The notes: generated by a model from the sequence alone, not told the origin. Counted from the stretch's first letter, positions 1 through 48,744 are shown. The stretch is 48,744 nucleotides of DNA from a virus (IMGVR_UViG_3300003702_000025:1-48744), one strand, 5' to 3'. Made by a program: numbers and translations.

Positions 1-501
1 ACCCGGATTGAAAAGATCCGTCCCAGCGTGGCCGCAGGCTGGCTAAAGAATTGGACCAAAACCATGCGCACGCTGGCCAATGATCCGGACAGCTGGGTCG
101 AAGCCAGCGTTTACCAGATCAATCATTATCATAAGCGTACTGGCCAGCGTTATCACCGCTGGTTCGATAGCGGCGATCTCGAGAATAAGGCCATGCTGCA
201 GAGTATCGTAGACGTGGCCAAGGCCACCCCGGATTTTAGGCACTGGCTACCGACTAAAGAAAAGAAGCTAGTCCGCGCGTATCTGAAAAATAATACGCTC
301 CCGGATAATCTGGTTATCCGCGTATCTAGCGCGATGATTGATCAGGGACCATATGCGGGCTTCCGGAATACTTCTACCGTTCACCGCGATCAAGACCCGG
401 TAGGCCATGCATGCCCTGCCAAGTATCAAGGTCATTCGTGCGGCAACTGTCGCGCTTGCTGGGATCCAACTGTCCCGAACGTAAGCTATCCAAAACATTA
501 A
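1..501 (+). CDS. GP88-like phage protein (5' partial)
   Basis: The frame is open from the first base, so the N-terminus lies outside the window; a GTG at 28 is only an internal possibility. The C-terminal third carries a cysteine cluster (HACPAKYQGHSCGNCRACW) of the kind I associate with the GP88 (gene product 88) family of phage and plasmid proteins. The cysteines could bind metal. The middle has the motif HYHKRTGQRYHRWFDSGDL. No enzymatic role is established for this family as far as I know. A small gene follows after 16 bases, in the same direction, so the two are probably co-transcribed. Confidence 0.6.
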   Translation, partial: TRIEKIRPSVAAGWLKNWTKTMRTLANDPDSWVEASVYQINHYHKRTGQRYHRWFDSGDLENKAMLQSIVDVAKATPDFRHWLPTKEKKLVRAYLKNNTLPDNLVIRVSSAMIDQGPYAGFRNTSTVHRDQDPVGHACPAKYQGHSCGNCRACWDPTVPNVSYPKH

Positions 502-517
502 TAGAAAGGAAAGAATC

Positions 518-748
518 ATGGAAAACAGAACCTTATCAACTATCGCTCGAGAAATTAGTTCCGACTGGAAAAAGGTCAATTTTGCGGCGGTCCCGTATCT
601 CCAAGCGATGGCCACAATGGAGTCGCCGCAGGATAATTTCGGCTATGACAGCGGGCAATCCGTTGTTATTTATTTCTTGTCTAACGCCGGATCATGGCGC
701 GGTGATGTCGCGCGGCGGATTAAAAAAGAACTCAAGGCCATGATCTAA
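518..748 (+). CDS. Small conserved phage protein, unknown function
   Basis: A 76-residue soluble protein with a clear ribosome site (AGAAAGGAAAG) before ATG 518. It contains IAREISSDWKKVNFAAVPYL, then FGYDSGQSVVIYFLSNAG, and ends in a basic helix. I recall small phage proteins with this 'dW..v.faA.pYl.am' and 'YfLsNa..WrG' pattern, but no known role. It is the last gene before a strong intrinsic terminator at 771-797, so it closes the unit that begins before the window. It could be an inhibitor or DNA-binding accessory; that is only a guess. Confidence 0.6.
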   Translation: MENRTLSTIAREISSDWKKVNFAAVPYLQAMATMESPQDNFGYDSGQSVVIYFLSNAGSWRGDVARRIKKELKAMI

Positions 749-770
749 AATCACGCGCCTAGTATTTTCG

Positions 771-797
771 AGACCCGCATTCGCGGGTCTTTTTTTG
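771..797 (+). terminator. Rho-independent terminator
   Basis: The arms AGACCCGC (771-778) and GCGGGTCT (783-790) pair perfectly over 8 bp around an ATTC loop, followed by a run of seven T (790-796). It lies 22 bases after the 518-748 gene. The T run leads directly into a GGGTC repeat array. Confidence 0.9.
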
Positions 798-867
798 GGT
801 CGGGTCGGGTCGGGTCAGGAGCTCGAGCTCCAGGTCGGGTCGGGTCGGGTCAGGTCAGGGTCGGGTT
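797..867. repeat. GGGTC pentamer array with central palindrome
   Basis: Tandem copies of GGGTC run from 797 to 816 and again, less perfectly, from 833 to 867. Between them sits the 14-bp palindrome GGAGCTCGAGCTCC (818-831). The G-runs spaced by two bases meet the usual pattern for an intramolecular G-quadruplex. The array is noncoding and begins exactly where the terminator ends. The rest of the gap to 983 shows no gene. Confidence 0.85.
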
Positions 868-983
868 TTAGGCCGGTGGTCAATGGGCCGCGTGCCAGGG
901 TGGGAGGGGCCATGCTTCATTCCGACAATCGAAAATCGATTGGCACACATCGCATCTTACGTCGTCGCCTGATAATTCTTGCT

Positions 984-1523
984 TCATGATAGGTTCTCCA
1001 CTGCGAGTGGTAACATCTGACCATACTCATCATGTGTGGCGAATCTAATGTTTTGGGAACAGAGGAAGACACAGAACCCGTGATTGAATGTCGGTAGGAC
1101 TCTCAATCCTATCTCAAGAGGCTCATAAAAGTGAATCATGCCGTGCTCTAAAGTAAAGTCGTTTAAGTGACCTAATGATTCACGGATGAAACCATCGCAC
1201 GCTGTTTTTATCAGAGGGTCTTCGTAAAGTGAAACCTCTGATAAGGCTTCCCATCCGAACATTGACTGTGTGCTTTTTGATTCAAAGATTAGATCGAAGT
1301 CCGGTTCACCATCCAAAGATGGATTGATCATCCATTCAATGCGGATTTTTTCCCATAGGTCCTTGTTGGAATGAGCACCATCCATGTAACTGCGGATGAA
1401 CTTTTCTGTATTGAGTAAGAGGCTAAAGCAACCACCTCCCGTGTGGTGGACAGTGAGATTATATTGCTTGATCAAATCCTCAATGGGAGCAACTGCCTTG
1501 GCCCAATTTTCTGGCTGTCTCAT
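984..1523 (-). CDS. Hypothetical protein, about 179 aa
   Basis: It reads leftward, alone among rightward neighbours. I start it at ATG 1523 (MRQPENWAKAV) because AGAAGGTGA sits 5 bases upstream; a longer frame to 1562 would run into the promoter. No family is recognised. The protein is soluble and acidic, and has aromatic segments such as GGGCFSLLLNTEKFIRSYMDG and a hydrophobic stretch near GFCVFLC. It diverges from the 1601 gene across an unusually symmetrical promoter region (1541-1582). Its far end faces the GGGTC array. It could be a regulator or defence-interaction gene; nothing in the sequence proves either. Confidence 0.6.
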   Translation of the reverse strand: MRQPENWAKAVAPIEDLIKQYNLTVHHTGGGCFSLLLNTEKFIRSYMDGAHSNKDLWEKIRIEWMINPSLDGEPDFDLIFESKSTQSMFGWEALSEVSLYEDPLIKTACDGFIRESLGHLNDFTLEHGMIHFYEPLEIGLRVLPTFNHGFCVFLCSQNIRFATHDEYGQMLPLAVENLS

Positions 1524-1540
1524 GATAATCACCTTCTGTT

Positions 1541-1582
1541 GTTGACACCCACCATCATACATGAGAGGATGGGCATGTCAAC
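1541..1582 (+). promoter_or_regulatory. Rightward early promoter, part of a dyad
   Basis: TTGACA (1542-1547) is followed by 17 bp, GAGGAT as a weak -10 (1565-1570), 6 bp, and GTCAAC (1577-1582) at the predicted transcription start. It serves the 1601-1843 gene. GTTGACA (1541-1547) and TGTCAAC (1576-1582) form a perfect 7-bp inverted repeat across the whole element. The spacing matches three other starts in this region. Confidence 0.6.
1541..1582 (-). promoter_or_regulatory. Leftward promoter for the 984-1523 gene
   Basis: On the minus strand TTGACA (1581-1576) is followed by 16 bp, TATGAT (1559-1554), 7 bp and GTCAAC (1546-1541). The same inverted repeat therefore supplies the -35 of one promoter and the start-site motif of the other. 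Two divergent transcripts from one dyad suggests joint control by a single regulator (inference). Confidence 0.6.
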
Positions 1583-1600
1583 AATCAAGAGGGTTAAGAG

Positions 1601-1843
1601 ATGATGGAAGCTATAAAAGATGAATGGCGGAAACGTGCGAGTAAGCTTTTGGTCGGTCGAACCATTAGGGAAGTGCGCTATCTGACGGATGCGGAGACGG
1701 AAGCCAATGATTGGCATGCTTCTCCTCTCCTCATCATTTTTGATGATGGCAGTTGGATTTATCCGATGAGCGATGACGAAGGCAATATGGCGGGCGCATT
1801 GGCCACTTCGGATGACAATGAGCAAATTATTCCGGTGGTTTAG
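1601..1843 (+). CDS. Small conserved hypothetical protein
   Basis: An 80-residue acidic protein. Its core GRTIREVRYLTDAE, then LLIIFDDGSWIYPMSDDEGN, then a C-terminal PVV, matches a pattern I recall from small phage and plasmid proteins ('grtI..vrYlt..e......p..i.fdDG..i.p..Dde.n'). No function is known to me. ATG 1601 follows GAGGGTTAAGAG. It is translated from a very short leader starting at the GTCAAC motif, and sits 12 bases ahead of the next gene, so the two form one unit that ends at the 2279 terminator. Confidence 0.65.
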   Translation: MMEAIKDEWRKRASKLLVGRTIREVRYLTDAETEANDWHASPLLIIFDDGSWIYPMSDDEGNMAGALATSDDNEQIIPVV

Positions 1844-1855
1844 GAGGAGCAAAAG

Positions 1856-2227
1856 ATGGGATACACAACAGATTTTAGAGGTCAGTTTGGCCTTGATAAG
1901 AAACTTGACGAGGAAACCTATGACTTCCTCATCAAGTTCAGTAAGACACGGCATGATGACATTAATACTCCGAACATATGGTGCAATTGGAGGCCAACCG
2001 ATGACCGCAAAAGCATTGAATGGAACGGTATGGAGAAGTTCTATAATTATATCGAATGGATTGAGTACCTCATCCGCAAAGTGTTTGAACCCAAAGGTTA
2101 CGTCTTGAATGGCGACGTTGAATGGGTGGGCGAGGATATCTTTGATGACCGAGGTGTCATCCGCATCGTCGATAATTCCGTTAGACAATATGGAATATCA
2201 AGGGCTTGGGTGGATGACAGATATTGA
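1856..2227 (+). CDS. Conserved hypothetical protein, 123 aa
   Basis: It begins MGYTTDFRGQFGLDKKL and contains NIWCNWRPTDDRKSIEWNG, then KFYNYIEWIEYLI, then GYVLNGDVEWVGED. This is a recognisable conserved family of phage and bacterial proteins of unknown function ('...W..Wvp..dg..i.WdG.EKFY.Y.EWl.YLI.....P.GY.LNGevewqGed'). It is soluble, acidic and tryptophan-rich. ATG 1856 follows GGAGGAGCAAAAG, a strong ribosome site. Second gene of a two-gene unit ended by a TTCG-loop terminator. Confidence 0.7.
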   Translation: MGYTTDFRGQFGLDKKLDEETYDFLIKFSKTRHDDINTPNIWCNWRPTDDRKSIEWNGMEKFYNYIEWIEYLIRKVFEPKGYVLNGDVEWVGEDIFDDRGVIRIVDNSVRQYGISRAWVDDRY

Positions 2228-2278
2228 TTCTCCAGCGCGTCCGATCCCGCGCTAATTTTAATAGGGTCGGGTTGACTA

Positions 2279-2307
2279 AGGGCGTCCTTCGGGGCGCTCT
2301 TTTTTAT
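2279..2307 (+). terminator. Rho-independent terminator with TTCG loop
   Basis: Arms AGGGCGTCC (2279-2287) and GGGCGCTCT (2292-2300) pair over 9 bp, with two wobble pairs, around a TTCG tetraloop, then a T run to 2305. It ends the 1601-2227 unit. As at 771, the T run passes straight into GGGTC repeats. Confidence 0.85.
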
Positions 2308-2340
2308 GGGTCGGGTCGGGTCGGGTCGGGTCGGGTCGGG
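2308..2340. repeat. GGGTC pentamer array
   Basis: Six and a half perfect tandem copies of GGGTC. The seven G-triplets spaced by TC fit the G-quadruplex pattern on the + strand. The array is noncoding and immediately follows a terminator, in the same arrangement as at 797. Confidence 0.9.
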
Positions 2341-2476
2341 CTGCGGATTGCTGGCTTACTGGGCCGGCCCGAGGGGGTGAGGGAATAAGTAAGTATGGAA
2401 AGGTTTTGAATCCAGGTGCCTGGTGCCGTTGAGTTCGAGGCGGGCGGCCAGCTGGAGCTCAGTGTTTTTTTGATGC

Positions 2477-2518
2477 TTTACAGTGTGTTATGTTTGATGG
2501 TACTATGAACTTGTCAAC
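2477..2518 (+). promoter_or_regulatory. Early promoter for the 2538 gene
   Basis: TTTACA (2477-2482), 18 bp, TACTAT (2501-2506), 6 bp, then GTCAAC (2513-2518). The predicted start of transcription falls in GTCAAC, preceded by T to give TGTCAAC as at 1576 and 3264. The leader to ATG 2538 is only about 20 bases and is mostly a purine-rich ribosome site. Confidence 0.7.
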
Positions 2519-2537
2519 TGAGAAGGGAGAGAGAGAG

Positions 2538-2915
2538 ATGTATAAATCCAAACGAAAATTGATAGGTTGTATCGGTGTGGATGCCGGTCTGTGTTGGATT
2601 GGTGATCCATGTTATGTGTTGCCCCATGATGCTGATGACAATCCGGGACATGATTGGAGTGCTTTTTGCGATCAATTGAAAGGGCAATATCAATCATTTA
2701 ATTATAAACACGGGCGTGAGGGAATAGGTATTTGTGTTAGCACGGGGTGGGGTGACGGTTTGTATGATGTTTACGCGGACATACTTGAGAGCAAGGATTT
2801 CGCGGATGATGGTCGCATCATGTCCGTCACTATTGAGTTTATCCGTCCTGATGATGATGACGATGCAGCCGATGGCTTCCCCATTGATGAAGCGTTAGAG
2901 GAGGATATTTTATGA
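2538..2915 (+). CDS. Conserved hypothetical protein, 125 aa
   Basis: I start at ATG 2538 (MYKSKRKLIGCIGVDAGLCW), directly after GAAGGGAGAGAGAGAG. An earlier in-frame ATG at 2490 lies inside the promoter. The core reads GVDAGLCWIGDPCYVLP, later GICVSTGWGDGLYDVYADI, and the C-terminus is strongly acidic (DDDDDAADG). I recall phage proteins with the 'vDaG..wiGDPCY' motif, but no function. The two conserved cysteines and the acidic tail suggest a small globular protein. It overlaps the next gene by ATGA, so the two are translationally coupled. Confidence 0.7.
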   Translation: MYKSKRKLIGCIGVDAGLCWIGDPCYVLPHDADDNPGHDWSAFCDQLKGQYQSFNYKHGREGIGICVSTGWGDGLYDVYADILESKDFADDGRIMSVTIEFIRPDDDDDAADGFPIDEALEEDIL

Positions 2916-3067
2916 GAACATTAGCAGGAATTTGCATCGGCTTAGTCGCCTTCATTTGTCTGCGACAATACTTGGACAATGTCGGATTGTTTTATTTAGT
3001 TTTGTCCCATGTCACGGTGGCAGTCACCACCGTGCTCGTCATCATGGAGTTAAAAAGCTTTAGATAG
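2912..3067 (+). CDS. Small membrane protein, 51 aa
   Basis: A short frame beginning at ATG 2912, which overlaps the preceding stop (ATGA) and follows GAGGAGG. The translation starts MRTLAGICIGLVAFICLRQY and continues DNVGLFYLVLSHVTVAVTTVLVIM, with two hydrophobic segments separated by a short polar link. That fits a two-pass inner-membrane peptide. It could be a small holin-like or superinfection-exclusion protein; the sequence does not decide. Coupling to the 2538 gene and the clean ribosome site are the main reasons to call it real. Confidence 0.6.
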   Translation: MRTLAGICIGLVAFICLRQYLDNVGLFYLVLSHVTVAVTTVLVIMELKSFR

Positions 3068-3124
3068 GTCGGGCTATCGGGGCCGGGTCGGGCTATTTGG
3101 ACCCGATCCGGCGAACCGACCCAG
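3067..3124. repeat. Degenerate GGGTC-type G-rich element
   Basis: Right after the 2912 gene, G-runs spaced by 2 to 5 bases (GGGCTATCGGGGCCGGGTC and following) fit a G-quadruplex pattern. CGGGTC and GACCCG also form a 6-bp stem with a 10-base loop. It looks like a decayed version of the arrays at 797 and 2308. The rest of the gap to 3249 shows no gene. Confidence 0.5.
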
Positions 3125-3249
3125 TTGTACTTGAGTGTACCTGGCGACACTAGGCCGCGCCCGCTCGAGTCGCGCAAAAAATGATGATGCGCTGCAACAA
3201 AAAGACGTGAATATGAGGTGAGATACTCCTATCTTTCATGGTAGGCGCA

Positions 3250-3270
3250 TGCTAAAATATGCATGTCAAC
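3250..3270 (+). promoter_or_regulatory. Extended -10 promoter for the 3291 gene
   Basis: TGCTAAAAT (3250-3258) is an extended -10 element. After 6 bp comes GTCAAC (3265-3270), the same start-site motif as at 1577, 2513 and 6659. No good -35 is visible, as expected for an extended -10 promoter. Confidence 0.6.
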
Positions 3271-3290
3271 ATTAGAAAGGATACTGAGAT

Positions 3291-3545
3291 ATGAAACTCG
3301 ATCCGGCACGACCTTGGAAAGTACATTTATCTATCGGCGGAAAGATGATTGGGCAATATAGCACTGCGGCGAATGCTGAATTGGATGCGTGGCTGCAGCC
3401 TGAATGTTGTGCCGTCGTTTATGATCGACGTTGGGGCATATACGACGGTGCCGTCAATGCGCCCGATGATGCAGCCTATCGCGCCGGATACCATGGCGCG
3501 TTAGCGTGGTACCATATCCAGACACTTCTGGACTGCGATGACTAG
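3291..3545 (+). CDS. Hypothetical protein, 84 aa
   Basis: ATG 3291 follows AGAAAGGATACTGAG, about 20 bases after the GTCAAC start-site motif. The protein is soluble, rich in alanine, tryptophan and tyrosine, with HLSIGGKMIGQYSTAANAEL and later YRAGYHGALAWYHIQTLL. I do not recognise a family. It is the only gene in its unit. The 209 bases that follow (3546-3754) contain a weak hairpin near 3638-3653 without a T run, and no gene. Confidence 0.55.
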   Translation: MKLDPARPWKVHLSIGGKMIGQYSTAANAELDAWLQPECCAVVYDRRWGIYDGAVNAPDDAAYRAGYHGALAWYHIQTLLDCDD

Positions 3546-3754
3546 AAAAGATTAATTGATCGCTTGTTGTCGGGTAGAGCCGACCCCGATTGATCTCAGC
3601 TTCACCGGTCACCCCCATCCACGTCGGGCGCCCCCCTCTTCGGGGAGAGGTGGATGAACGAAGTGTTTTGGACATATAACAATGGATAATGGTCATTCTA
3701 CTCACATCACAAATGATGATAGGATAGTGATACGTTGTTATTGAAGGAAGAACG

Positions 3755-3928
3755 ATGAGCAAGCCTTATTTTGATTTCAAAGCGAAGCGTTGGTATACGA
3801 CCTACAAGCCCGATAAGGGGGGTGAATGGGACGGGGAGCACCCGCTCGCGTACAGGGAGTATGTAGATGGTGAGCCTCAACCAGAGGAGATTAGCCAGTT
3901 TGATCACGCGAGGCATACGGCACGATGA
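3755..3928 (+). CDS. Small hypothetical protein, 57 aa
   Basis: ATG 3755 follows GAAGGAAGAACG. The translation begins MSKPYFDFKAKRWYTTYKPD and is charged and aromatic, ending in HARHTAR. Its stop overlaps the start of the PAPS-reductase-like gene (ATGA at 3925-3928), which argues for translational coupling and a joint role. I do not recognise the family. Confidence 0.6.
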   Translation: MSKPYFDFKAKRWYTTYKPDKGGEWDGEHPLAYREYVDGEPQPEEISQFDHARHTAR

Positions 3929-4743
3929 AAACCGTTCTAAGTCTTGGCGCGGGGGTTCAGTCTTCCACGCTGGCGCTCATGGCGGCGCATGAGGAAATCA
4001 CGCCCATGCCGGATGTTGCCATCTTTGCGGATACAGGCTGGGAGCCAAAAGCCGTATACGAGTGGCTGGATTGGCTGGAAAAGGAACTACCGTACCCGGT
4101 ACATCGAGTATCTAAAGGCAATATTCGTACTGATCAGATGGCGGCGCGAGTAAGGGGTAGGAAAAAAGACGGTCAGCGGTGGGCGGCGATGCCTTATTTC
4201 ACGATGAATGGGGATGGCAGTGTGGGATTTACCCGTCGTCAATGCACAGCGGAATATAAAATTGAGCCTATAACACAGTTTGTGCGTCGCGAGTTATTGG
4301 GCCTGAAGCCACGTCAACGTGCGCCTAAAGTACATACTATAGATCAATGGTTTGGGATTTCGTATGACGAACTAACGAGACAAAAGGTTCCTTTCGTCGA
4401 GCCGTGGAGACGGAACGTCTATCCATTGATTGAGAGGCGACTGACCCGTGGTCACTGCTTTGAGTGGATGGCTGAAAAAGGCTATCCGAAGCCCCCGCGT
4501 TCGGCTTGCCTGGGATGCCCGTTCCATTCTGATAAAGAGTGGTTGTCGATTAAAGAGGGGCCTGCCGATGAGTGGGAACAAGTTATTGAGTTTGATCAGG
4601 CCATTCGTAAAGCAGGGGGTATGCGAGGAGAGACGTTTATCCATCGACAATGCAAGCCCATCAATGAAATCACCTTTATGACTGCAGAAAGCGCGGGGCA
4701 GATGTCCCTACTCGATGAATGCGAAGGGATGTGCGGTGTTTAA
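3925..4743 (+). CDS. PAPS-reductase-like PP-loop ATPase
   Basis: A 272-residue protein of the adenine nucleotide alpha-hydrolase (PP-loop) superfamily. The nucleotide loop is SLGAGVQSSTLAL at residues 6-18. Other signatures are FADTGWEP, HRVSKGNIRTD, GFTRRQCTAEYKIEPI and a cysteine pair in ACLGCPFHSD. Such phage genes are usually named phosphoadenosine phosphosulfate reductase. The family also includes DndC-type DNA sulfur-modification proteins and tRNA-thiolating enzymes, so sulfate assimilation is not assured. The C-x-x-C could hold a metal or iron-sulfur centre. It is coupled to the 57-aa gene before it and to terminase after it (TAATG). Confidence 0.8.
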   Translation: MKTVLSLGAGVQSSTLALMAAHEEITPMPDVAIFADTGWEPKAVYEWLDWLEKELPYPVHRVSKGNIRTDQMAARVRGRKKDGQRWAAMPYFTMNGDGSVGFTRRQCTAEYKIEPITQFVRRELLGLKPRQRAPKVHTIDQWFGISYDELTRQKVPFVEPWRRNVYPLIERRLTRGHCFEWMAEKGYPKPPRSACLGCPFHSDKEWLSIKEGPADEWEQVIEFDQAIRKAGGMRGETFIHRQCKPINEITFMTAESAGQMSLLDECEGMCGV

Positions 4744-6203
4744 TGCTCAGCGTTTCTGATGAAGTAGCTCGAGAGATCCTGGCGCTTGAAGAAGCGCAGA
4801 AACGACTGCAGATAAGGGAAACGGCGCGAGAGGACTTTTTGACCTTTGTACACCACGTCTATGACGGGTTTATCGAGGGGGCGCATCATAAAAAAATAGC
4901 CGCGCAATTCGAGCGGTTGGCCGTGGACCGTGGCGCACGGGTCATTATCAATCTGCCGCCACGGCACACCAAGTCCGAATTTGCCAGTTACATGTTGCCG
5001 GCATGGCTTATTGGCCGGAATCCTGCGTTAAAAATCATCCAGACCACGCATACAGCGGAACTGGCGATACGCTTTGGCCGCAAGGTGCGTAACCTGATGG
5101 AGCGGAAGGAATACCGCGACATCTTTCCGGAAGTGGAGTTACGCGCCGATTCGAAGGCAGCGGGACGCTGGGACACGGGCCAGGGGGGCGAATACTATGC
5201 AGCGGGCGTAGGGGGTGCCATCACGGGTCGTGGTGCGGATTTACTCATTATCGACGATCCGCATTCTGAGCAGGACGCCCTGTCGGAATCGGCCATGGAC
5301 AATGCCTACGAGTGGTATACCTCCGGTCCCCGGCAGCGGTTGCAGCCCGGTGGGTCCATCGTCATCGTAATGACGCGGTGGAGTCTGAAGGATTTGACCG
5401 GCAAGCTGGTTCGAGCGCAGGCCACCGACGTACTGGCCGACCAGTGGGAAGTGGTGGAGTTTCCAGCGATATTGCCGAGTGGCAACGTGCTGTGGCCCGG
5501 TTTCTGGAACAAGGACGAGTTGCTGCAGGTCAAGGCATCTCTATCGCTCAGCAAGTGGAATGCCCAATGGCAGCAGAACCCGGTTGCGGAAGAGGGGGCC
5601 ATTATCAAGAAGGAATGGTGGAAAACGTGGGAAAAGGACGACATTCCGCCGGTTTCGTACATTATGCAGAGCTATGACACGGCATTCAGTAAGAAGGAGA
5701 CAGCGGATTATTCCGCCATCACCACCTGGGGCATATTCAAGCCCAAGGAGGGGGAAACGGACAACATCATCCTGATGGGTGCGGAGCGGGGGCGCTGGGA
5801 CTTCCCGGAACTTAAATCAAAAGCCCTCGAGGAGTACAAATACTGGGATCCGGACATGGTACTTATTGAGGCCAAGGCCACGGGTACGCCCCTGACGGAC
5901 GAATTGCGGACGATGGGGATCCCCGTAGTCAATTACACGCCCTCCAGGGGGAAGGACAAGCACACGCGGATGCACATGGTGGCGCCCATATTCGAGTCCG
6001 GGAGGGTGTGGGCGCCGGATAAACGCTTTTCGGAAGAGGTGATCGACGAATGCGCGGCTTTTCCGAACGGCGACTACGACGACTACTGTGACAGCATGTC
6101 CATGGCGCTCATTCGCTATCGCAAGGGAGGCTTTTTGCGCCTGGACAGTGACGAGGAGGATAATATTCCTATGTATAAGCCGCAGGCACGTCAGTATTAC
6201 TGA
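4743..6203 (+). CDS. terL: Terminase large subunit
   Basis: The DNA-packaging motor: an N-terminal ATPase and a C-terminal RNase H-like nuclease, 486 residues. I start at ATG 4743, whose A overlaps the previous stop; ATG 4719 would sit inside that gene. Walker A is LPPRHTKS (71-78) and Walker B is LLIIDDPH (about 167-174). The coupling motif is VMTRWS. Acidic nuclease residues appear in YDTAFSKKETADYS, LIEAKATGTPL and DYDDYCDSMSMAL. No small terminase is recognisable beside it; it may be an unrecognised small gene nearby or outside the window. GC content here is visibly higher than in the head genes. Confidence 0.95.
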   Translation: MLSVSDEVAREILALEEAQKRLQIRETAREDFLTFVHHVYDGFIEGAHHKKIAAQFERLAVDRGARVIINLPPRHTKSEFASYMLPAWLIGRNPALKIIQTTHTAELAIRFGRKVRNLMERKEYRDIFPEVELRADSKAAGRWDTGQGGEYYAAGVGGAITGRGADLLIIDDPHSEQDALSESAMDNAYEWYTSGPRQRLQPGGSIVIVMTRWSLKDLTGKLVRAQATDVLADQWEVVEFPAILPSGNVLWPGFWNKDELLQVKASLSLSKWNAQWQQNPVAEEGAIIKKEWWKTWEKDDIPPVSYIMQSYDTAFSKKETADYSAITTWGIFKPKEGETDNIILMGAERGRWDFPELKSKALEEYKYWDPDMVLIEAKATGTPLTDELRTMGIPVVNYTPSRGKDKHTRMHMVAPIFESGRVWAPDKRFSEEVIDECAAFPNGDYDDYCDSMSMALIRYRKGGFLRLDSDEEDNIPMYKPQARQYY

Positions 6204-6212
6204 GGAAATCTA

Positions 6213-6620
6213 ATGATACAGACTCTAATTCCGCAAATAGCGCCCATTCTGGGGAGTGTACTGGACCGCTTTTTCCCTGATAAGGAGAAAGCGGCGGAAG
6301 CCCAGCGTGCCATCGAGAGCGCCTTACTGGAAAATGCTGCACAAATCAATTTGGCGCAAATCGAGGTCAATAAGGCCGAGGCCCAGCACCGCACTATTTT
6401 CGTGGCCGGGTGGCGCCCCTTCATTGGCTGGGTCTGTGGCGTTGCCCTGGCATGGCATTTCGTTGGGGTGCCGGTCACTATATTTTTTATTGCGTGGGCC
6501 GGAGCGGAAGTGCCGGAGCTTCCAGCTTTCGACATGAACAGCCTGATGACGGTTTTGATGGGGATGCTGGGCCTTGGTGGACTTCGAACATTTGAGAAAA
6601 TGAAGGGCCTTACTCAATAG
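6213..6620 (+). CDS. Holin, 3-TM (GTA_holin_3TM type)
   Basis: 135 residues. The N-terminus is amphipathic, with FPDKEKAAEAQRAIESALLE. HRTIFVAGWRPFIGWVCGVA leads into two hydrophobic segments (to FFIAWAGA), followed by MTVLMGMLGLGGLRTFEK. This matches the three-TM holin family first named from gene transfer agents. It would open the inner membrane for the endolysin. ATG 6213 follows GAGGAAATCTA, 9 bases after the terminase stop. Its stop codon lies inside the first copy of a 20-bp direct repeat that bounds the next cassette. Confidence 0.85.
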   Translation: MIQTLIPQIAPILGSVLDRFFPDKEKAAEAQRAIESALLENAAQINLAQIEVNKAEAQHRTIFVAGWRPFIGWVCGVALAWHFVGVPVTIFFIAWAGAEVPELPAFDMNSLMTVLMGMLGLGGLRTFEKMKGLTQ

Positions 6621-6635
6621 TGCTTGACACCTAAC
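6616..6635 (+). repeat. 20-bp direct repeat, copy 1
   Basis: The sequence AATAGTGCTTGACACCTAAC occurs here and, identically, at 7078-7097. This copy contains the holin stop codon and the -35 box of the cassette promoter. The period between copies is 462 bp. Confidence 0.95.
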
Positions 6636-6664
6636 ATGTAATATGGGACGATGACATCGTCAAC
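6624..6664 (+). promoter_or_regulatory. Early-type promoter for the cassette gene
   Basis: TTGACA (6624-6629), 17 bp, GACGAT (6647-6652), 6 bp, GTCAAC (6659-6664). Spacing is identical to the element at 1542-1582, including a TTGAC/GTCAA inverted repeat with starts 35 bp apart. It gives a gene inside the packaging-head region the same control as left-region genes. Confidence 0.65.
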
Positions 6665-6687
6665 CAAGAAAGGAGAGGGAGAGAAAG

Positions 6688-7089
6688 ATGATGGATTTCG
6701 TAAGAACCGATGGTGGCCGTAAGGATGCTGGTTATAAAACTACTGGGCCGTATCAGGGCGACTGCGTTGTTCGCTCCATCGGCATTGCTCTAGACGAAGA
6801 CTATAAAACAGTCTTTATTGAGATGATGGCGCTTGGTGTTGAGATGGGTGGCTATCCTAACTTTGGTCCAGTGTGGCAGCGTTATCTTAAATCTAAGGGT
6901 TGGACTAAAAATAAATGCCCACGGGATAAGAACAATAAGCTGATCAAGCTTCGCGATTGGAAGGATTCTCCAAGCCGTGCGGTTGTTCTCAACAGCAGAC
7001 ATCTAACCGCAATCGTAGATGGTGCGGTTCACGACACCTGGGATTGTCGTTATCGTCCAGTTAATTCTTATTGGACAAATAGTGCTTGA
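6688..7089 (+). CDS. Candidate papain-like cysteine peptidase
   Basis: 133 residues. The motif GDCVVRSIGIAL places a cysteine (C26) at the start of a helix. A later histidine (H105, in NSRHLTAIVDG) and aspartate (D116, in HDTWD) complete a Cys-His-Asp arrangement as in C39-like or papain-fold peptidases. I recall small phage proteins with this pattern but no proven substrate. A pro-domain or signal peptide is absent, so it would act in the cytoplasm. It has its own promoter and terminator and is bounded by a 20-bp repeat, like a moron gene. A transglutaminase-like fold is an alternative. Confidence 0.6.
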   Translation: MMDFVRTDGGRKDAGYKTTGPYQGDCVVRSIGIALDEDYKTVFIEMMALGVEMGGYPNFGPVWQRYLKSKGWTKNKCPRDKNNKLIKLRDWKDSPSRAVVLNSRHLTAIVDGAVHDTWDCRYRPVNSYWTNSA

Positions 7090-7097
7090 CACCTAAC
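7078..7097 (+). repeat. 20-bp direct repeat, copy 2
   Basis: An exact copy of 6616-6635. It overlaps the last codons and stop (TGA) of the cassette gene. It contains TTGACA (7086-7091), but no GTCAAC follows at the expected distance, and a terminator begins about where transcription would start. It is more likely a recombination relic than a working promoter. Confidence 0.95.
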
Positions 7098-7128
7098 CAT
7101 TTCAATCTAGGAATAATTTCTTTATATT

Positions 7129-7154
7129 AAAGGGTGGCTTCTGCCACCCTTTTT
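7129..7154 (+). terminator. Rho-independent terminator before portal
   Basis: AAAGGGTGGC (7129-7138) and GCCACCCTTT (7143-7152) pair over 10 bp around TTCT, ending in five T (7150-7154). It stops the cassette transcript, so the portal gene either has read-through or starts from a promoter I cannot identify. Confidence 0.9.
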
Positions 7155-7170
7155 CTTGAGGAGTATTTGA

Positions 7171-9639
7171 ATGGCCGAGGGACGACCGTCCTTACTTGAT
7201 GAAGTCATGCCAGCGCAGGGAATGCCGCTGGGCGGCATGGGCGATGAAGAAATCGAAGTCGAGGAAATCCAAGAACCGACCGACATGCTCGAGCAGGATG
7301 ACGGTTCCGTCATCGTGAATTTTGAAGAGGCCATACAAGAGCAACTTCTTGCTGACCAGGATGCCAACCTGGCAGAAATTCTTGATGAACGGGTTCTGAT
7401 GGAGATTTCCAATGATCTTCTCGGTTTTTATGAAGAGGACAGGTCTAGTCGTCAGGAGTGGGTAGACACTTATAGTGAAGGACTCGGTCTGCTTGGTATC
7501 AAGTACGAAGACCGAGAAGAACCTTTCCGTGGTTCGAGTGGTGTCACCCATCCATTGATTGCAGAAGCAGTCACCCAGTTCCAGGCACAGGCGTACAAGG
7601 AGCTTCTTCCAAGTTCTGGTCCGGTACGAGCGCAGATCGTAGGTGCGACCAACCCCCAGGTCGAAGAACAGGCGCAACGTGTCAAAGAATTTATGAACTA
7701 CCAGATCATGCACGTCATGGACGAGTACGATCCGGAAACAGACCGCTTATTGTTTTATTTACCGCTGGCCGGCAGTGCCTTCAAGAAAGTTTATTTTGAC
7801 GACATCCTGGATCGTGCAGTAGCGCGGTTCGTGCCGGCGGATGATCTGGTCGTTCCTTACAACGCTTCCGACTTGTCCTCTGCTGCGCGGATTATTCATG
7901 TTATCCGCATGAGCGGTAATGACATCAAGAAATTCCAGGCAGGCGGCTTTTACCGGGACATCGAACTCAAGCCTTACGAAGAAGACAACGAGCTTGTTAC
8001 GAAAGAACGTGAGTTGTCCGGTATCGAGAAAACAACTGACGATTTGGATTCCACACTTTTAGAAGTGCATACGGATTTAGATTTGCCAGGGTTTGAACAT
8101 GTGAGTCCTTTGGACAACGAACCTACTGGCATCAAGCTTCCTTATATCATCACCGTAGACGAAGGCAGTACCAAGATTCTTTCGATAAGACGTAACTGGC
8201 GTGAAGGTGATGAGTATTACCGCAAGCAGCAATACTTCACGCATTACAAGTTTCTACCTGGTCTTGGCTTTTACGGTTTTGGCCTGTTGCACATGATCGG
8301 TGGACTGGGGCGCTCTGCCACTTCGATTTTGAGACAGCTCATTGATGCTGGCACCTTGGCCAATCTTCCAGCTGGATTCAAGGCGCGTGGCATTCGCATA
8401 CGCGATTCCGACGAGCCGCTTTCACCTGGAGAATTTAGAGACATCGACGTTCCTGGTGGCAAGCTCGCTGAAAGCATCTTGCCGCTTCCGTACAAGGAAC
8501 CCAGCCAGACCTTAATGCAACTGCTGGGTTTTGTGGTGGATGCTGGCCGTCGCTTTGCGGCGATTACTGATTTACAGGTGGGTGATGGAAACCAACAGGC
8601 TGCGGTAGGAACTACCGTGGCACTTCTTGAACGTGGCTCCAAGGTCATGTCGGCTATTCATAAACGGTTGCACTATGCCCAAAAACAAGAGTTTAAGATG
8701 CTGGCTCGAGTATTTTCTGAATCGCTGCCACCGATTTATCCATACAATGTATGGGGGGCTGAAACATCTATTAAACAAACTGATTTCGATGACCGTATCG
8801 ATATTATCCCGGTGTCTGACCCGAATATCTTCTCGATGTCGCAGCGTTTGGCATTGGCTCAAACACAATTGCAGTTGGCGCAGAGTAATCCACAGATTCA
8901 CAATCTGTATGAAGCGTATCGTAGAATTTATGAAGCAATTGGTGTCCAGAATATTGAAGGCTTGTTGCCGGCTCCGAAACCGCCTCAGCCAACTGATCCG
9001 GCGATAGAGAACGCTAGGTCGCTTATCCAGGAAAATTTACAGGCGTTTCCTACCCAAGATCATGATTCCCATATCCAGGCGCACATCATATTTATGAAGA
9101 CGCCTATTCCAGCCTCGACGCCACCGATCTTTGCGTTGCTGCAGGCTCATTTGTGTGAGCATGTGGCCTACAAGGCGCGGGGTGTAGCCACGGCAGAAAT
9201 GTCCATGGCTTCTCAGCAAGCGCCCCAGATGGGACAGCAAGCGCCCCAGATGGGACAGCAAGCACCCCAGATGGGACAGCAGGAGCAACCACAGCAGGAG
9301 CAACCACAGCAGGAGCAACCGCAGGATGTGGAGGCACGGGTTTCCCAGCTTATTGCAGAATATACGCAGGAAATCATGGCGGCATTAATGCCACCACCGG
9401 AAGGCGAAGTTGATCCACTGGTGCAGTTGCGGTCCAAGGAACTGGACATTAAGGCTTCGGATGTCCAGCGCAAAGTTGAAGAATTTACAGTGAAGCAGGC
9501 TTTTGAAGAGCAGCGTGAAGGAGAACGTCAGGACCTAACACGCGAGAAGATGGATTCGCAGGAAGACATTGCGCTGTTGCGTGCAGACGTGAACCTAGAC
9601 CGCATTGACAAGATGGGAAGTGCAGGACGAGGTGAGTAG
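7171..9639 (+). CDS. Portal protein
   Basis: 822 residues, the dodecameric ring through which DNA enters the capsid. Portal-type signatures include EDREEPFRGSSGVTHPLIAE, YLPLAGSAFKKVYFD and the LVVPYNA segment. The long region FGLLHMIGGLGRSATSILRQ (residues about 370-390) corresponds to the ring core. The C-terminal quarter is low complexity: three QQAPQMG units (9214-9281) then three QEQPQ units, followed by a charged helix. ATG 7171 follows GAGGAG. Its TAG stop overlaps the GTG start of the next gene, and the gene begins right after the cassette terminator. Confidence 0.9.
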   Translation: MAEGRPSLLDEVMPAQGMPLGGMGDEEIEVEEIQEPTDMLEQDDGSVIVNFEEAIQEQLLADQDANLAEILDERVLMEISNDLLGFYEEDRSSRQEWVDTYSEGLGLLGIKYEDREEPFRGSSGVTHPLIAEAVTQFQAQAYKELLPSSGPVRAQIVGATNPQVEEQAQRVKEFMNYQIMHVMDEYDPETDRLLFYLPLAGSAFKKVYFDDILDRAVARFVPADDLVVPYNASDLSSAARIIHVIRMSGNDIKKFQAGGFYRDIELKPYEEDNELVTKERELSGIEKTTDDLDSTLLEVHTDLDLPGFEHVSPLDNEPTGIKLPYIITVDEGSTKILSIRRNWREGDEYYRKQQYFTHYKFLPGLGFYGFGLLHMIGGLGRSATSILRQLIDAGTLANLPAGFKARGIRIRDSDEPLSPGEFRDIDVPGGKLAESILPLPYKEPSQTLMQLLGFVVDAGRRFAAITDLQVGDGNQQAAVGTTVALLERGSKVMSAIHKRLHYAQKQEFKMLARVFSESLPPIYPYNVWGAETSIKQTDFDDRIDIIPVSDPNIFSMSQRLALAQTQLQLAQSNPQIHNLYEAYRRIYEAIGVQNIEGLLPAPKPPQPTDPAIENARSLIQENLQAFPTQDHDSHIQAHIIFMKTPIPASTPPIFALLQAHLCEHVAYKARGVATAEMSMASQQAPQMGQQAPQMGQQAPQMGQQEQPQQEQPQQEQPQDVEARVSQLIAEYTQEIMAALMPPPEGEVDPLVQLRSKELDIKASDVQRKVEEFTVKQAFEEQREGERQDLTREKMDSQEDIALLRADVNLDRIDKMGSAGRGE

Positions 9640-9842
9640 TGACTATCTCTCGTCGCAACACAGCAAAACAATTGACTGGTTCTCGCAGTAAAAAAGCCAA
9701 GCGTAAAGTCAAGATTGTGATGAAGGAATTTAAAAAAGGAACTTTGCGTAGTGGCAGTAAAGAAGGCAAGAAGGTGACCAGCCGTAAACGGGCTATTGCT
9801 ATTGCTTTATCAGAAGGTCGTCGCGCATCGAGGACAGCATAA
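9639..9842 (+). CDS. Small basic protein, DUF6496-like
   Basis: 67 residues, strongly lysine and arginine rich. It starts at GTG 9639, overlapping the portal stop, and its own stop overlaps the next ATG (TAATG). The stretch VMKEFKKGTLRSGSKEGKKV, followed by TSRKRAIAIALSEGRRA, matches the short DUF6496 pattern seen in marine phages and bacteria. The function is unknown; the charge suggests nucleic acid binding. Its position between portal and capsid genes suggests a minor head component. Confidence 0.75.
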   Translation: MTISRRNTAKQLTGSRSKKAKRKVKIVMKEFKKGTLRSGSKEGKKVTSRKRAIAIALSEGRRASRTA

Positions 9843-10219
9843 TGGCTCGAATTAAACAAATGGCTGAACAGATGGATATTTCCATAGACAAGGCAGAAGA
9901 ACTTGCTAATCGTGCTTCTGAAGCCAATGAGGAATTAAACTTTAAGATTGGTGGGGTTGCCATACCAGATATCTATTCTGGTCCAGCTCAAGTTAGAAAA
10001 CTTCGTAAGAAAACCCTTGCTCGACTTGCAAAGGAAGAGAAGCGATTAGAGAAGCAAACAAGGCAGTTAATAGGACTCGGTACTGCAAAGAAAAAAGACA
10101 AGAAAAAGATTCTAATGCAACATGATGCGCTTAAAGAAGTCTTTGTCGGTGCCAAAGGTGGAATAGTTCGTGGTACACGGGCGCAGGTTCGTGGCCGTAG
10201 ATTTAGTGGAGTGTATTGA
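9842..10219 (+). CDS. Small basic protein with C-terminal GRRFSGVY tail
   Basis: 125 residues. The first part is acidic-helical (MAEQMDISIDKAEELANRAS) and the middle highly basic (RKLRKKTLARLAKEEKRLEK). The end is GGIVRGTRAQVRGRRFSGVY. Related Gly-Gly, basic, aromatic endings occur in the next three small genes. I do not recognise a named family. Coupled starts and stops place it in the portal-capsid operon, so a virion or assembly role is likely but unproven. Confidence 0.65.
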   Translation: MARIKQMAEQMDISIDKAEELANRASEANEELNFKIGGVAIPDIYSGPAQVRKLRKKTLARLAKEEKRLEKQTRQLIGLGTAKKKDKKKILMQHDALKEVFVGAKGGIVRGTRAQVRGRRFSGVY

Positions 10220-10220
10220 T

Positions 10221-10553
10221 ATGGCTGATAACAAGAGACAAGAAAGGGCTGCAGAAATGAAAGAACAAGAAAGGGCTGCAGAAATGAGAAAAGAAGGTGC
10301 CGGCGCTTCCCTTGCACAACAGTTACAAATAGACGAAGACCTAGAAATGTCTGCAGAAACAATAGAAGAACTTAAACGACAGCTACGATATGAAGAACAA
10401 GATAAAAAAACGGACGAGGCAGAAAGGAGGTTTAGAGAGCGGCAAATTAGGAAAAAGGAAGGTGGCTCTGTAACATTTGAAGGTGGTGCTGTTAACAAAA
10501 GTCGAGGCACTGGAGCAGCGGAAACAGGTACTGGTTTTCAAGGAGTATTTTAA
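10221..10553 (+). CDS. Charged helical small protein, 110 aa
   Basis: I start at ATG 10221, directly after the previous TGA; a longer frame from 10170 would overlap that gene. The N-terminus repeats QERAAEM twice within MADNKRQERAAEMKEQERAA, and the rest is Glu, Lys and Arg rich coiled-coil-like sequence. The C-terminus is Gly rich: GGSVTFEGGAVNKSRGTG, then GFQGVF. The tail resembles those of its neighbours. No known domain. It probably belongs to a cluster of small structural accessory proteins. Confidence 0.6.
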   Translation: MADNKRQERAAEMKEQERAAEMRKEGAGASLAQQLQIDEDLEMSAETIEELKRQLRYEEQDKKTDEAERRFRERQIRKKEGGSVTFEGGAVNKSRGTGAAETGTGFQGVF

Positions 10554-10554
10554 G

Positions 10555-10779
10555 ATGGCACACGAAAGAACTATATCTAGGGCAGATCAGAGACTTCTTA
10601 GAGAAAGGATGTTAGGAGAAAGCGGAAGAACTATATCTAGGGCGGATCAGAGACTTCTTAGAAAAAGGATGTTAGGCGAAGGCGAAAGAACCATGTCCGA
10701 TGCAGATAGAAGCGCGATTCTAGAAGCGTATATAACACGAAATGATGGCGGAATCGCCAAAAAAACGAGGAATTTCTAA
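10555..10779 (+). CDS. Small repeat protein, 74 aa
   Basis: ATG 10555 follows the previous stop by one base. The protein is three 20-residue repeats. Two are nearly identical (RTISRADQRLLRERMLGESG and RTISRADQRLLRKRMLGEGE); the third is diverged (RTMSDADRSAILEAYITRND). It then ends GGIAKKTRNF. Each unit looks like a short basic amphipathic helix. The DNA period is exactly 60 bp, and near-identity of the first two units points to recent duplication. Function unknown. Confidence 0.65.
   Translation: MAHERTISRADQRLLRERMLGESGRTISRADQRLLRKRMLGEGERTMSDADRSAILEAYITRNDGGIAKKTRNF
10561..10720 (+). repeat. 60-bp tandem repeat in a coding region
   Basis: Units start near 10561, 10621 and 10681. The first two differ at only a few positions, while the third keeps mainly GAAAGAAC and scattered bases. 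It encodes the 20-residue repeats of the 10555 gene. Confidence 0.85.
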
Positions 10780-11009
10780 TGCCAGGAGGAGTTGTTTATC
10801 CGACCATTGAGTCGGCCCAGGGATACGCGGACGAAATTGGCGCCCCTTATGGAGATATTATGCCGGTAGAGGGTGGTTTCAGTGTCGCTATGTCCAATGT
10901 GGATGAATTGGGCTATATGCATGGTGGAATGTCAGAAATGAAGCCGAAAAAGGTGAAATATTCCACGGGAGGTGCTATAAAGGGCAGGAATTTCTCTGGA
11001 ACATACTAA
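10779..11009 (+). CDS. Small hypothetical protein with GGAIKGRNFSGTY tail
   Basis: 76 residues, start overlapping the previous TAA (TAATG). The N-terminal part (MPGGVVYPTIESAQGYADEI, then GGFSVAMS) looks like a small folded domain. Next comes a linker, MHGGMSEMKPKK, and the tail TGGAIKGRNFSGTY. The tail is close to RGRRFSGVY of the 9842 product. Function unknown. Confidence 0.6.
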   Translation: MPGGVVYPTIESAQGYADEIGAPYGDIMPVEGGFSVAMSNVDELGYMHGGMSEMKPKKVKYSTGGAIKGRNFSGTY

Positions 11010-11012
11010 ATA

Positions 11013-11207
11013 ATGGCAGATCCCACCACTTTTGCCTATGTTGTACTCAAAGCCATCCAAGATCGAATCATGCTGACCCAGGCAGCTATTTTGCAGGGAA
11101 GGCCCAAGGATTTTATGGACTACTGTGATTTGACCGGGGAATTAAGGGGCCTTGAGTTCGCAGAACAAGAAGTAAAAGACGCTTTACAATCGTCGGAGGA
11201 AGAATGA
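11013..11207 (+). CDS. Small helical protein, 64 aa
   Basis: Helical, acidic C-terminus: FAYVVLKAIQDRIMLTQAAI, later FMDYCDLTGELRGLEFAEQE. I recall similar small head-region proteins in marine phages but no named role. Its stop overlaps the start of the GroES-like gene (ATGA at 11204), so it is translationally coupled to it. Could be a head assembly accessory. Confidence 0.65.
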   Translation: MADPTTFAYVVLKAIQDRIMLTQAAILQGRPKDFMDYCDLTGELRGLEFAEQEVKDALQSSEEE

Positions 11208-11716
11208 GCACGTTATATGTTCCGGATTACGTGGCAAAAGAAGAAGAAGTAAAAATTTCTTATGTTTCAGATGCTTATGTGGATCAAGAAGACAAGGTTT
11301 TGGAGCCTTCTCTTCTTGATAAAGCCTTAAAAGACCGGCTTCCACAGCCTACTGGTTGGCGTATTCTTGTGATGCCTTATGCAGGAAAGGCTACCACAGA
11401 CGGTGGCATCCATATTCCAGATACTACTCGAAGTCGTGAAGCCTTGGCGACGGTAGTCGCCTATGTATTAAGAGTAGGACCGTTGGCCTACAAGGATTCT
11501 TATAAATTTAGTAAATATGGTGGGGGGATTTTAAATAAGGTCTTGATGTTTTTCAGGTTATTTAAACCTCGCCCATGGTGTAAGGAGGGTCAATGGATAT
11601 GCATTGGCCGTTATGCAGGTTCTCGATTCAATATAGATGGAGGAGAAGTCCGCATCATTAACGATGATGAAGTCATCGCAACTATTATCGAACCTGATGA
11701 TATTAAACATGTCTAG
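11204..11716 (+). CDS. GroES-like co-chaperonin
   Basis: 170 residues with a Cpn10-type beta-barrel. QPTGWRILVMPYAGKATTDG (48-67), followed by GIHIPDTTRSREALATVVAY, corresponds to the barrel start and the region of the mobile loop. PWCKEGQWICIGRYAGSRF and INDDEVIATI form the second half. It likely works with host GroEL in capsid folding, as phage-encoded cochaperonins do, and it sits next to scaffold and capsid genes. Two oddities are an N-terminal extension of about 45 residues and an extra hydrophobic-basic segment (about 100-124, GGGILNKVLMFFRLFKP) between the barrel halves. Confidence 0.85.
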   Translation: MSTLYVPDYVAKEEEVKISYVSDAYVDQEDKVLEPSLLDKALKDRLPQPTGWRILVMPYAGKATTDGGIHIPDTTRSREALATVVAYVLRVGPLAYKDSYKFSKYGGGILNKVLMFFRLFKPRPWCKEGQWICIGRYAGSRFNIDGGEVRIINDDEVIATIIEPDDIKHV

Positions 11717-11746
11717 AGAGGAGAAAGCCATGATGGAGATCACGGC

Positions 11747-12661
11747 ATGCCCGAGGAACAAGATATTGAAGTAGGTGATTCTGAAGAATCTGCTGTCGAT
11801 GTGGCTATTTCTGATGAGAATGAGCAGGGAAAACCAGTCCAGCAACCTTTAGACCTTTCTCAGAAACAAGATATTGTTGTCAAGGAAGAAGAAGAACTTG
11901 ACGAATATAGCGATAGGGTTAAAAACCGCATTGATCAGCTAACCAATCGCTTTCGAGAAGAAGAACGCCAGAAACAGACCGCTGTCCAGTTTGCGGAAAA
12001 CGTGCGTCTGGAAAATGACTCCCTGAAGCAACGACTGGGTTCCTTGGACAGAGGCTACCAGGAACAGTTTGGTGGGCGAGTTACTTCTGAAATTGACTCA
12101 GTCAAGAAAAACCTGAAGGACGCACATGAGAGCGGTGATATAGACAAAGTAGTCGAGGCCCAAGAGTCTATGGCTAATTTGGCTTATCAAAAGGGTCGAT
12201 TGGAAGCGGTTCAAGGTGAAACAGCCGCCCAAGACGCCCAAGCCCAAGCCGCTTACGCCCAAGCTGCTGCCCAGCCTGCTGCCCAGCCTGTTGCCCAACC
12301 TGCTCCAATACCTCCTGATCCAAAAGCCCAGGATTGGGCTTCTCGTAATGATTGGTTTGGCCAGGATGACGTAATGACCTACGCAGCTTTCGGATTGCAT
12401 CGTAGGTTAGTGGAAGATGAAGGATTTGACCCACAGTCCGATGCGTATTATTCTGAACTTGACAAGCGGCTTGTGACCGAGTTTCCACATAAACTTGGAC
12501 ACAGGTCTCAGTCGAACGGGGGAGGTAGAAAGGTAGCGTCAGCTGAAGCCTCCGCATCCCGCAAAAAAAGTGGACGTAAAACTGTGCGATTGACACCTTC
12601 ACAGGTTGCGATTGCCAAGAGGTTAGGAGTACCTCTTGAAGAATATGCAAAATATGTGTGA
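11747..12661 (+). CDS. Scaffolding protein (putative)
   Basis: 304 residues, acidic N-terminus, long coiled coil (DRVKNRIDQLTNRFREEERQ onwards), an Ala-Gln-Pro rich linker, and a basic C-terminus ending RLTPSQVAIAKRLGVPLEEY. Composition, helical content and position just before the capsid genes fit a scaffold. The basic C-terminal helices would bind the capsid protein, as in P22. ATG 11747 follows GGAG at a spacing of 8. An out-of-frame ATG pair at 11730 has a better ribosome site but gives only a 14-residue peptide. Confidence 0.75.
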   Translation: MPEEQDIEVGDSEESAVDVAISDENEQGKPVQQPLDLSQKQDIVVKEEEELDEYSDRVKNRIDQLTNRFREEERQKQTAVQFAENVRLENDSLKQRLGSLDRGYQEQFGGRVTSEIDSVKKNLKDAHESGDIDKVVEAQESMANLAYQKGRLEAVQGETAAQDAQAQAAYAQAAAQPAAQPVAQPAPIPPDPKAQDWASRNDWFGQDDVMTYAAFGLHRRLVEDEGFDPQSDAYYSELDKRLVTEFPHKLGHRSQSNGGGRKVASAEASASRKKSGRKTVRLTPSQVAIAKRLGVPLEEYAKYV

Positions 12662-12671
12662 AGGGTTAATT

Positions 12672-13163
12672 ATGGAAAAAACAGAGACCACAGCTCGCCA
12701 AAAGTCTGCTAGGACGCCCCGTGCCGATCAAACCCGTGCAACGCAAGCACGCACTGAACCGTGGAAGCCACCATCCATGTTGGATGCGCCGACTCCTCCG
12801 GAAGGTTACAAACATCGATGGATTAGGTCCGAAGTTATGGGTTTTGATGACCGTAAAAACGTGGCGGCTCGTTCCCGTGAAGGTTACGAGTTGGTGCGTG
12901 GTGATGAATACCCTGACTTCGACATCCCAACCGTCGAAGATGGTAAACATGCCGGTGTTATTGGTATTGGCGGCTTGCTTCTTGCAAGGGTTCCGATTGA
13001 AATCGTTGAAGAACGCAGCACGTATTTCCGGGGCATGACCCGCGATCAAATGACGGCTGTTGATAACGACTTAGCGCGTGAACAACATCCTGCAATGCCT
13101 ATCATTAAACCTGACAGGCAAACTAGCGTAACTTTTGGAGGCCCTCTAAAAGAAGAGGGCTAG
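12672..13163 (+). CDS. Head-module protein, unknown
   Basis: I start at ATG 12672 (MEKTETTARQKSARTPRADQ), after AAGGGTTAATT; an upstream ATG at 12636 is inside the scaffold gene. The N-terminus is basic and disordered. Then GYKHRWIRSEVMGFDDRKNV and YELVRGDEYP give a compact region of a kind I associate with marine phage head operons. The next part, GVIGIGGLLLARVPIEIVEE, may be a beta hairpin. Its position between scaffold and capsid suggests an assembly or minor capsid role. Not assigned. Confidence 0.65.
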   Translation: MEKTETTARQKSARTPRADQTRATQARTEPWKPPSMLDAPTPPEGYKHRWIRSEVMGFDDRKNVAARSREGYELVRGDEYPDFDIPTVEDGKHAGVIGIGGLLLARVPIEIVEERSTYFRGMTRDQMTAVDNDLAREQHPAMPIIKPDRQTSVTFGGPLKEEG

Positions 13164-13175
13164 GAGTGAGAACGA

Positions 13176-13820
13176 ATGGCTAATATCAATGGAGCTTTCG
13201 GCCTTCGTCCTATGTCTAAACTAGGACAAGGCACTAACTCCACTGGTACGACTGGCTATACTCCCTATGAAATTGCAAACGGCAACTCAACTGCTATTTA
13301 CCAAGGCTCACCAGTTATCCCCCTCTCTACGGGATATATTTCACTGGTAGGTGCTGCGGCAGGTGGTACTGTGAGTTTGGTGGGCGCTTTCATGGGGTGT
13401 AAGTATGTATCTAGCACCACCGGGAAACCTATTTGGTCCAATTATTGGCCAGGGTCCGGTGCGGACAGCAATCATCCTGTAGAAGCTTTTGTCGCTGATG
13501 ATCCAGATCAATTATTCTTAATTGCAACGGACGCATCGTGGACAAGTAAAGCTACTGCAAGGGCTGCTGTTTTCGCTAATGCGAACTTTTCCAGTGGTAC
13601 AAGTGGGTCCACCACAACTGGCATGGCGTCGGCAGCACTTGCTATCAGCACGATTGCAACCACGAACTCCTTAAATATGAGGATCATGGGATGGGTCGAT
13701 GACCCAAGCAACGCTGATTTTGCATCTTCCGGCATTGGTGCCATCGTAAGGTTGAACAACAGTTTTAATGCACCTACGGGTAGCATTGCTGCTGGTACAC
13801 CTTCGACAACCGGCGTATAG
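13176..13820 (+). CDS. Putative capsid decoration protein
   Basis: 214 residues, Ala, Gly, Ser and Thr rich, no signal peptide, mostly beta. Recognisable pieces are GAFGLRPMSKLG, YEIANGNSTAIYQGSPVIPL, WSNYWPGSG and DDPDQLFLIATDASW. I know this pattern from many marine podovirus head clusters, where it precedes the major capsid gene. A decoration or cement role is inferred from position and composition, not proven. ATG 13176 lies 12 bases after the previous stop. Confidence 0.7.
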   Translation: MANINGAFGLRPMSKLGQGTNSTGTTGYTPYEIANGNSTAIYQGSPVIPLSTGYISLVGAAAGGTVSLVGAFMGCKYVSSTTGKPIWSNYWPGSGADSNHPVEAFVADDPDQLFLIATDASWTSKATARAAVFANANFSSGTSGSTTTGMASAALAISTIATTNSLNMRIMGWVDDPSNADFASSGIGAIVRLNNSFNAPTGSIAAGTPSTTGV

Positions 13821-13832
13821 GAGGGCTGAGCA

Positions 13833-14741
13833 ATGGCTATTAGCAGAGCACAACTCGCTAAAGAACTTGAGCCTGGCCTGAATGCCCTTTTTGGGATGGA
13901 ATACGCCAGGTATGACGACCAAGCAAGCGAAATTTATGAGACGGAATCTTCAGAACGAGCTTTTGAAGAAGAAGTCATGCTTTCTGGCTTTGGCGCTGCG
14001 CCAGTTAAGTCGGAAGGTACAGCGGTTTCGTTTGATGACGCATCAGAAGCTTATACCGCAAGGTATACGCATGAGACTATCGCGCTTGCCTTCAGTATCA
14101 CTGAAGAAGCAATCGAAGATAATCTCTATGATCGTCTTGCTTCACGCTACACGAAAGCATTAGCTCGTAGCATGGCCAACACCAAACAGGTGAAGGGCGC
14201 TGCTACGTTGAACAACGCTTTTGATAGCACTTTTACAGGCGGCGACGGCATAGAGCTGTGTGCTACTGACCATCCTTTGGTGAGCGGTAACACACTTCGC
14301 AATGAGCCTTCCACCGCTTCTGACCTGAACGAAACCAGTCTTGAAAACGCTCTTATCGATATAGCAGCTTATGTTGATGAGCGTGGACTCAAGGTCTCGA
14401 TTCGTGGACTCAAACTTATTGTTCCGCCGGCATTACAATTTGTCTCGGATCGGTTGTTAGAATCCACTCTTCGTCCAGGCACGGCTGACAACGATATCAA
14501 TGCTTCTCGCAACATGGGAATGTTGCCGAGAGGTTACGTTGTCAACCACTATCTTACGGATACGGATGCATGGTTCATCAAAACGGATGCCCCTCGAGGT
14601 TTTATCCATTTTGAGCGCATGCCCATGTCCACTAAGATGGAAGGAGACTTCGATACAGGCAATGTTAGGTTTAAGGCCCGTGAGCGTTACAGCTACGGAT
14701 ACTCAGACCCGCGTTGTGTATTTGGTTCTCCTGGAGCGTAA
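13833..14741 (+). CDS. Major capsid protein
   Basis: 302 residues with features of an HK97-fold capsid protein of the Mu gpT or encapsulin-like branch. The segment RYTHETIALAFSITEEAIED, followed by NLYDRLASRYTKALARSM, resembles the spine helix region. A variable stretch and RGLKLIVPPALQFVSDRLLE then lead to the closing beta part PRGFIHFERMPMSTKMEGDF. ATG 13833 follows GGAGGGCTGAGC. A strong hairpin follows the gene, as is common after capsid genes whose transcripts must be stable. Confidence 0.88.
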   Translation: MAISRAQLAKELEPGLNALFGMEYARYDDQASEIYETESSERAFEEEVMLSGFGAAPVKSEGTAVSFDDASEAYTARYTHETIALAFSITEEAIEDNLYDRLASRYTKALARSMANTKQVKGAATLNNAFDSTFTGGDGIELCATDHPLVSGNTLRNEPSTASDLNETSLENALIDIAAYVDERGLKVSIRGLKLIVPPALQFVSDRLLESTLRPGTADNDINASRNMGMLPRGYVVNHYLTDTDAWFIKTDAPRGFIHFERMPMSTKMEGDFDTGNVRFKARERYSYGYSDPRCVFGSPGA

Positions 14742-14752
14742 GACCTTCTTCC

Positions 14753-14782
14753 AGAGAGGGGGGATTTCCCTTCCCCCTCTCT
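14753..14782 (+). terminator. Hairpin after the capsid gene
   Basis: AGAGAGGGGG (14753-14762) pairs with CCCCCTCTCT (14773-14782) over 10 bp, loop GATTTCCCTT. Only a weak T-rich stretch (CTCTTTC) follows. It may be a partial terminator or a 3' stabiliser that lowers expression of downstream genes relative to capsid. Confidence 0.65.
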
Positions 14783-14869
14783 GCTCTTTCTGGGAAGCAT
14801 AGTTCTAGCGACTGACCCAGCAGACGCTTACCTGACGCTAGAACGAAACCTTGGTAAGGAGGTGCCTTC

Positions 14870-15649
14870 ATGGGTACGACACGTTTTTCTGGACCCCTTA
14901 TGTACAGTGGTCATGGCAGTGATTCCAGTGCGCTTGGATCCTGGTTCCGTAACTTTCCCCTTCAATGTAACCCTGATTATGTCGTCAAAATGGACGATTT
15001 TATTGGTATTGATATCGATGATACCGATGACTGGACTAAAGCTGTCCTGAATTCCGGTACGTTGACCTTGTTGGCTGATCATGTAGGTGGTTGGGCCAAG
15101 TCCACGGGTGACGGCTCGACAGATAATTCTGGCGGCTCTATTCAAGGCAATGAGATTTTCATGGTCGAAGCCAGTAAGAAAATCTTTTTTGAGGCCACTT
15201 GTGCGGTTGCCGATGCAGACGACATGGATATGTTCGTCGGCTTGGCAGAAAACGGCACATTTGCTACGGGTGTGCCTTTCACGGCAAATAACCAAATTGG
15301 TTTTCTGCTGGTTGAAGGTGCGGCTGACATTTATGCTAACTGCGATTCCGGTGGAACAGAAACCAAAACTGACACCGGGATAGATTTTGCGGATGGCGCA
15401 GAATCAAGTTCCAGCATAACTAATACCCGACGTTTGGGTTTTGTTGCGACAGGAACAGGCAATGTTCAGTTTTATGTAGATAGGAAGCTTGTCACCACAA
15501 CGACGGGCAATATACCTACTTCTGCATTGACGCCTTGGTTTTGTGCCATGTCTGGAACCACGACTGCGGATGCTGCCTGGTGTGATTACATCCTGGTAGC
15601 TGCACAGCGTGTCACAGATGGCATGACACAATTCAATGACCAACCGTAA
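14870..15649 (+). CDS. Virion structural protein, beta-rich
   Basis: 259 residues, start supported by TAAGGAGGTG. It opens MGTTRFSGPLMYSGHGSDSS. The later part reads like a concanavalin-type jelly roll: KKIFFEATCAVADADDMDMF, then VGLAENGTF, then GFVATGTGNVQFYVDRKLVT. Lectin-like surface proteins of this look are common next to marine phage capsid genes. A head fibre or glycan-binding decoration is my best guess. It is separated from the capsid gene by a hairpin. Confidence 0.65.
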   Translation: MGTTRFSGPLMYSGHGSDSSALGSWFRNFPLQCNPDYVVKMDDFIGIDIDDTDDWTKAVLNSGTLTLLADHVGGWAKSTGDGSTDNSGGSIQGNEIFMVEASKKIFFEATCAVADADDMDMFVGLAENGTFATGVPFTANNQIGFLLVEGAADIYANCDSGGTETKTDTGIDFADGAESSSSITNTRRLGFVATGTGNVQFYVDRKLVTTTTGNIPTSALTPWFCAMSGTTTADAAWCDYILVAAQRVTDGMTQFNDQP

Positions 15650-15659
15650 GAGGTGACCT

Positions 15660-15815
15660 ATGGAGAAGACTAAATCTTCTATCAAAAAAGCCTCTTCTAA
15701 AAAAGCTTCAGACCAGCCTGGGATTGAAGATCGTTATAAGAAGGAGCTACCTCCTCCATGGACCGCTAAGTACAAGGCGATGGTCATGAGCGGTCTCATT
15801 AAAGTAAAGGAGTAG
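15660..15815 (+). CDS. Small lysine-rich protein, 51 aa
   Basis: ATG 15660 follows AGAGGTGACCT. The translation begins MEKTKSSIKKASSKKASDQP and ends MVMSGLIKVKE, with ELPPPWTAKYKAM in the middle. The N-terminus is basic and disordered. It fits between two structural genes with 10 and 3 base gaps and a good ribosome site. No family recognised. Confidence 0.55.
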   Translation: MEKTKSSIKKASSKKASDQPGIEDRYKKELPPPWTAKYKAMVMSGLIKVKE

Positions 15816-15818
15816 GCT

Positions 15819-16223
15819 ATGGCTGATACCATTACAAACAAAACGATCCAAGATGGCCCTCGTATTTTTGTAAGTTCTTTTAATTGGACTTATGTAGATA
15901 CAGGGGAAGCAGCCGTTTTAAAAGTTGATGTTTCAGCTCTGTCCACTTATCCGGGTGGAGCTGGAACCTCTTGTACTGACGTTCGTATCAATAAAGTCTG
16001 GTTTTCCACGGTTGGTGTGTCTGTAAAAATCCTTTGGGATGCAAGTACAGATGTTATGGCTTTGGAACTTCCTACAAACTACCAGGGAATGCTTGATTTT
16101 TCGTCTTTTGGAGGCTTAGTCAATACTGCTTCAAGCCCTACCGGGGATATCCGATTCACTACAGTTGGACATGGCTCTGGCGATACTTATTCGATAGTTC
16201 TTGAATGCATAAAGGAATTCTAA
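15819..16223 (+). CDS. Virion-associated beta protein, 134 aa
   Basis: MADTITNKTIQDGPRIFVSS, followed by a beta-rich body with VWFSTVGVSVKILWDASTDV and GDTYSIVLECIKEF. The pattern ('nWty.DTge..vlkvdvs.ls......ct...i.ki.f...g..v.l.wda') is one I recall from marine myo- and podovirus structural clusters. No tail or signal segment. Probably a head or neck surface protein. Confidence 0.65.
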   Translation: MADTITNKTIQDGPRIFVSSFNWTYVDTGEAAVLKVDVSALSTYPGGAGTSCTDVRINKVWFSTVGVSVKILWDASTDVMALELPTNYQGMLDFSSFGGLVNTASSPTGDIRFTTVGHGSGDTYSIVLECIKEF

Positions 16224-16224
16224 A

Positions 16225-16440
16225 GTGCCACAACAGGACACTACTCGTAAAAATGAGTTGGAGCTTGTTTCGATACGCGGTGAAATTAAGCTGTTGTCCG
16301 AGAGAATAGAATCTTTAAAAACGAATGACCTATCTCATTTACAACATTCCATAGATAACATTTACAAAATTCTATGGGGCGTTGCAATTTTGGTACTTGG
16401 TCAACTTGCAATAGGACTTAGAATCGCTATCTGGAGTTAA
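16225..16440 (+). CDS. XhlA-like coiled-coil membrane protein
   Basis: 71 residues, GTG start at 16225. The first 45 residues form a coiled coil (ELVSIRGEIKLLSERIESLK). One hydrophobic segment follows, WGVAILVLGQLAIGLRIAIW. This is the layout of the XhlA family, which partners a holin. It might instead be a spanin-like or internal membrane protein. A second holin-related gene far from the 6213 holin is unusual, but split lysis genes are common in marine phages. Confidence 0.6.
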   Translation: MPQQDTTRKNELELVSIRGEIKLLSERIESLKTNDLSHLQHSIDNIYKILWGVAILVLGQLAIGLRIAIWS

Positions 16441-16466
16441 TATGAAGGATAGTTGAGGAGACAAAT

Positions 16467-17369
16467 ATGGCAACTTCTGGATCGGTTGATTTTAATCTGG
16501 ACATGGCCGACATCACGGAGGAAGCCTTTGAGAGATGCGGCCTTGAACTTCGTACTGGCTATGACGCAAAAACGGCTCGTAGGTCACTCAATTTGCTTTT
16601 TGCAGATTGGGCTAATCGTGGTCTTAATCTATGGACCATTGATGAAATAACGCAAACCGCAGCCCAGTTATCCACTTCTTCTGCAGTTGCAACCTATCCC
16701 ATAGGTACGATTACCCTTACCGTAGGCGCATCAGGAAGCTTTAGTGTGGGTGAAACCATTACTGGAGGCACCAGTAGCGTTACCGCAGAAATAATTACAC
16801 TTCCTTCTGGCACCACCATGACTATTACGGTGCCAAGCGGTACATTTACTGCTTCTGAAACCATTACAGGTTCCTCGAGTTCCGCAACTACTACCGTATC
16901 GTCTGTCCCAAGTTTGGCAGATGTCCAGGCGACAGTGGACATTTTAGAAATGGTGATTCGACGGGATGGTGAAGATATTTCTATGTCTCGAATAAGTCGT
17001 TCTCAGTTTCTCAATATACCTAAGAAAACGACACAGGGACGACCTACGCAGTTTTATGTAGCTCGACAGATTACGCCCACTATTACCGTTTGGCCTGTAC
17101 CGGAAAATTCCACCGATTCGTTGATTTATTATCGTATTAAGCGAATTCAGGATGCCGATGCTGGAGTGGACAACGCAGATATACCGTTTAGATTCTTACC
17201 GTGTCTGGTGGCAGGATTGGCGTATCAAATTGCAATGAAAAAATCGCCACAACGAGTGCAGGTTTTAAAAATGGTGTATGAGGAAGAATTTGAACGTGCG
17301 GCTTCTCAGGATATTGACCATGGGGTGTCTTTACGTTTGGTTCCGACTTATCAATCATTGAGGGTTTGA
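16467..17369 (+). CDS. P22 gp4-like head-tail adaptor with inserted beta repeats
   Basis: 300 residues. DMADITEEAFERCGLELRTG and ARRSLNLLFADWANRGLNLW, near the N-terminus, match the helical core of gp4-type head completion proteins in podoviruses. In the middle (residues about 75-150) two similar beta segments are inserted: SFSVGETITGGTSSVTAEI and TFTASETITGSSSSATTTVS. The C-terminal part resumes with helical and IYYRIKRIQDAD sequence. The insert may protrude from the neck. ATG 16467 follows GAGGAG. Confidence 0.72.
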   Translation: MATSGSVDFNLDMADITEEAFERCGLELRTGYDAKTARRSLNLLFADWANRGLNLWTIDEITQTAAQLSTSSAVATYPIGTITLTVGASGSFSVGETITGGTSSVTAEIITLPSGTTMTITVPSGTFTASETITGSSSSATTTVSSVPSLADVQATVDILEMVIRRDGEDISMSRISRSQFLNIPKKTTQGRPTQFYVARQITPTITVWPVPENSTDSLIYYRIKRIQDADAGVDNADIPFRFLPCLVAGLAYQIAMKKSPQRVQVLKMVYEEEFERAASQDIDHGVSLRLVPTYQSLRV

Positions 17370-17371
17370 CC

Positions 17372-18106
17372 ATGGCATACAATGAAGAAGCATTGGCAAG
17401 GTACATGTTAGAGACAGGGAAGGTTCCACAGGAAGGAGAGGTTTTCTTCAGTTCTGCAGGTGAACTCTATGAGACGCAATCTGAAGAAGGGCTAGAAGCA
17501 ATGCGTGCTGAATTAGAGCTTTTAGATTATGAAGAAAAGAAAAAACGGTTGGGAAGTAAACAGCTCTCACGTCAAAGAGGCTGGGAACCATCAATGGAAG
17601 GTGCTGGAACCATTGATGAGCGTCGTGCGCCCAGAGTCCCAGAAGAACCGCCCCTTACGCTTGGGAAAATAGCAAGGGCTATGCTTATTGGATCAACAAC
17701 AGAGGAGGGTTTGCCCGTACCTGGGGCGTTAGGAGTTATTCCTGCGGTTAGAGCAGCGCAGGGTGCGCGGGCTGTAGCGTCAAGCATACCCCGTGGAGTA
17801 GTGACGAAAGCAGGAGAACTTTATAGATATTTACGAGGACGACCAATACCAGAACCCCGTATGCCTCGTCCAGAATATCATGTTCCGCCGAGAGCCGACC
17901 GAACACAAGCTCGCATAAAGCCTGATGTAAGAACACGGAAAAAGCCTAAAAATCCAACAGAAGCGGAGTTGCAAGCCTATCGAGAAGGTACCATTACAAG
18001 AGAAGAGCTTTTTGGTGGACCAACTTTTAAAAAAGGTGGTCTAGCTCGTAAAAAAAATATCGATGGAAAAGCCACTCAAGGCAGAACTGACCCGAAGTAT
18101 TTCTAA
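17372..18106 (+). CDS. Unknown virion-region protein with GKATQGRT tail
   Basis: I start at ATG 17372, with GAGGG upstream; a TTG at 17366 is in frame but less likely. The first 80 residues are acidic-helical (NEEALARYMLETGKVPQEGE), a short hydrophobic patch lies near ALGVIPAVRAAQGA, and the rest is Pro and Arg rich. It ends KKGGLARKKNIDGKATQGRT plus DPKYF. The same ending recurs in the 18107 product and, altered, in the 37061 product. Function unknown. Confidence 0.65.
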   Translation: MAYNEEALARYMLETGKVPQEGEVFFSSAGELYETQSEEGLEAMRAELELLDYEEKKKRLGSKQLSRQRGWEPSMEGAGTIDERRAPRVPEEPPLTLGKIARAMLIGSTTEEGLPVPGALGVIPAVRAAQGARAVASSIPRGVVTKAGELYRYLRGRPIPEPRMPRPEYHVPPRADRTQARIKPDVRTRKKPKNPTEAELQAYREGTITREELFGGPTFKKGGLARKKNIDGKATQGRTDPKYF

Positions 18107-18400
18107 ATGGCTGAAACACGAAAAGGGAGAATAAAGCTTCTTGACCGACCTTTCAGAGAAGGTCGTGTTGAGGCTTCTATAGAAGGCGATACAAGACCTT
18201 TATGGAAGGGATTTAGAGCGAGCTTAGATTATTCCACGCCCAATAAAAGGGGTGGTTCCAGAAGGGTTGGACTTACATATCATTCAGATGATGATTCAAT
18301 TGGTGGGGCCATCGAATGGAGATTTAAAAAAGGTGGCCTAGTTCGTAATATCGATGGAAAAGCCACTCAAGGCAGAACTAACCCGAAGTATTTTTAAATG
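18028..18400 (+). repeat. Direct repeat encoding C-terminal tails
   Basis: About 75 bp at 18028-18110 recurs at about 18324-18400. It covers AAAAAAGGTGG, then AATATCGATGGAAAAGCCAC and TCAAGGCAGAACT to the stop codon and the next ATGGC, with few changes. The copies are 12 bp different in length near the tail start. They encode the shared tails of the 17372 and 18107 genes. Confidence 0.85.
18107..18397 (+). CDS. Unknown small protein with GKATQGRT tail
   Basis: 96 residues, ATG immediately after the previous stop. The body is a basic beta-like domain (GRIKLLDRPFREGRVEASIE, then RVGLTYHSDDDSIGGAIEWR), followed by KKGGLVRNIDGKATQGRTNP and KYF. The body is unlike the 17372 product, yet the last 18 residues are almost the same. 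The position within the neck-tail operon suggests a virion component. Confidence 0.65.
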   Translation: MAETRKGRIKLLDRPFREGRVEASIEGDTRPLWKGFRASLDYSTPNKRGGSRRVGLTYHSDDDSIGGAIEWRFKKGGLVRNIDGKATQGRTNPKYF

Positions 18401-18901
18401 GCACGTTACGCAAGTGGAAAACATGCTCTTGGGATCTCAGACAGGTCTGGGAGAGCTTATCATTTAACAAAGATGCTTCGTGAATGGAACGGTCTTTTGG
18501 TGGGAAGAGATGAATATGAGTCTAAACAACCTCAATTGACTCCTTCTCGAGCTGATCCAGACCCACAAGCATTAAAGATAAGCCGTCCTGACAGGACTGA
18601 ACCTCCTGTAGAGGTCTTATTACCCTTTAATTCGTTTAAATCCGGTTCCAGTGGGTCTGCAACTATTACTGTCACGGAACCTGGACACGGTAGAAGTACC
18701 GGCGATACGGTTCGATTCAGGGATGTAGAGGCGTTTGATGGCTTTACGGAAGCGGTTATAGAGGGAGCAAGTGGCTATAGCATTACAAAAGTGGATGACG
18801 ATAGTTATACCTTTTCCGCGAGTAGTGGAACCGCAACTACAGGAAGCGTCAAAGGAGGCGGCGGATTTGCCTCTGCCGGCCCTGTAACAGTGAGTTCGTA
18901 A
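18398..18901 (+). CDS. Tail or neck protein with beta module
   Basis: 167 residues, ATG directly after the previous stop. The N-terminus MARYASGKHALGISDRSGRA, then YHLTKMLREWNGLLVG, is a conserved opening I recall in marine phage tail clusters. The C-terminal half is a beta domain, SGSATITVTEPGHGRSTGDT to DDDSYTFSASSGTATTGS. A related module is inserted in the 25901 hub protein. Likely attaches to the portal-neck region; unproven. Confidence 0.65.
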   Translation: MARYASGKHALGISDRSGRAYHLTKMLREWNGLLVGRDEYESKQPQLTPSRADPDPQALKISRPDRTEPPVEVLLPFNSFKSGSSGSATITVTEPGHGRSTGDTVRFRDVEAFDGFTEAVIEGASGYSITKVDDDSYTFSASSGTATTGSVKGGGGFASAGPVTVSS

Positions 18902-18902
18902 T

Positions 18903-19547
18903 ATGGCATTTACATTTACAACTTTAAAAACGGCGATTCAGGACTATACGCAGAATACCGAGACAACTTTTACAGACCAGTTGACTCGATTCATTCTGAA
19001 TTCAGAAGAACGTATTCTGAAAGAGTGTCAATTGGATGTGTTTCGTAAGAATTCTCAGGGAACAGTTACTTCATCCAATCGATTTTTGACTAAGCCAACG
19101 GATTTTCTGGCTCCTTTTTCTTTAAGTGTGATCAACAGTTCCAAAAACGAGTTTCTGTTGTATAAGCATGTGACCTTTTTACAGGATTACACGCCGAATA
19201 CGAGTACGACAGGTGTGCCTCAGTATTATGCTGATTTTGATGATACGACTTTCCTATTGGCACCTACTCCGGATGATGGATATACCATGGAACTTCATTA
19301 TTTTTATAGGCCCCAGTCGATTACAGAGTCTTCAGATGGTACAAGCTGGCTTGGAACCAATGCAGAATTGGCACTTTTATATGGCGCCTTGGTGGAAGCC
19401 TATACTTTCATGAAGGGAGAACAAGACTTATTAGGCTTGTATAACTCGAGATTCCAGGAATCTCTGCAATGGCTGAAGAACCTTGGAGAAGGTGAAAACT
19501 CCCGAGACCAGTACCGTTATGACAGTCTAAGGAGAGATGTCGCTTAA
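18903..19547 (+). CDS. Adaptor protein, SU10-type
   Basis: 214 residues. The pattern FTFTTLKTAIQDYTQNTETT, FILNSEERILKECQLDVFRK, TKPTDFLAPFSLSVI and ELHYFYRPQSI fits the phage adaptor family that connects portal and tail nozzle. It was first structurally described in podovirus SU10. Following the gp4-like gene, it belongs to the neck module. Its stop overlaps the next ATG (TAATG). Confidence 0.78.
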   Translation: MAFTFTTLKTAIQDYTQNTETTFTDQLTRFILNSEERILKECQLDVFRKNSQGTVTSSNRFLTKPTDFLAPFSLSVINSSKNEFLLYKHVTFLQDYTPNTSTTGVPQYYADFDDTTFLLAPTPDDGYTMELHYFYRPQSITESSDGTSWLGTNAELALLYGALVEAYTFMKGEQDLLGLYNSRFQESLQWLKNLGEGENSRDQYRYDSLRRDVA

Positions 19548-19831
19548 TGTTTGATATGGAGGGAAATGTTGGAGCGGTTACGGTAATTACCACTACAAAC
19601 CGTGGCATGAATGCAGAAGAATGGGCAGAAACTGCTGTCCGTAGAATTGTGTCTGTATCCATGAATTCTCCAATGCCCATCCGTGAACAAGCATTTGCTT
19701 TTCGTGAGCAGGTCAAGACGATCCTTATTCAATACTTCAAGAAAGTGGCTCAAAGTGAACGAACAACCATACGTGCCGTTCTGGAAAAAGAAGGGTATTT
19801 CGACTTAGCGAAGCAATTAGAGGTCCTTTGA
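19547..19831 (+). CDS. Small helical tail-region protein, 94 aa
   Basis: TTNRGMNAEEWAETAVRRIV, then PMPIREQAFAFREQVKTILI and AQSERTTIRAVLEKEGYFDL. Mostly helical. I recall this 'P.pIR.QA.aF' pattern from tail-region genes in marine phages, where it is always unknown. Start overlaps the adaptor stop, and the next gene starts one base after its stop. Possibly a chaperone or minor tail factor. Confidence 0.65.
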   Translation: MFDMEGNVGAVTVITTTNRGMNAEEWAETAVRRIVSVSMNSPMPIREQAFAFREQVKTILIQYFKKVAQSERTTIRAVLEKEGYFDLAKQLEVL

Positions 19832-19832
19832 C

Positions 19833-20267
19833 ATGGCTTTTACCGGAAACTTCATGTGTACGTCTTTCAAGAAAGAGCTTATGGAAGCTAAGCACGATTT
19901 CTTAAATAGTGGCGGCGACACTTTTAGAATTGCGTTGTATAGCAATAGTGCCTCTTTCACTGCAGCTACGACAGCTTATACGGCAACTAACGAGATCACT
20001 GGTACAGGTTACACGGCTAAAGGCAATTCGCTAACCCGCGTAGATCCTTCTACCAGCGGTACGACTGCGTTTACCGATTTTTCGGATAGCACTTGGACTT
20101 CTTCCACTCTTACGGCGCGGGGAGCACTTGTTTTTAATGATTCGGCCAGTGGTGATCCATCCGTTATCGTGTTGGATTTTACTGCGGACAAGTCTTCCAG
20201 TTCAGGGGATTTTACGATTGTCTTTCCTGCTGCAGATGCCAGTAACGCGATTATAAGGATCGCTTAA
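19833..20267 (+). CDS. Beta-rich tail-associated protein, 144 aa
   Basis: MAFTGNFMCTSFKKELMEAK, then DTFRIALYSNSASFTAATTA, then a TAKGNSLTRVDPS segment and SSSSGDFTIVFPAADASNAI. This is a common, recognisable phage structural family of unknown exact position, usually found among tail fibre genes. Beta-rich and Ser/Thr rich. Its stop overlaps the next ATG. Confidence 0.7.
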   Translation: MAFTGNFMCTSFKKELMEAKHDFLNSGGDTFRIALYSNSASFTAATTAYTATNEITGTGYTAKGNSLTRVDPSTSGTTAFTDFSDSTWTSSTLTARGALVFNDSASGDPSVIVLDFTADKSSSSGDFTIVFPAADASNAIIRIA

Positions 20268-20839
20268 TGGCAGCGATTACAGGCTGGGGGCGCAGTACCT
20301 GGGGTTCAGGCACCTGGGGCGAAGCCTTTCCTGTCTCTGTTACGGGTGTCGCTGGCACAGGTGCCGTTGGTTCTGTAACCGTTGAGCTTAGTATTGATGT
20401 TTCTGTAACAGGTGTTGCGGGAACCAGTGCGGTTGGATCTGTAACGGTTACTGAAGGAAGCGGTGTAACCGTTTCTGTAACGGGTATTGCTGGAACGGCT
20501 GCGGTTGGATCTGTAACGGTTGAAGGTGATGCCAACGTCAGCGTAACGGGTATTGCAGGCACTGGTTCTGTAGGTTCTGTAACGGTTGAAACTGATGCTA
20601 ACATCAGTGTAACGGGTATTGCTGGAACGGCTGCGGTTGGATCTGTAACGGTTGAGGGTGATGCTAACGTCAGTGTAACGGGTGTATCGGGTACAGGTGA
20701 GGTAGGACTTGTTCTTGTTTGGGGCATTATAGATGATTCTCAAACACCTAATTGGAGTGCCATTGATGACTCACAGTCTGCTTCATGGTCAGAAATAGAT
20801 GATTCCCAGACGCCTGATTGGTTAGATATAGCAGCATAA
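20267..20839 (+). CDS. Repeat protein, VTGxAGTxAVGSVTVE units
   Basis: 190 residues. It opens with GWGRSTWGSGTWGE, then has about six copies of a 17-22 residue beta unit (VSVTGVAGTGAVGSVTVE and variants). It closes with three copies of IDDSQ-x-x-W-S (WSAIDDSQSASWSEIDDSQT). The units would stack into an extended beta fibre or shaft. It precedes the tail fibre gene, so it may be part of the tail fibre assembly. The number of repeats is likely to vary between relatives. Confidence 0.65.
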   Translation: MAAITGWGRSTWGSGTWGEAFPVSVTGVAGTGAVGSVTVELSIDVSVTGVAGTSAVGSVTVTEGSGVTVSVTGIAGTAAVGSVTVEGDANVSVTGIAGTGSVGSVTVETDANISVTGIAGTAAVGSVTVEGDANVSVTGVSGTGEVGLVLVWGIIDDSQTPNWSAIDDSQSASWSEIDDSQTPDWLDIAA

Positions 20840-20852
20840 AGGTAACTTAGAT

Positions 20853-23381
20853 ATGGCAAGTACATACACAGCTAATCAGGGCCTCGAAAAACCGGCAACG
20901 GGTGATCGTTCCGGAACTTGGGGGACCATGACAAATACGAACATGGATATGTTGGACCGGTCCATTTCAGGGGTGGGCGCACTTAGCCTGACAGGTACGA
21001 CTACTACCTTAACCACGTCAGAGGGTTCTGCTTCAGACGGGAACTATAAGGTTCTGGTACTGGGTGGAAGTCCGAGTGGCACGAATACTATTACGTTAAG
21101 TCCCACCGACGCGGATAAATTGTATTTTGTGGTCAATGCCACCGGCCAAAGCGTAATTTTTTCACAAGGCACTGGTGCGAATGTCACGATTGCCAATGGC
21201 GCGGCTGACATCATCTACGCGGATGGTGCGGGAAGTGGTGCAGCCGTAGCAAGTTTGCTGGCTAATGACCTTGTTTTTAAGACAGGTGATGGCGTAATTC
21301 TGAATCTTCAGACCTCTGATACGACGGTAACGGCTGCAAGTGTTCTGGGTCGTTTGAATTTTACAGCGCCCGATGAAGCCAGTGGGACTGATGCCATCCT
21401 CCTGGCCGCATCCATCGCCGCTATTTCAGAAGGCACCTTCGCGGCAGATAACAACGCTACCAAGCTCTCGTTCTTGACTGGTGCGTCAGCGGCGGCGTCG
21501 GAAGTGATGTCCATATCGTCGGTCGGTAACGTGACGATGAAAGAAACCGAAACCGGTGACGACACGCCGATGACCCTTGCGTTACAGACTGGTGAAGTGG
21601 ACATAGCAGCCTCCGATGTACTCGGGAAGATTGAGTTCAATGCTCCTGACGAAGGCACTGGCACTGACGCTTTGCTCGTTGCCGGGGCTATAGATTGCGT
21701 CTCCGAAGGGGACTTCAGTTCAAGTTCTAACGCCAGCAAATTGTCATTCAGAACTGGCGCGTCCGAAACAGCTACTGAGAAAATGCAGATCAGTTCAACC
21801 GGCAACGTGACGATGAAACAAACGGCCACGACCGATGACACGCCGATGACGTTGCTGTTGCAGACGGGTGAATTGGATGTCGCCGCCTCCGATGTACTCG
21901 GGAAGATTGAATTCCAAGCACCAGATGAAGCTACTGGCACTGATGCCATACTTGTTGCCGGGGCTATCGACTGCGTGAGCGAAGGCGATTTCAGCAGTTC
22001 GTCGAATGCCTCGAAGTTGAGTTTCAGAACTGGCGCGTCTGAAACTGCGACCGAGAAAATGTCGTTGTCTTCTGGCGGTAATTTAACGCTACCAACAGAC
22101 GGGGTTGTCATTAATTTGGGTGCAGATAGCGACGTAACGTTAACTCACAGTGCGGATGTCGGATTAGTTTTAAACACAACGGGAAATAATGATACTTCGC
22201 TTATAATAAAATCAACGGCGGCAGATGCGGGGGCAGCGCCAAACCTTTATTTGACACGAGATTCAGGTAGCCCCGCCGATGCCGACCTGTTGGGTAATAT
22301 AATTTACAACGCTGACAACGACGCGGGAGAAAACACTACCTTTGTTCAAGCATATGCAACGGCGCTCGATGTAAGTGACGGCTCTGAAGACGGCGACCTC
22401 AAGTTCCAAGTGGTCACAGCCGGTAGTTACACAACACCGTTAACTTTGAGAGGCTCTGGGATCATCATTCCAGACGGTGGCACCATTGGTAGTGCTTCAG
22501 ATACCGATGCGATACAAATACGGTCTGACGGGAATATCGGTATTAATGCAACGGCATCCGACACAAAGAAAGTAACTGTATATGACAATACGACCACCGA
22601 CCAACTGATGAACATGTATCAAGACAACGCTTCTAATGCTCTCATTGCAGTACAGATTACGAATGACGGGACGGGGATTGGACTTTATTCACAAAATGCA
22701 GGTACGGGTTCAGCGGTTTACGGATACAACACTGGTGCCTCTGGAATTGCAACACGGGGCCATTCTGTTGCCGGCTTCGGTGGATACTTTGCTACTGCAA
22801 ATGCATCCTCGGTCGGATGTGCTGGTTTTGCTGCTGTTACTTCTAATTACGGTTATTTGGGCTACTCCACGAATGGTCTCCTTGCGTCATCCGTCTATTG
22901 CGTCGGAGCAATGTACAAAGGCTCAGGCACGTTCCGTATCCCGCACCCACTGAAGTCAGAAATCGAAGACGAACCGTGGGATCTTTGCCATAGCTTCATC
23001 GAAGGACCGCAGTGTGACCTGATCTATAGAGGCAAAGTTGATCTTGTTGACGGCCAAGCCAGCATTGATATGGATAGTCATTATGGGATGACGCAGGGAA
23101 CTTTTGAGTGGCTCACAAAAGCTGACGAAGTGCAGACGTTTACGTCTAATGAAACAGGATGGGACGCAGTCCGTAGTAGTTTTTCTGGAGACACAATTAC
23201 GATTGAATGCCAAAATTCCTCCTCTACGGATACGATAAGTTGGATGGTAATTTCTGAACGTGGTGACCCCAATATCATTGGAAGCACGATTACAGATGAT
23301 GAAGGTAATTTGCTAATTGAACGACCAAGCGAACCGGAACCACCTGCACCACTACCAGCAGAGCCGCCGTTAGATCCTTAA
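20853..23381 (+). CDS. Tail fibre / receptor-binding protein
   Basis: 842 residues. The N-terminus MASTYTANQGLEKPATGDRS, followed by GTWGTMTNTNMDM, is a standard opening for attaching to the podovirus tail. The shaft has three 92-residue units (276 bp each), containing SDVLGKIEFNAPDEGTGTDA, SSSNASKLSFRTGASETATE and GNVTMKQT, plus a degenerate fourth. The C-terminal domain GTFRIPHPLKSEIEDEPWDL, then CHSFIEGPQCDLIYRGKVDL and GMTQGTFEWL, is a conserved fibre tip or trimerisation domain. A proline-rich end follows. This is the main host-range candidate. Confidence 0.85.
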   Translation: MASTYTANQGLEKPATGDRSGTWGTMTNTNMDMLDRSISGVGALSLTGTTTTLTTSEGSASDGNYKVLVLGGSPSGTNTITLSPTDADKLYFVVNATGQSVIFSQGTGANVTIANGAADIIYADGAGSGAAVASLLANDLVFKTGDGVILNLQTSDTTVTAASVLGRLNFTAPDEASGTDAILLAASIAAISEGTFAADNNATKLSFLTGASAAASEVMSISSVGNVTMKETETGDDTPMTLALQTGEVDIAASDVLGKIEFNAPDEGTGTDALLVAGAIDCVSEGDFSSSSNASKLSFRTGASETATEKMQISSTGNVTMKQTATTDDTPMTLLLQTGELDVAASDVLGKIEFQAPDEATGTDAILVAGAIDCVSEGDFSSSSNASKLSFRTGASETATEKMSLSSGGNLTLPTDGVVINLGADSDVTLTHSADVGLVLNTTGNNDTSLIIKSTAADAGAAPNLYLTRDSGSPADADLLGNIIYNADNDAGENTTFVQAYATALDVSDGSEDGDLKFQVVTAGSYTTPLTLRGSGIIIPDGGTIGSASDTDAIQIRSDGNIGINATASDTKKVTVYDNTTTDQLMNMYQDNASNALIAVQITNDGTGIGLYSQNAGTGSAVYGYNTGASGIATRGHSVAGFGGYFATANASSVGCAGFAAVTSNYGYLGYSTNGLLASSVYCVGAMYKGSGTFRIPHPLKSEIEDEPWDLCHSFIEGPQCDLIYRGKVDLVDGQASIDMDSHYGMTQGTFEWLTKADEVQTFTSNETGWDAVRSSFSGDTITIECQNSSSTDTISWMVISERGDPNIIGSTITDDEGNLLIERPSEPEPPAPLPAEPPLDP
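21339..22166 (+). repeat. 276-bp tandem repeat in the fibre gene
   Basis: Equivalent points in the shaft units lie at 21339, 21615 and 21891, exactly 276 bp apart. Copies two and three are nearly identical in protein over long stretches and differ mostly at synonymous sites; copy one is more diverged. Confidence 0.85.
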
Positions 23382-23426
23382 ACATGAGCAGCCTATGAAG
23401 AATGAATATCGTGTCGATTTTTAAGA

Positions 23427-24332
23427 ATGGATATTGGAATTTTCGAGGGCGGTGCAATCGCCGTGTGCCTTGGGCTGGTGGGGACAATGTGGGGCTTCCT
23501 GCAAAAACTCGTCAGCAGCAAACTGCGCGAGCAATATGAGATTATCGTGAAATTGATAGATCGAATAAATCGCTCAGACGAGGCTTCAGAAAGACGGCAC
23601 AATGCGCTGATAGATAAAACCGACGAATTGGAAAATGCTACTAACATTCGTAATCTCGGCGGACTACCACCGGGCTTACCACCAGGAGTGGGTTTACCAC
23701 CGGGTTTCTACGGTAAACAGAACTTACCACTAGGGCTAGGTTCCCCACTGGGCTTACCACTGGGACCGGGTTTACCACCGGGCTTACCACCGGGACTCGG
23801 CGTATTACCACCGGGCTTACCACCGGGTTTCCCAGGACCGGGCTTACCACCGGGACTTGGCGTATTACCACCGGGCTTACCACCGGGTTTCCCAGGACCG
23901 GGCTTACCACCGGGTTTCCCACCAGGACCGGGCTTACCACCGGGAGGGGGCTTACCTTCACCATTACAAACACCAACACCGACACGCGCAAGCTTACCGC
24001 AAGCTCCGATAGGACCCGGCGTACCAGGATTAGGAGCATTAACACCACCACTAGGTGGTCAACCTTTCCAACCACTATTTGGAGGAAGTCCGTCACCTAT
24101 ATCGACGGGTGTAGGACCCGGCGTACCAGGATTAGGAGCGGCCACACCTTCACCATTAGGAGGGCAGGGCTTACCTTTAGGAGCGGGTTTACTACCAGCA
24201 ATAGGAACTCCGGGTCGTCAACCTTTCCAACCACCTTTTGGTCTGGGTCCGGGTAATATACCTCCTGGTGGGCTAGGGAACTTTGGAAATGCTTTTGGTG
24301 GCACCCTTCAATGGCCTTATGGACCAAGATAA
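23427..24332 (+). CDS. Membrane-anchored Pro-Pro-Gly repeat protein
   Basis: 301 residues. The N-terminus has one hydrophobic segment (GGAIAVCLGLVGTMWGFLQK), then a coiled coil (LREQYEIIVKLIDRINRSDE). From about residue 78 it is almost only Gly, Leu, Pro and Phe, in LPPG and PPGF repeats such as GLPPGLPPGF. It is not a strict collagen Gly-X-Y pattern. The end is GGTLQWPYGPR. The layout resembles a membrane stub with a rod. It could be an internal or tail-tip protein, or a holin-like stub fused to a low-complexity rod. The repeats are 60 bp in the DNA. Confidence 0.65.
   Translation: MDIGIFEGGAIAVCLGLVGTMWGFLQKLVSSKLREQYEIIVKLIDRINRSDEASERRHNALIDKTDELENATNIRNLGGLPPGLPPGVGLPPGFYGKQNLPLGLGSPLGLPLGPGLPPGLPPGLGVLPPGLPPGFPGPGLPPGLGVLPPGLPPGFPGPGLPPGFPPGPGLPPGGGLPSPLQTPTPTRASLPQAPIGPGVPGLGALTPPLGGQPFQPLFGGSPSPISTGVGPGVPGLGAATPSPLGGQGLPLGAGLLPAIGTPGRQPFQPPFGLGPGNIPPGGLGNFGNAFGGTLQWPYGPR
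23665..23948 (+). repeat. Tandem repeat (60-bp unit) coding for PPG rod
   Basis: The segment around 23791-23820 recurs at 23851-23880 with one change. Shorter ACCACCGGGCTTACCACCGG motifs repeat across the whole stretch. Period is 60 bp, or 20 residues. Confidence 0.85.
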
Positions 24333-24398
24333 TTGGAGCACTATCCAAAAAAACTAGCTTTCTTCAGGGCTAATATCAAGACGTGGGGCGTTAGATAG

Positions 24399-25901
24399 AT
24401 GTTTTTTGGTCCACCCTCAAGTGGAATGTCATCGGCTGCGGGAGGGGTGTGGGGGAGGCTAGCGACCCCCCGCACCTACATTCGAAATGAGTTCACTGGA
24501 GGGTGGGAACTGGACGAGGCTTCGGGGGGAACGCCCAAGCCGGAAGTCGATTATTCTTACTACTTCTCGCCAGCGCATCGAGCCTTACGCGCAGCAGAAG
24601 CACGAAAAATTGGTGAACGCGCTGGCGAGCCTATCATTCCTCCCGGTTTTGAAGGGTTCGTAAAATCGGATCTGTTTGATATATCACGCCTTCCAAAATA
24701 CCCCACCTATGAAGAGTCAATGGCGGTTTACGATGCCGAGCGCGCTGATTTACCGCCGGTCAGTGGGCCATTCCCCACCATCCGCAACGAATTTTTCAGG
24801 ATACAGCCGGGCGTCTACGATTGGGAAAAGCGCGAGTACGGGGGTCAACTGCAATATCTTGATCCTGTATTACCGTCGATGCTTAACCTTAGTCGCGGAT
24901 CGTGGAAAAAAGTAGATGATTCGCCCGCCATTCGCCGCTTGGCGTCAACGCCAAATTTATATGCCTCGTTCTATCCACGCGGCGGACGCGGTGCCGAATA
25001 TACATACTGGAAGAGAGCGATCCAGGAAGCCGTGGCTAACCCGAATAAAGGGCCGGGTCCACAACAGAGATCGCTGGGTATAGGGGGGAGAGTCTACGCG
25101 CAGAGTAGAGCACTATTGGAACGCCCGTCTAGTAAGGGGATTTTTGGGTTGCCCGGTCCCGTCAGTGGAATTCTACAAGGGGCTCTTCTGGGCGCAGGTG
25201 CGGGGTACATAGGAAGCACCGTTGCTGCTGCTGCAGCAGCAGGTCTTCCACAAACCGCTTTGACGGCAGCTACTGCGGCCAATGTAGCCACGTCCATACC
25301 CGATGTTACGAACCCCAACACCAACATAGGCCCCCTAGCTACGTTTGCGTCCGCCTTTTTACCCGGCGGAAAGTTTATAGCCCCTGTCGTAGGGGCAGGC
25401 ACAGGTTATGTTTCTGGTGGCCCAACAGGCGCTCTTTTCGGTGGGCTTAGAGGCTTAGGAGCAGCTTATACGGCGGGAGAACTCGCCGCACCGTCTCCCA
25501 CACCTCCAAGTCTTTTCATTCCCAGCACACAGGGTGTTTATAGCGGACTTGGTTCCTTGGGGACCGCTGCCAATGTTCTAGGTTCTCCTGGAGGACAATT
25601 TTTAACCACTATAGGCCAAAGTTTAGCTACTCCTACACCTACACCACAAACAATTGGTGCTCTAGCTCCGGCTGGGCTTACTGCAGCTCTAACTGCTGGG
25701 GCGGCACTTACACCTTCCAATGTTCCATACACTTATGAACCTTCTTATATAGGAAAGGCACTAGGTCCTAACTTCCTGAATCAAATAGAAAGGGGAATTG
25801 CTTCCTTGGGACCAGGAACTGCTGCACCTTCCCCTAGAATTAGGTCTCTTGATCCTAACTTCATGAACCAGTTTGAACGAGCCAAATTGGGATTAGCGTA
25901 A
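24399..25901 (+). CDS. Candidate internal virion protein, 500 aa
   Basis: N-terminal half is folded-looking and proline and tyrosine rich, with RNEFTGGWELDEASGG and later YTYWKRAIQEAVANP. The middle, GILQGALLGAGAGYIGSTVA and onward, is hydrophobic, Gly and Ala rich, as in proteins that form a channel during DNA ejection. The C-terminus repeats a motif: GPNFLNQIERGIASLG and DPNFMNQFERAKLGLA. The stop overlaps the next ATG (TAATG). I do not recognise a named family. Confidence 0.55.
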   Translation: MFFGPPSSGMSSAAGGVWGRLATPRTYIRNEFTGGWELDEASGGTPKPEVDYSYYFSPAHRALRAAEARKIGERAGEPIIPPGFEGFVKSDLFDISRLPKYPTYEESMAVYDAERADLPPVSGPFPTIRNEFFRIQPGVYDWEKREYGGQLQYLDPVLPSMLNLSRGSWKKVDDSPAIRRLASTPNLYASFYPRGGRGAEYTYWKRAIQEAVANPNKGPGPQQRSLGIGGRVYAQSRALLERPSSKGIFGLPGPVSGILQGALLGAGAGYIGSTVAAAAAAGLPQTALTAATAANVATSIPDVTNPNTNIGPLATFASAFLPGGKFIAPVVGAGTGYVSGGPTGALFGGLRGLGAAYTAGELAAPSPTPPSLFIPSTQGVYSGLGSLGTAANVLGSPGGQFLTTIGQSLATPTPTPQTIGALAPAGLTAALTAGAALTPSNVPYTYEPSYIGKALGPNFLNQIERGIASLGPGTAAPSPRIRSLDPNFMNQFERAKLGLA

Positions 25902-28180
25902 TGCCTTTAGCTAAAGTTGTATTTCGACCGGGCATCAATAAAGAGACGACTTCCTACGGAAGCGAACAGGGGTGGTTCGACTCGAGCCTTATTCGTTTCC
26001 GTAAAGGCCGTCCAGAGAAAATGGGAGGTTGGCAAAAACTTAGTTCCAATACGATCCAGGGAATCCCTCGCTCCATGCATGTATGGGCTGCATTGGATGG
26101 CACCAAATATATGGGCATGGGAACTGAGTCAAAGATGTATGTCGAAGAAGGTGGCGCCTATAACGACATTACGCCTATTCGTAGCACTGTCACTTTGTCT
26201 TCCAACCCTTTTAAAACAGGGAGTGCCAGCAGCGGCACAGTCACCGTGACGCATATTGCTCATGGGGCTAATACCGGAGATTTTGTAACTTATACCGGCG
26301 CTACGACTACGGATGGCATTACAGCAGCCCAGTTAAATCTGGAATTTGAAATAACGGTAGTCAACAGTAACAGCTATACCATTTCCACTGCTGGCAGTGC
26401 GTCCTCTGGTTCTACTGCAGGAGGTGGAACACCCATTGCGGCGTATCAAATTAATGCAGGTTTAACCATGGCGGTGTCTGGTCCAGGTTGGGGTGCAGGC
26501 TTATTTGGAGGCATTATAGCGGGTGCCTCAGAAACCTGGCTGGACGGCGCTATTTCCGATTCCGAGACATCGTCCATTGTTTTAACCAGTGCCTCGTCCT
26601 TTGAGACAGCAGCCACTACGCTTTCCGGTGCGCTTACGGTTGCCAGTACCACGGTTTCCCTGGCGGATTCTACTGGAATGCCTTCCAAAGGGACTATTTT
26701 AGTAGACAGTGAGAAGATTATTTACGGCACTAATGCGGGAAATATGCTAGGTGATATTACCCGAGCAGCGGATGGCACCGCGGCAGCAGTGCACAGCGAC
26801 GGCGCTACCGCTACCTTTGTGGGCCTTATATTAATCAACAACGAGCTTATTCAATATACCGGCAAGTCTTCCAACACCCTTAACGCAGGCATTGTAAGAG
26901 GAGTCCGTGGCACCACGGCAGCAGCTCATTCAGATGGCGACGTTGTAAAAGAAGCGAATGCTTTTGTCGGCTGGGGCCAAGCAGCTCCAATTTCGGCTTC
27001 CGGAGGACAGCAATTACGATTGTGGTTCCAGGATAACTGGGGTGAAGATTTAGCTTTTAATGTTTTTGATGGTGCGCCTTACTATTGGGATGAAACGCTG
27101 GGTGTTTCCAACAGGGCCACGACATTTGCTTCTCAAACAGGTGCCTCAGCTACCCCTACCATTACTCGTCAAATCATGGTTTCCGGTACAGATCGCCATA
27201 TCATTTGTTTTGGATGTAACCCCAGAGGAGAAACGGAGCAGGATATGCTCCAGATCAGGTGGTCTGATCAGGAAAGTCCTTTTGACTGGACGCCTACCGC
27301 AACCAATACAGCTGGTTCACAGCGCATTTCTTCTGGTTCCAAGATCATTCGAGCACAGAAAACGCGCCAGGAAATATTGATATGGACTGATGTCAATCTT
27401 CATACCATGCGGTTTGTGGGTCCACCACTGACATTTGGTTTTTCTCTTTTAGGCAGCGGAGTCTCCCTTATTTCTCCAAATGCATTGGCTTCTGTTGGAG
27501 ACCGTGTATTTTGGATGTCCAGGGAAAATTTCCATGCCTATTCCGGACGTATAGAAACGGTTCCATGCACCGTTTTGCGTTATGTTTTTGATGACATAAA
27601 CATAGAGCAAAGTAGAAAGTTTTTCGTGGCCCCGAATAAAATGTTCGATGAGGTGATTTGGTTTTATGTGTCTTCAGATGCCACTGAAATTGACCGTTAC
27701 GCCAAATTCAATTATGTAGAAGGAACCTGGGACATTGGTACATTGTCCCGAACGGCGTGGACGGATTATGGTATTCATGACTATCCGCGTGGCGCCGGCT
27801 CTTCCAGTGGTACGCAATACGTCTATATCCATGAAAACGGACAGGATGACGACGGCTCTGCCATGACCTCTTATATAGAGTCTGCCGATTTCGATTTAGA
27901 TCCGGACGGCGATAAGTTCATGTTCCTCAGCCGTTTGATACCGGATATCGATATTACGACAACCACTAATGCTTCTGTAAATTACGTCATAAAAACAAGA
28001 AATTATCCTGGTGAGTCCTTGTCCACCAACTCTACTAATGAAGTTGTAAGCACTACTACGCAATCTTTTTTGCGGGCCAGAGCCAGACAAGCCACCATTC
28101 GTATTGAGAGTTCTTCTACCGATATTGCATGGACTTTGGGCGATTTACGGTTGGAAATTAAACCTGATGGAAGACGCTAA
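25901..28180 (+). CDS. Tail hub, P22 gp10-like stabilisation protein
   Basis: 759 residues. The opening VVFRPGINKETTSYGSEQGW, followed by FDSSLIRFRKGRPEKMGGW, and later LRLWFQDNWGEDLAFNVFDG with HIICFGCNPRGETEQDMLQI are typical of gp10-type propeller hubs that seal packaged DNA. An inserted beta module (about residues 100-180: SGTVTVTHIAHGANTGDFVT to STAGSASSGSTAGGG) resembles the C-terminal half of the 18398 product. Two further repeats (LVDSEKIIYGT.. and LINNELIQYTGKSS..) lie in the middle. C-terminus is beta-rich. Confidence 0.8.
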   Translation: MPLAKVVFRPGINKETTSYGSEQGWFDSSLIRFRKGRPEKMGGWQKLSSNTIQGIPRSMHVWAALDGTKYMGMGTESKMYVEEGGAYNDITPIRSTVTLSSNPFKTGSASSGTVTVTHIAHGANTGDFVTYTGATTTDGITAAQLNLEFEITVVNSNSYTISTAGSASSGSTAGGGTPIAAYQINAGLTMAVSGPGWGAGLFGGIIAGASETWLDGAISDSETSSIVLTSASSFETAATTLSGALTVASTTVSLADSTGMPSKGTILVDSEKIIYGTNAGNMLGDITRAADGTAAAVHSDGATATFVGLILINNELIQYTGKSSNTLNAGIVRGVRGTTAAAHSDGDVVKEANAFVGWGQAAPISASGGQQLRLWFQDNWGEDLAFNVFDGAPYYWDETLGVSNRATTFASQTGASATPTITRQIMVSGTDRHIICFGCNPRGETEQDMLQIRWSDQESPFDWTPTATNTAGSQRISSGSKIIRAQKTRQEILIWTDVNLHTMRFVGPPLTFGFSLLGSGVSLISPNALASVGDRVFWMSRENFHAYSGRIETVPCTVLRYVFDDINIEQSRKFFVAPNKMFDEVIWFYVSSDATEIDRYAKFNYVEGTWDIGTLSRTAWTDYGIHDYPRGAGSSSGTQYVYIHENGQDDDGSAMTSYIESADFDLDPDGDKFMFLSRLIPDIDITTTTNASVNYVIKTRNYPGESLSTNSTNEVVSTTTQSFLRARARQATIRIESSSTDIAWTLGDLRLEIKPDGRR

Positions 28181-28383
28181 TGGCCAAACTGCTTGACCAT
28201 AGTTTTCCGGATATTGGCGGTGTGGATGTGGGTGCTATCAGTCCTATCACCGGAAAACCACAATTTCTTGAGACTCTACAGCGTATTGTAAGAGATATCG
28301 AAATTGCCCTGTCAAAAATTGAATTCCCGTCTGAAGTGGAAGGGAAAGACGAGTCTCGAGCCTTGACCTGGTTCATTAACTGA
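28180..28383 (+). CDS. Small hypothetical tail-region protein, 67 aa
   Basis: MAKLLDHSFPDIGGVDVGAI, then a helix LETLQRIVRDIEIALSKIEF. Soluble, slightly acidic. Start overlaps the gp10-like stop (TAATG) and the stop is one base before the next ATG. No family recognised; tight coupling supports a real gene. Confidence 0.6.
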   Translation: MAKLLDHSFPDIGGVDVGAISPITGKPQFLETLQRIVRDIEIALSKIEFPSEVEGKDESRALTWFIN

Positions 28384-28384
28384 A

Positions 28385-28708
28385 ATGCCCACTTTTTATA
28401 AAAACGCAAAAGTGGACCTGACATCAACGGATGTCACAACGCTGTATACCACGCCGGAAGCCACAACTGCCGTATTTAGGTCTATTCTGGTGGCCGATGA
28501 CAGTGGTAGTACCTCCACGATTACGCTCACCCTTACGAATTCAGCAGCTGCCGTGTTCGTCCTGTACAACGTCAAAGCGACCGTGGCCAACGGAACAGTA
28601 GAATTGCTCACGCAGCCTTTGGTGGTGCTGGAATCCGAGATTTTAAAAGTGACGGCGGCAAATGCCAATAGATTACATGTAGTTGGAAGCTACATAGAAA
28701 TTTCTTGA
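28385..28708 (+). CDS. Conserved beta-sandwich virion protein
   Basis: 107 residues. The pattern YKNAKVDLTSTDVTTLYTTP, then FRSILVADDSGSTSTITLTL, then ANRLHVVGSYIEIS is a well-recognised small structural protein in many marine phages ('...a.vdLT.td.t.lYt.P.gtt.iv.si.v.d'). The exact virion position is unknown to me. Seven beta strands are predicted by eye. Probable tail surface protein. Confidence 0.72.
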   Translation: MPTFYKNAKVDLTSTDVTTLYTTPEATTAVFRSILVADDSGSTSTITLTLTNSAAAVFVLYNVKATVANGTVELLTQPLVVLESEILKVTAANANRLHVVGSYIEIS

Positions 28709-28726
28709 TATACTAGAGGTGTTTTG

Positions 28727-30109
28727 ATGCAAACAGCCCTTAATTACAGCCAGAATCCGACTCCTCAGTCCATGGCGTATGGGTTGGCGAGTCTGGGTCG
28801 TTATGGCGACAGTTACATGGTTCATGCCGCTGAAGGCGAAACCGTGATTCCGGCTGAAATACTGCTTGCCAATCCTCAGTTGAAAGCAGACCTGTTCCGT
28901 CAGATGCAGATGATGGGGATAAAAGACCCCAATCGTTACGTGGTGGGCAGCACTCTCAATTCCCTTAATCCTGTCACAGGGCAACCTGAGTTCTTTTTCA
29001 AGAAGCTTTTTAAAGCATTCAAAGCCGTAGCACCCGTGATATTTGCTGCTATTGGTGACAGGATTGCTCCCGGATTGGGGGGTATTATAGGTGCCGCGGG
29101 GGGTACGAAGTTTCAAGGTGGATCATGGAAAGATGCTTTTGGTGCAGCTGCTACGACTTATGGTCTTCAGACATTGCGCGGTGGACTACAAGGTTATGGT
29201 GATGAAGCCCAAGGTGGTTTCCTTGGAGGTGCTACGGCAGCTGCGCAACGACCTTTTCAAGCGGGTCAAGCCATGTTTTCTGATTGGGGCGGTCCCACAA
29301 ATCCCATAGCCCAAGGCTTCTTAGGACCGTTGGTAACACCTTCAGGTGCTGAACAATTCAGAGCGTTGGGATATGGAGATCAGTTCTATCCCCAATACAG
29401 AACAGCCGCTGAAATGGCATCACGCCCAGGAGAACTTGCAGATATCAAAACGGAACTATACGAAGAGTTTCGCGATCAATTATCCCCATCAACACCTGTT
29501 ACCTCAGATTTTACACCTGTGGTACAAAGTGACTATAAATTTACACCACCCCCTCGTAAAGGTCTTGGAAAAGGTGTTGATATGAAGTCTATTCTTCCTC
29601 CAGAACTTACAGGTGCTACGACTCCGACTCCTTGGTATCAACAACCATTACTGGCTGAAGTAGGGCTTCCTTTGGCTGGACAGTTAATTTTTGGAGAGGA
29701 CGATGGAGATGGAGGAGATGAAGGGGACGCTCGACTTCGTGGAGATCCTGCCTATGCAGAATATATAAGATCCCAAGGAGAAATCCCTGGGTCTGAGGCA
29801 TTTTACGAAGCGCGTAGAGGAGCAGGCATTTCACGCGGCACCTTAACAGCGAAACAGCTTGCAGTAACCACAGGACTTTCTGAGGAACAAGCCCAAGCTT
29901 TTCTAGATCGTAAATATGGCCGGCTTGCTGCTGGAGGTGGTGAGATCACGGGTGCTGGAACAGGAACCTCCGACAGTATTCCAGCCAGACTTTCCGATGG
30001 AGAATTTGTAATGACCGCCGATGCCGTCAAGGGTGCCGGCAATGGTAGCAGAGATTTAGGTGCAGCACGGATGTATGACCTGATGTCTCAATTTGAACGA
30101 ACCGTCTAA
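28727..30109 (+). CDS. Structural protein with SIPARLSDGEFV domain
   Basis: I start at ATG 28727; TTG 28724 is less likely, and AGAGGTG lies upstream. The N-terminus contains YMVHAAEGETVIPAEILLAN, then NPVTGQPEFFFKK. A hydrophobic Gly/Ala-rich middle follows. The conserved C-terminal domain is GAGTGTSDSIPARLSDGEFV, then MTADAVKGAGNGSRDLGAAR. Both ends are known to me as recurring domains in marine phage tail or internal proteins. The last residues, MYDLMSQFERTV, echo the NQFER motif of the 24399 product. Likely an internal or tail component. Confidence 0.68.
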   Translation: MQTALNYSQNPTPQSMAYGLASLGRYGDSYMVHAAEGETVIPAEILLANPQLKADLFRQMQMMGIKDPNRYVVGSTLNSLNPVTGQPEFFFKKLFKAFKAVAPVIFAAIGDRIAPGLGGIIGAAGGTKFQGGSWKDAFGAAATTYGLQTLRGGLQGYGDEAQGGFLGGATAAAQRPFQAGQAMFSDWGGPTNPIAQGFLGPLVTPSGAEQFRALGYGDQFYPQYRTAAEMASRPGELADIKTELYEEFRDQLSPSTPVTSDFTPVVQSDYKFTPPPRKGLGKGVDMKSILPPELTGATTPTPWYQQPLLAEVGLPLAGQLIFGEDDGDGGDEGDARLRGDPAYAEYIRSQGEIPGSEAFYEARRGAGISRGTLTAKQLAVTTGLSEEQAQAFLDRKYGRLAAGGGEITGAGTGTSDSIPARLSDGEFVMTADAVKGAGNGSRDLGAARMYDLMSQFERTV

Positions 30110-30123
30110 CAGGAACTACTACG

Positions 30124-31170
30124 ATGCCAGAAACAACCACAGAAACGGCAGTAGTCCGTCAAGCTCCGTATCTGGAAGATATTCAGAAGGAGATACTTGA
30201 TTACACACTAGCGCGGGGTCAAGTCCCCGTTGGGATCCCTTCTGTCGAAGTAGCGGGTCTCGATCCACTGACGCAACAAGCGATGGCGACGGGTCGTGGT
30301 ATTGACCAGTTCATGCAGTATTTGCCCACGGGCGCTGAAACAATTGCCGGTGGTCTTGAAACTTTACGGGAACGGGCAGCGGGTGTACCCGCCTTGTTTG
30401 GAGAAGCCGCAGAACGGGCTCGAGGTGCAGCGGCAGGATATGCACCGACCACTGCAGCTATCCAACCCTTCATGGACCCTTATCAGCAGCTCGTCACGCG
30501 GCAAGCTGTGGAAGAAATGGGTCGTCAAGGGGAATTGGCACGTAATCAAATAAGAGCGCAGCAAGCAGGATTAGGAGGTTTGGGCGGTGAACGAGGTGCA
30601 TTGCAACTTTCAGAACTTCAAAGAAACCTGACCGAGCAGCAAAGCCGACGTGTTTTTGAAGACATGTCCCGTAACTTCAATCAGGCCCAGAATGCATCAC
30701 AGACTGCTTTTGAGAACCAACAACGCAGACAGCAGAGTGTTGCACAATTACTGGCTGGTGTAGGACAAGCCAGTGGACAGGAGGCAGTACGCACAAGCGC
30801 CGGCATTGGGCAATTCGGCGCATTGCAAACTGGTATAGCTGGCCAGGGTCAGGGTTTGCTTGGCCAGCAAGCACAACTCCAATCACAATTAGGTGCTTTG
30901 GGTCAGACCCAGCAACAGCGTATTCTGGATGCAGAACGTCAAACCCAGTTACAACAGGCTTATGAGCCTTTCCAACGCATAGGTTGGATGGCGGATATCT
31001 TTAAACCGTCCATTGGTTCAGCCGGTTCTACCCTAGGTGTTTCGACAGCACCTTCCCCAAGCATGCTTTCGTCAGGCATTGGTCTGGGCATTGCGGGACT
31101 GGCTCTAAACAACGCGTATGGAAACCCGCTAGGAAATGTTTTTGGTAACCTGTTCGGTCCACAAACATGA
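30124..31170 (+). CDS. Internal virion (ejection) protein candidate
   Basis: 348 residues, Gln, Ala and Gly rich, largely helical. QAPYLEDIQKEILDYTLARG opens it. VTRQAVEEMGRQGELARNQI, RNLTEQQSRRVFEDMSRNFN and many QQ pairs make a long helical body. It ends with a Gly/Ala hydrophobic part (SGIGLGIAGLALNNAYGNPL). This resembles the small ejection proteins (T7 gp14 class, by position and composition). Start at 30124 lies 14 bases after the previous stop. The next start overlaps its TGA (ATGA). Confidence 0.68.
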   Translation: MPETTTETAVVRQAPYLEDIQKEILDYTLARGQVPVGIPSVEVAGLDPLTQQAMATGRGIDQFMQYLPTGAETIAGGLETLRERAAGVPALFGEAAERARGAAAGYAPTTAAIQPFMDPYQQLVTRQAVEEMGRQGELARNQIRAQQAGLGGLGGERGALQLSELQRNLTEQQSRRVFEDMSRNFNQAQNASQTAFENQQRRQQSVAQLLAGVGQASGQEAVRTSAGIGQFGALQTGIAGQGQGLLGQQAQLQSQLGALGQTQQQRILDAERQTQLQQAYEPFQRIGWMADIFKPSIGSAGSTLGVSTAPSPSMLSSGIGLGIAGLALNNAYGNPLGNVFGNLFGPQT

Positions 31171-33485
31171 GCGCCCTTAAACAGGTTTTAAACAGGCGCT
31201 TGTTTCGACACGGTGGAATGCTTGGCCCCGAAGATCCTCAAGGTATTCTTAATTCTTCCAATGCGCTTGCTAACGTGGTTCGCATGCAGAATGGTGGCCA
31301 AATACAACTGGGTATGCCGCCCATGGGTAGTCAAGACTTTAGAGCAGCTATGGGTGAGCAGTGGGATGAGTCATGGATGCCTCCAATAAGTCTTCAGGAA
31401 GCTCAAACCATGGGCTTAACAGGAGGTGAGGAGCGTTCACGGTTGGGTCTCGTAGACGAAATTGAGGCACCCCCTGAGAGAGACTTAACAGGTGACCTGT
31501 ATTTCCCGTCCTCTTTAGACTTGGAGGAAGCTTCTAGGACAGCCGCTGACGTGGCTAAGGGGATTGGACTTCCAGCACCTGTGCATGATGACCAAAGAGT
31601 TTCTGAGCGTTTAATGTTAGACCAAGAAAGCCAGGCGTGGGAGACGGTCGGAAAAATACCTCGAAGAGTAGGGGAAGAAGCGCCTTTAACACCAGCCAAT
31701 CAGATAGAGGTGCCAATAACAATTCCTCAAAGAGATGCTATGGGAAATCGCATAGAGGAACCTGTTATAGGGGGTACGCGCGAGGAGGACACTAAAAAGG
31801 CTGTTGACCAAATAATTGCGGAAGAAGGGATGGATATTTCTGGAGGTTATCTATCGACTGGTCCAGAGGTTGTAAAAGAGGTTGTACCAGAGAAAGAGGT
31901 TGTACCAGAGAAAGAGGTTGTACCAGAGGTTGTAAAAGAGGTTGTCCTTGATGGAGAACCGGCTTTAACACCAGCAGACATTCTCAGTAGAGATTCTATC
32001 AATGCTTTAGGAAAACATCTGGAAAAAGACAAAGTCCCTGACCAAAATAAAGAAGCGTTGAAATTTTCTATTGAGAAATTCAAACAAGACTTTATAGACG
32101 CGGCACCAGAATATGAAGGGAAAACAGACTTTGAAAAAAGTATGACGCTGGCCAAGTTAGGAATGTCCATAGCCGCAGGTAGAAGTCCCCACGCAATACA
32201 GAATATTGCCAACGGCTTTTTGGCAGTTGCTGACCAGTTTACTACTGATGACAAGCAAAAACGGGCATATGAGCGACAAGTTAATCTTTCTGCCCTTCAA
32301 TATAGTTTTGGCAGATTGAAGGAAAATAGGGTCGAGGCGAGAGAAATTGCCAAGGAAGGTCGTGCTATACACTGGATGAGCGCCAGTAAAGATTTCAAGA
32401 ATCCTATGACAGGAGAACTAATAGAGGCTGGTTCAGAATTTGTAATTCCATTAGAGGAGCTTAGAAGCGGTGTGTGGCAAACGCAGCTACAGAAAGGGAA
32501 CTTCACCCTTACAAGTAATTATCTCGAGAAGTTAAAAGTTCTAGCGACAAATGCCAAGGCAACTGCTGTTCAGGTAAAAAATACTCTTAGATATGTAATA
32601 GGCCAAGAGGGCGCTCTCGATCAAAAGGAGTATATGACGGAATGGGCAAAGTATGTAGAAAACGTAGAGGGATTAACAAAAGGTGCAACCATCCTAACTC
32701 TTCTTGATGTCATGGGAGGCCAGTTACAAAGCGGTCAAGTAACAGGAGCCGTTCCCTACCTAGCCAGAAAATGGGCGAGGATTAATGCCCTTTTAAACTG
32801 GGGTGGTAAAGGAAATATAACTGTCGATGGAAAGGAAAGCGCACTCACAGCAGGCGAACAACAACTATACCGCGCTGTAGACCAGCTTAAGGATATAACT
32901 GGCGACGCAACACAGTCAGATATCAATGCTGCAACTATGCCTGGTAACTATTTAGATGAGGCGGGCAAGGAAACAACTCATCAAGGCTTTGAAGAATTAG
33001 GTATTGATAGCATCAAATATTTTGACCGTGCTCAGGTAGTTGCCAATTTGATGATTAAAGAACTGTTAGGAGAAGGTTCTAAAAACATATCCAATATTGA
33101 CAGGCAATTGGCACAGGAGATTGTAGGACTGGTAACTGATATGCAAGCTGCAACCGAGCCTACAGAAGTTCTTCAAGCAAGAATAGATCGTGTCAGGCAA
33201 AGAGTTCTTCATACATTTGAAAGTAATGTGGCAACGATGCAGCAATTTGAGAAAATGTACGAGTCTGTCTACCGCGCTGTTCCAGGGAAAGGAGAAGGAA
33301 TACCATTTGATGTGGTGCCAGTTCTCCCAGAATTCACAAAGAGGAGAGAAAAGGCATTTAAAGAGGTGGAAGCACTGAGAGAGGGTCTTCCCGAAGGCGC
33401 AATTGGCCCTTCACAACAATTAAATGTCTTTGATTTTATAACGCGAGGTCCTGACGGCAACCTTATGTGGATAGGGCAAGGTTAG
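31167..33485 (+). CDS. Internal virion protein candidate, 772 aa
   Basis: It begins LKQVLNRRLFRHGGMLGPED, a common opening of marine phage internal proteins ('mnrrlf..GG'). A disordered acidic region follows, with a short tandem repeat (VVPEKEVVPEKEVVPEVVKE). From about residue 270 the protein is helical (KFSIEKFKQDFIDAAPEYEG and beyond). No transglycosylase motif is evident. By size and order it may correspond to the middle ejection protein. The gene is AT-rich compared with the packaging genes. Confidence 0.62.
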   Translation: MSALKQVLNRRLFRHGGMLGPEDPQGILNSSNALANVVRMQNGGQIQLGMPPMGSQDFRAAMGEQWDESWMPPISLQEAQTMGLTGGEERSRLGLVDEIEAPPERDLTGDLYFPSSLDLEEASRTAADVAKGIGLPAPVHDDQRVSERLMLDQESQAWETVGKIPRRVGEEAPLTPANQIEVPITIPQRDAMGNRIEEPVIGGTREEDTKKAVDQIIAEEGMDISGGYLSTGPEVVKEVVPEKEVVPEKEVVPEVVKEVVLDGEPALTPADILSRDSINALGKHLEKDKVPDQNKEALKFSIEKFKQDFIDAAPEYEGKTDFEKSMTLAKLGMSIAAGRSPHAIQNIANGFLAVADQFTTDDKQKRAYERQVNLSALQYSFGRLKENRVEAREIAKEGRAIHWMSASKDFKNPMTGELIEAGSEFVIPLEELRSGVWQTQLQKGNFTLTSNYLEKLKVLATNAKATAVQVKNTLRYVIGQEGALDQKEYMTEWAKYVENVEGLTKGATILTLLDVMGGQLQSGQVTGAVPYLARKWARINALLNWGGKGNITVDGKESALTAGEQQLYRAVDQLKDITGDATQSDINAATMPGNYLDEAGKETTHQGFEELGIDSIKYFDRAQVVANLMIKELLGEGSKNISNIDRQLAQEIVGLVTDMQAATEPTEVLQARIDRVRQRVLHTFESNVATMQQFEKMYESVYRAVPGKGEGIPFDVVPVLPEFTKRREKAFKEVEALREGLPEGAIGPSQQLNVFDFITRGPDGNLMWIGQG

Positions 33486-33487
33486 TT

Positions 33488-36400
33488 ATGGTTACGATGA
33501 CCGCCCCTTCCGGCCAGATCCTTAATTTTGGAGATGCCTCTCAAGAAGAGATGCTTGAAGCATTAAATTTTCTTGATAAGAATACGGATATTTTAAAAGA
33601 GCCACCAAGTGTTGGTGCTCCCCTTGATCGACCTTTTGAACTTACCGAAGCACCCAGAATTGATGCACCTTCAAGACAGGAGCAGCAACGCCGTATAGCA
33701 AGAGAAAAAGAAGCCGTTATCCCTGAAATAAAAGATTTATCCTTTCGTTATGCCTATGGACGTATGGACCGAAGGGATGAAAAACTCGGCTATCTAGCAA
33801 GAGAATTTGGTATAGATGCTGTTACAGAAGAAAGCCCTAATGTATTTACCATTGACCAGGGCAAGGTATCTCCTGAAGTTAGAGAAAGGTATGGATTAAC
33901 CTCTTCCGGTAAAATATTCGCCGATAAACCTGGCTTTTCCTGGGTTGACCTCATGGACTTTGCCGGCGAAGCTGGTCCTTCTTTAGGTGCTTCAATGATC
34001 GCAAGTATGGCGGTTGTAGGAATGACAGCATGGCCAGCAATTCTTACAGTGGGCGCTGTGGCAGGTGGCGCAAAAGCAATAGACGAGGCAGTCGAACACC
34101 TGCAGGGTTTGAATAAGCAATCTATAGGAGAAGTAGCTACTGCTGTAGGATTTGAAGCTCTTCTTATGGGTGTATTTGGAGAAGGAGTAGGCAGAGTAGC
34201 AACACGTATGCTGGGAGCTATTTTCAAGGGAAGTGGTCCAAAAGTCAGTCAAGAACGGGTGGCTGAATTAATTGAAGGAGGTCTTACTCAAAAAGAAGCG
34301 ATAAAAGCTGCCAAAGAGGAAATCAAAGCAAAATTTTTCACAGCAATTGAAGGTGGAGCACGTCCCACAGTAGAAGCTGCAGCTGGTAAGGCAATTGCAG
34401 CTAGAGCATTGGCTATTAATGAAAAAATCATACCCAATCCAGGTGTGGGAAGGTCTAACGTAGCTTATGTCAAGAAGGTTTTAAATGATCTTACTGAAGG
34501 AAAAATCACAGAGACAGAAGCAAAAGATGTTCTCAAGGATCAAGCGCGCGTCGTCGCAAATCTTATCAATAACGAATTTAAAGATCCCAAGAAAGCTTTG
34601 CAAATGACCCAGACGGCTGTGTACGACATAATTAAAAAGGATCTTGATCAATTAGTAGATAACTTCAGTCCCATAACAGGTTTTCCAACTGATTTTGTCG
34701 AAGCCGCTAAATTAAACGCAAGATTGTTTACTGATTCAACTTCTCAATTGTACAAAACAGCAGAAGATTTAATAGGCTTGGAAGCTAAAAATTTTCCTGC
34801 TGGAGCAGCACCCGTTTATGAAAATGTTGTAGACCAGACCGGAAAAATAATCGGTAGACAGGTGACTAAAGAAGGAGAAGGTATACTAGGGGCCATTGCA
34901 AAAGCCGAATCAGATAATGAATTTTTGGAATTATCTAGTAGTTTATTTCAACAAATTAAGACAGCAGGCAAATCTCCCACTATTGGAGCCGCTGGAATAC
35001 CGGGGGAACAAATAGGAACATTTAGTCTGCATCAATTACAACAGATGAAACAGGCGTTGCGTTTAGCTGCTGGAGATCCTGAATTGGTTCCGGTCGCTGG
35101 TCAATCTTCTATAGCCCATGTCATACGATCTGTAGATGACACGTTGGATGCCAAATATAACGAATTAGCTGAACTTATTTTGAGACCAAGCACGGCAAAT
35201 CTTGGTCTGCCAACAAGTAAAGTGTCCCAGCAACAATTATTAGAGGGTCTTACTCAATGGAGAGAGGCCAATAAGATATGGGCTGCGGGACAAGAGCAAT
35301 ACAACAAAGCATCCGTAAACATGCTGGTTAAAAATACTGAACAAGGCTATTTTTCAAGTAATAGAAGTGTCTTGGACACCATAGTTCAAAAAGGTGATGT
35401 GGTTAATTTAAATAATTATTTAAATGCTGTTACTCCTTCAAAGAACAATATCCTTGCTCTCACACAATCTGGAGTAGCCGGAAAACTAGAACGGGCAAAA
35501 GCACTTATTAGTCGAACCGAAGAAGTTACTAAACCTGATGGAACTACGGCTAAATGGTTTACTGCTAATACAGAGGAGATAGCTGCTTCTAATCAACTAA
35601 TAGAAAGCATTGGAGCTGGTAAAGTTCTTCCTAAAACAAACGAATGGCTTGGGGATATTAAAGTACCAAATAAGTACAAACATCTTGATTTGGAAGAAAG
35701 AATACAGGCATTGGATGACTCCATTATTTTATCAAGAATGGGAGCTGACCCGGATCTGATTAGAAAATCTGTACGCCATGATTTAGCCAGAACCTGGATA
35801 ACCAGAGCCGTAGAATTATCCCCAGGTGAATTTCAAACCATTAATCCTGCTACTTTTGCTAAACAATACTTCATGTTGAGCCAACCCATGAGAAAGGCTC
35901 TTTTTGGTGAATCCGCAGAGAAGATGAATAACATCGTTAATGACTTTTATATTGTGGGAAATAAAAATGCGGAGCAGTTGTTTGAAAGGCTTCCTTCTTT
36001 GAAAAATGAATCTCTGATAAAAGAAATAGATGAACTTAAAAATGTGGTAGATGACACGTTAGAATTCAGTAAATCTGAATTAAACAAAGCCATAAACAGT
36101 GGGTCAATTCCAATTCCTGGAGCTGTGGTAGCTGGAATTCTAAAAAATCCCAGTTTGTATAAAAGATTACACAATCAGGTAGGAGAGGATGTACTTAATG
36201 CTCCTGGAGGCGTTAAGGACATGGTTATGAGAAATCTTCTGCAGGATCCCTTTGAACAATTGAGACTCCCAGGAGGTCAGTCTGCAGAGTTTGTTCAAAG
36301 TGGTCAGTGGGGAGCCGCACTGAAAAAAGCAATTACAGCACAAAACAAAGAGGGTGGACTGACCACTGTTCTTGGAAAAGACACTGTAGAAGCACTCACC

Positions 36401-37048
36401 AAATTAGCTGATGATGCTATCTCTATTTCAGATGTTCCTATTAAAGGTTTTGCTGCTCTGGCTGGTGCAACGGCAGGTATTGCTATTTATACCGGCATCG
36501 TGGCTAGTTTAGTTAATATATCTCTTCTGCTTCCTTCTTTGGGAGCCTTGGGTACAGCCTATGTAACAGGACGACTCTTACGAAATAAGACGATGTTGAA
36601 ACTAATGACTTCTCCCCGCTTCCGAACTTCAGAATATGAAAAAGCCATAAAGGCTGGTGCAGTTATTCCTCCTCCTGCCACACAAAGAGAAGCAGGTAAA
36701 ATTGTTTATGCCATAAATAGATCCCTTCCTCTTCTTAATTCATGGACGGCAGAGATAATGCAGAGTGGTTTATTGACAGTTCCTATGAAAGAAGAGTTCG
36801 GTAGAGGTAGAACCATGGTTGCTCCAGTAATGGAGGATGCTGCCAGACAAATTCGACAAGATATTCCTCTTAGTGCTGTTCCTCCAGGGGTGTCTCCTGT
36901 CGGCGTCCCTCCAGAGACTGCCCCCGGCCAAATGACCGCTGCAGTTACCCCGGGCCAACCGCCTGCTGCAGTTGCCCCCGGCCAAATGACCGCTGCTGAT
37001 GTCGAAAGGCAACGAGTAATGAATCAACTTGCAGGTTTACCAGCTTAA
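33488..37048 (+). CDS. Large internal virion protein, 1186 aa
   Basis: I start at ATG 33488, just after the previous stop. The biggest gene in the window. Two hydrophobic regions, ASMIASMAVVGMTAWPAILT (about residue 180) and ATAGIAIYTGIVASLVNISL (about residue 1000), could span a membrane. The rest is long helices. C-terminus is Pro/Gly/Ala rich with repeated PGQMTAA. Size, place at the end of the structural operon and membrane segments fit the large ejection protein that crosses the envelope. No lysozyme or protease motif recognised. Confidence 0.65.
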   Translation: MVTMTAPSGQILNFGDASQEEMLEALNFLDKNTDILKEPPSVGAPLDRPFELTEAPRIDAPSRQEQQRRIAREKEAVIPEIKDLSFRYAYGRMDRRDEKLGYLAREFGIDAVTEESPNVFTIDQGKVSPEVRERYGLTSSGKIFADKPGFSWVDLMDFAGEAGPSLGASMIASMAVVGMTAWPAILTVGAVAGGAKAIDEAVEHLQGLNKQSIGEVATAVGFEALLMGVFGEGVGRVATRMLGAIFKGSGPKVSQERVAELIEGGLTQKEAIKAAKEEIKAKFFTAIEGGARPTVEAAAGKAIAARALAINEKIIPNPGVGRSNVAYVKKVLNDLTEGKITETEAKDVLKDQARVVANLINNEFKDPKKALQMTQTAVYDIIKKDLDQLVDNFSPITGFPTDFVEAAKLNARLFTDSTSQLYKTAEDLIGLEAKNFPAGAAPVYENVVDQTGKIIGRQVTKEGEGILGAIAKAESDNEFLELSSSLFQQIKTAGKSPTIGAAGIPGEQIGTFSLHQLQQMKQALRLAAGDPELVPVAGQSSIAHVIRSVDDTLDAKYNELAELILRPSTANLGLPTSKVSQQQLLEGLTQWREANKIWAAGQEQYNKASVNMLVKNTEQGYFSSNRSVLDTIVQKGDVVNLNNYLNAVTPSKNNILALTQSGVAGKLERAKALISRTEEVTKPDGTTAKWFTANTEEIAASNQLIESIGAGKVLPKTNEWLGDIKVPNKYKHLDLEERIQALDDSIILSRMGADPDLIRKSVRHDLARTWITRAVELSPGEFQTINPATFAKQYFMLSQPMRKALFGESAEKMNNIVNDFYIVGNKNAEQLFERLPSLKNESLIKEIDELKNVVDDTLEFSKSELNKAINSGSIPIPGAVVAGILKNPSLYKRLHNQVGEDVLNAPGGVKDMVMRNLLQDPFEQLRLPGGQSAEFVQSGQWGAALKKAITAQNKEGGLTTVLGKDTVEALTKLADDAISISDVPIKGFAALAGATAGIAIYTGIVASLVNISLLLPSLGALGTAYVTGRLLRNKTMLKLMTSPRFRTSEYEKAIKAGAVIPPPATQREAGKIVYAINRSLPLLNSWTAEIMQSGLLTVPMKEEFGRGRTMVAPVMEDAARQIRQDIPLSAVPPGVSPVGVPPETAPGQMTAAVTPGQPPAAVAPGQMTAADVERQRVMNQLAGLPA

Positions 37049-37060
37049 TAGGTAGTAGTT

Positions 37061-37441
37061 ATGGATGAGGCAGAAAAAGAAATTGCAAGAAATATGGGCT
37101 ATCTTGAAGCCCAACGCATGCGGGACGCAATTAATAGAACCCAGCGCGCTAGACTAAAGTCAATAAATAAGCGAAAAGAAGCAGGTACATATATCGAACC
37201 GACACCAGAACAATTGGCTAATCCCGATCCCGCTTATAAAAGAAGGATGGAGACAGAGCAGAGGAACTTGGATAGAGCAAACGAAGCAATAAGATTCCGT
37301 ACAAGTGGTGAGTTCGCACAACAGTATGCTCCACCACCCACTACAAAAGCTAAAGGTGGTCTTATTAAATCTTCTCGTAAAAAATCCTACTCTATCTATG
37401 GTATTGCTACACGCGGTAAGACCAAACCTAAATATTTCTGA
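37061..37441 (+). CDS. Helical basic protein with GIATRGKTKPKYF tail
   Basis: 126 residues. NMGYLEAQRMRDAINRTQRA and onward is charged and helical. The tail is AKGGLIKSSRKKSYSIYGIA, then TRGKTKPKYF. Tail form (Gly-Gly-Leu, basic stretch, G-x-A-T-x-G-x-T-x-P-K-Y-F) matches those of the 17372 and 18107 products 19 kb away, although the bodies differ. That is the main clue to its role, and suggests joint targeting or assembly. Function unknown. Confidence 0.65.
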   Translation: MDEAEKEIARNMGYLEAQRMRDAINRTQRARLKSINKRKEAGTYIEPTPEQLANPDPAYKRRMETEQRNLDRANEAIRFRTSGEFAQQYAPPPTTKAKGGLIKSSRKKSYSIYGIATRGKTKPKYF

Positions 37442-37446
37442 TTGTA

Positions 37447-38088
37447 ATGCCCAATGAAATCCAGGCCCAAGTTCTAAAGCCATTTGGTCCACGCATTTTA
37501 AAGGCGCTCGTTCCTAAAGCCATTCTTGATACGCTCAATGCCCAGTGCGATGAGATCGCAGCTGGCTCCGACCATGACGAACTTGATGTTTCCAATGACC
37601 TGGTGGGTCATGTGCAGGAAGAATGGTCATGTGACATTGAACAAGTACCTGATTTTGGAAACATGCTTTTTCTTTTGACCAAGGGGCTGTATGAGAATTT
37701 CATCACCGAAAGCGGACAACAGCAAACCGATGCCCCTACCAGTCTTGTCATACACAAAAGCTGGTTCGTTCGTGCATTTGAGAACGACTACAACCCCACT
37801 CATATGCACACAAGCGGCAGTTATTCCTGTGTACTGTATCTAAAAGTTCCGGATACCATCTCCGACACCAACAGCAAGAACGTCAATAAAACAGTCACCG
37901 AAGGCTATATTGATTTCGTCTACGGGGCTTCCCTGGTGTGTTGTGCCGGCAATCTTTGCATTAAGCCTGAAGTAGGCGACCTTTACATTTTCCCTGCGTA
38001 TTTGTTCCATACCGCTTATCCCTTCTATGGCCCTGATGAACGTCGTTCATTCTCCACTAACATGTCTCTTATGGTCGATAATAAATGA
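37447..38088 (+). CDS. 2OG-Fe(II) oxygenase-like protein
   Basis: 213 residues of the putative 2-oxoglutarate and Fe(II) oxygenase group often seen in marine phages. Iron ligands are likely H119 or H121 (NPTHMHTSGSYSCVLYLKVP) and H188 (GDLYIFPAYLFHTAYPFYG). R199 or R200 (DERRSFSTNMSL) would hold the oxoglutarate carboxylate. Substrate unknown: it could be a virion protein, nucleic acid base or host metabolite. It follows the structural operon by 5 bases and its stop overlaps the next ATG (ATGA). Confidence 0.78.
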   Translation: MPNEIQAQVLKPFGPRILKALVPKAILDTLNAQCDEIAAGSDHDELDVSNDLVGHVQEEWSCDIEQVPDFGNMLFLLTKGLYENFITESGQQQTDAPTSLVIHKSWFVRAFENDYNPTHMHTSGSYSCVLYLKVPDTISDTNSKNVNKTVTEGYIDFVYGASLVCCAGNLCIKPEVGDLYIFPAYLFHTAYPFYGPDERRSFSTNMSLMVDNK

Positions 38089-38459
38089 AATCAGTAATCC
38101 TGTTCTTAGTGTTGATTGCCTCAACGCAAGTCTCCTTGGCGCAGCAGAAATTCAACCCCTATTCAGGTGAATGGGAAACTGTAAGACCTGGGTCAACGCT
38201 TCAATACAATCCTTACAGTGGGGAACATGAGTATGCTCCCCAAGATGCTCGACCGACCTTTAATCCTTACAGTGGGCAGCATGAACTTGCTCCCAGAGAT
38301 GCTCGACCGACCTTCAATCCTTACAGTGGGCAGCATGAACTAGAGTCCAGGGACGCTGAGCCAACTTTTAATCCCTACTCCGGGGAATGGTCCATGGAGC
38401 CTGAAAATGCAACCTTGGAATTCAACCCTTATTCAGGAGAATGGGAATTTCCAAAGTGA
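38085..38459 (+). CDS. Secreted FNPYSGEWE repeat protein
   Basis: 124 residues. The first 19 or so form a signal peptide (MKSVILFLVLIASTQVSLAQ) with no lipobox cysteine, so export to the periplasm by signal peptidase I is likely. The mature part is six copies of a roughly 20-residue repeat with core FNPYSG(E/Q)(W/H)E. I have seen NPYSG repeats in bacterial secreted proteins but know no function. It is coupled to the oxygenase before it and overlaps the endolysin after it. A role in lysis, envelope binding or blocking superinfection is inferred. Confidence 0.75.
   Translation: MKSVILFLVLIASTQVSLAQQKFNPYSGEWETVRPGSTLQYNPYSGEHEYAPQDARPTFNPYSGQHELAPRDARPTFNPYSGQHELESRDAEPTFNPYSGEWSMEPENATLEFNPYSGEWEFPK
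38151..38456 (+). repeat. Repeat units coding for NPYSG
   Basis: Units begin with TTCAACCC-TATTC or TTTAATCCTTACAGTGGG about every 60 bp. The copies near 38259-38318 and 38319-38378 share long stretches such as GATGCTCGACCGACCTT. This points to slippage or unequal crossing over. Confidence 0.7.
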
Positions 38460-38920
38460 GGCTCTCTGATCATTTCACATTGCGCGAGCTTACCAAGTCC
38501 CAGATTGCAGAACGTAAAGACATCTTAAATACATGCAACGATATCGAGAAGTCCTGTCTTCAGGTTATCTGTAACGAAATACTCGAGCCTGTCAGAAACC
38601 ATTACGGAATCCCTTTCAGTCCGTCCAGTGGCTACCGCTGCTTGGAATTGAACCGTGAAATAGGGTCTGCCGACACTTCCCAGCACATTCTGGGACAAGC
38701 AGTTGATTTTGAAGTGCCAGGGGTATCGAACATGGACTTGGCACAGTGGATCATGGCCAACCTGGAATATGACCAGCTCCTTCTTGAATTTTACCGAGAA
38801 GAAGATCCCAGTTCAGGCTGGGTGCATTGCAGTTACGTGGAAAACCCGAATCGCAAGAAGGCGCTTCGTTTTGATGGAAAGGTTTTTCAGCCTTTGACTT
38901 TATCCTTTCAACCTTCCTAA
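38441..38920 (+). CDS. Endolysin, peptidase M15 family
   Basis: 159 residues. Zinc ligands of the M15 (D-Ala-D-Ala carboxypeptidase-like) type are visible: SSGYRC, H82 and D89 in SQHILGQAVDFEVPG, and H129 in SGWVHCSYV. It would cut peptidoglycan cross-links after holin opening. Start is ambiguous: ATG 38441 lies 18 bases inside the previous gene, close behind CAGGAGA. GTG 38456 overlaps that gene's stop. No signal peptide, so holin-dependent. It overlaps the leftward sigma-like gene tail to tail by 21 bases. Confidence 0.85.
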   Translation: MGISKVRLSDHFTLRELTKSQIAERKDILNTCNDIEKSCLQVICNEILEPVRNHYGIPFSPSSGYRCLELNREIGSADTSQHILGQAVDFEVPGVSNMDLAQWIMANLEYDQLLLEFYREEDPSSGWVHCSYVENPNRKKALRFDGKVFQPLTLSFQPS

Positions 38921-39544
38921 CCATATTGGTTGGTTATCCCTCATCCAAGCAGCGGAAATTATTTTAACGATTACATGTTGGTATATTGTATGCAACGCTT
39001 GTTCCTCTAGCTGTTTAACTCTAGTGCCAGAAATTTTCCATGCAGCACCTATCTCACGATAAGTTTGTTTCAGCAACCAACGCCTCTCAATAATGTCTTT
39101 TTTTCGTTCGTTTAAACCGTAACCGCTATATTTGCTTGGACGAATATTCCATCGGAGTGATCCGTTTTCCGATTTGTCCAAAACTTTATTGAGGTCAGAT
39201 TCAATATCTTCAGAAGAAAATAATCGTGTAATATATCCGTCTACTTTTTCACGCTGTTCAGGTGTTTCACACCATTTTTGTATATTTTCTAAAACTCTTT
39301 CTTTAAACAGTTTGCTTAGTTCAGCAAGCCTTCCCCACTTGATTTTTCTTTTTTCAGATTGTTCTTTCTGCCTTCGTTCTTCATTAGCTTCTCTTATTTT
39401 TTCGTTAGCTGCTCTTGTTTTTGCATAACGGTACGCCCTTTGATCTTTACGTTTCAGGTACTCTATAGCTTTTGCTCTATATTTCTCCCATTCCTTTATA
39501 TGCGCCAGTCTTGCTTCTGTATTACTGATTGTATTCTTAGACAT
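38900..39544 (-). CDS. Sigma-70 region 4-like regulator
   Basis: I start at ATG 39544 (MSKNTISNTEARLAHIKEWE), which overlaps the previous stop by 8 bases and follows TGAGGA; TTG 39559 is unlikely. 214 residues. Residues 1-100 are charged helices. Residues about 144-189 (LNERKKDIIERRWLLKQTYR, then EIGAAWKISGTRVKQLEEQA) match sigma70 region 4.2, the helix-turn-helix that reads the -35 box. No region 2 is seen. It may be a partial sigma factor or an adaptor that redirects host RNA polymerase to late genes. Last gene of the leftward operon. Confidence 0.72.
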   Translation of the reverse strand: MSKNTISNTEARLAHIKEWEKYRAKAIEYLKRKDQRAYRYAKTRAANEKIREANEERRQKEQSEKRKIKWGRLAELSKLFKERVLENIQKWCETPEQREKVDGYITRLFSSEDIESDLNKVLDKSENGSLRWNIRPSKYSGYGLNERKKDIIERRWLLKQTYREIGAAWKISGTRVKQLEEQALHTIYQHVIVKIISAAWMRDNQPIWLGRLKG

Positions 39545-40706
39545 TTTGATGGTCCTCAAGGTTAGCCAACATCTTCGCTACATCGTCGATTTCAACATAG
39601 GCTTCGCTGCTGTCATCAAAATCGCTAGGCGCTGCGACGAAATCCTGAGACGCAAACAAATGAAATTTCGGCGCAGTAACGCAGCAGAGGCAAGAATGCC
39701 AGTGAAATTTCCGCATCCCTCGCAGATGTTCTTTCACCATAGTAATTTTATTGTTTACGTGACGCTGATGCTCCCGTACATAGTGAATAATAGTTTTTAT
39801 TTTCCCAGTTGGCGTTAGCGCGGTCTTTTCCCGGTCTTTGAAATAGTATTTCGTTTCTTTCATTGGCACGCTAAACGTGACGCGATAACCTTGTTTTTGA
39901 ATTGACACCGACCACTGCTGATCTTTGTACATCCAAAAATTTATTGCACTGCAAAAAATACATCGCAAATAGTCTTCCATGGAATCCCAGTATTCTTGGA
40001 TAGGCTCCTCGTCCATCGTTGAATAGCCCCAGTGATTCATTTGCATAAAGACATTCGACCCACTGGATGGAATACTATTTTTCTTCCTGTAGCATGTGCG
40101 TTTCCCACGCGCTCCCGATGGGATCGGAATAGCAATTTGTTTAGGCATTCGCTGCCGCAGAATCTCCACTTCCCCTGCCTTGTTTACGGAGGAATAAAAA
40201 GAAGTCCAAGCAAGCTTGTCGTCCGATGGGTCCCGAAAGGCTATTCCGCATTCATACACCGCCAACGACTTATGTCTGGGTTTTATCAAGCCGAACCCTA
40301 AGCGTTTTGGCGCTTTGACGGCGTAAATAAATTCGCTGGGGCAAGCATCCTCAAGTTCCTCAGAGCCTTTAAATTTTACCTTTTCTCTTTCGCTATCTTT
40401 TCTTGATAGCGCAACAAATATGATCGCACTCAACTTCGTGGTGCTCATAACTTTCGACATATGCGTTTTCGATCCGGCGTGGGGAATATAGGGGCCGAGA
40501 TTCCTCAACGCTTTTCGTGTTTTCCGATGCGTTTCACTGTAGATGGTCTTACATAAAAGACGTTCCAGCAATCCAGACAGCGTTTTATATGTGCCAACAC
40601 GGCCAACAGGCTTCGATTTTCGACGCGGGTTAATACGCGGTTCAGTGTTTGTCCTTAATACAAACACGACAAACCAGATCCATAATTTCTGCATTTTTTT
40701 AAGCAT
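39537..40706 (-). CDS. Conserved phage protein, unknown, 389 aa
   Basis: I start at ATG 40706; a longer frame to 40817 overlaps the zinc-finger gene. Next in-frame ATG is 40694. A short hydrophobic segment near the N-terminus (LWIWFVVFVL) may be a membrane anchor or a start-choice artefact. The C-terminal part, IIHYVREHQRHVNNKITMVK followed by EHLRGMRKFHWHSCLCCV, fits a phage family I recall ('hyVr.H.R....k.t.Vk.HlRG.r.F.w.gy...i..p'). Histidines and cysteines there may bind metal. Function unknown. Confidence 0.62.
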   Translation of the reverse strand: MLKKMQKLWIWFVVFVLRTNTEPRINPRRKSKPVGRVGTYKTLSGLLERLLCKTIYSETHRKTRKALRNLGPYIPHAGSKTHMSKVMSTTKLSAIIFVALSRKDSEREKVKFKGSEELEDACPSEFIYAVKAPKRLGFGLIKPRHKSLAVYECGIAFRDPSDDKLAWTSFYSSVNKAGEVEILRQRMPKQIAIPIPSGARGKRTCYRKKNSIPSSGSNVFMQMNHWGYSTMDEEPIQEYWDSMEDYLRCIFCSAINFWMYKDQQWSVSIQKQGYRVTFSVPMKETKYYFKDREKTALTPTGKIKTIIHYVREHQRHVNNKITMVKEHLRGMRKFHWHSCLCCVTAPKFHLFASQDFVAAPSDFDDSSEAYVEIDDVAKMLANLEDHQNV

Positions 40707-40725
40707 TAGTTTGACTCTTCTATTT

Positions 40726-40929
40726 CTAACCCGCACGGACACATTTTCGAGAACAATATTTCTGATTCTTGCGATAGTTATTAACCTTGAATGTCTTTCC
40801 ACAAGTTTTGCAGACAATATCTGTCCTAACGCGACTGCGCTTGACGATGCTGTTCGGAATTACGCGCCCTGTAAAATCCTCTGTCTGCCACTTACGTCCG
40901 GGTGGGTGAGGAGGTTGCCATTGAAACAT
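40726..40929 (-). CDS. Small zinc-finger protein, 67 aa
   Basis: MFQWQPPHPPGRKWQTEDFT opens it. The C-terminal half has CKTCGKTFKVNNYRKNQKYC and SRKC: two CxxC/CxxxC-type pairs, a treble-clef-like zinc site. Such small phage proteins often bind nucleic acid or partner proteins. It lies 27 bases after the polymerase gene and 19 before the next start, inside the leftward operon. Function unknown. Confidence 0.65.
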   Translation of the reverse strand: MFQWQPPHPPGRKWQTEDFTGRVIPNSIVKRSRVRTDIVCKTCGKTFKVNNYRKNQKYCSRKCVRAG

Positions 40930-40956
40930 TGTCTTTTCCTAGAACATCTTTATATT

Positions 40957-42885
40957 TTATTTCGCATCGCCCCAGTTCTTGCCGATTCCTACATCGACTC
41001 GAGAAGGAATACGACGATTTGGTACACAATTCTCCATGGCTTCCTTGATTTGCGGCACCTGCTCACGGCTCTCAATCGAAAAGCAAAGCTCGTCGTGAAC
41101 CGTGACCATGGGCAAATGACCAAGGTCCATGCACTTCCTCATGGCCATCTTCGTTTCGTCCGCAGAACTTGCTTGAACAATTTTGTTCAAACTCTTGTAG
41201 GTGTACGCAACCCGATATCGATTCGGATTGTGCTCTTTCCAGCCTGAATCTCGTTCTTCCTCGGGCATTTCCATGATGTCTCTCCAGTTCTGTTCCAAGG
41301 TATCTACATGGATGGGAGACTTGCTAGAGTTATAAACACGCTGTTCGCGCATGGGAAAGCGGCATTTACGGCCCACCAGCGTGCGTAACTCCTTTCTATC
41401 GGAGGCTACCTGTGCCACGGTGCTCGCCAGAGCACGTATAAACGGCACTTTTTCGTCATAGTCGTCCCGGATCTCCCGTGCCTCATCAAAAGAGACGCCC
41501 AGAACATTGCTGAGCTTGCCCAAACCCATTCCATACATAATTCCCAAATTGATGGTTTTTGCGAGAGAGCGTTCCACGCCGGCAAGGTCGGCAACCATCT
41601 GGTGGAAATCCAAATCGTCATTCTGATATTTCTCCACGATCTCGGTCACCTTTTCATTGTCCCGAGTGCTTGGCGTCAACGAAGCGTAGTGCATTAGCCA
41701 GCGCGGCTCTTGGGCGCTGTAATCAAAACTGGCCCATTCGCAGCCTTCTTCCGGGAGAAACAAACCCCGGATCATTTCCTTGATTTCAGGGTGGCGAGAC
41801 GGCAGCTGCTGGAGGTTCGGATGGCTCGACGAAAATCGGCCCGTGACGGTCCCTGCACCGTCCGAACGAAGCTGGTTGAACTCACAGTGGATCCGTCCTT
41901 CATGCTGATGGTTAAGAATGGTGTCCACAAAAGTCGTGTTTGCTTTGTTGTATTCCCGGATCTCCAGAATTTTCCGAGTGACAGGATGCTGATGGGCTTG
42001 TAGAAATGCCTTGGTGAAAGAGGGCTTTTGAGATTTCTCCGTTAATTCATATTTCAAATTCAAGTTGTCAAATGCCAAGGCCAAACTGGTTGCATTCCAA
42101 GGCTCAATATCGACGCCCGTTTCATCCTTGACCTCTTTTAAAAGCCTCTTTTCTTTCCTTTCCAGTGTCTTTTTAACCTTTTCAGCCTGTTCCAAATCTA
42201 TCCGTATTCCTTTTTTCCTCATCTCAAATACCAAGGGCAACAAGGAAAGCTCAAGTTCGAGTATGTCTTTGCAATTGTCCTTGAGAATCTTTTTATGAAG
42301 TGCGCCCCACAGAGACAAGGTGAGTTTGGCATCTGTCTCTGCATACAGAGCTACTCTAGCTGCCGGCAATTTCCACATCTCGGCCTTGGCATCCACGCCA
42401 TGCTGTCTTGCCGTTCTACGCAGGTCCTCTTCTTGTTTACGTTCTCCCAAGTAGGAAATGCTGAGGGCATTCAATGAATAGCTCATTCGATTTTCATCGA
42501 GCAACGGCGCCGCAATCATGGTATCCAGAACCGGACCTTTGACTTCAATACCTTCCGTCAGCAGCCATCCAAGATCGTACTGGGCATTGTGGTACACGGT
42601 GGTGATGCCATCCTTCAATTGGTCCTTCAGCCACCGTACCACCGTACCTTTGGCCATGTTTCCTCGCCCTTCATGGGCAATTGGCAAGTAGGAACTCCAA
42701 TCGGATACAGCTACGGCAATCCCGATCAAACGACCATTGCCCGTGGCCCATCCTGGCCCACGACTAAGTAAATAGGGGTCTTTGGTTTCCACATCAATGG
42801 CCATGATTTTCTCTGCCGACAAATCAGGCAATTCTTCAGGCGGAGTCCAAATGGACTCATCAAACATATCATCTTGCGAAATCAT
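40957..42885 (-). CDS. polA: DNA polymerase, family A
   Basis: 642 residues, replicative. The 3'-5' exonuclease domain has D31 and E33 (AIDVETKD), YHNAQYDLGWL and AETDAKLTLSLW. Polymerase motif A is FDYSAQEPR (D near 388). Motif B is RSLAKTINLGIMYGMG, and motif C is VHDELCF (near 598). The residue equivalent to E. coli Phe762 is leucine (L447, codon 41545-41547). No 5' nuclease domain. Its start overlaps the helicase stop (ATGA). Known surveys link the residue at this site with phage lifestyle and polymerase speed. Confidence 0.95.
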   Translation of the reverse strand: MISQDDMFDESIWTPPEELPDLSAEKIMAIDVETKDPYLLSRGPGWATGNGRLIGIAVAVSDWSSYLPIAHEGRGNMAKGTVVRWLKDQLKDGITTVYHNAQYDLGWLLTEGIEVKGPVLDTMIAAPLLDENRMSYSLNALSISYLGERKQEEDLRRTARQHGVDAKAEMWKLPAARVALYAETDAKLTLSLWGALHKKILKDNCKDILELELSLLPLVFEMRKKGIRIDLEQAEKVKKTLERKEKRLLKEVKDETGVDIEPWNATSLALAFDNLNLKYELTEKSQKPSFTKAFLQAHQHPVTRKILEIREYNKANTTFVDTILNHQHEGRIHCEFNQLRSDGAGTVTGRFSSSHPNLQQLPSRHPEIKEMIRGLFLPEEGCEWASFDYSAQEPRWLMHYASLTPSTRDNEKVTEIVEKYQNDDLDFHQMVADLAGVERSLAKTINLGIMYGMGLGKLSNVLGVSFDEAREIRDDYDEKVPFIRALASTVAQVASDRKELRTLVGRKCRFPMREQRVYNSSKSPIHVDTLEQNWRDIMEMPEEERDSGWKEHNPNRYRVAYTYKSLNKIVQASSADETKMAMRKCMDLGHLPMVTVHDELCFSIESREQVPQIKEAMENCVPNRRIPSRVDVGIGKNWGDAK

Positions 42886-44405
42886 AACGAATAGAATTCA
42901 TCAAATGCGGGTTCCATTATGTGCAGGGATTTTTTGGCCCGAGTCACAGCCACATAATAAACACGGTGTTCTGTATTTGGATTTTTGTGATATTCCTTGT
43001 AGGCCGCACCCGATAAATCAGGCACAACCACAATGTTGTCGCACTCCCCTCCTTTCATTGAATGAATGGTAGAGACCATTATTCTGGGGTTTTTTATATC
43101 CTCTCCTCTCTTCAATGCATTTAAAATGTAATGCCTGGTGCCATCATCAATTTTACTAAGAGCTTTATTCCACTCCTTGTTCTCATTAATTTTTAATCCC
43201 AAAGAATTAATGGCAGTCTGCATGTTGATAGGTATTTCTGGATCAAATTTAAGTAACTTTTTTGACTTAGGCCCATATCCTTTAGTAATTTCCCCGCCAA
43301 TTTCCATGAAGGAATAAATATTTCTAAGGTCCGGAGAAAAAATATCCTTTCCTTTGCATAACCTTTCCCAATCGATGATGGCATCGTACATTTTCACAGG
43401 AATGCTGGGATGTCCTAACCGGCTATAAATCCAGCCTTCTTTTTTCAATGCTTTTTCGTAGATGCTGGCAATCCGATTGGTTCTTGTCATGATGCACCAG
43501 TTGCCCTCGTCCAATGGCACATCCCAAATATGTTGATGGCTTTGGACAAAACCTTCTTCGAGGGTTGAAGACCAACTTTTTGGTTCGCGTCCTTCAATGC
43601 GTGAAGCAATCTTACAAGCTTCCAGCCACGGCTCTTTCGGAACCCGGTAAGATTGATTAAGCACCTCTTTTTCTTTTGTGGCACTCAGGAAAGCTTCTAC
43701 ATCAGCCCCTTGAAAATCCATAATTGCTTGGTCGTCATCTCCCGTAAATACCTGGATATTTGGGTTCTTCCTTAAAATGTTGACCATTTCCCATTGCAGC
43801 GTCGATAAATCCTGGGCTTCATCAACAAACAAAGCATCGATATCAATAGGTGTTCGACGAAAAATAAAGGTTTCAATCATATCTGTGAAATCTATTTTTC
43901 CTTTGACGCGCTTATACTCCTCATACGCTTTCGTTAAACGTGAAAATTCAGACCAGTGCATGTTGTAGCTTCCATACTTTTGGTAAGCACTTTCCAGTGA
44001 AATCATTTTGCTGCGAGCCAAATGGTATATACGAAGATAGTAGTCACCTATTGAGATACCCAAGTGGTCAAAATCTGTTTCAATATCCTTGTTCGATTTA
44101 TAACTAAATGGGATCCCTACCTCATCTCCAATGATTTTGAGGTCTTTCCCACGCATCACTTCTCCTCGTTTATAGCCTCCATCATGAAAAGCCATGGAAT
44201 GAAGCGTTTGGAAATAGGGAAGTGACTTTTCTTCAATGCCCCAATCATTGCATACACGGTCCTTGCTCTCTGTGGCCGCTTTGCGTGTAAACGAGACACA
44301 GGCAATCCGTTCTGGAGCGATGCCATCCTCGATGCAGTTGCGAATCAAATTGGAGTTGGTTTGAGTCTTGCCACAGCCAGGTGGTCCGAGAATTGTTTTA
44401 ATCAT
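42882..44405 (-). CDS. UvrD/PcrA-like SF1 helicase
   Basis: 507 residues. I start at ATG 44405 (MIKTILGPPGCGKT) because it overlaps the stop of the 51-aa gene (ATGA) and follows GGGAGAGGA. Motifs are complete: I GPPGCGKT (7-14), Ia SFTRKAATESK, II LFVDEAQD, III TGDDDQAIMDFQGAD, IV NQSYRVP, V STIHSMKGGECDNIVV and VI YVAVTRAKKSLH. It unwinds DNA 3'-5' in replication or repair. It lacks the long 2B domain of UvrD. It could stand in for a replicative helicase, since I see no DnaB here. Confidence 0.92.
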   Translation of the reverse strand: MIKTILGPPGCGKTQTNSNLIRNCIEDGIAPERIACVSFTRKAATESKDRVCNDWGIEEKSLPYFQTLHSMAFHDGGYKRGEVMRGKDLKIIGDEVGIPFSYKSNKDIETDFDHLGISIGDYYLRIYHLARSKMISLESAYQKYGSYNMHWSEFSRLTKAYEEYKRVKGKIDFTDMIETFIFRRTPIDIDALFVDEAQDLSTLQWEMVNILRKNPNIQVFTGDDDQAIMDFQGADVEAFLSATKEKEVLNQSYRVPKEPWLEACKIASRIEGREPKSWSSTLEEGFVQSHQHIWDVPLDEGNWCIMTRTNRIASIYEKALKKEGWIYSRLGHPSIPVKMYDAIIDWERLCKGKDIFSPDLRNIYSFMEIGGEITKGYGPKSKKLLKFDPEIPINMQTAINSLGLKINENKEWNKALSKIDDGTRHYILNALKRGEDIKNPRIMVSTIHSMKGGECDNIVVVPDLSGAAYKEYHKNPNTEHRVYYVAVTRAKKSLHIMEPAFDEFYSL

Positions 44406-44557
44406 CCCTGCAAAATCCTCTCCCATGCTTGTTTAATTTTCTCATCCTCTTTTTCATCAACTACAGCTTGAATAACTCTAACTGCTTCTTCCCAAATCAT
44501 TGGCTTTTTAACGGTATAGTCTTTTCTTATCCAAGGCATTCTTGTAATGTTAGTCAT
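44402..44557 (-). CDS. Small helical protein, 51 aa
   Basis: ATG 44557 follows AAGGAGAATATTA, one of the best ribosome sites in the window. It reads MTNITRMPWIRKDYTVKKPM, then IWEEAVRVIQAVVDEKEDEK, then IKQAWERILQG. It is mostly one or two helices, acidic in the second half. It is coupled to the helicase gene (ATGA at 44402-44405) and lies 11 bases after the primase stop. It may be a partner of primase or helicase. No family recognised. Confidence 0.7.
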   Translation of the reverse strand: MTNITRMPWIRKDYTVKKPMIWEEAVRVIQAVVDEKEDEKIKQAWERILQG

Positions 44558-44568
44558 TAATATTCTCC

Positions 44569-46110
44569 TTAAAAAGGTACGTCGTCATCATCTTTTTCAA
44601 AAGTAACAGGTGGAAAATCTACATCGCCTCTGGTGATTTCAGGTACAAACCAAACACGAATTTTTCGCCAAGCATCCTTATCGTCCTTGAACCGAAATTG
44701 CTTATCAGCTTGACCGCCATTATTCATCTCCTTCAAACGTTCTGTGATTTGACCTCTCGTATAATGGTTAAAACCGTGTCGTTTCAAAAATTCCTGCAAC
44801 GATCCAAGTTTGAAATAAGTGAATCCTTCCTCTGTCCATGGTTTTCCTGTGAGCAGTTCTTCCGGAATATGTGCCTGCAAACGCCCGGTACAGAAAATTT
44901 CTAACAGTTCACTGAACTGGCCTTTACGAGTCAATTCCTCTGGGACTGTGATGCGGGTAGCGTTATCCATCAAGCCATCAATCAGGTCTCGCCACTCCGA
45001 TTCCTTCATCCTGGCCGGCATTTTGTACATTTGCTCCATGCATGCACGCTGGAAATCAATTTGCATCTGAAGCTGTTTGGTTCCCAACTCCAAACGCGCA
45101 CCATCCACGTCCACAAACCAAACCGGCGGTTCAGATTGCACGACTGTCATGCCGCCAATGGCCGGGAAAGCCTGATGATGGCTGATTCCAAATTTTCGTG
45201 TGCGGCAAAGTGAGCGATTGCAGTGAGAGTTGAGAGGTTCAACTTTACACTGGTAGTTGTATTCCTTCTTCTTTAATTGTTCTTGTACACTGACCACTTC
45301 TTTCGCCGGCAAAGAGGGAGTGCAATACGATTGGTTGTGCTTCTCGAGAGATTCTTTCCATGTTTCCGGCGACGAATTTTTAAGGTAAATGCCTACATTG
45401 AACAGAACTGTATTTCGACCACCCTGGGGGATCCCAAATTCTGTCAATTGTTGTAAGCAAGGAGGTCCGTTGGGTAGTAAGTCCTCGTCATTGCTTAATT
45501 TAAAATTCCTAAATTCTTCAAAGGTCATCCTTGCGGCCTCTGCCAAATCTAAAAACTCATCCAGCGTCAGGCTGTCACCATCCTCTTTTATCGCGTATCG
45601 AGTCGTGTGTTTTGCATTGAAATAAGGCAGGTTTAAAAAATTACCCAGATCACCACGTTCAGCTATTACTTCTTCCTGCTTGGGAAAGACTTCACAAGTG
45701 CTGCAGCCTAAAGCGGAGGAGAACTCCGACAACTTGTCCCTGACCTCTACCGCTGGAACACTTTCCGAAAGAAAAAGATATAGATGAGCGCCTCCCGATT
45801 TTGACCGGCACATAACCAGGGGTAGTTTCAATCGTGAGACCTTGCGTTTGAGAGCCGCCAAATCAAGGTTATAGTCGTCAATGTCCAAAGCGCCGAAACG
45901 ACAACAACTTTTTTCATCGATGGGGATGCTGGCGATCCCCCTCGTCCCGTCCAGATGCTCTTGAATAAGCTCACAAGTCAAAGGCTCACGGACAGCGACG
46001 TATTCCGCCTTCTGCTTGCCGTGGCGAAGCTTGTCAAGGACAGTGGTTTGACCGTGCGCGTTTTCACACCCCGAAAAAAGGCCGAGAAAACGCTTCGCTG
46101 ACGTTTCCAT
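44569..46110 (-). CDS. AEP-type (TOTE-like) primase
   Basis: 513 residues. I start at ATG 46110; a longer frame would have to start at TTG 46140 inside a terminator hairpin. Archaeo-eukaryotic primase signatures are ALDIDDY (D76 and D78, metal ligands), CRSKSGGAHLYLF (H109) and GNFLNLPYFNAK. The arrangement resembles the primase domain of TOTE-type systems. It would make primers for the family A polymerase. The C-terminal half is unassigned. It ends in the acidic tip EKDDDDVPF, like an SSB tail. A hairpin directly precedes the start codon. Confidence 0.82.
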   Translation of the reverse strand: METSAKRFLGLFSGCENAHGQTTVLDKLRHGKQKAEYVAVREPLTCELIQEHLDGTRGIASIPIDEKSCCRFGALDIDDYNLDLAALKRKVSRLKLPLVMCRSKSGGAHLYLFLSESVPAVEVRDKLSEFSSALGCSTCEVFPKQEEVIAERGDLGNFLNLPYFNAKHTTRYAIKEDGDSLTLDEFLDLAEAARMTFEEFRNFKLSNDEDLLPNGPPCLQQLTEFGIPQGGRNTVLFNVGIYLKNSSPETWKESLEKHNQSYCTPSLPAKEVVSVQEQLKKKEYNYQCKVEPLNSHCNRSLCRTRKFGISHHQAFPAIGGMTVVQSEPPVWFVDVDGARLELGTKQLQMQIDFQRACMEQMYKMPARMKESEWRDLIDGLMDNATRITVPEELTRKGQFSELLEIFCTGRLQAHIPEELLTGKPWTEEGFTYFKLGSLQEFLKRHGFNHYTRGQITERLKEMNNGGQADKQFRFKDDKDAWRKIRVWFVPEITRGDVDFPPVTFEKDDDDVPF

Positions 46111-46138
46111 AAAAAAGTCCCCCACCGAAGTGGGGGAC
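46111..46138 (-). terminator. Terminator/attenuator at the primase start
   Basis: On the minus strand GTCCCCCAC (46138-46130), TTCG, GTGGGGGAC (46125-46117), TTTTTT (46116-46111), then ATG of the primase. The 9-bp perfect stem with TTCG loop and six T is a textbook terminator. The only ribosome-site-like sequence (GGGGGA) for the primase lies in its right arm, so the hairpin would also hide it. Confidence 0.85.
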
Positions 46139-46148
46139 AATACCTACT

Positions 46149-46925
46149 TCAGAACGGCAAGTCGTCTGCGGATGGGCTGAGTTGTTCTAGCGGGGGTGGG
46201 GTTAGACGCAACTCACCGCTCGAAACTCCGCTGTAAAACTCCTTGCATTCTAAATAGGCTTCAATTGATGGCACCTCTCCTTCCACGCTGACAGACCAAG
46301 AATACCAGCTGCCTTTGTCGTTTCCGTCCTCAACGCTTTTGAGGCGATACGTTTTAGCGAATTGAGGCAACGTTTTGCCGTTTCTCTTCTGCATCATCAT
46401 CAGCGCCATCCAGATCCGAGATCGCTTCAACTGCGTCTTTTTCATGTCGATGATGGCACCTTCCAGCAAACCGTCCTCATGGACCAGCTTGATATAATGC
46501 TGGGCAGTGCGAACCAGTTCATTGCCGTTTTCCAGCATTTCCATACCCGTATCGGTATCTCGTATAGCCGCTCTGACTTCCTCGGAGGCTGAACTGAGTT
46601 CACCAACGAATCCGCCGCCTTGGGAGCGCGGTACGAATTCGAGAAATTTCGTTTGGAAATAAACAGGGATAACGACAATACCTTCATCTCCACTCCAAGT
46701 AGAATGGGTCACTGTATTGAAGATATCTCCTTGGGATGCCCCCTCAATGAATTCCGAATCAGTCTTTTTGATCTGGGGGCTGAGTGCCTGAATAATCCGG
46801 AGAAACGGAATTTGAATATCGGAAGAAGTGACTTCCTCGAAACCCAAATTCAAATCCTCCTCGAAAGCATTTTCCAGTTCTACTGGAAGGTTGCCACCAC
46901 CATTTGATTTCGATTTAGTTGCCAT
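46149..46925 (-). CDS. Putative single-stranded DNA-binding protein
   Basis: 258 residues. The motif pattern DIQIPFLRIIQALSPQIKKT, then FIEGASQGDIFNTVTHSTWS, then EGIVVIPVYFQTKFLEFVPR is one I recall for a phage replication protein of SSB type. The C-terminus PPPLEQLSPSADDLPF has the acidic tip with final phenylalanine typical of SSB and T7 gp2.5. It would coat ssDNA and recruit the primase and polymerase. Stop of the previous gene overlaps or touches its start. An alternative is a RecT-like annealing protein. Confidence 0.7.
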   Translation of the reverse strand: MATKSKSNGGGNLPVELENAFEEDLNLGFEEVTSSDIQIPFLRIIQALSPQIKKTDSEFIEGASQGDIFNTVTHSTWSGDEGIVVIPVYFQTKFLEFVPRSQGGGFVGELSSASEEVRAAIRDTDTGMEMLENGNELVRTAQHYIKLVHEDGLLEGAIIDMKKTQLKRSRIWMALMMMQKRNGKTLPQFAKTYRLKSVEDGNDKGSWYSWSVSVEGEVPSIEAYLECKEFYSGVSSGELRLTPPPLEQLSPSADDLPF

Positions 46926-47503
46926 TAGCGTGTTCCTTTAATCTTTGCGACTGTTCCAATGTACGTGTTAAAAATTTCACCATTTAACTTGTGACCGTTT
47001 TCCATATCCTCTCGGATAACTTTCTTGAGTGTTTGCGGTTCGACCCAGACTCGGCTGGTCGTTTCATGGCCCTTTGCGTCAAGATCCGTCTGCAACGCCT
47101 GCGCCCTGGAATCTTCATGGATCCCAAAAACGACGTGAACTTCGTTCTTGATGAAATCCGAAAACCCGTTGTCGCGCAGATGATTTAGCGCCTTCAGTTT
47201 CTCGCCTGGATCTTTTGGCATTGTGGCATTCACAAACGTCGAGAGGCTGACAGTGTTGCCATCCACTTCAACTTTTGACATCCCAATCTGATTCATTTTT
47301 GATGGAATCAAATCGAAGATGTACTTTTCACGGGCTTTCTTCAGCTTCTTCAGTTCTTCCTCTCTGGTCAGAATGTCCACTTCCACCGTATTAACCGCTC
47401 GAATTAGGTCAGAAAGTTCTGTTCCTGTTTCCGTCGTTAGCTCTGAAAAAGCGCCAGCGTCAGCAGTTACTTGGTCCCATAGTTCGTCATTTGTTTCGCT
47501 CAT
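46925..47503 (-). CDS. Conserved replication-region protein, 192 aa
   Basis: N-terminal coiled coil (EEELKKLKKAREKYIFDLIP), then a conserved core SKMNQIGMSKVEVDGNTVSL, GFSDFIKNEVHVVFGIHEDS and a C-terminal EIFNTYIGTVAKIK. I know this pattern as a conserved phage protein next to SSB-like genes; it has no assigned role. It might be a ssDNA-annealing or replication accessory factor. Its start overlaps the 115-aa gene by 4 bases and its end touches the SSB start. Confidence 0.68.
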   Translation of the reverse strand: MSETNDELWDQVTADAGAFSELTTETGTELSDLIRAVNTVEVDILTREEELKKLKKAREKYIFDLIPSKMNQIGMSKVEVDGNTVSLSTFVNATMPKDPGEKLKALNHLRDNGFSDFIKNEVHVVFGIHEDSRAQALQTDLDAKGHETTSRVWVEPQTLKKVIREDMENGHKLNGEIFNTYIGTVAKIKGTR

Positions 47504-47847
47504 ACACGTTTCTCCTCGTCAGGGTTGATGTCACCGATGCCACCACGAACCTGAATCTTCACTTCGTAATAGGTCTTCTCAAATTTGTCCCACTTCAAGA
47601 GACCTATTCGTCCATTATTGATGTCGGCGGCGATTGCAAAAGAAACGCCGATTATGGCGGGATCTCCCATGGGCAAAAGCCAGTCGTCGTCATTGAACTT
47701 AGCCAATTGACGCTTGATGTGTGCAATGACACGCCCAGGCGACAAATGGATTTGTTCAAGCGGTGAAGTAACAGGTTTGAGATCACCCCATTTGCGAGCG
47801 GACAGAATGTCCATCCGGGGGTTTTCTTGCGTGACGAAAACGGTCAT
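47500..47847 (-). CDS. Conserved phage protein, unknown, 115 aa
   Basis: First gene of the leftward operon. It has AKFNDDDWLLPMGDPAIIGV, then SFAIAADINNGRIGLLKWDK. This 'DDdyLlp.GDP..Ig...aiAadin.Gr...LkWDr' pattern is frequent in phages of proteobacteria but no role is known. ATG 47847 follows AGAAGGAATATCA. Being first in the replication operon suggests it is among the earliest products. Confidence 0.7.
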   Translation of the reverse strand: MTVFVTQENPRMDILSARKWGDLKPVTSPLEQIHLSPGRVIAHIKRQLAKFNDDDWLLPMGDPAIIGVSFAIAADINNGRIGLLKWDKFEKTYYEVKIQVRGGIGDINPDEEKRV

Positions 47848-47960
47848 TGATATTCCTTCTTAATTCTCAAGCCGATCCTAACGCACTTCATGGATTAACG
47901 CAAATTCGCCATGAAACCAAAATGGACATCAAGAAGTTCGACATGTAAGATGGGCGCATA

Positions 47961-48470
47961 ATGGCTTATGAATTCAAAACAACGCCATATGCCCATCAAT
48001 CCCAAGTTTTAAAAGAGTCTTGGGACAAGACCGTTTGGGCCTACTTCCTGGAAATGGGAACGGGCAAGTCCAAGATTTGCATCGACAATGCCGCGATTTT
48101 GTTCGAGCGGGGCCAGATCGACACGCTGATTGTGATCGCCCCAAAAGGGGTATACCGCAACTGGGCGCACCTTGAGGTGCCTGCACACTTGCCAGAGCGC
48201 ATAGAGCACGATTTAGTGATTTGGCGCTCTACCCCTAACAAAACCGAAAAAAAGGCCCTCACGGCGCTCCTTGAGCCGTCTGAGACGTTCAAAATCCTGA
48301 TCATGAATGTCGAGGCACTGTCCACGGCCAAGGGTCAGAAATTTCTCGGGGCGCTGCTTGGCGCCACCACCGCGCTCCTTGCCGTCGATGAATCGACTTC
48401 AATCAAAAGCCCGAGGGCGCGCCGAACCAAGGCGCTTCTGAAACTCGGCGCAGGCTCGTTTCCTGGATGA
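47961..48470 (+). CDS. SF2 (SNF2-like) helicase, N-terminal part, frameshifted
   Basis: 169 residues before a premature stop. Motif I is EMGTGKSKICIDNA; motif Ia is IVIAPKGVYRNW; motif II is AVDESTSIKSP. This is the common phage SNF2-like helicase that follows or faces replication genes. The frame ends LLKLGAGSFPG instead of continuing into motif III. Related protein sequence resumes in the +1 frame (next entry). As read here it would give a dead N-terminal fragment. It diverges from the leftward replication operon across 113 bases without a clear promoter match. Confidence 0.75.
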   Translation: MAYEFKTTPYAHQSQVLKESWDKTVWAYFLEMGTGKSKICIDNAAILFERGQIDTLIVIAPKGVYRNWAHLEVPAHLPERIEHDLVIWRSTPNKTEKKALTALLEPSETFKILIMNVEALSTAKGQKFLGALLGATTALLAVDESTSIKSPRARRTKALLKLGAGSFPG

Positions 48471-48744
48471 ACGGCTACTCGGAGACTGTGGAGACAATTT
48501 TTACCAGTTCCAGTACCGGTACGCGGTCATGAAAAAACGCAGCATCGGCAGTCACACCTTCAATCAGGTGGTGGGCTACCGGAACCTTGAGAAGTTATCG
48601 GAACTCATCGGGAAATTCTCCTCGCGGATCCTGAAAGAAGAATGCCTCGATTTGCCCGAGAAAATCTACCTGCGGCGCAATGTGACGCTGACCGACGAGC
48701 AGTTGCGAATTTACACGCAGCTCAAGGAATACGCGCTCGCGCAC
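48442..48744 (+). pseudogene. Helicase continuation after frameshift and deletion (3' partial)
   Basis: In the frame +1 to the previous gene, no stop occurs from 48442 to the window end. It reads RFLDERLLGDCGDNFYQFQY, then RYAVMKKRSIG and DLPEKIYLRRNVTLTDEQLR. This is the expected sequence of the same helicase after motif III. The roughly 20-25 residues that should contain motif III (usually R-x-I-L-T-G-T-P) are missing. So a short deletion not divisible by three, or an assembly error, has broken the gene. It runs off the window. Confidence 0.7.

Follow-up and report, generated by a model that had tools for sequence, protein, structure and literature searches.

What might lead three otherwise unlike proteins of a single virus to end in the same short peptide? 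The stretch analysed here, referred to as the window, comprises 48,744 nucleotides of viral DNA (IMGVR_UViG_3300003702_000025), and the products of its genes starting at 17372, 18107 and 37061 all terminate in GG-(L)-basic-x-GxAT(Q/R)G(R/K)TxPKYF, directly before the stop codon (Table 1). A preliminary description had reported this common tail, and we found all three copies to be present. The third gene is located immediately 3' of a 1193-aa ORF in a putative ejection block. The bodies in front of the tails had been described as dissimilar, which holds true at the sequence level; moreover, the 18107 product is predicted to fold into a five-strand beta meander (pLDDT ~79) and the 17372 product to be helical or disordered, the latter at low confidence. 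This difference argues against the bodies being homologous by structure, the outcome that had been set beforehand as a refutation. When BFVD and PDB were searched for the fold predicted for 18107, no match reached E <= 0.001. The tails of both proteins are predicted to be disordered.

Table 1. Tagged genes of the window, their tails and the surrounding morphogenesis genes
Feature	Coordinates	Strand	Remarks
Terminase large subunit (context)	4719..6203	+	PF17289, phrog_38 E=3.6e-109
SU10-like portal (context; candidate receptor)	7171..9639	+	PF23899 SU10_portal E=9.4e-15; phrog_1216
Small protein, class B-like tail ..KGGIVRGTRAQVRGRRFSGVY	9842..10219	+	just 3' of portal
Small protein, class B tail ..EGGAVNKSRGTGAAETGTGFQGVF	10221..10553	+	ORF may start at 10170 GTG
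Small ORF, truncated tail ..DGGIAKKTRNF	10477..10779	+	
Small protein, class B-like tail ..TGGAIKGRNFSGTY	10779..11009	+	
GroES-like co-chaperonin in module (context)	11204..11716	+	PF00166 E=3.6e-7
Scaffold-like protein (context)	11747..12661	+	by position and composition; phrog_28737 of unknown function
Major capsid protein, MCP (context; candidate receptor)	13833..14741	+	PF25209 E=1.6e-13
SU10-like adaptor (context; candidate receptor)	16467..17369	+	PF24175 E=9.8e-10; directly 5' of tagged cassettes
Tagged accessory protein 1	17372..18106	+	244 aa, helical/disordered body, tail FKKGGLARKKNIDGKATQGRTDPKYF
Tail 1 DNA incl. stop	18029..18106	+	
Tagged accessory protein 2	18107..18397	+	96 aa, five-strand beta-meander body, tail FKKGGLVRNIDGKATQGRTNPKYF
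Tail 2 DNA incl. stop	18326..18397	+	
Conserved gene closing cassette slot	18398..18901	+	phrog_28581
Virion structural protein (context)	18903..19547	+	phrog_2941, E=3.1e-21
Tagged accessory protein 3	37061..37441	+	126 aa, tail AKGGLIKSSRKKSYSIYGIATRGKTKPKYF
Tail 3 DNA incl. stop	37352..37441	+	codons diverged

The DNA encoding tails 1 and 2, which belong to adjacent genes, is identical in 68 of 72 bases with a 6-nt gap, in line with the near-identity reported before, so that one probably arose from the other by recent copying. Tail 3 lies 19 kb away and has 10 of 16 residues in common with tail 1; three of the 16 codons are identical and seven synonymous, indicating that the peptide is conserved but the DNA is not. 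A search of viral contigs found the exact PKYF motif only in the window record and in one near-identical contig. While PKYF occurs in all three window copies, relatives of the window carry TKYF or TKHF, and the exact motif was dropped as a family definition because it is private to the window phage and thus too narrow. Relatives of the 37061 product were searched and none were found. Using tblastn against INPHARED, the bodies and tag peptides gave either nothing or one weak match, which led to phage HTVC023P.

The first two tagged genes fill a slot between the adaptor gene and the gene at 18398, and this slot was compared in 24 relatives found via the adaptor. Both genes are present in the window and in L360. 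Only the 17372 type occupies the slot in L363 and, as far as the contig reaches, in L367, and these body homologues retain the tail (IDGKALQGKTKTKYF and IDGRAVQGKTKTKYF, respectively). Only the 18107 type is found in L361 and L362, ending in RKGGLARNGRTKTKHF, whereas the 18107-like gene in the slot of L368 and L369 is untagged. In L364-L366, L370 and others the slot is empty. Since it is variously filled or empty in relatives, we regard the tagged proteins as dispensable accessories.

Four related, shorter tails of the window (9842, 10170/10221, 10477 and 10779) had been missed in the preliminary description. In viral contigs we distinguish three classes of tag, namely class A (GG..DGxAxRGxT), class B (RGxGxAxRGxxFxG) and class C (GCGxVMxxRRKxTK). 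The PKYF tails represent a class A-like dialect, and class B-like tails follow the window portal (9842-11009). The class A pattern, K-GG-(4-14 aa)-DGxAxRGxT, does not include the stop codon and was found in at least 120 IMG/VR stretches. All 188 in-frame matches in the viral contigs listed end within 19 residues of the stop, 137 of them at exactly 5. For class C, also searched without the stop, 119/119 matches in the viral contigs listed lie no more than 7 aa from it; class B, which shows the same behaviour, was searched with the stop in the pattern. When applied to 257 Gb of sequence from bacterial and archaeal genomes, the class A pattern gave 75 matches; 25 were in frame, their positions being scattered, and one match was a genuine tagged phage ORF. 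The strictly C-terminal place in viral contigs, set against the scatter in bacterial and archaeal genomes, argues that the pattern is not due to chance. Each scan comprised up to 120 stretches, those first met, so that totals are lower bounds, and gene calls in the contigs were mechanical.

Classes A and B have the core RxxGxAxRG in common (profile P = 3e-4). The tag consensus reads xKKGGxVxSASxRADGIAQRGKTxGKMV; its invariant residues (G, A, G, T) are non-basic, and the mean net charge is about +5.6 for class A and +3.9 for class B. PDB searches with the profiles of tags A and B and with a DUF6321 protein returned chance matches only. In the open-access literature searched, we found no description of a C-terminal tag on phage proteins, nor anything on the tag under pelagiphage virion proteomics or DUF6321. 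A reading of ..KYF as an outer membrane protein beta-signal or DegS-type YxF was rejected, because classes A and C do not, as a rule, end in aromatics.

The 407 bodies with class A or B tags in the contigs listed fall into 161 BLAST clusters (E <= 1e-3), an upper bound on how many bodies are unrelated, given the fast divergence of small disordered proteins. Several class A or B tags are present on one contig in 106 of the contigs listed. The same body can occur with and without the tag. DUF6321 (PF19846) ends at its own C-terminus, untagged, in HTVC115P gp68 and in record G007, while in other contigs it extends into a class A tag; among the INPHARED matches listed (481 records matched), the DUF6321 alignment stops at about the domain end. 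DUF6321 and MPATSxKQ bodies also match modules at the termini of large phage families; two of these families are named virion structural protein in PHROG, and one N-terminal body module has matches among virion structural protein families. As a side observation, the bodies may carry an N-terminal-module code of their own (MPATSxKQ; RGKAAAKRKFKVYPSAYANAYAS).

Which tag a body carries depends on the phage and not on the body. The modules KNPGLxKLPTEVRNKMGY and FPDLTGDGKVTxxDILRGRGV are followed by a class A tag in A phages and by a class B tag in B phages. Loci found with the class A search contain 272 A tags and a single B tag, those found with the class B search 134 B tags and no A tag, and C tags occur in 0/120 A loci and 7/120 B loci. 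On the adaptor tree, five dialect changes are sufficient, compared with a mean of 27.6 for shuffled labels. Dialect is thus mostly inherited, and the near-exclusivity, being in part plain descent, is by itself no proof of a matched receptor. Altogether, the view taken in the preliminary description, that unrelated bodies carry a portable C-terminal tag, is well borne out, both by the strictly terminal place of classes A and C and the many clusters of A and B bodies, and by the tagged and untagged forms of one body and the dialects that follow the phage.

Where do the tagged genes reside? Module HMMs were built from the window genes for TerL, portal, GroES, scaffold, 12636, MCP, adaptor, 18398 and 18903. 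On contigs found by the tag alone, module genes were detected in 120/120 (A), 116/120 (B) and 112/115 (C) cases, compared with 13/120 arbitrary viral loci drawn with an arbitrary 14-mer (Fisher p of 8e-54, 3e-47 and 2e-47, respectively); the HMMs had gone through three rounds of iteration on loci of classes A and B, where matches might be inflated as a result, and the finished set was used unchanged to score class C loci and the arbitrary control. In module-bearing contigs all 404 tags (272/272 A, 132/132 B) are on the strand of the module, at a median distance of less than 1 kb from a module gene. Class A tags are mostly found between MCP and adaptor, and class B tags mostly flank the portal or precede the adaptor. 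Wherever the surroundings of a record were read, its tagged genes were in the morphogenesis block. These loci are short, and the early half of most genomes lies outside the tag counts. The phage group itself is common, accounting for about 11% of arbitrary viral loci.

A short disordered C-terminal peptide with invariant small residues, present on many bodies, dispensable gene by gene yet matched across a genome, and confined to one module, looks like a docking or loading tag, and the predicted disorder of the tails would fit a peptide that folds on binding. We propose that the tail acts as a portable docking tag of about 13-25 residues on late accessory proteins in a group of SU10-like podophages, comprising the pelagiphage HTVC023P type and its relatives. 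One common structural or assembly component, which may be the portal, adaptor, capsid or scaffold, would recruit the tagged proteins to the particle or procapsid. Each lineage would have its own dialect (A, B, C or the ..PKYF of the window), co-evolving with the receptor, and bodies would be swapped, as cassettes, next to the genes for portal and adaptor, the tag rendering each of them compatible. We give this reading, with its putative virion location, receptor and co-evolution, about an even chance. More tentative is the further-reaching possibility that a phage group ranking among the most abundant of natural waters has a modular address code, in which unrelated accessory proteins are plugged into the virion as exchangeable tagged cassettes by lineage-specific C-terminal peptides that co-evolve with a receptor in neck or capsid. 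That the tail serves as a docking signal for minor virion proteins had been suggested before; the restriction to the module beside portal and adaptor and the bodies matching PHROG virion structural families are indirectly in favour of it, and the location in the virion itself stays a presumption.

Two readings above all compete with docking, namely a tail that binds nucleic acid and a tag directed at the host. According to the former, the basic, Gly-rich tail binds the packaged genome, or RNA, and has no specific protein receptor. The net positive charge, the richness in Gly, Lys and Arg, the predicted disorder and the many small basic bodies are consistent with this, and since the tags are basic, nucleic-acid binding could add to protein docking or replace it. 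However, non-specific binding requires neither the strict G, A, G, T invariants nor a fixed distance to the C-terminus or near-exclusive dialects, and we consider it unlikely as an explanation of its own.

The tag might instead target a host partner such as membrane, ribosome, chaperonin or protease, the tagged proteins being late accessory effectors and not virion proteins. C-terminal tags of the ssrA/degron type are recognised by host proteases such as ClpXP; the phage tags are presumably unlike the ssrA tag in sequence. Dispensable, fast-evolving cassette genes would suit such effectors, a phage GroES-like gene is found within the same module, and the tagged genes, though in late modules, could act in the cell. 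Yet the tags are tied to a single morphogenesis module, beside the portal and adaptor genes, which makes a host target quite improbable.

There is a slim chance that the tail is a recognition or processing signal, cut near GG by a protease that frees the body during maturation. Such a site had also been considered in the preliminary description, given little support by our data. A conserved GG does precede a variable linker at the C-terminus, and other phages commonly process their head proteins (T4; PMC9958956). Nevertheless, GG is separated from the core by a variable 3 to 16 aa and is absent from many class B and C tags. Scanning with Pfam and PHROGs, which a diverged protease could escape, revealed no prohead protease among the TerL-to-MCP module proteins; a host protease could take its place.

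Very improbable is a repeat that serves mainly as a DNA-level recombination anchor, or is a by-product of recent duplication, and has no peptide function: the near-identical DNA of adjacent tails 1 and 2, the gain and loss in the slot and the slightly greater likeness of tags within one contig than after shuffling (0.691 vs 0.660) would agree with it, but tails 1 and 3 preserve protein and not codons, codon identity in class A contigs exceeds the expectation from usage only modestly (0.466 vs 0.401), with 3/182 within-contig tag pairs having >=90% identical codons, and both the length of the tag and where it lies with respect to the stop are under constraint.

The docking tag that we favour would work like two known systems, although differences in consensus and terminus indicate that it belongs to neither. 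Family 1 encapsulins load unrelated proteins, encoded beside the HK97-fold shell gene, through a short cargo-loading peptide that is mostly C-terminal and has the consensus SDGSLGIGSLKRS (PMC8346489). The phage tag is likewise a short conserved terminal peptide on unrelated proteins, and the phage shell protein is also HK97-like. Compared by eye, however, the two consensus sequences are unlike, and encapsulins are cellular nanocompartments, whereas the tags occur in complete phages, in several dialects and with no enzyme cargo recognised, docking being our interpretation. In T4, a portable signal (CTS) of about 10 aa brings internal proteins and foreign fusions into the head, but it is placed at the N-terminus and its conservation is limited to IPII and IPIII (PMC9958956); the phage tags are C-terminal and have hundreds of carriers, in a module where we found no prohead protease.

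The window portal and adaptor belong to SU10 families (PF23899, PF24175), and the order TerL-portal-scaffold-MCP-adaptor is that of SU10/Kuravirus. The first 40 kb of SU10 contain no tag, which means that the portal-adaptor architecture does not need it. In SU10, gp10 alone is located between MCP and adaptor (PMC9509320), while tag phages add tagged cassettes there and around the portal. A syntenic relative of the window is the cultured Pelagibacter phage HTVC023P, with class B tags on gp32 (3' of the portal) and gp51; it differs from the window in dialect, in bodies and in an adaptor slot that lacks tagged genes. In the passages searched, the genome paper on its group (PMC9599517) does not mention the tags.

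Overall, our data suggest that hundreds of mostly unrelated small proteins of a single, very common type of short-tailed water phage, encoded beside the head-tail neck genes, bear a hitherto undescribed address label, which attaches accessory proteins to the particle. The common tag groups these unknown proteins under one rule, which predicts the same place and the same receptor for all of them. If this is true, the tag would be a handle by which dark-matter phage genes could be recognised and annotated, and it could serve protein packaging as the phage counterpart of encapsulin cargo loading. It would also explain how accessory proteins are gained and lost beside conserved neck genes.

The window carries two dialects of the C-terminal tag: besides the class A-like ..PKYF ending, it has four successive small ORFs whose tails are class B-like (FSGVY, FQGVF, KTRNF and FSGTY). 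The GroES-like gene is also present in the syntenic Pelagibacter phage HTVC023P, as gp36, and in many tag contigs. A genuine class A tag was found on contig L294 (CAIRQE010000133.1), a member of a MAG bin; the contig is probably of phage origin and was placed in the bin either together with its host or mistakenly.

Features of the window and of compared contigs
Feature	Position	Remarks
Holin, GTA_holin_3TM family	6213-6620	between terminase and portal; PF11351, E=2.1e-22
Four small ORFs in succession, class B-like tails	9842-11009	directly 3' of portal
GroES-like (Cpn10) gene	11204-11716	between portal and scaffold; PF00166, E=3.6e-7
Adaptor	16467-17369	
HTVC023P (L320) gp30, additional tail type	18717-19322	
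HTVC023P (L320) gp53, additional tail type	33143-33508	
18107-like body without tag	L368:4689-4997	internal repeat
Recurrent portable modules	L335:8955-9275, L335:7998-8447, L349:3873-4268	

The window adaptor comprises 300 aa, versus 231 aa in HTVC023P, and matches of its residues ~69-155 to tail-fibre/Hc2-type PHROGs suggest an inserted domain there.

The additional C-terminal tails of gp30 and gp53 are ..ARGGGMARMKPTKMY and ..RGFGAARTTGMGLQDEQLIPGKSLDYYKDIM, the latter type occurring also in record G010. The untagged relative of accessory protein 18107 holds two copies of KKGGSKRFGLTYHSDDHRI.

Among the portable modules, DUF6321 forms the C-terminal end in several large PHROG families, MPATSxKQ the N-terminus in virion structural PHROGs, and RGKAAAKRKFKVYPSAYANAYAS recurs N-terminally; the EF-hand-like LTGDGKVTxxDIL is a further recurrent module, located elsewhere. 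Such terminal modules look like building blocks of many late proteins.
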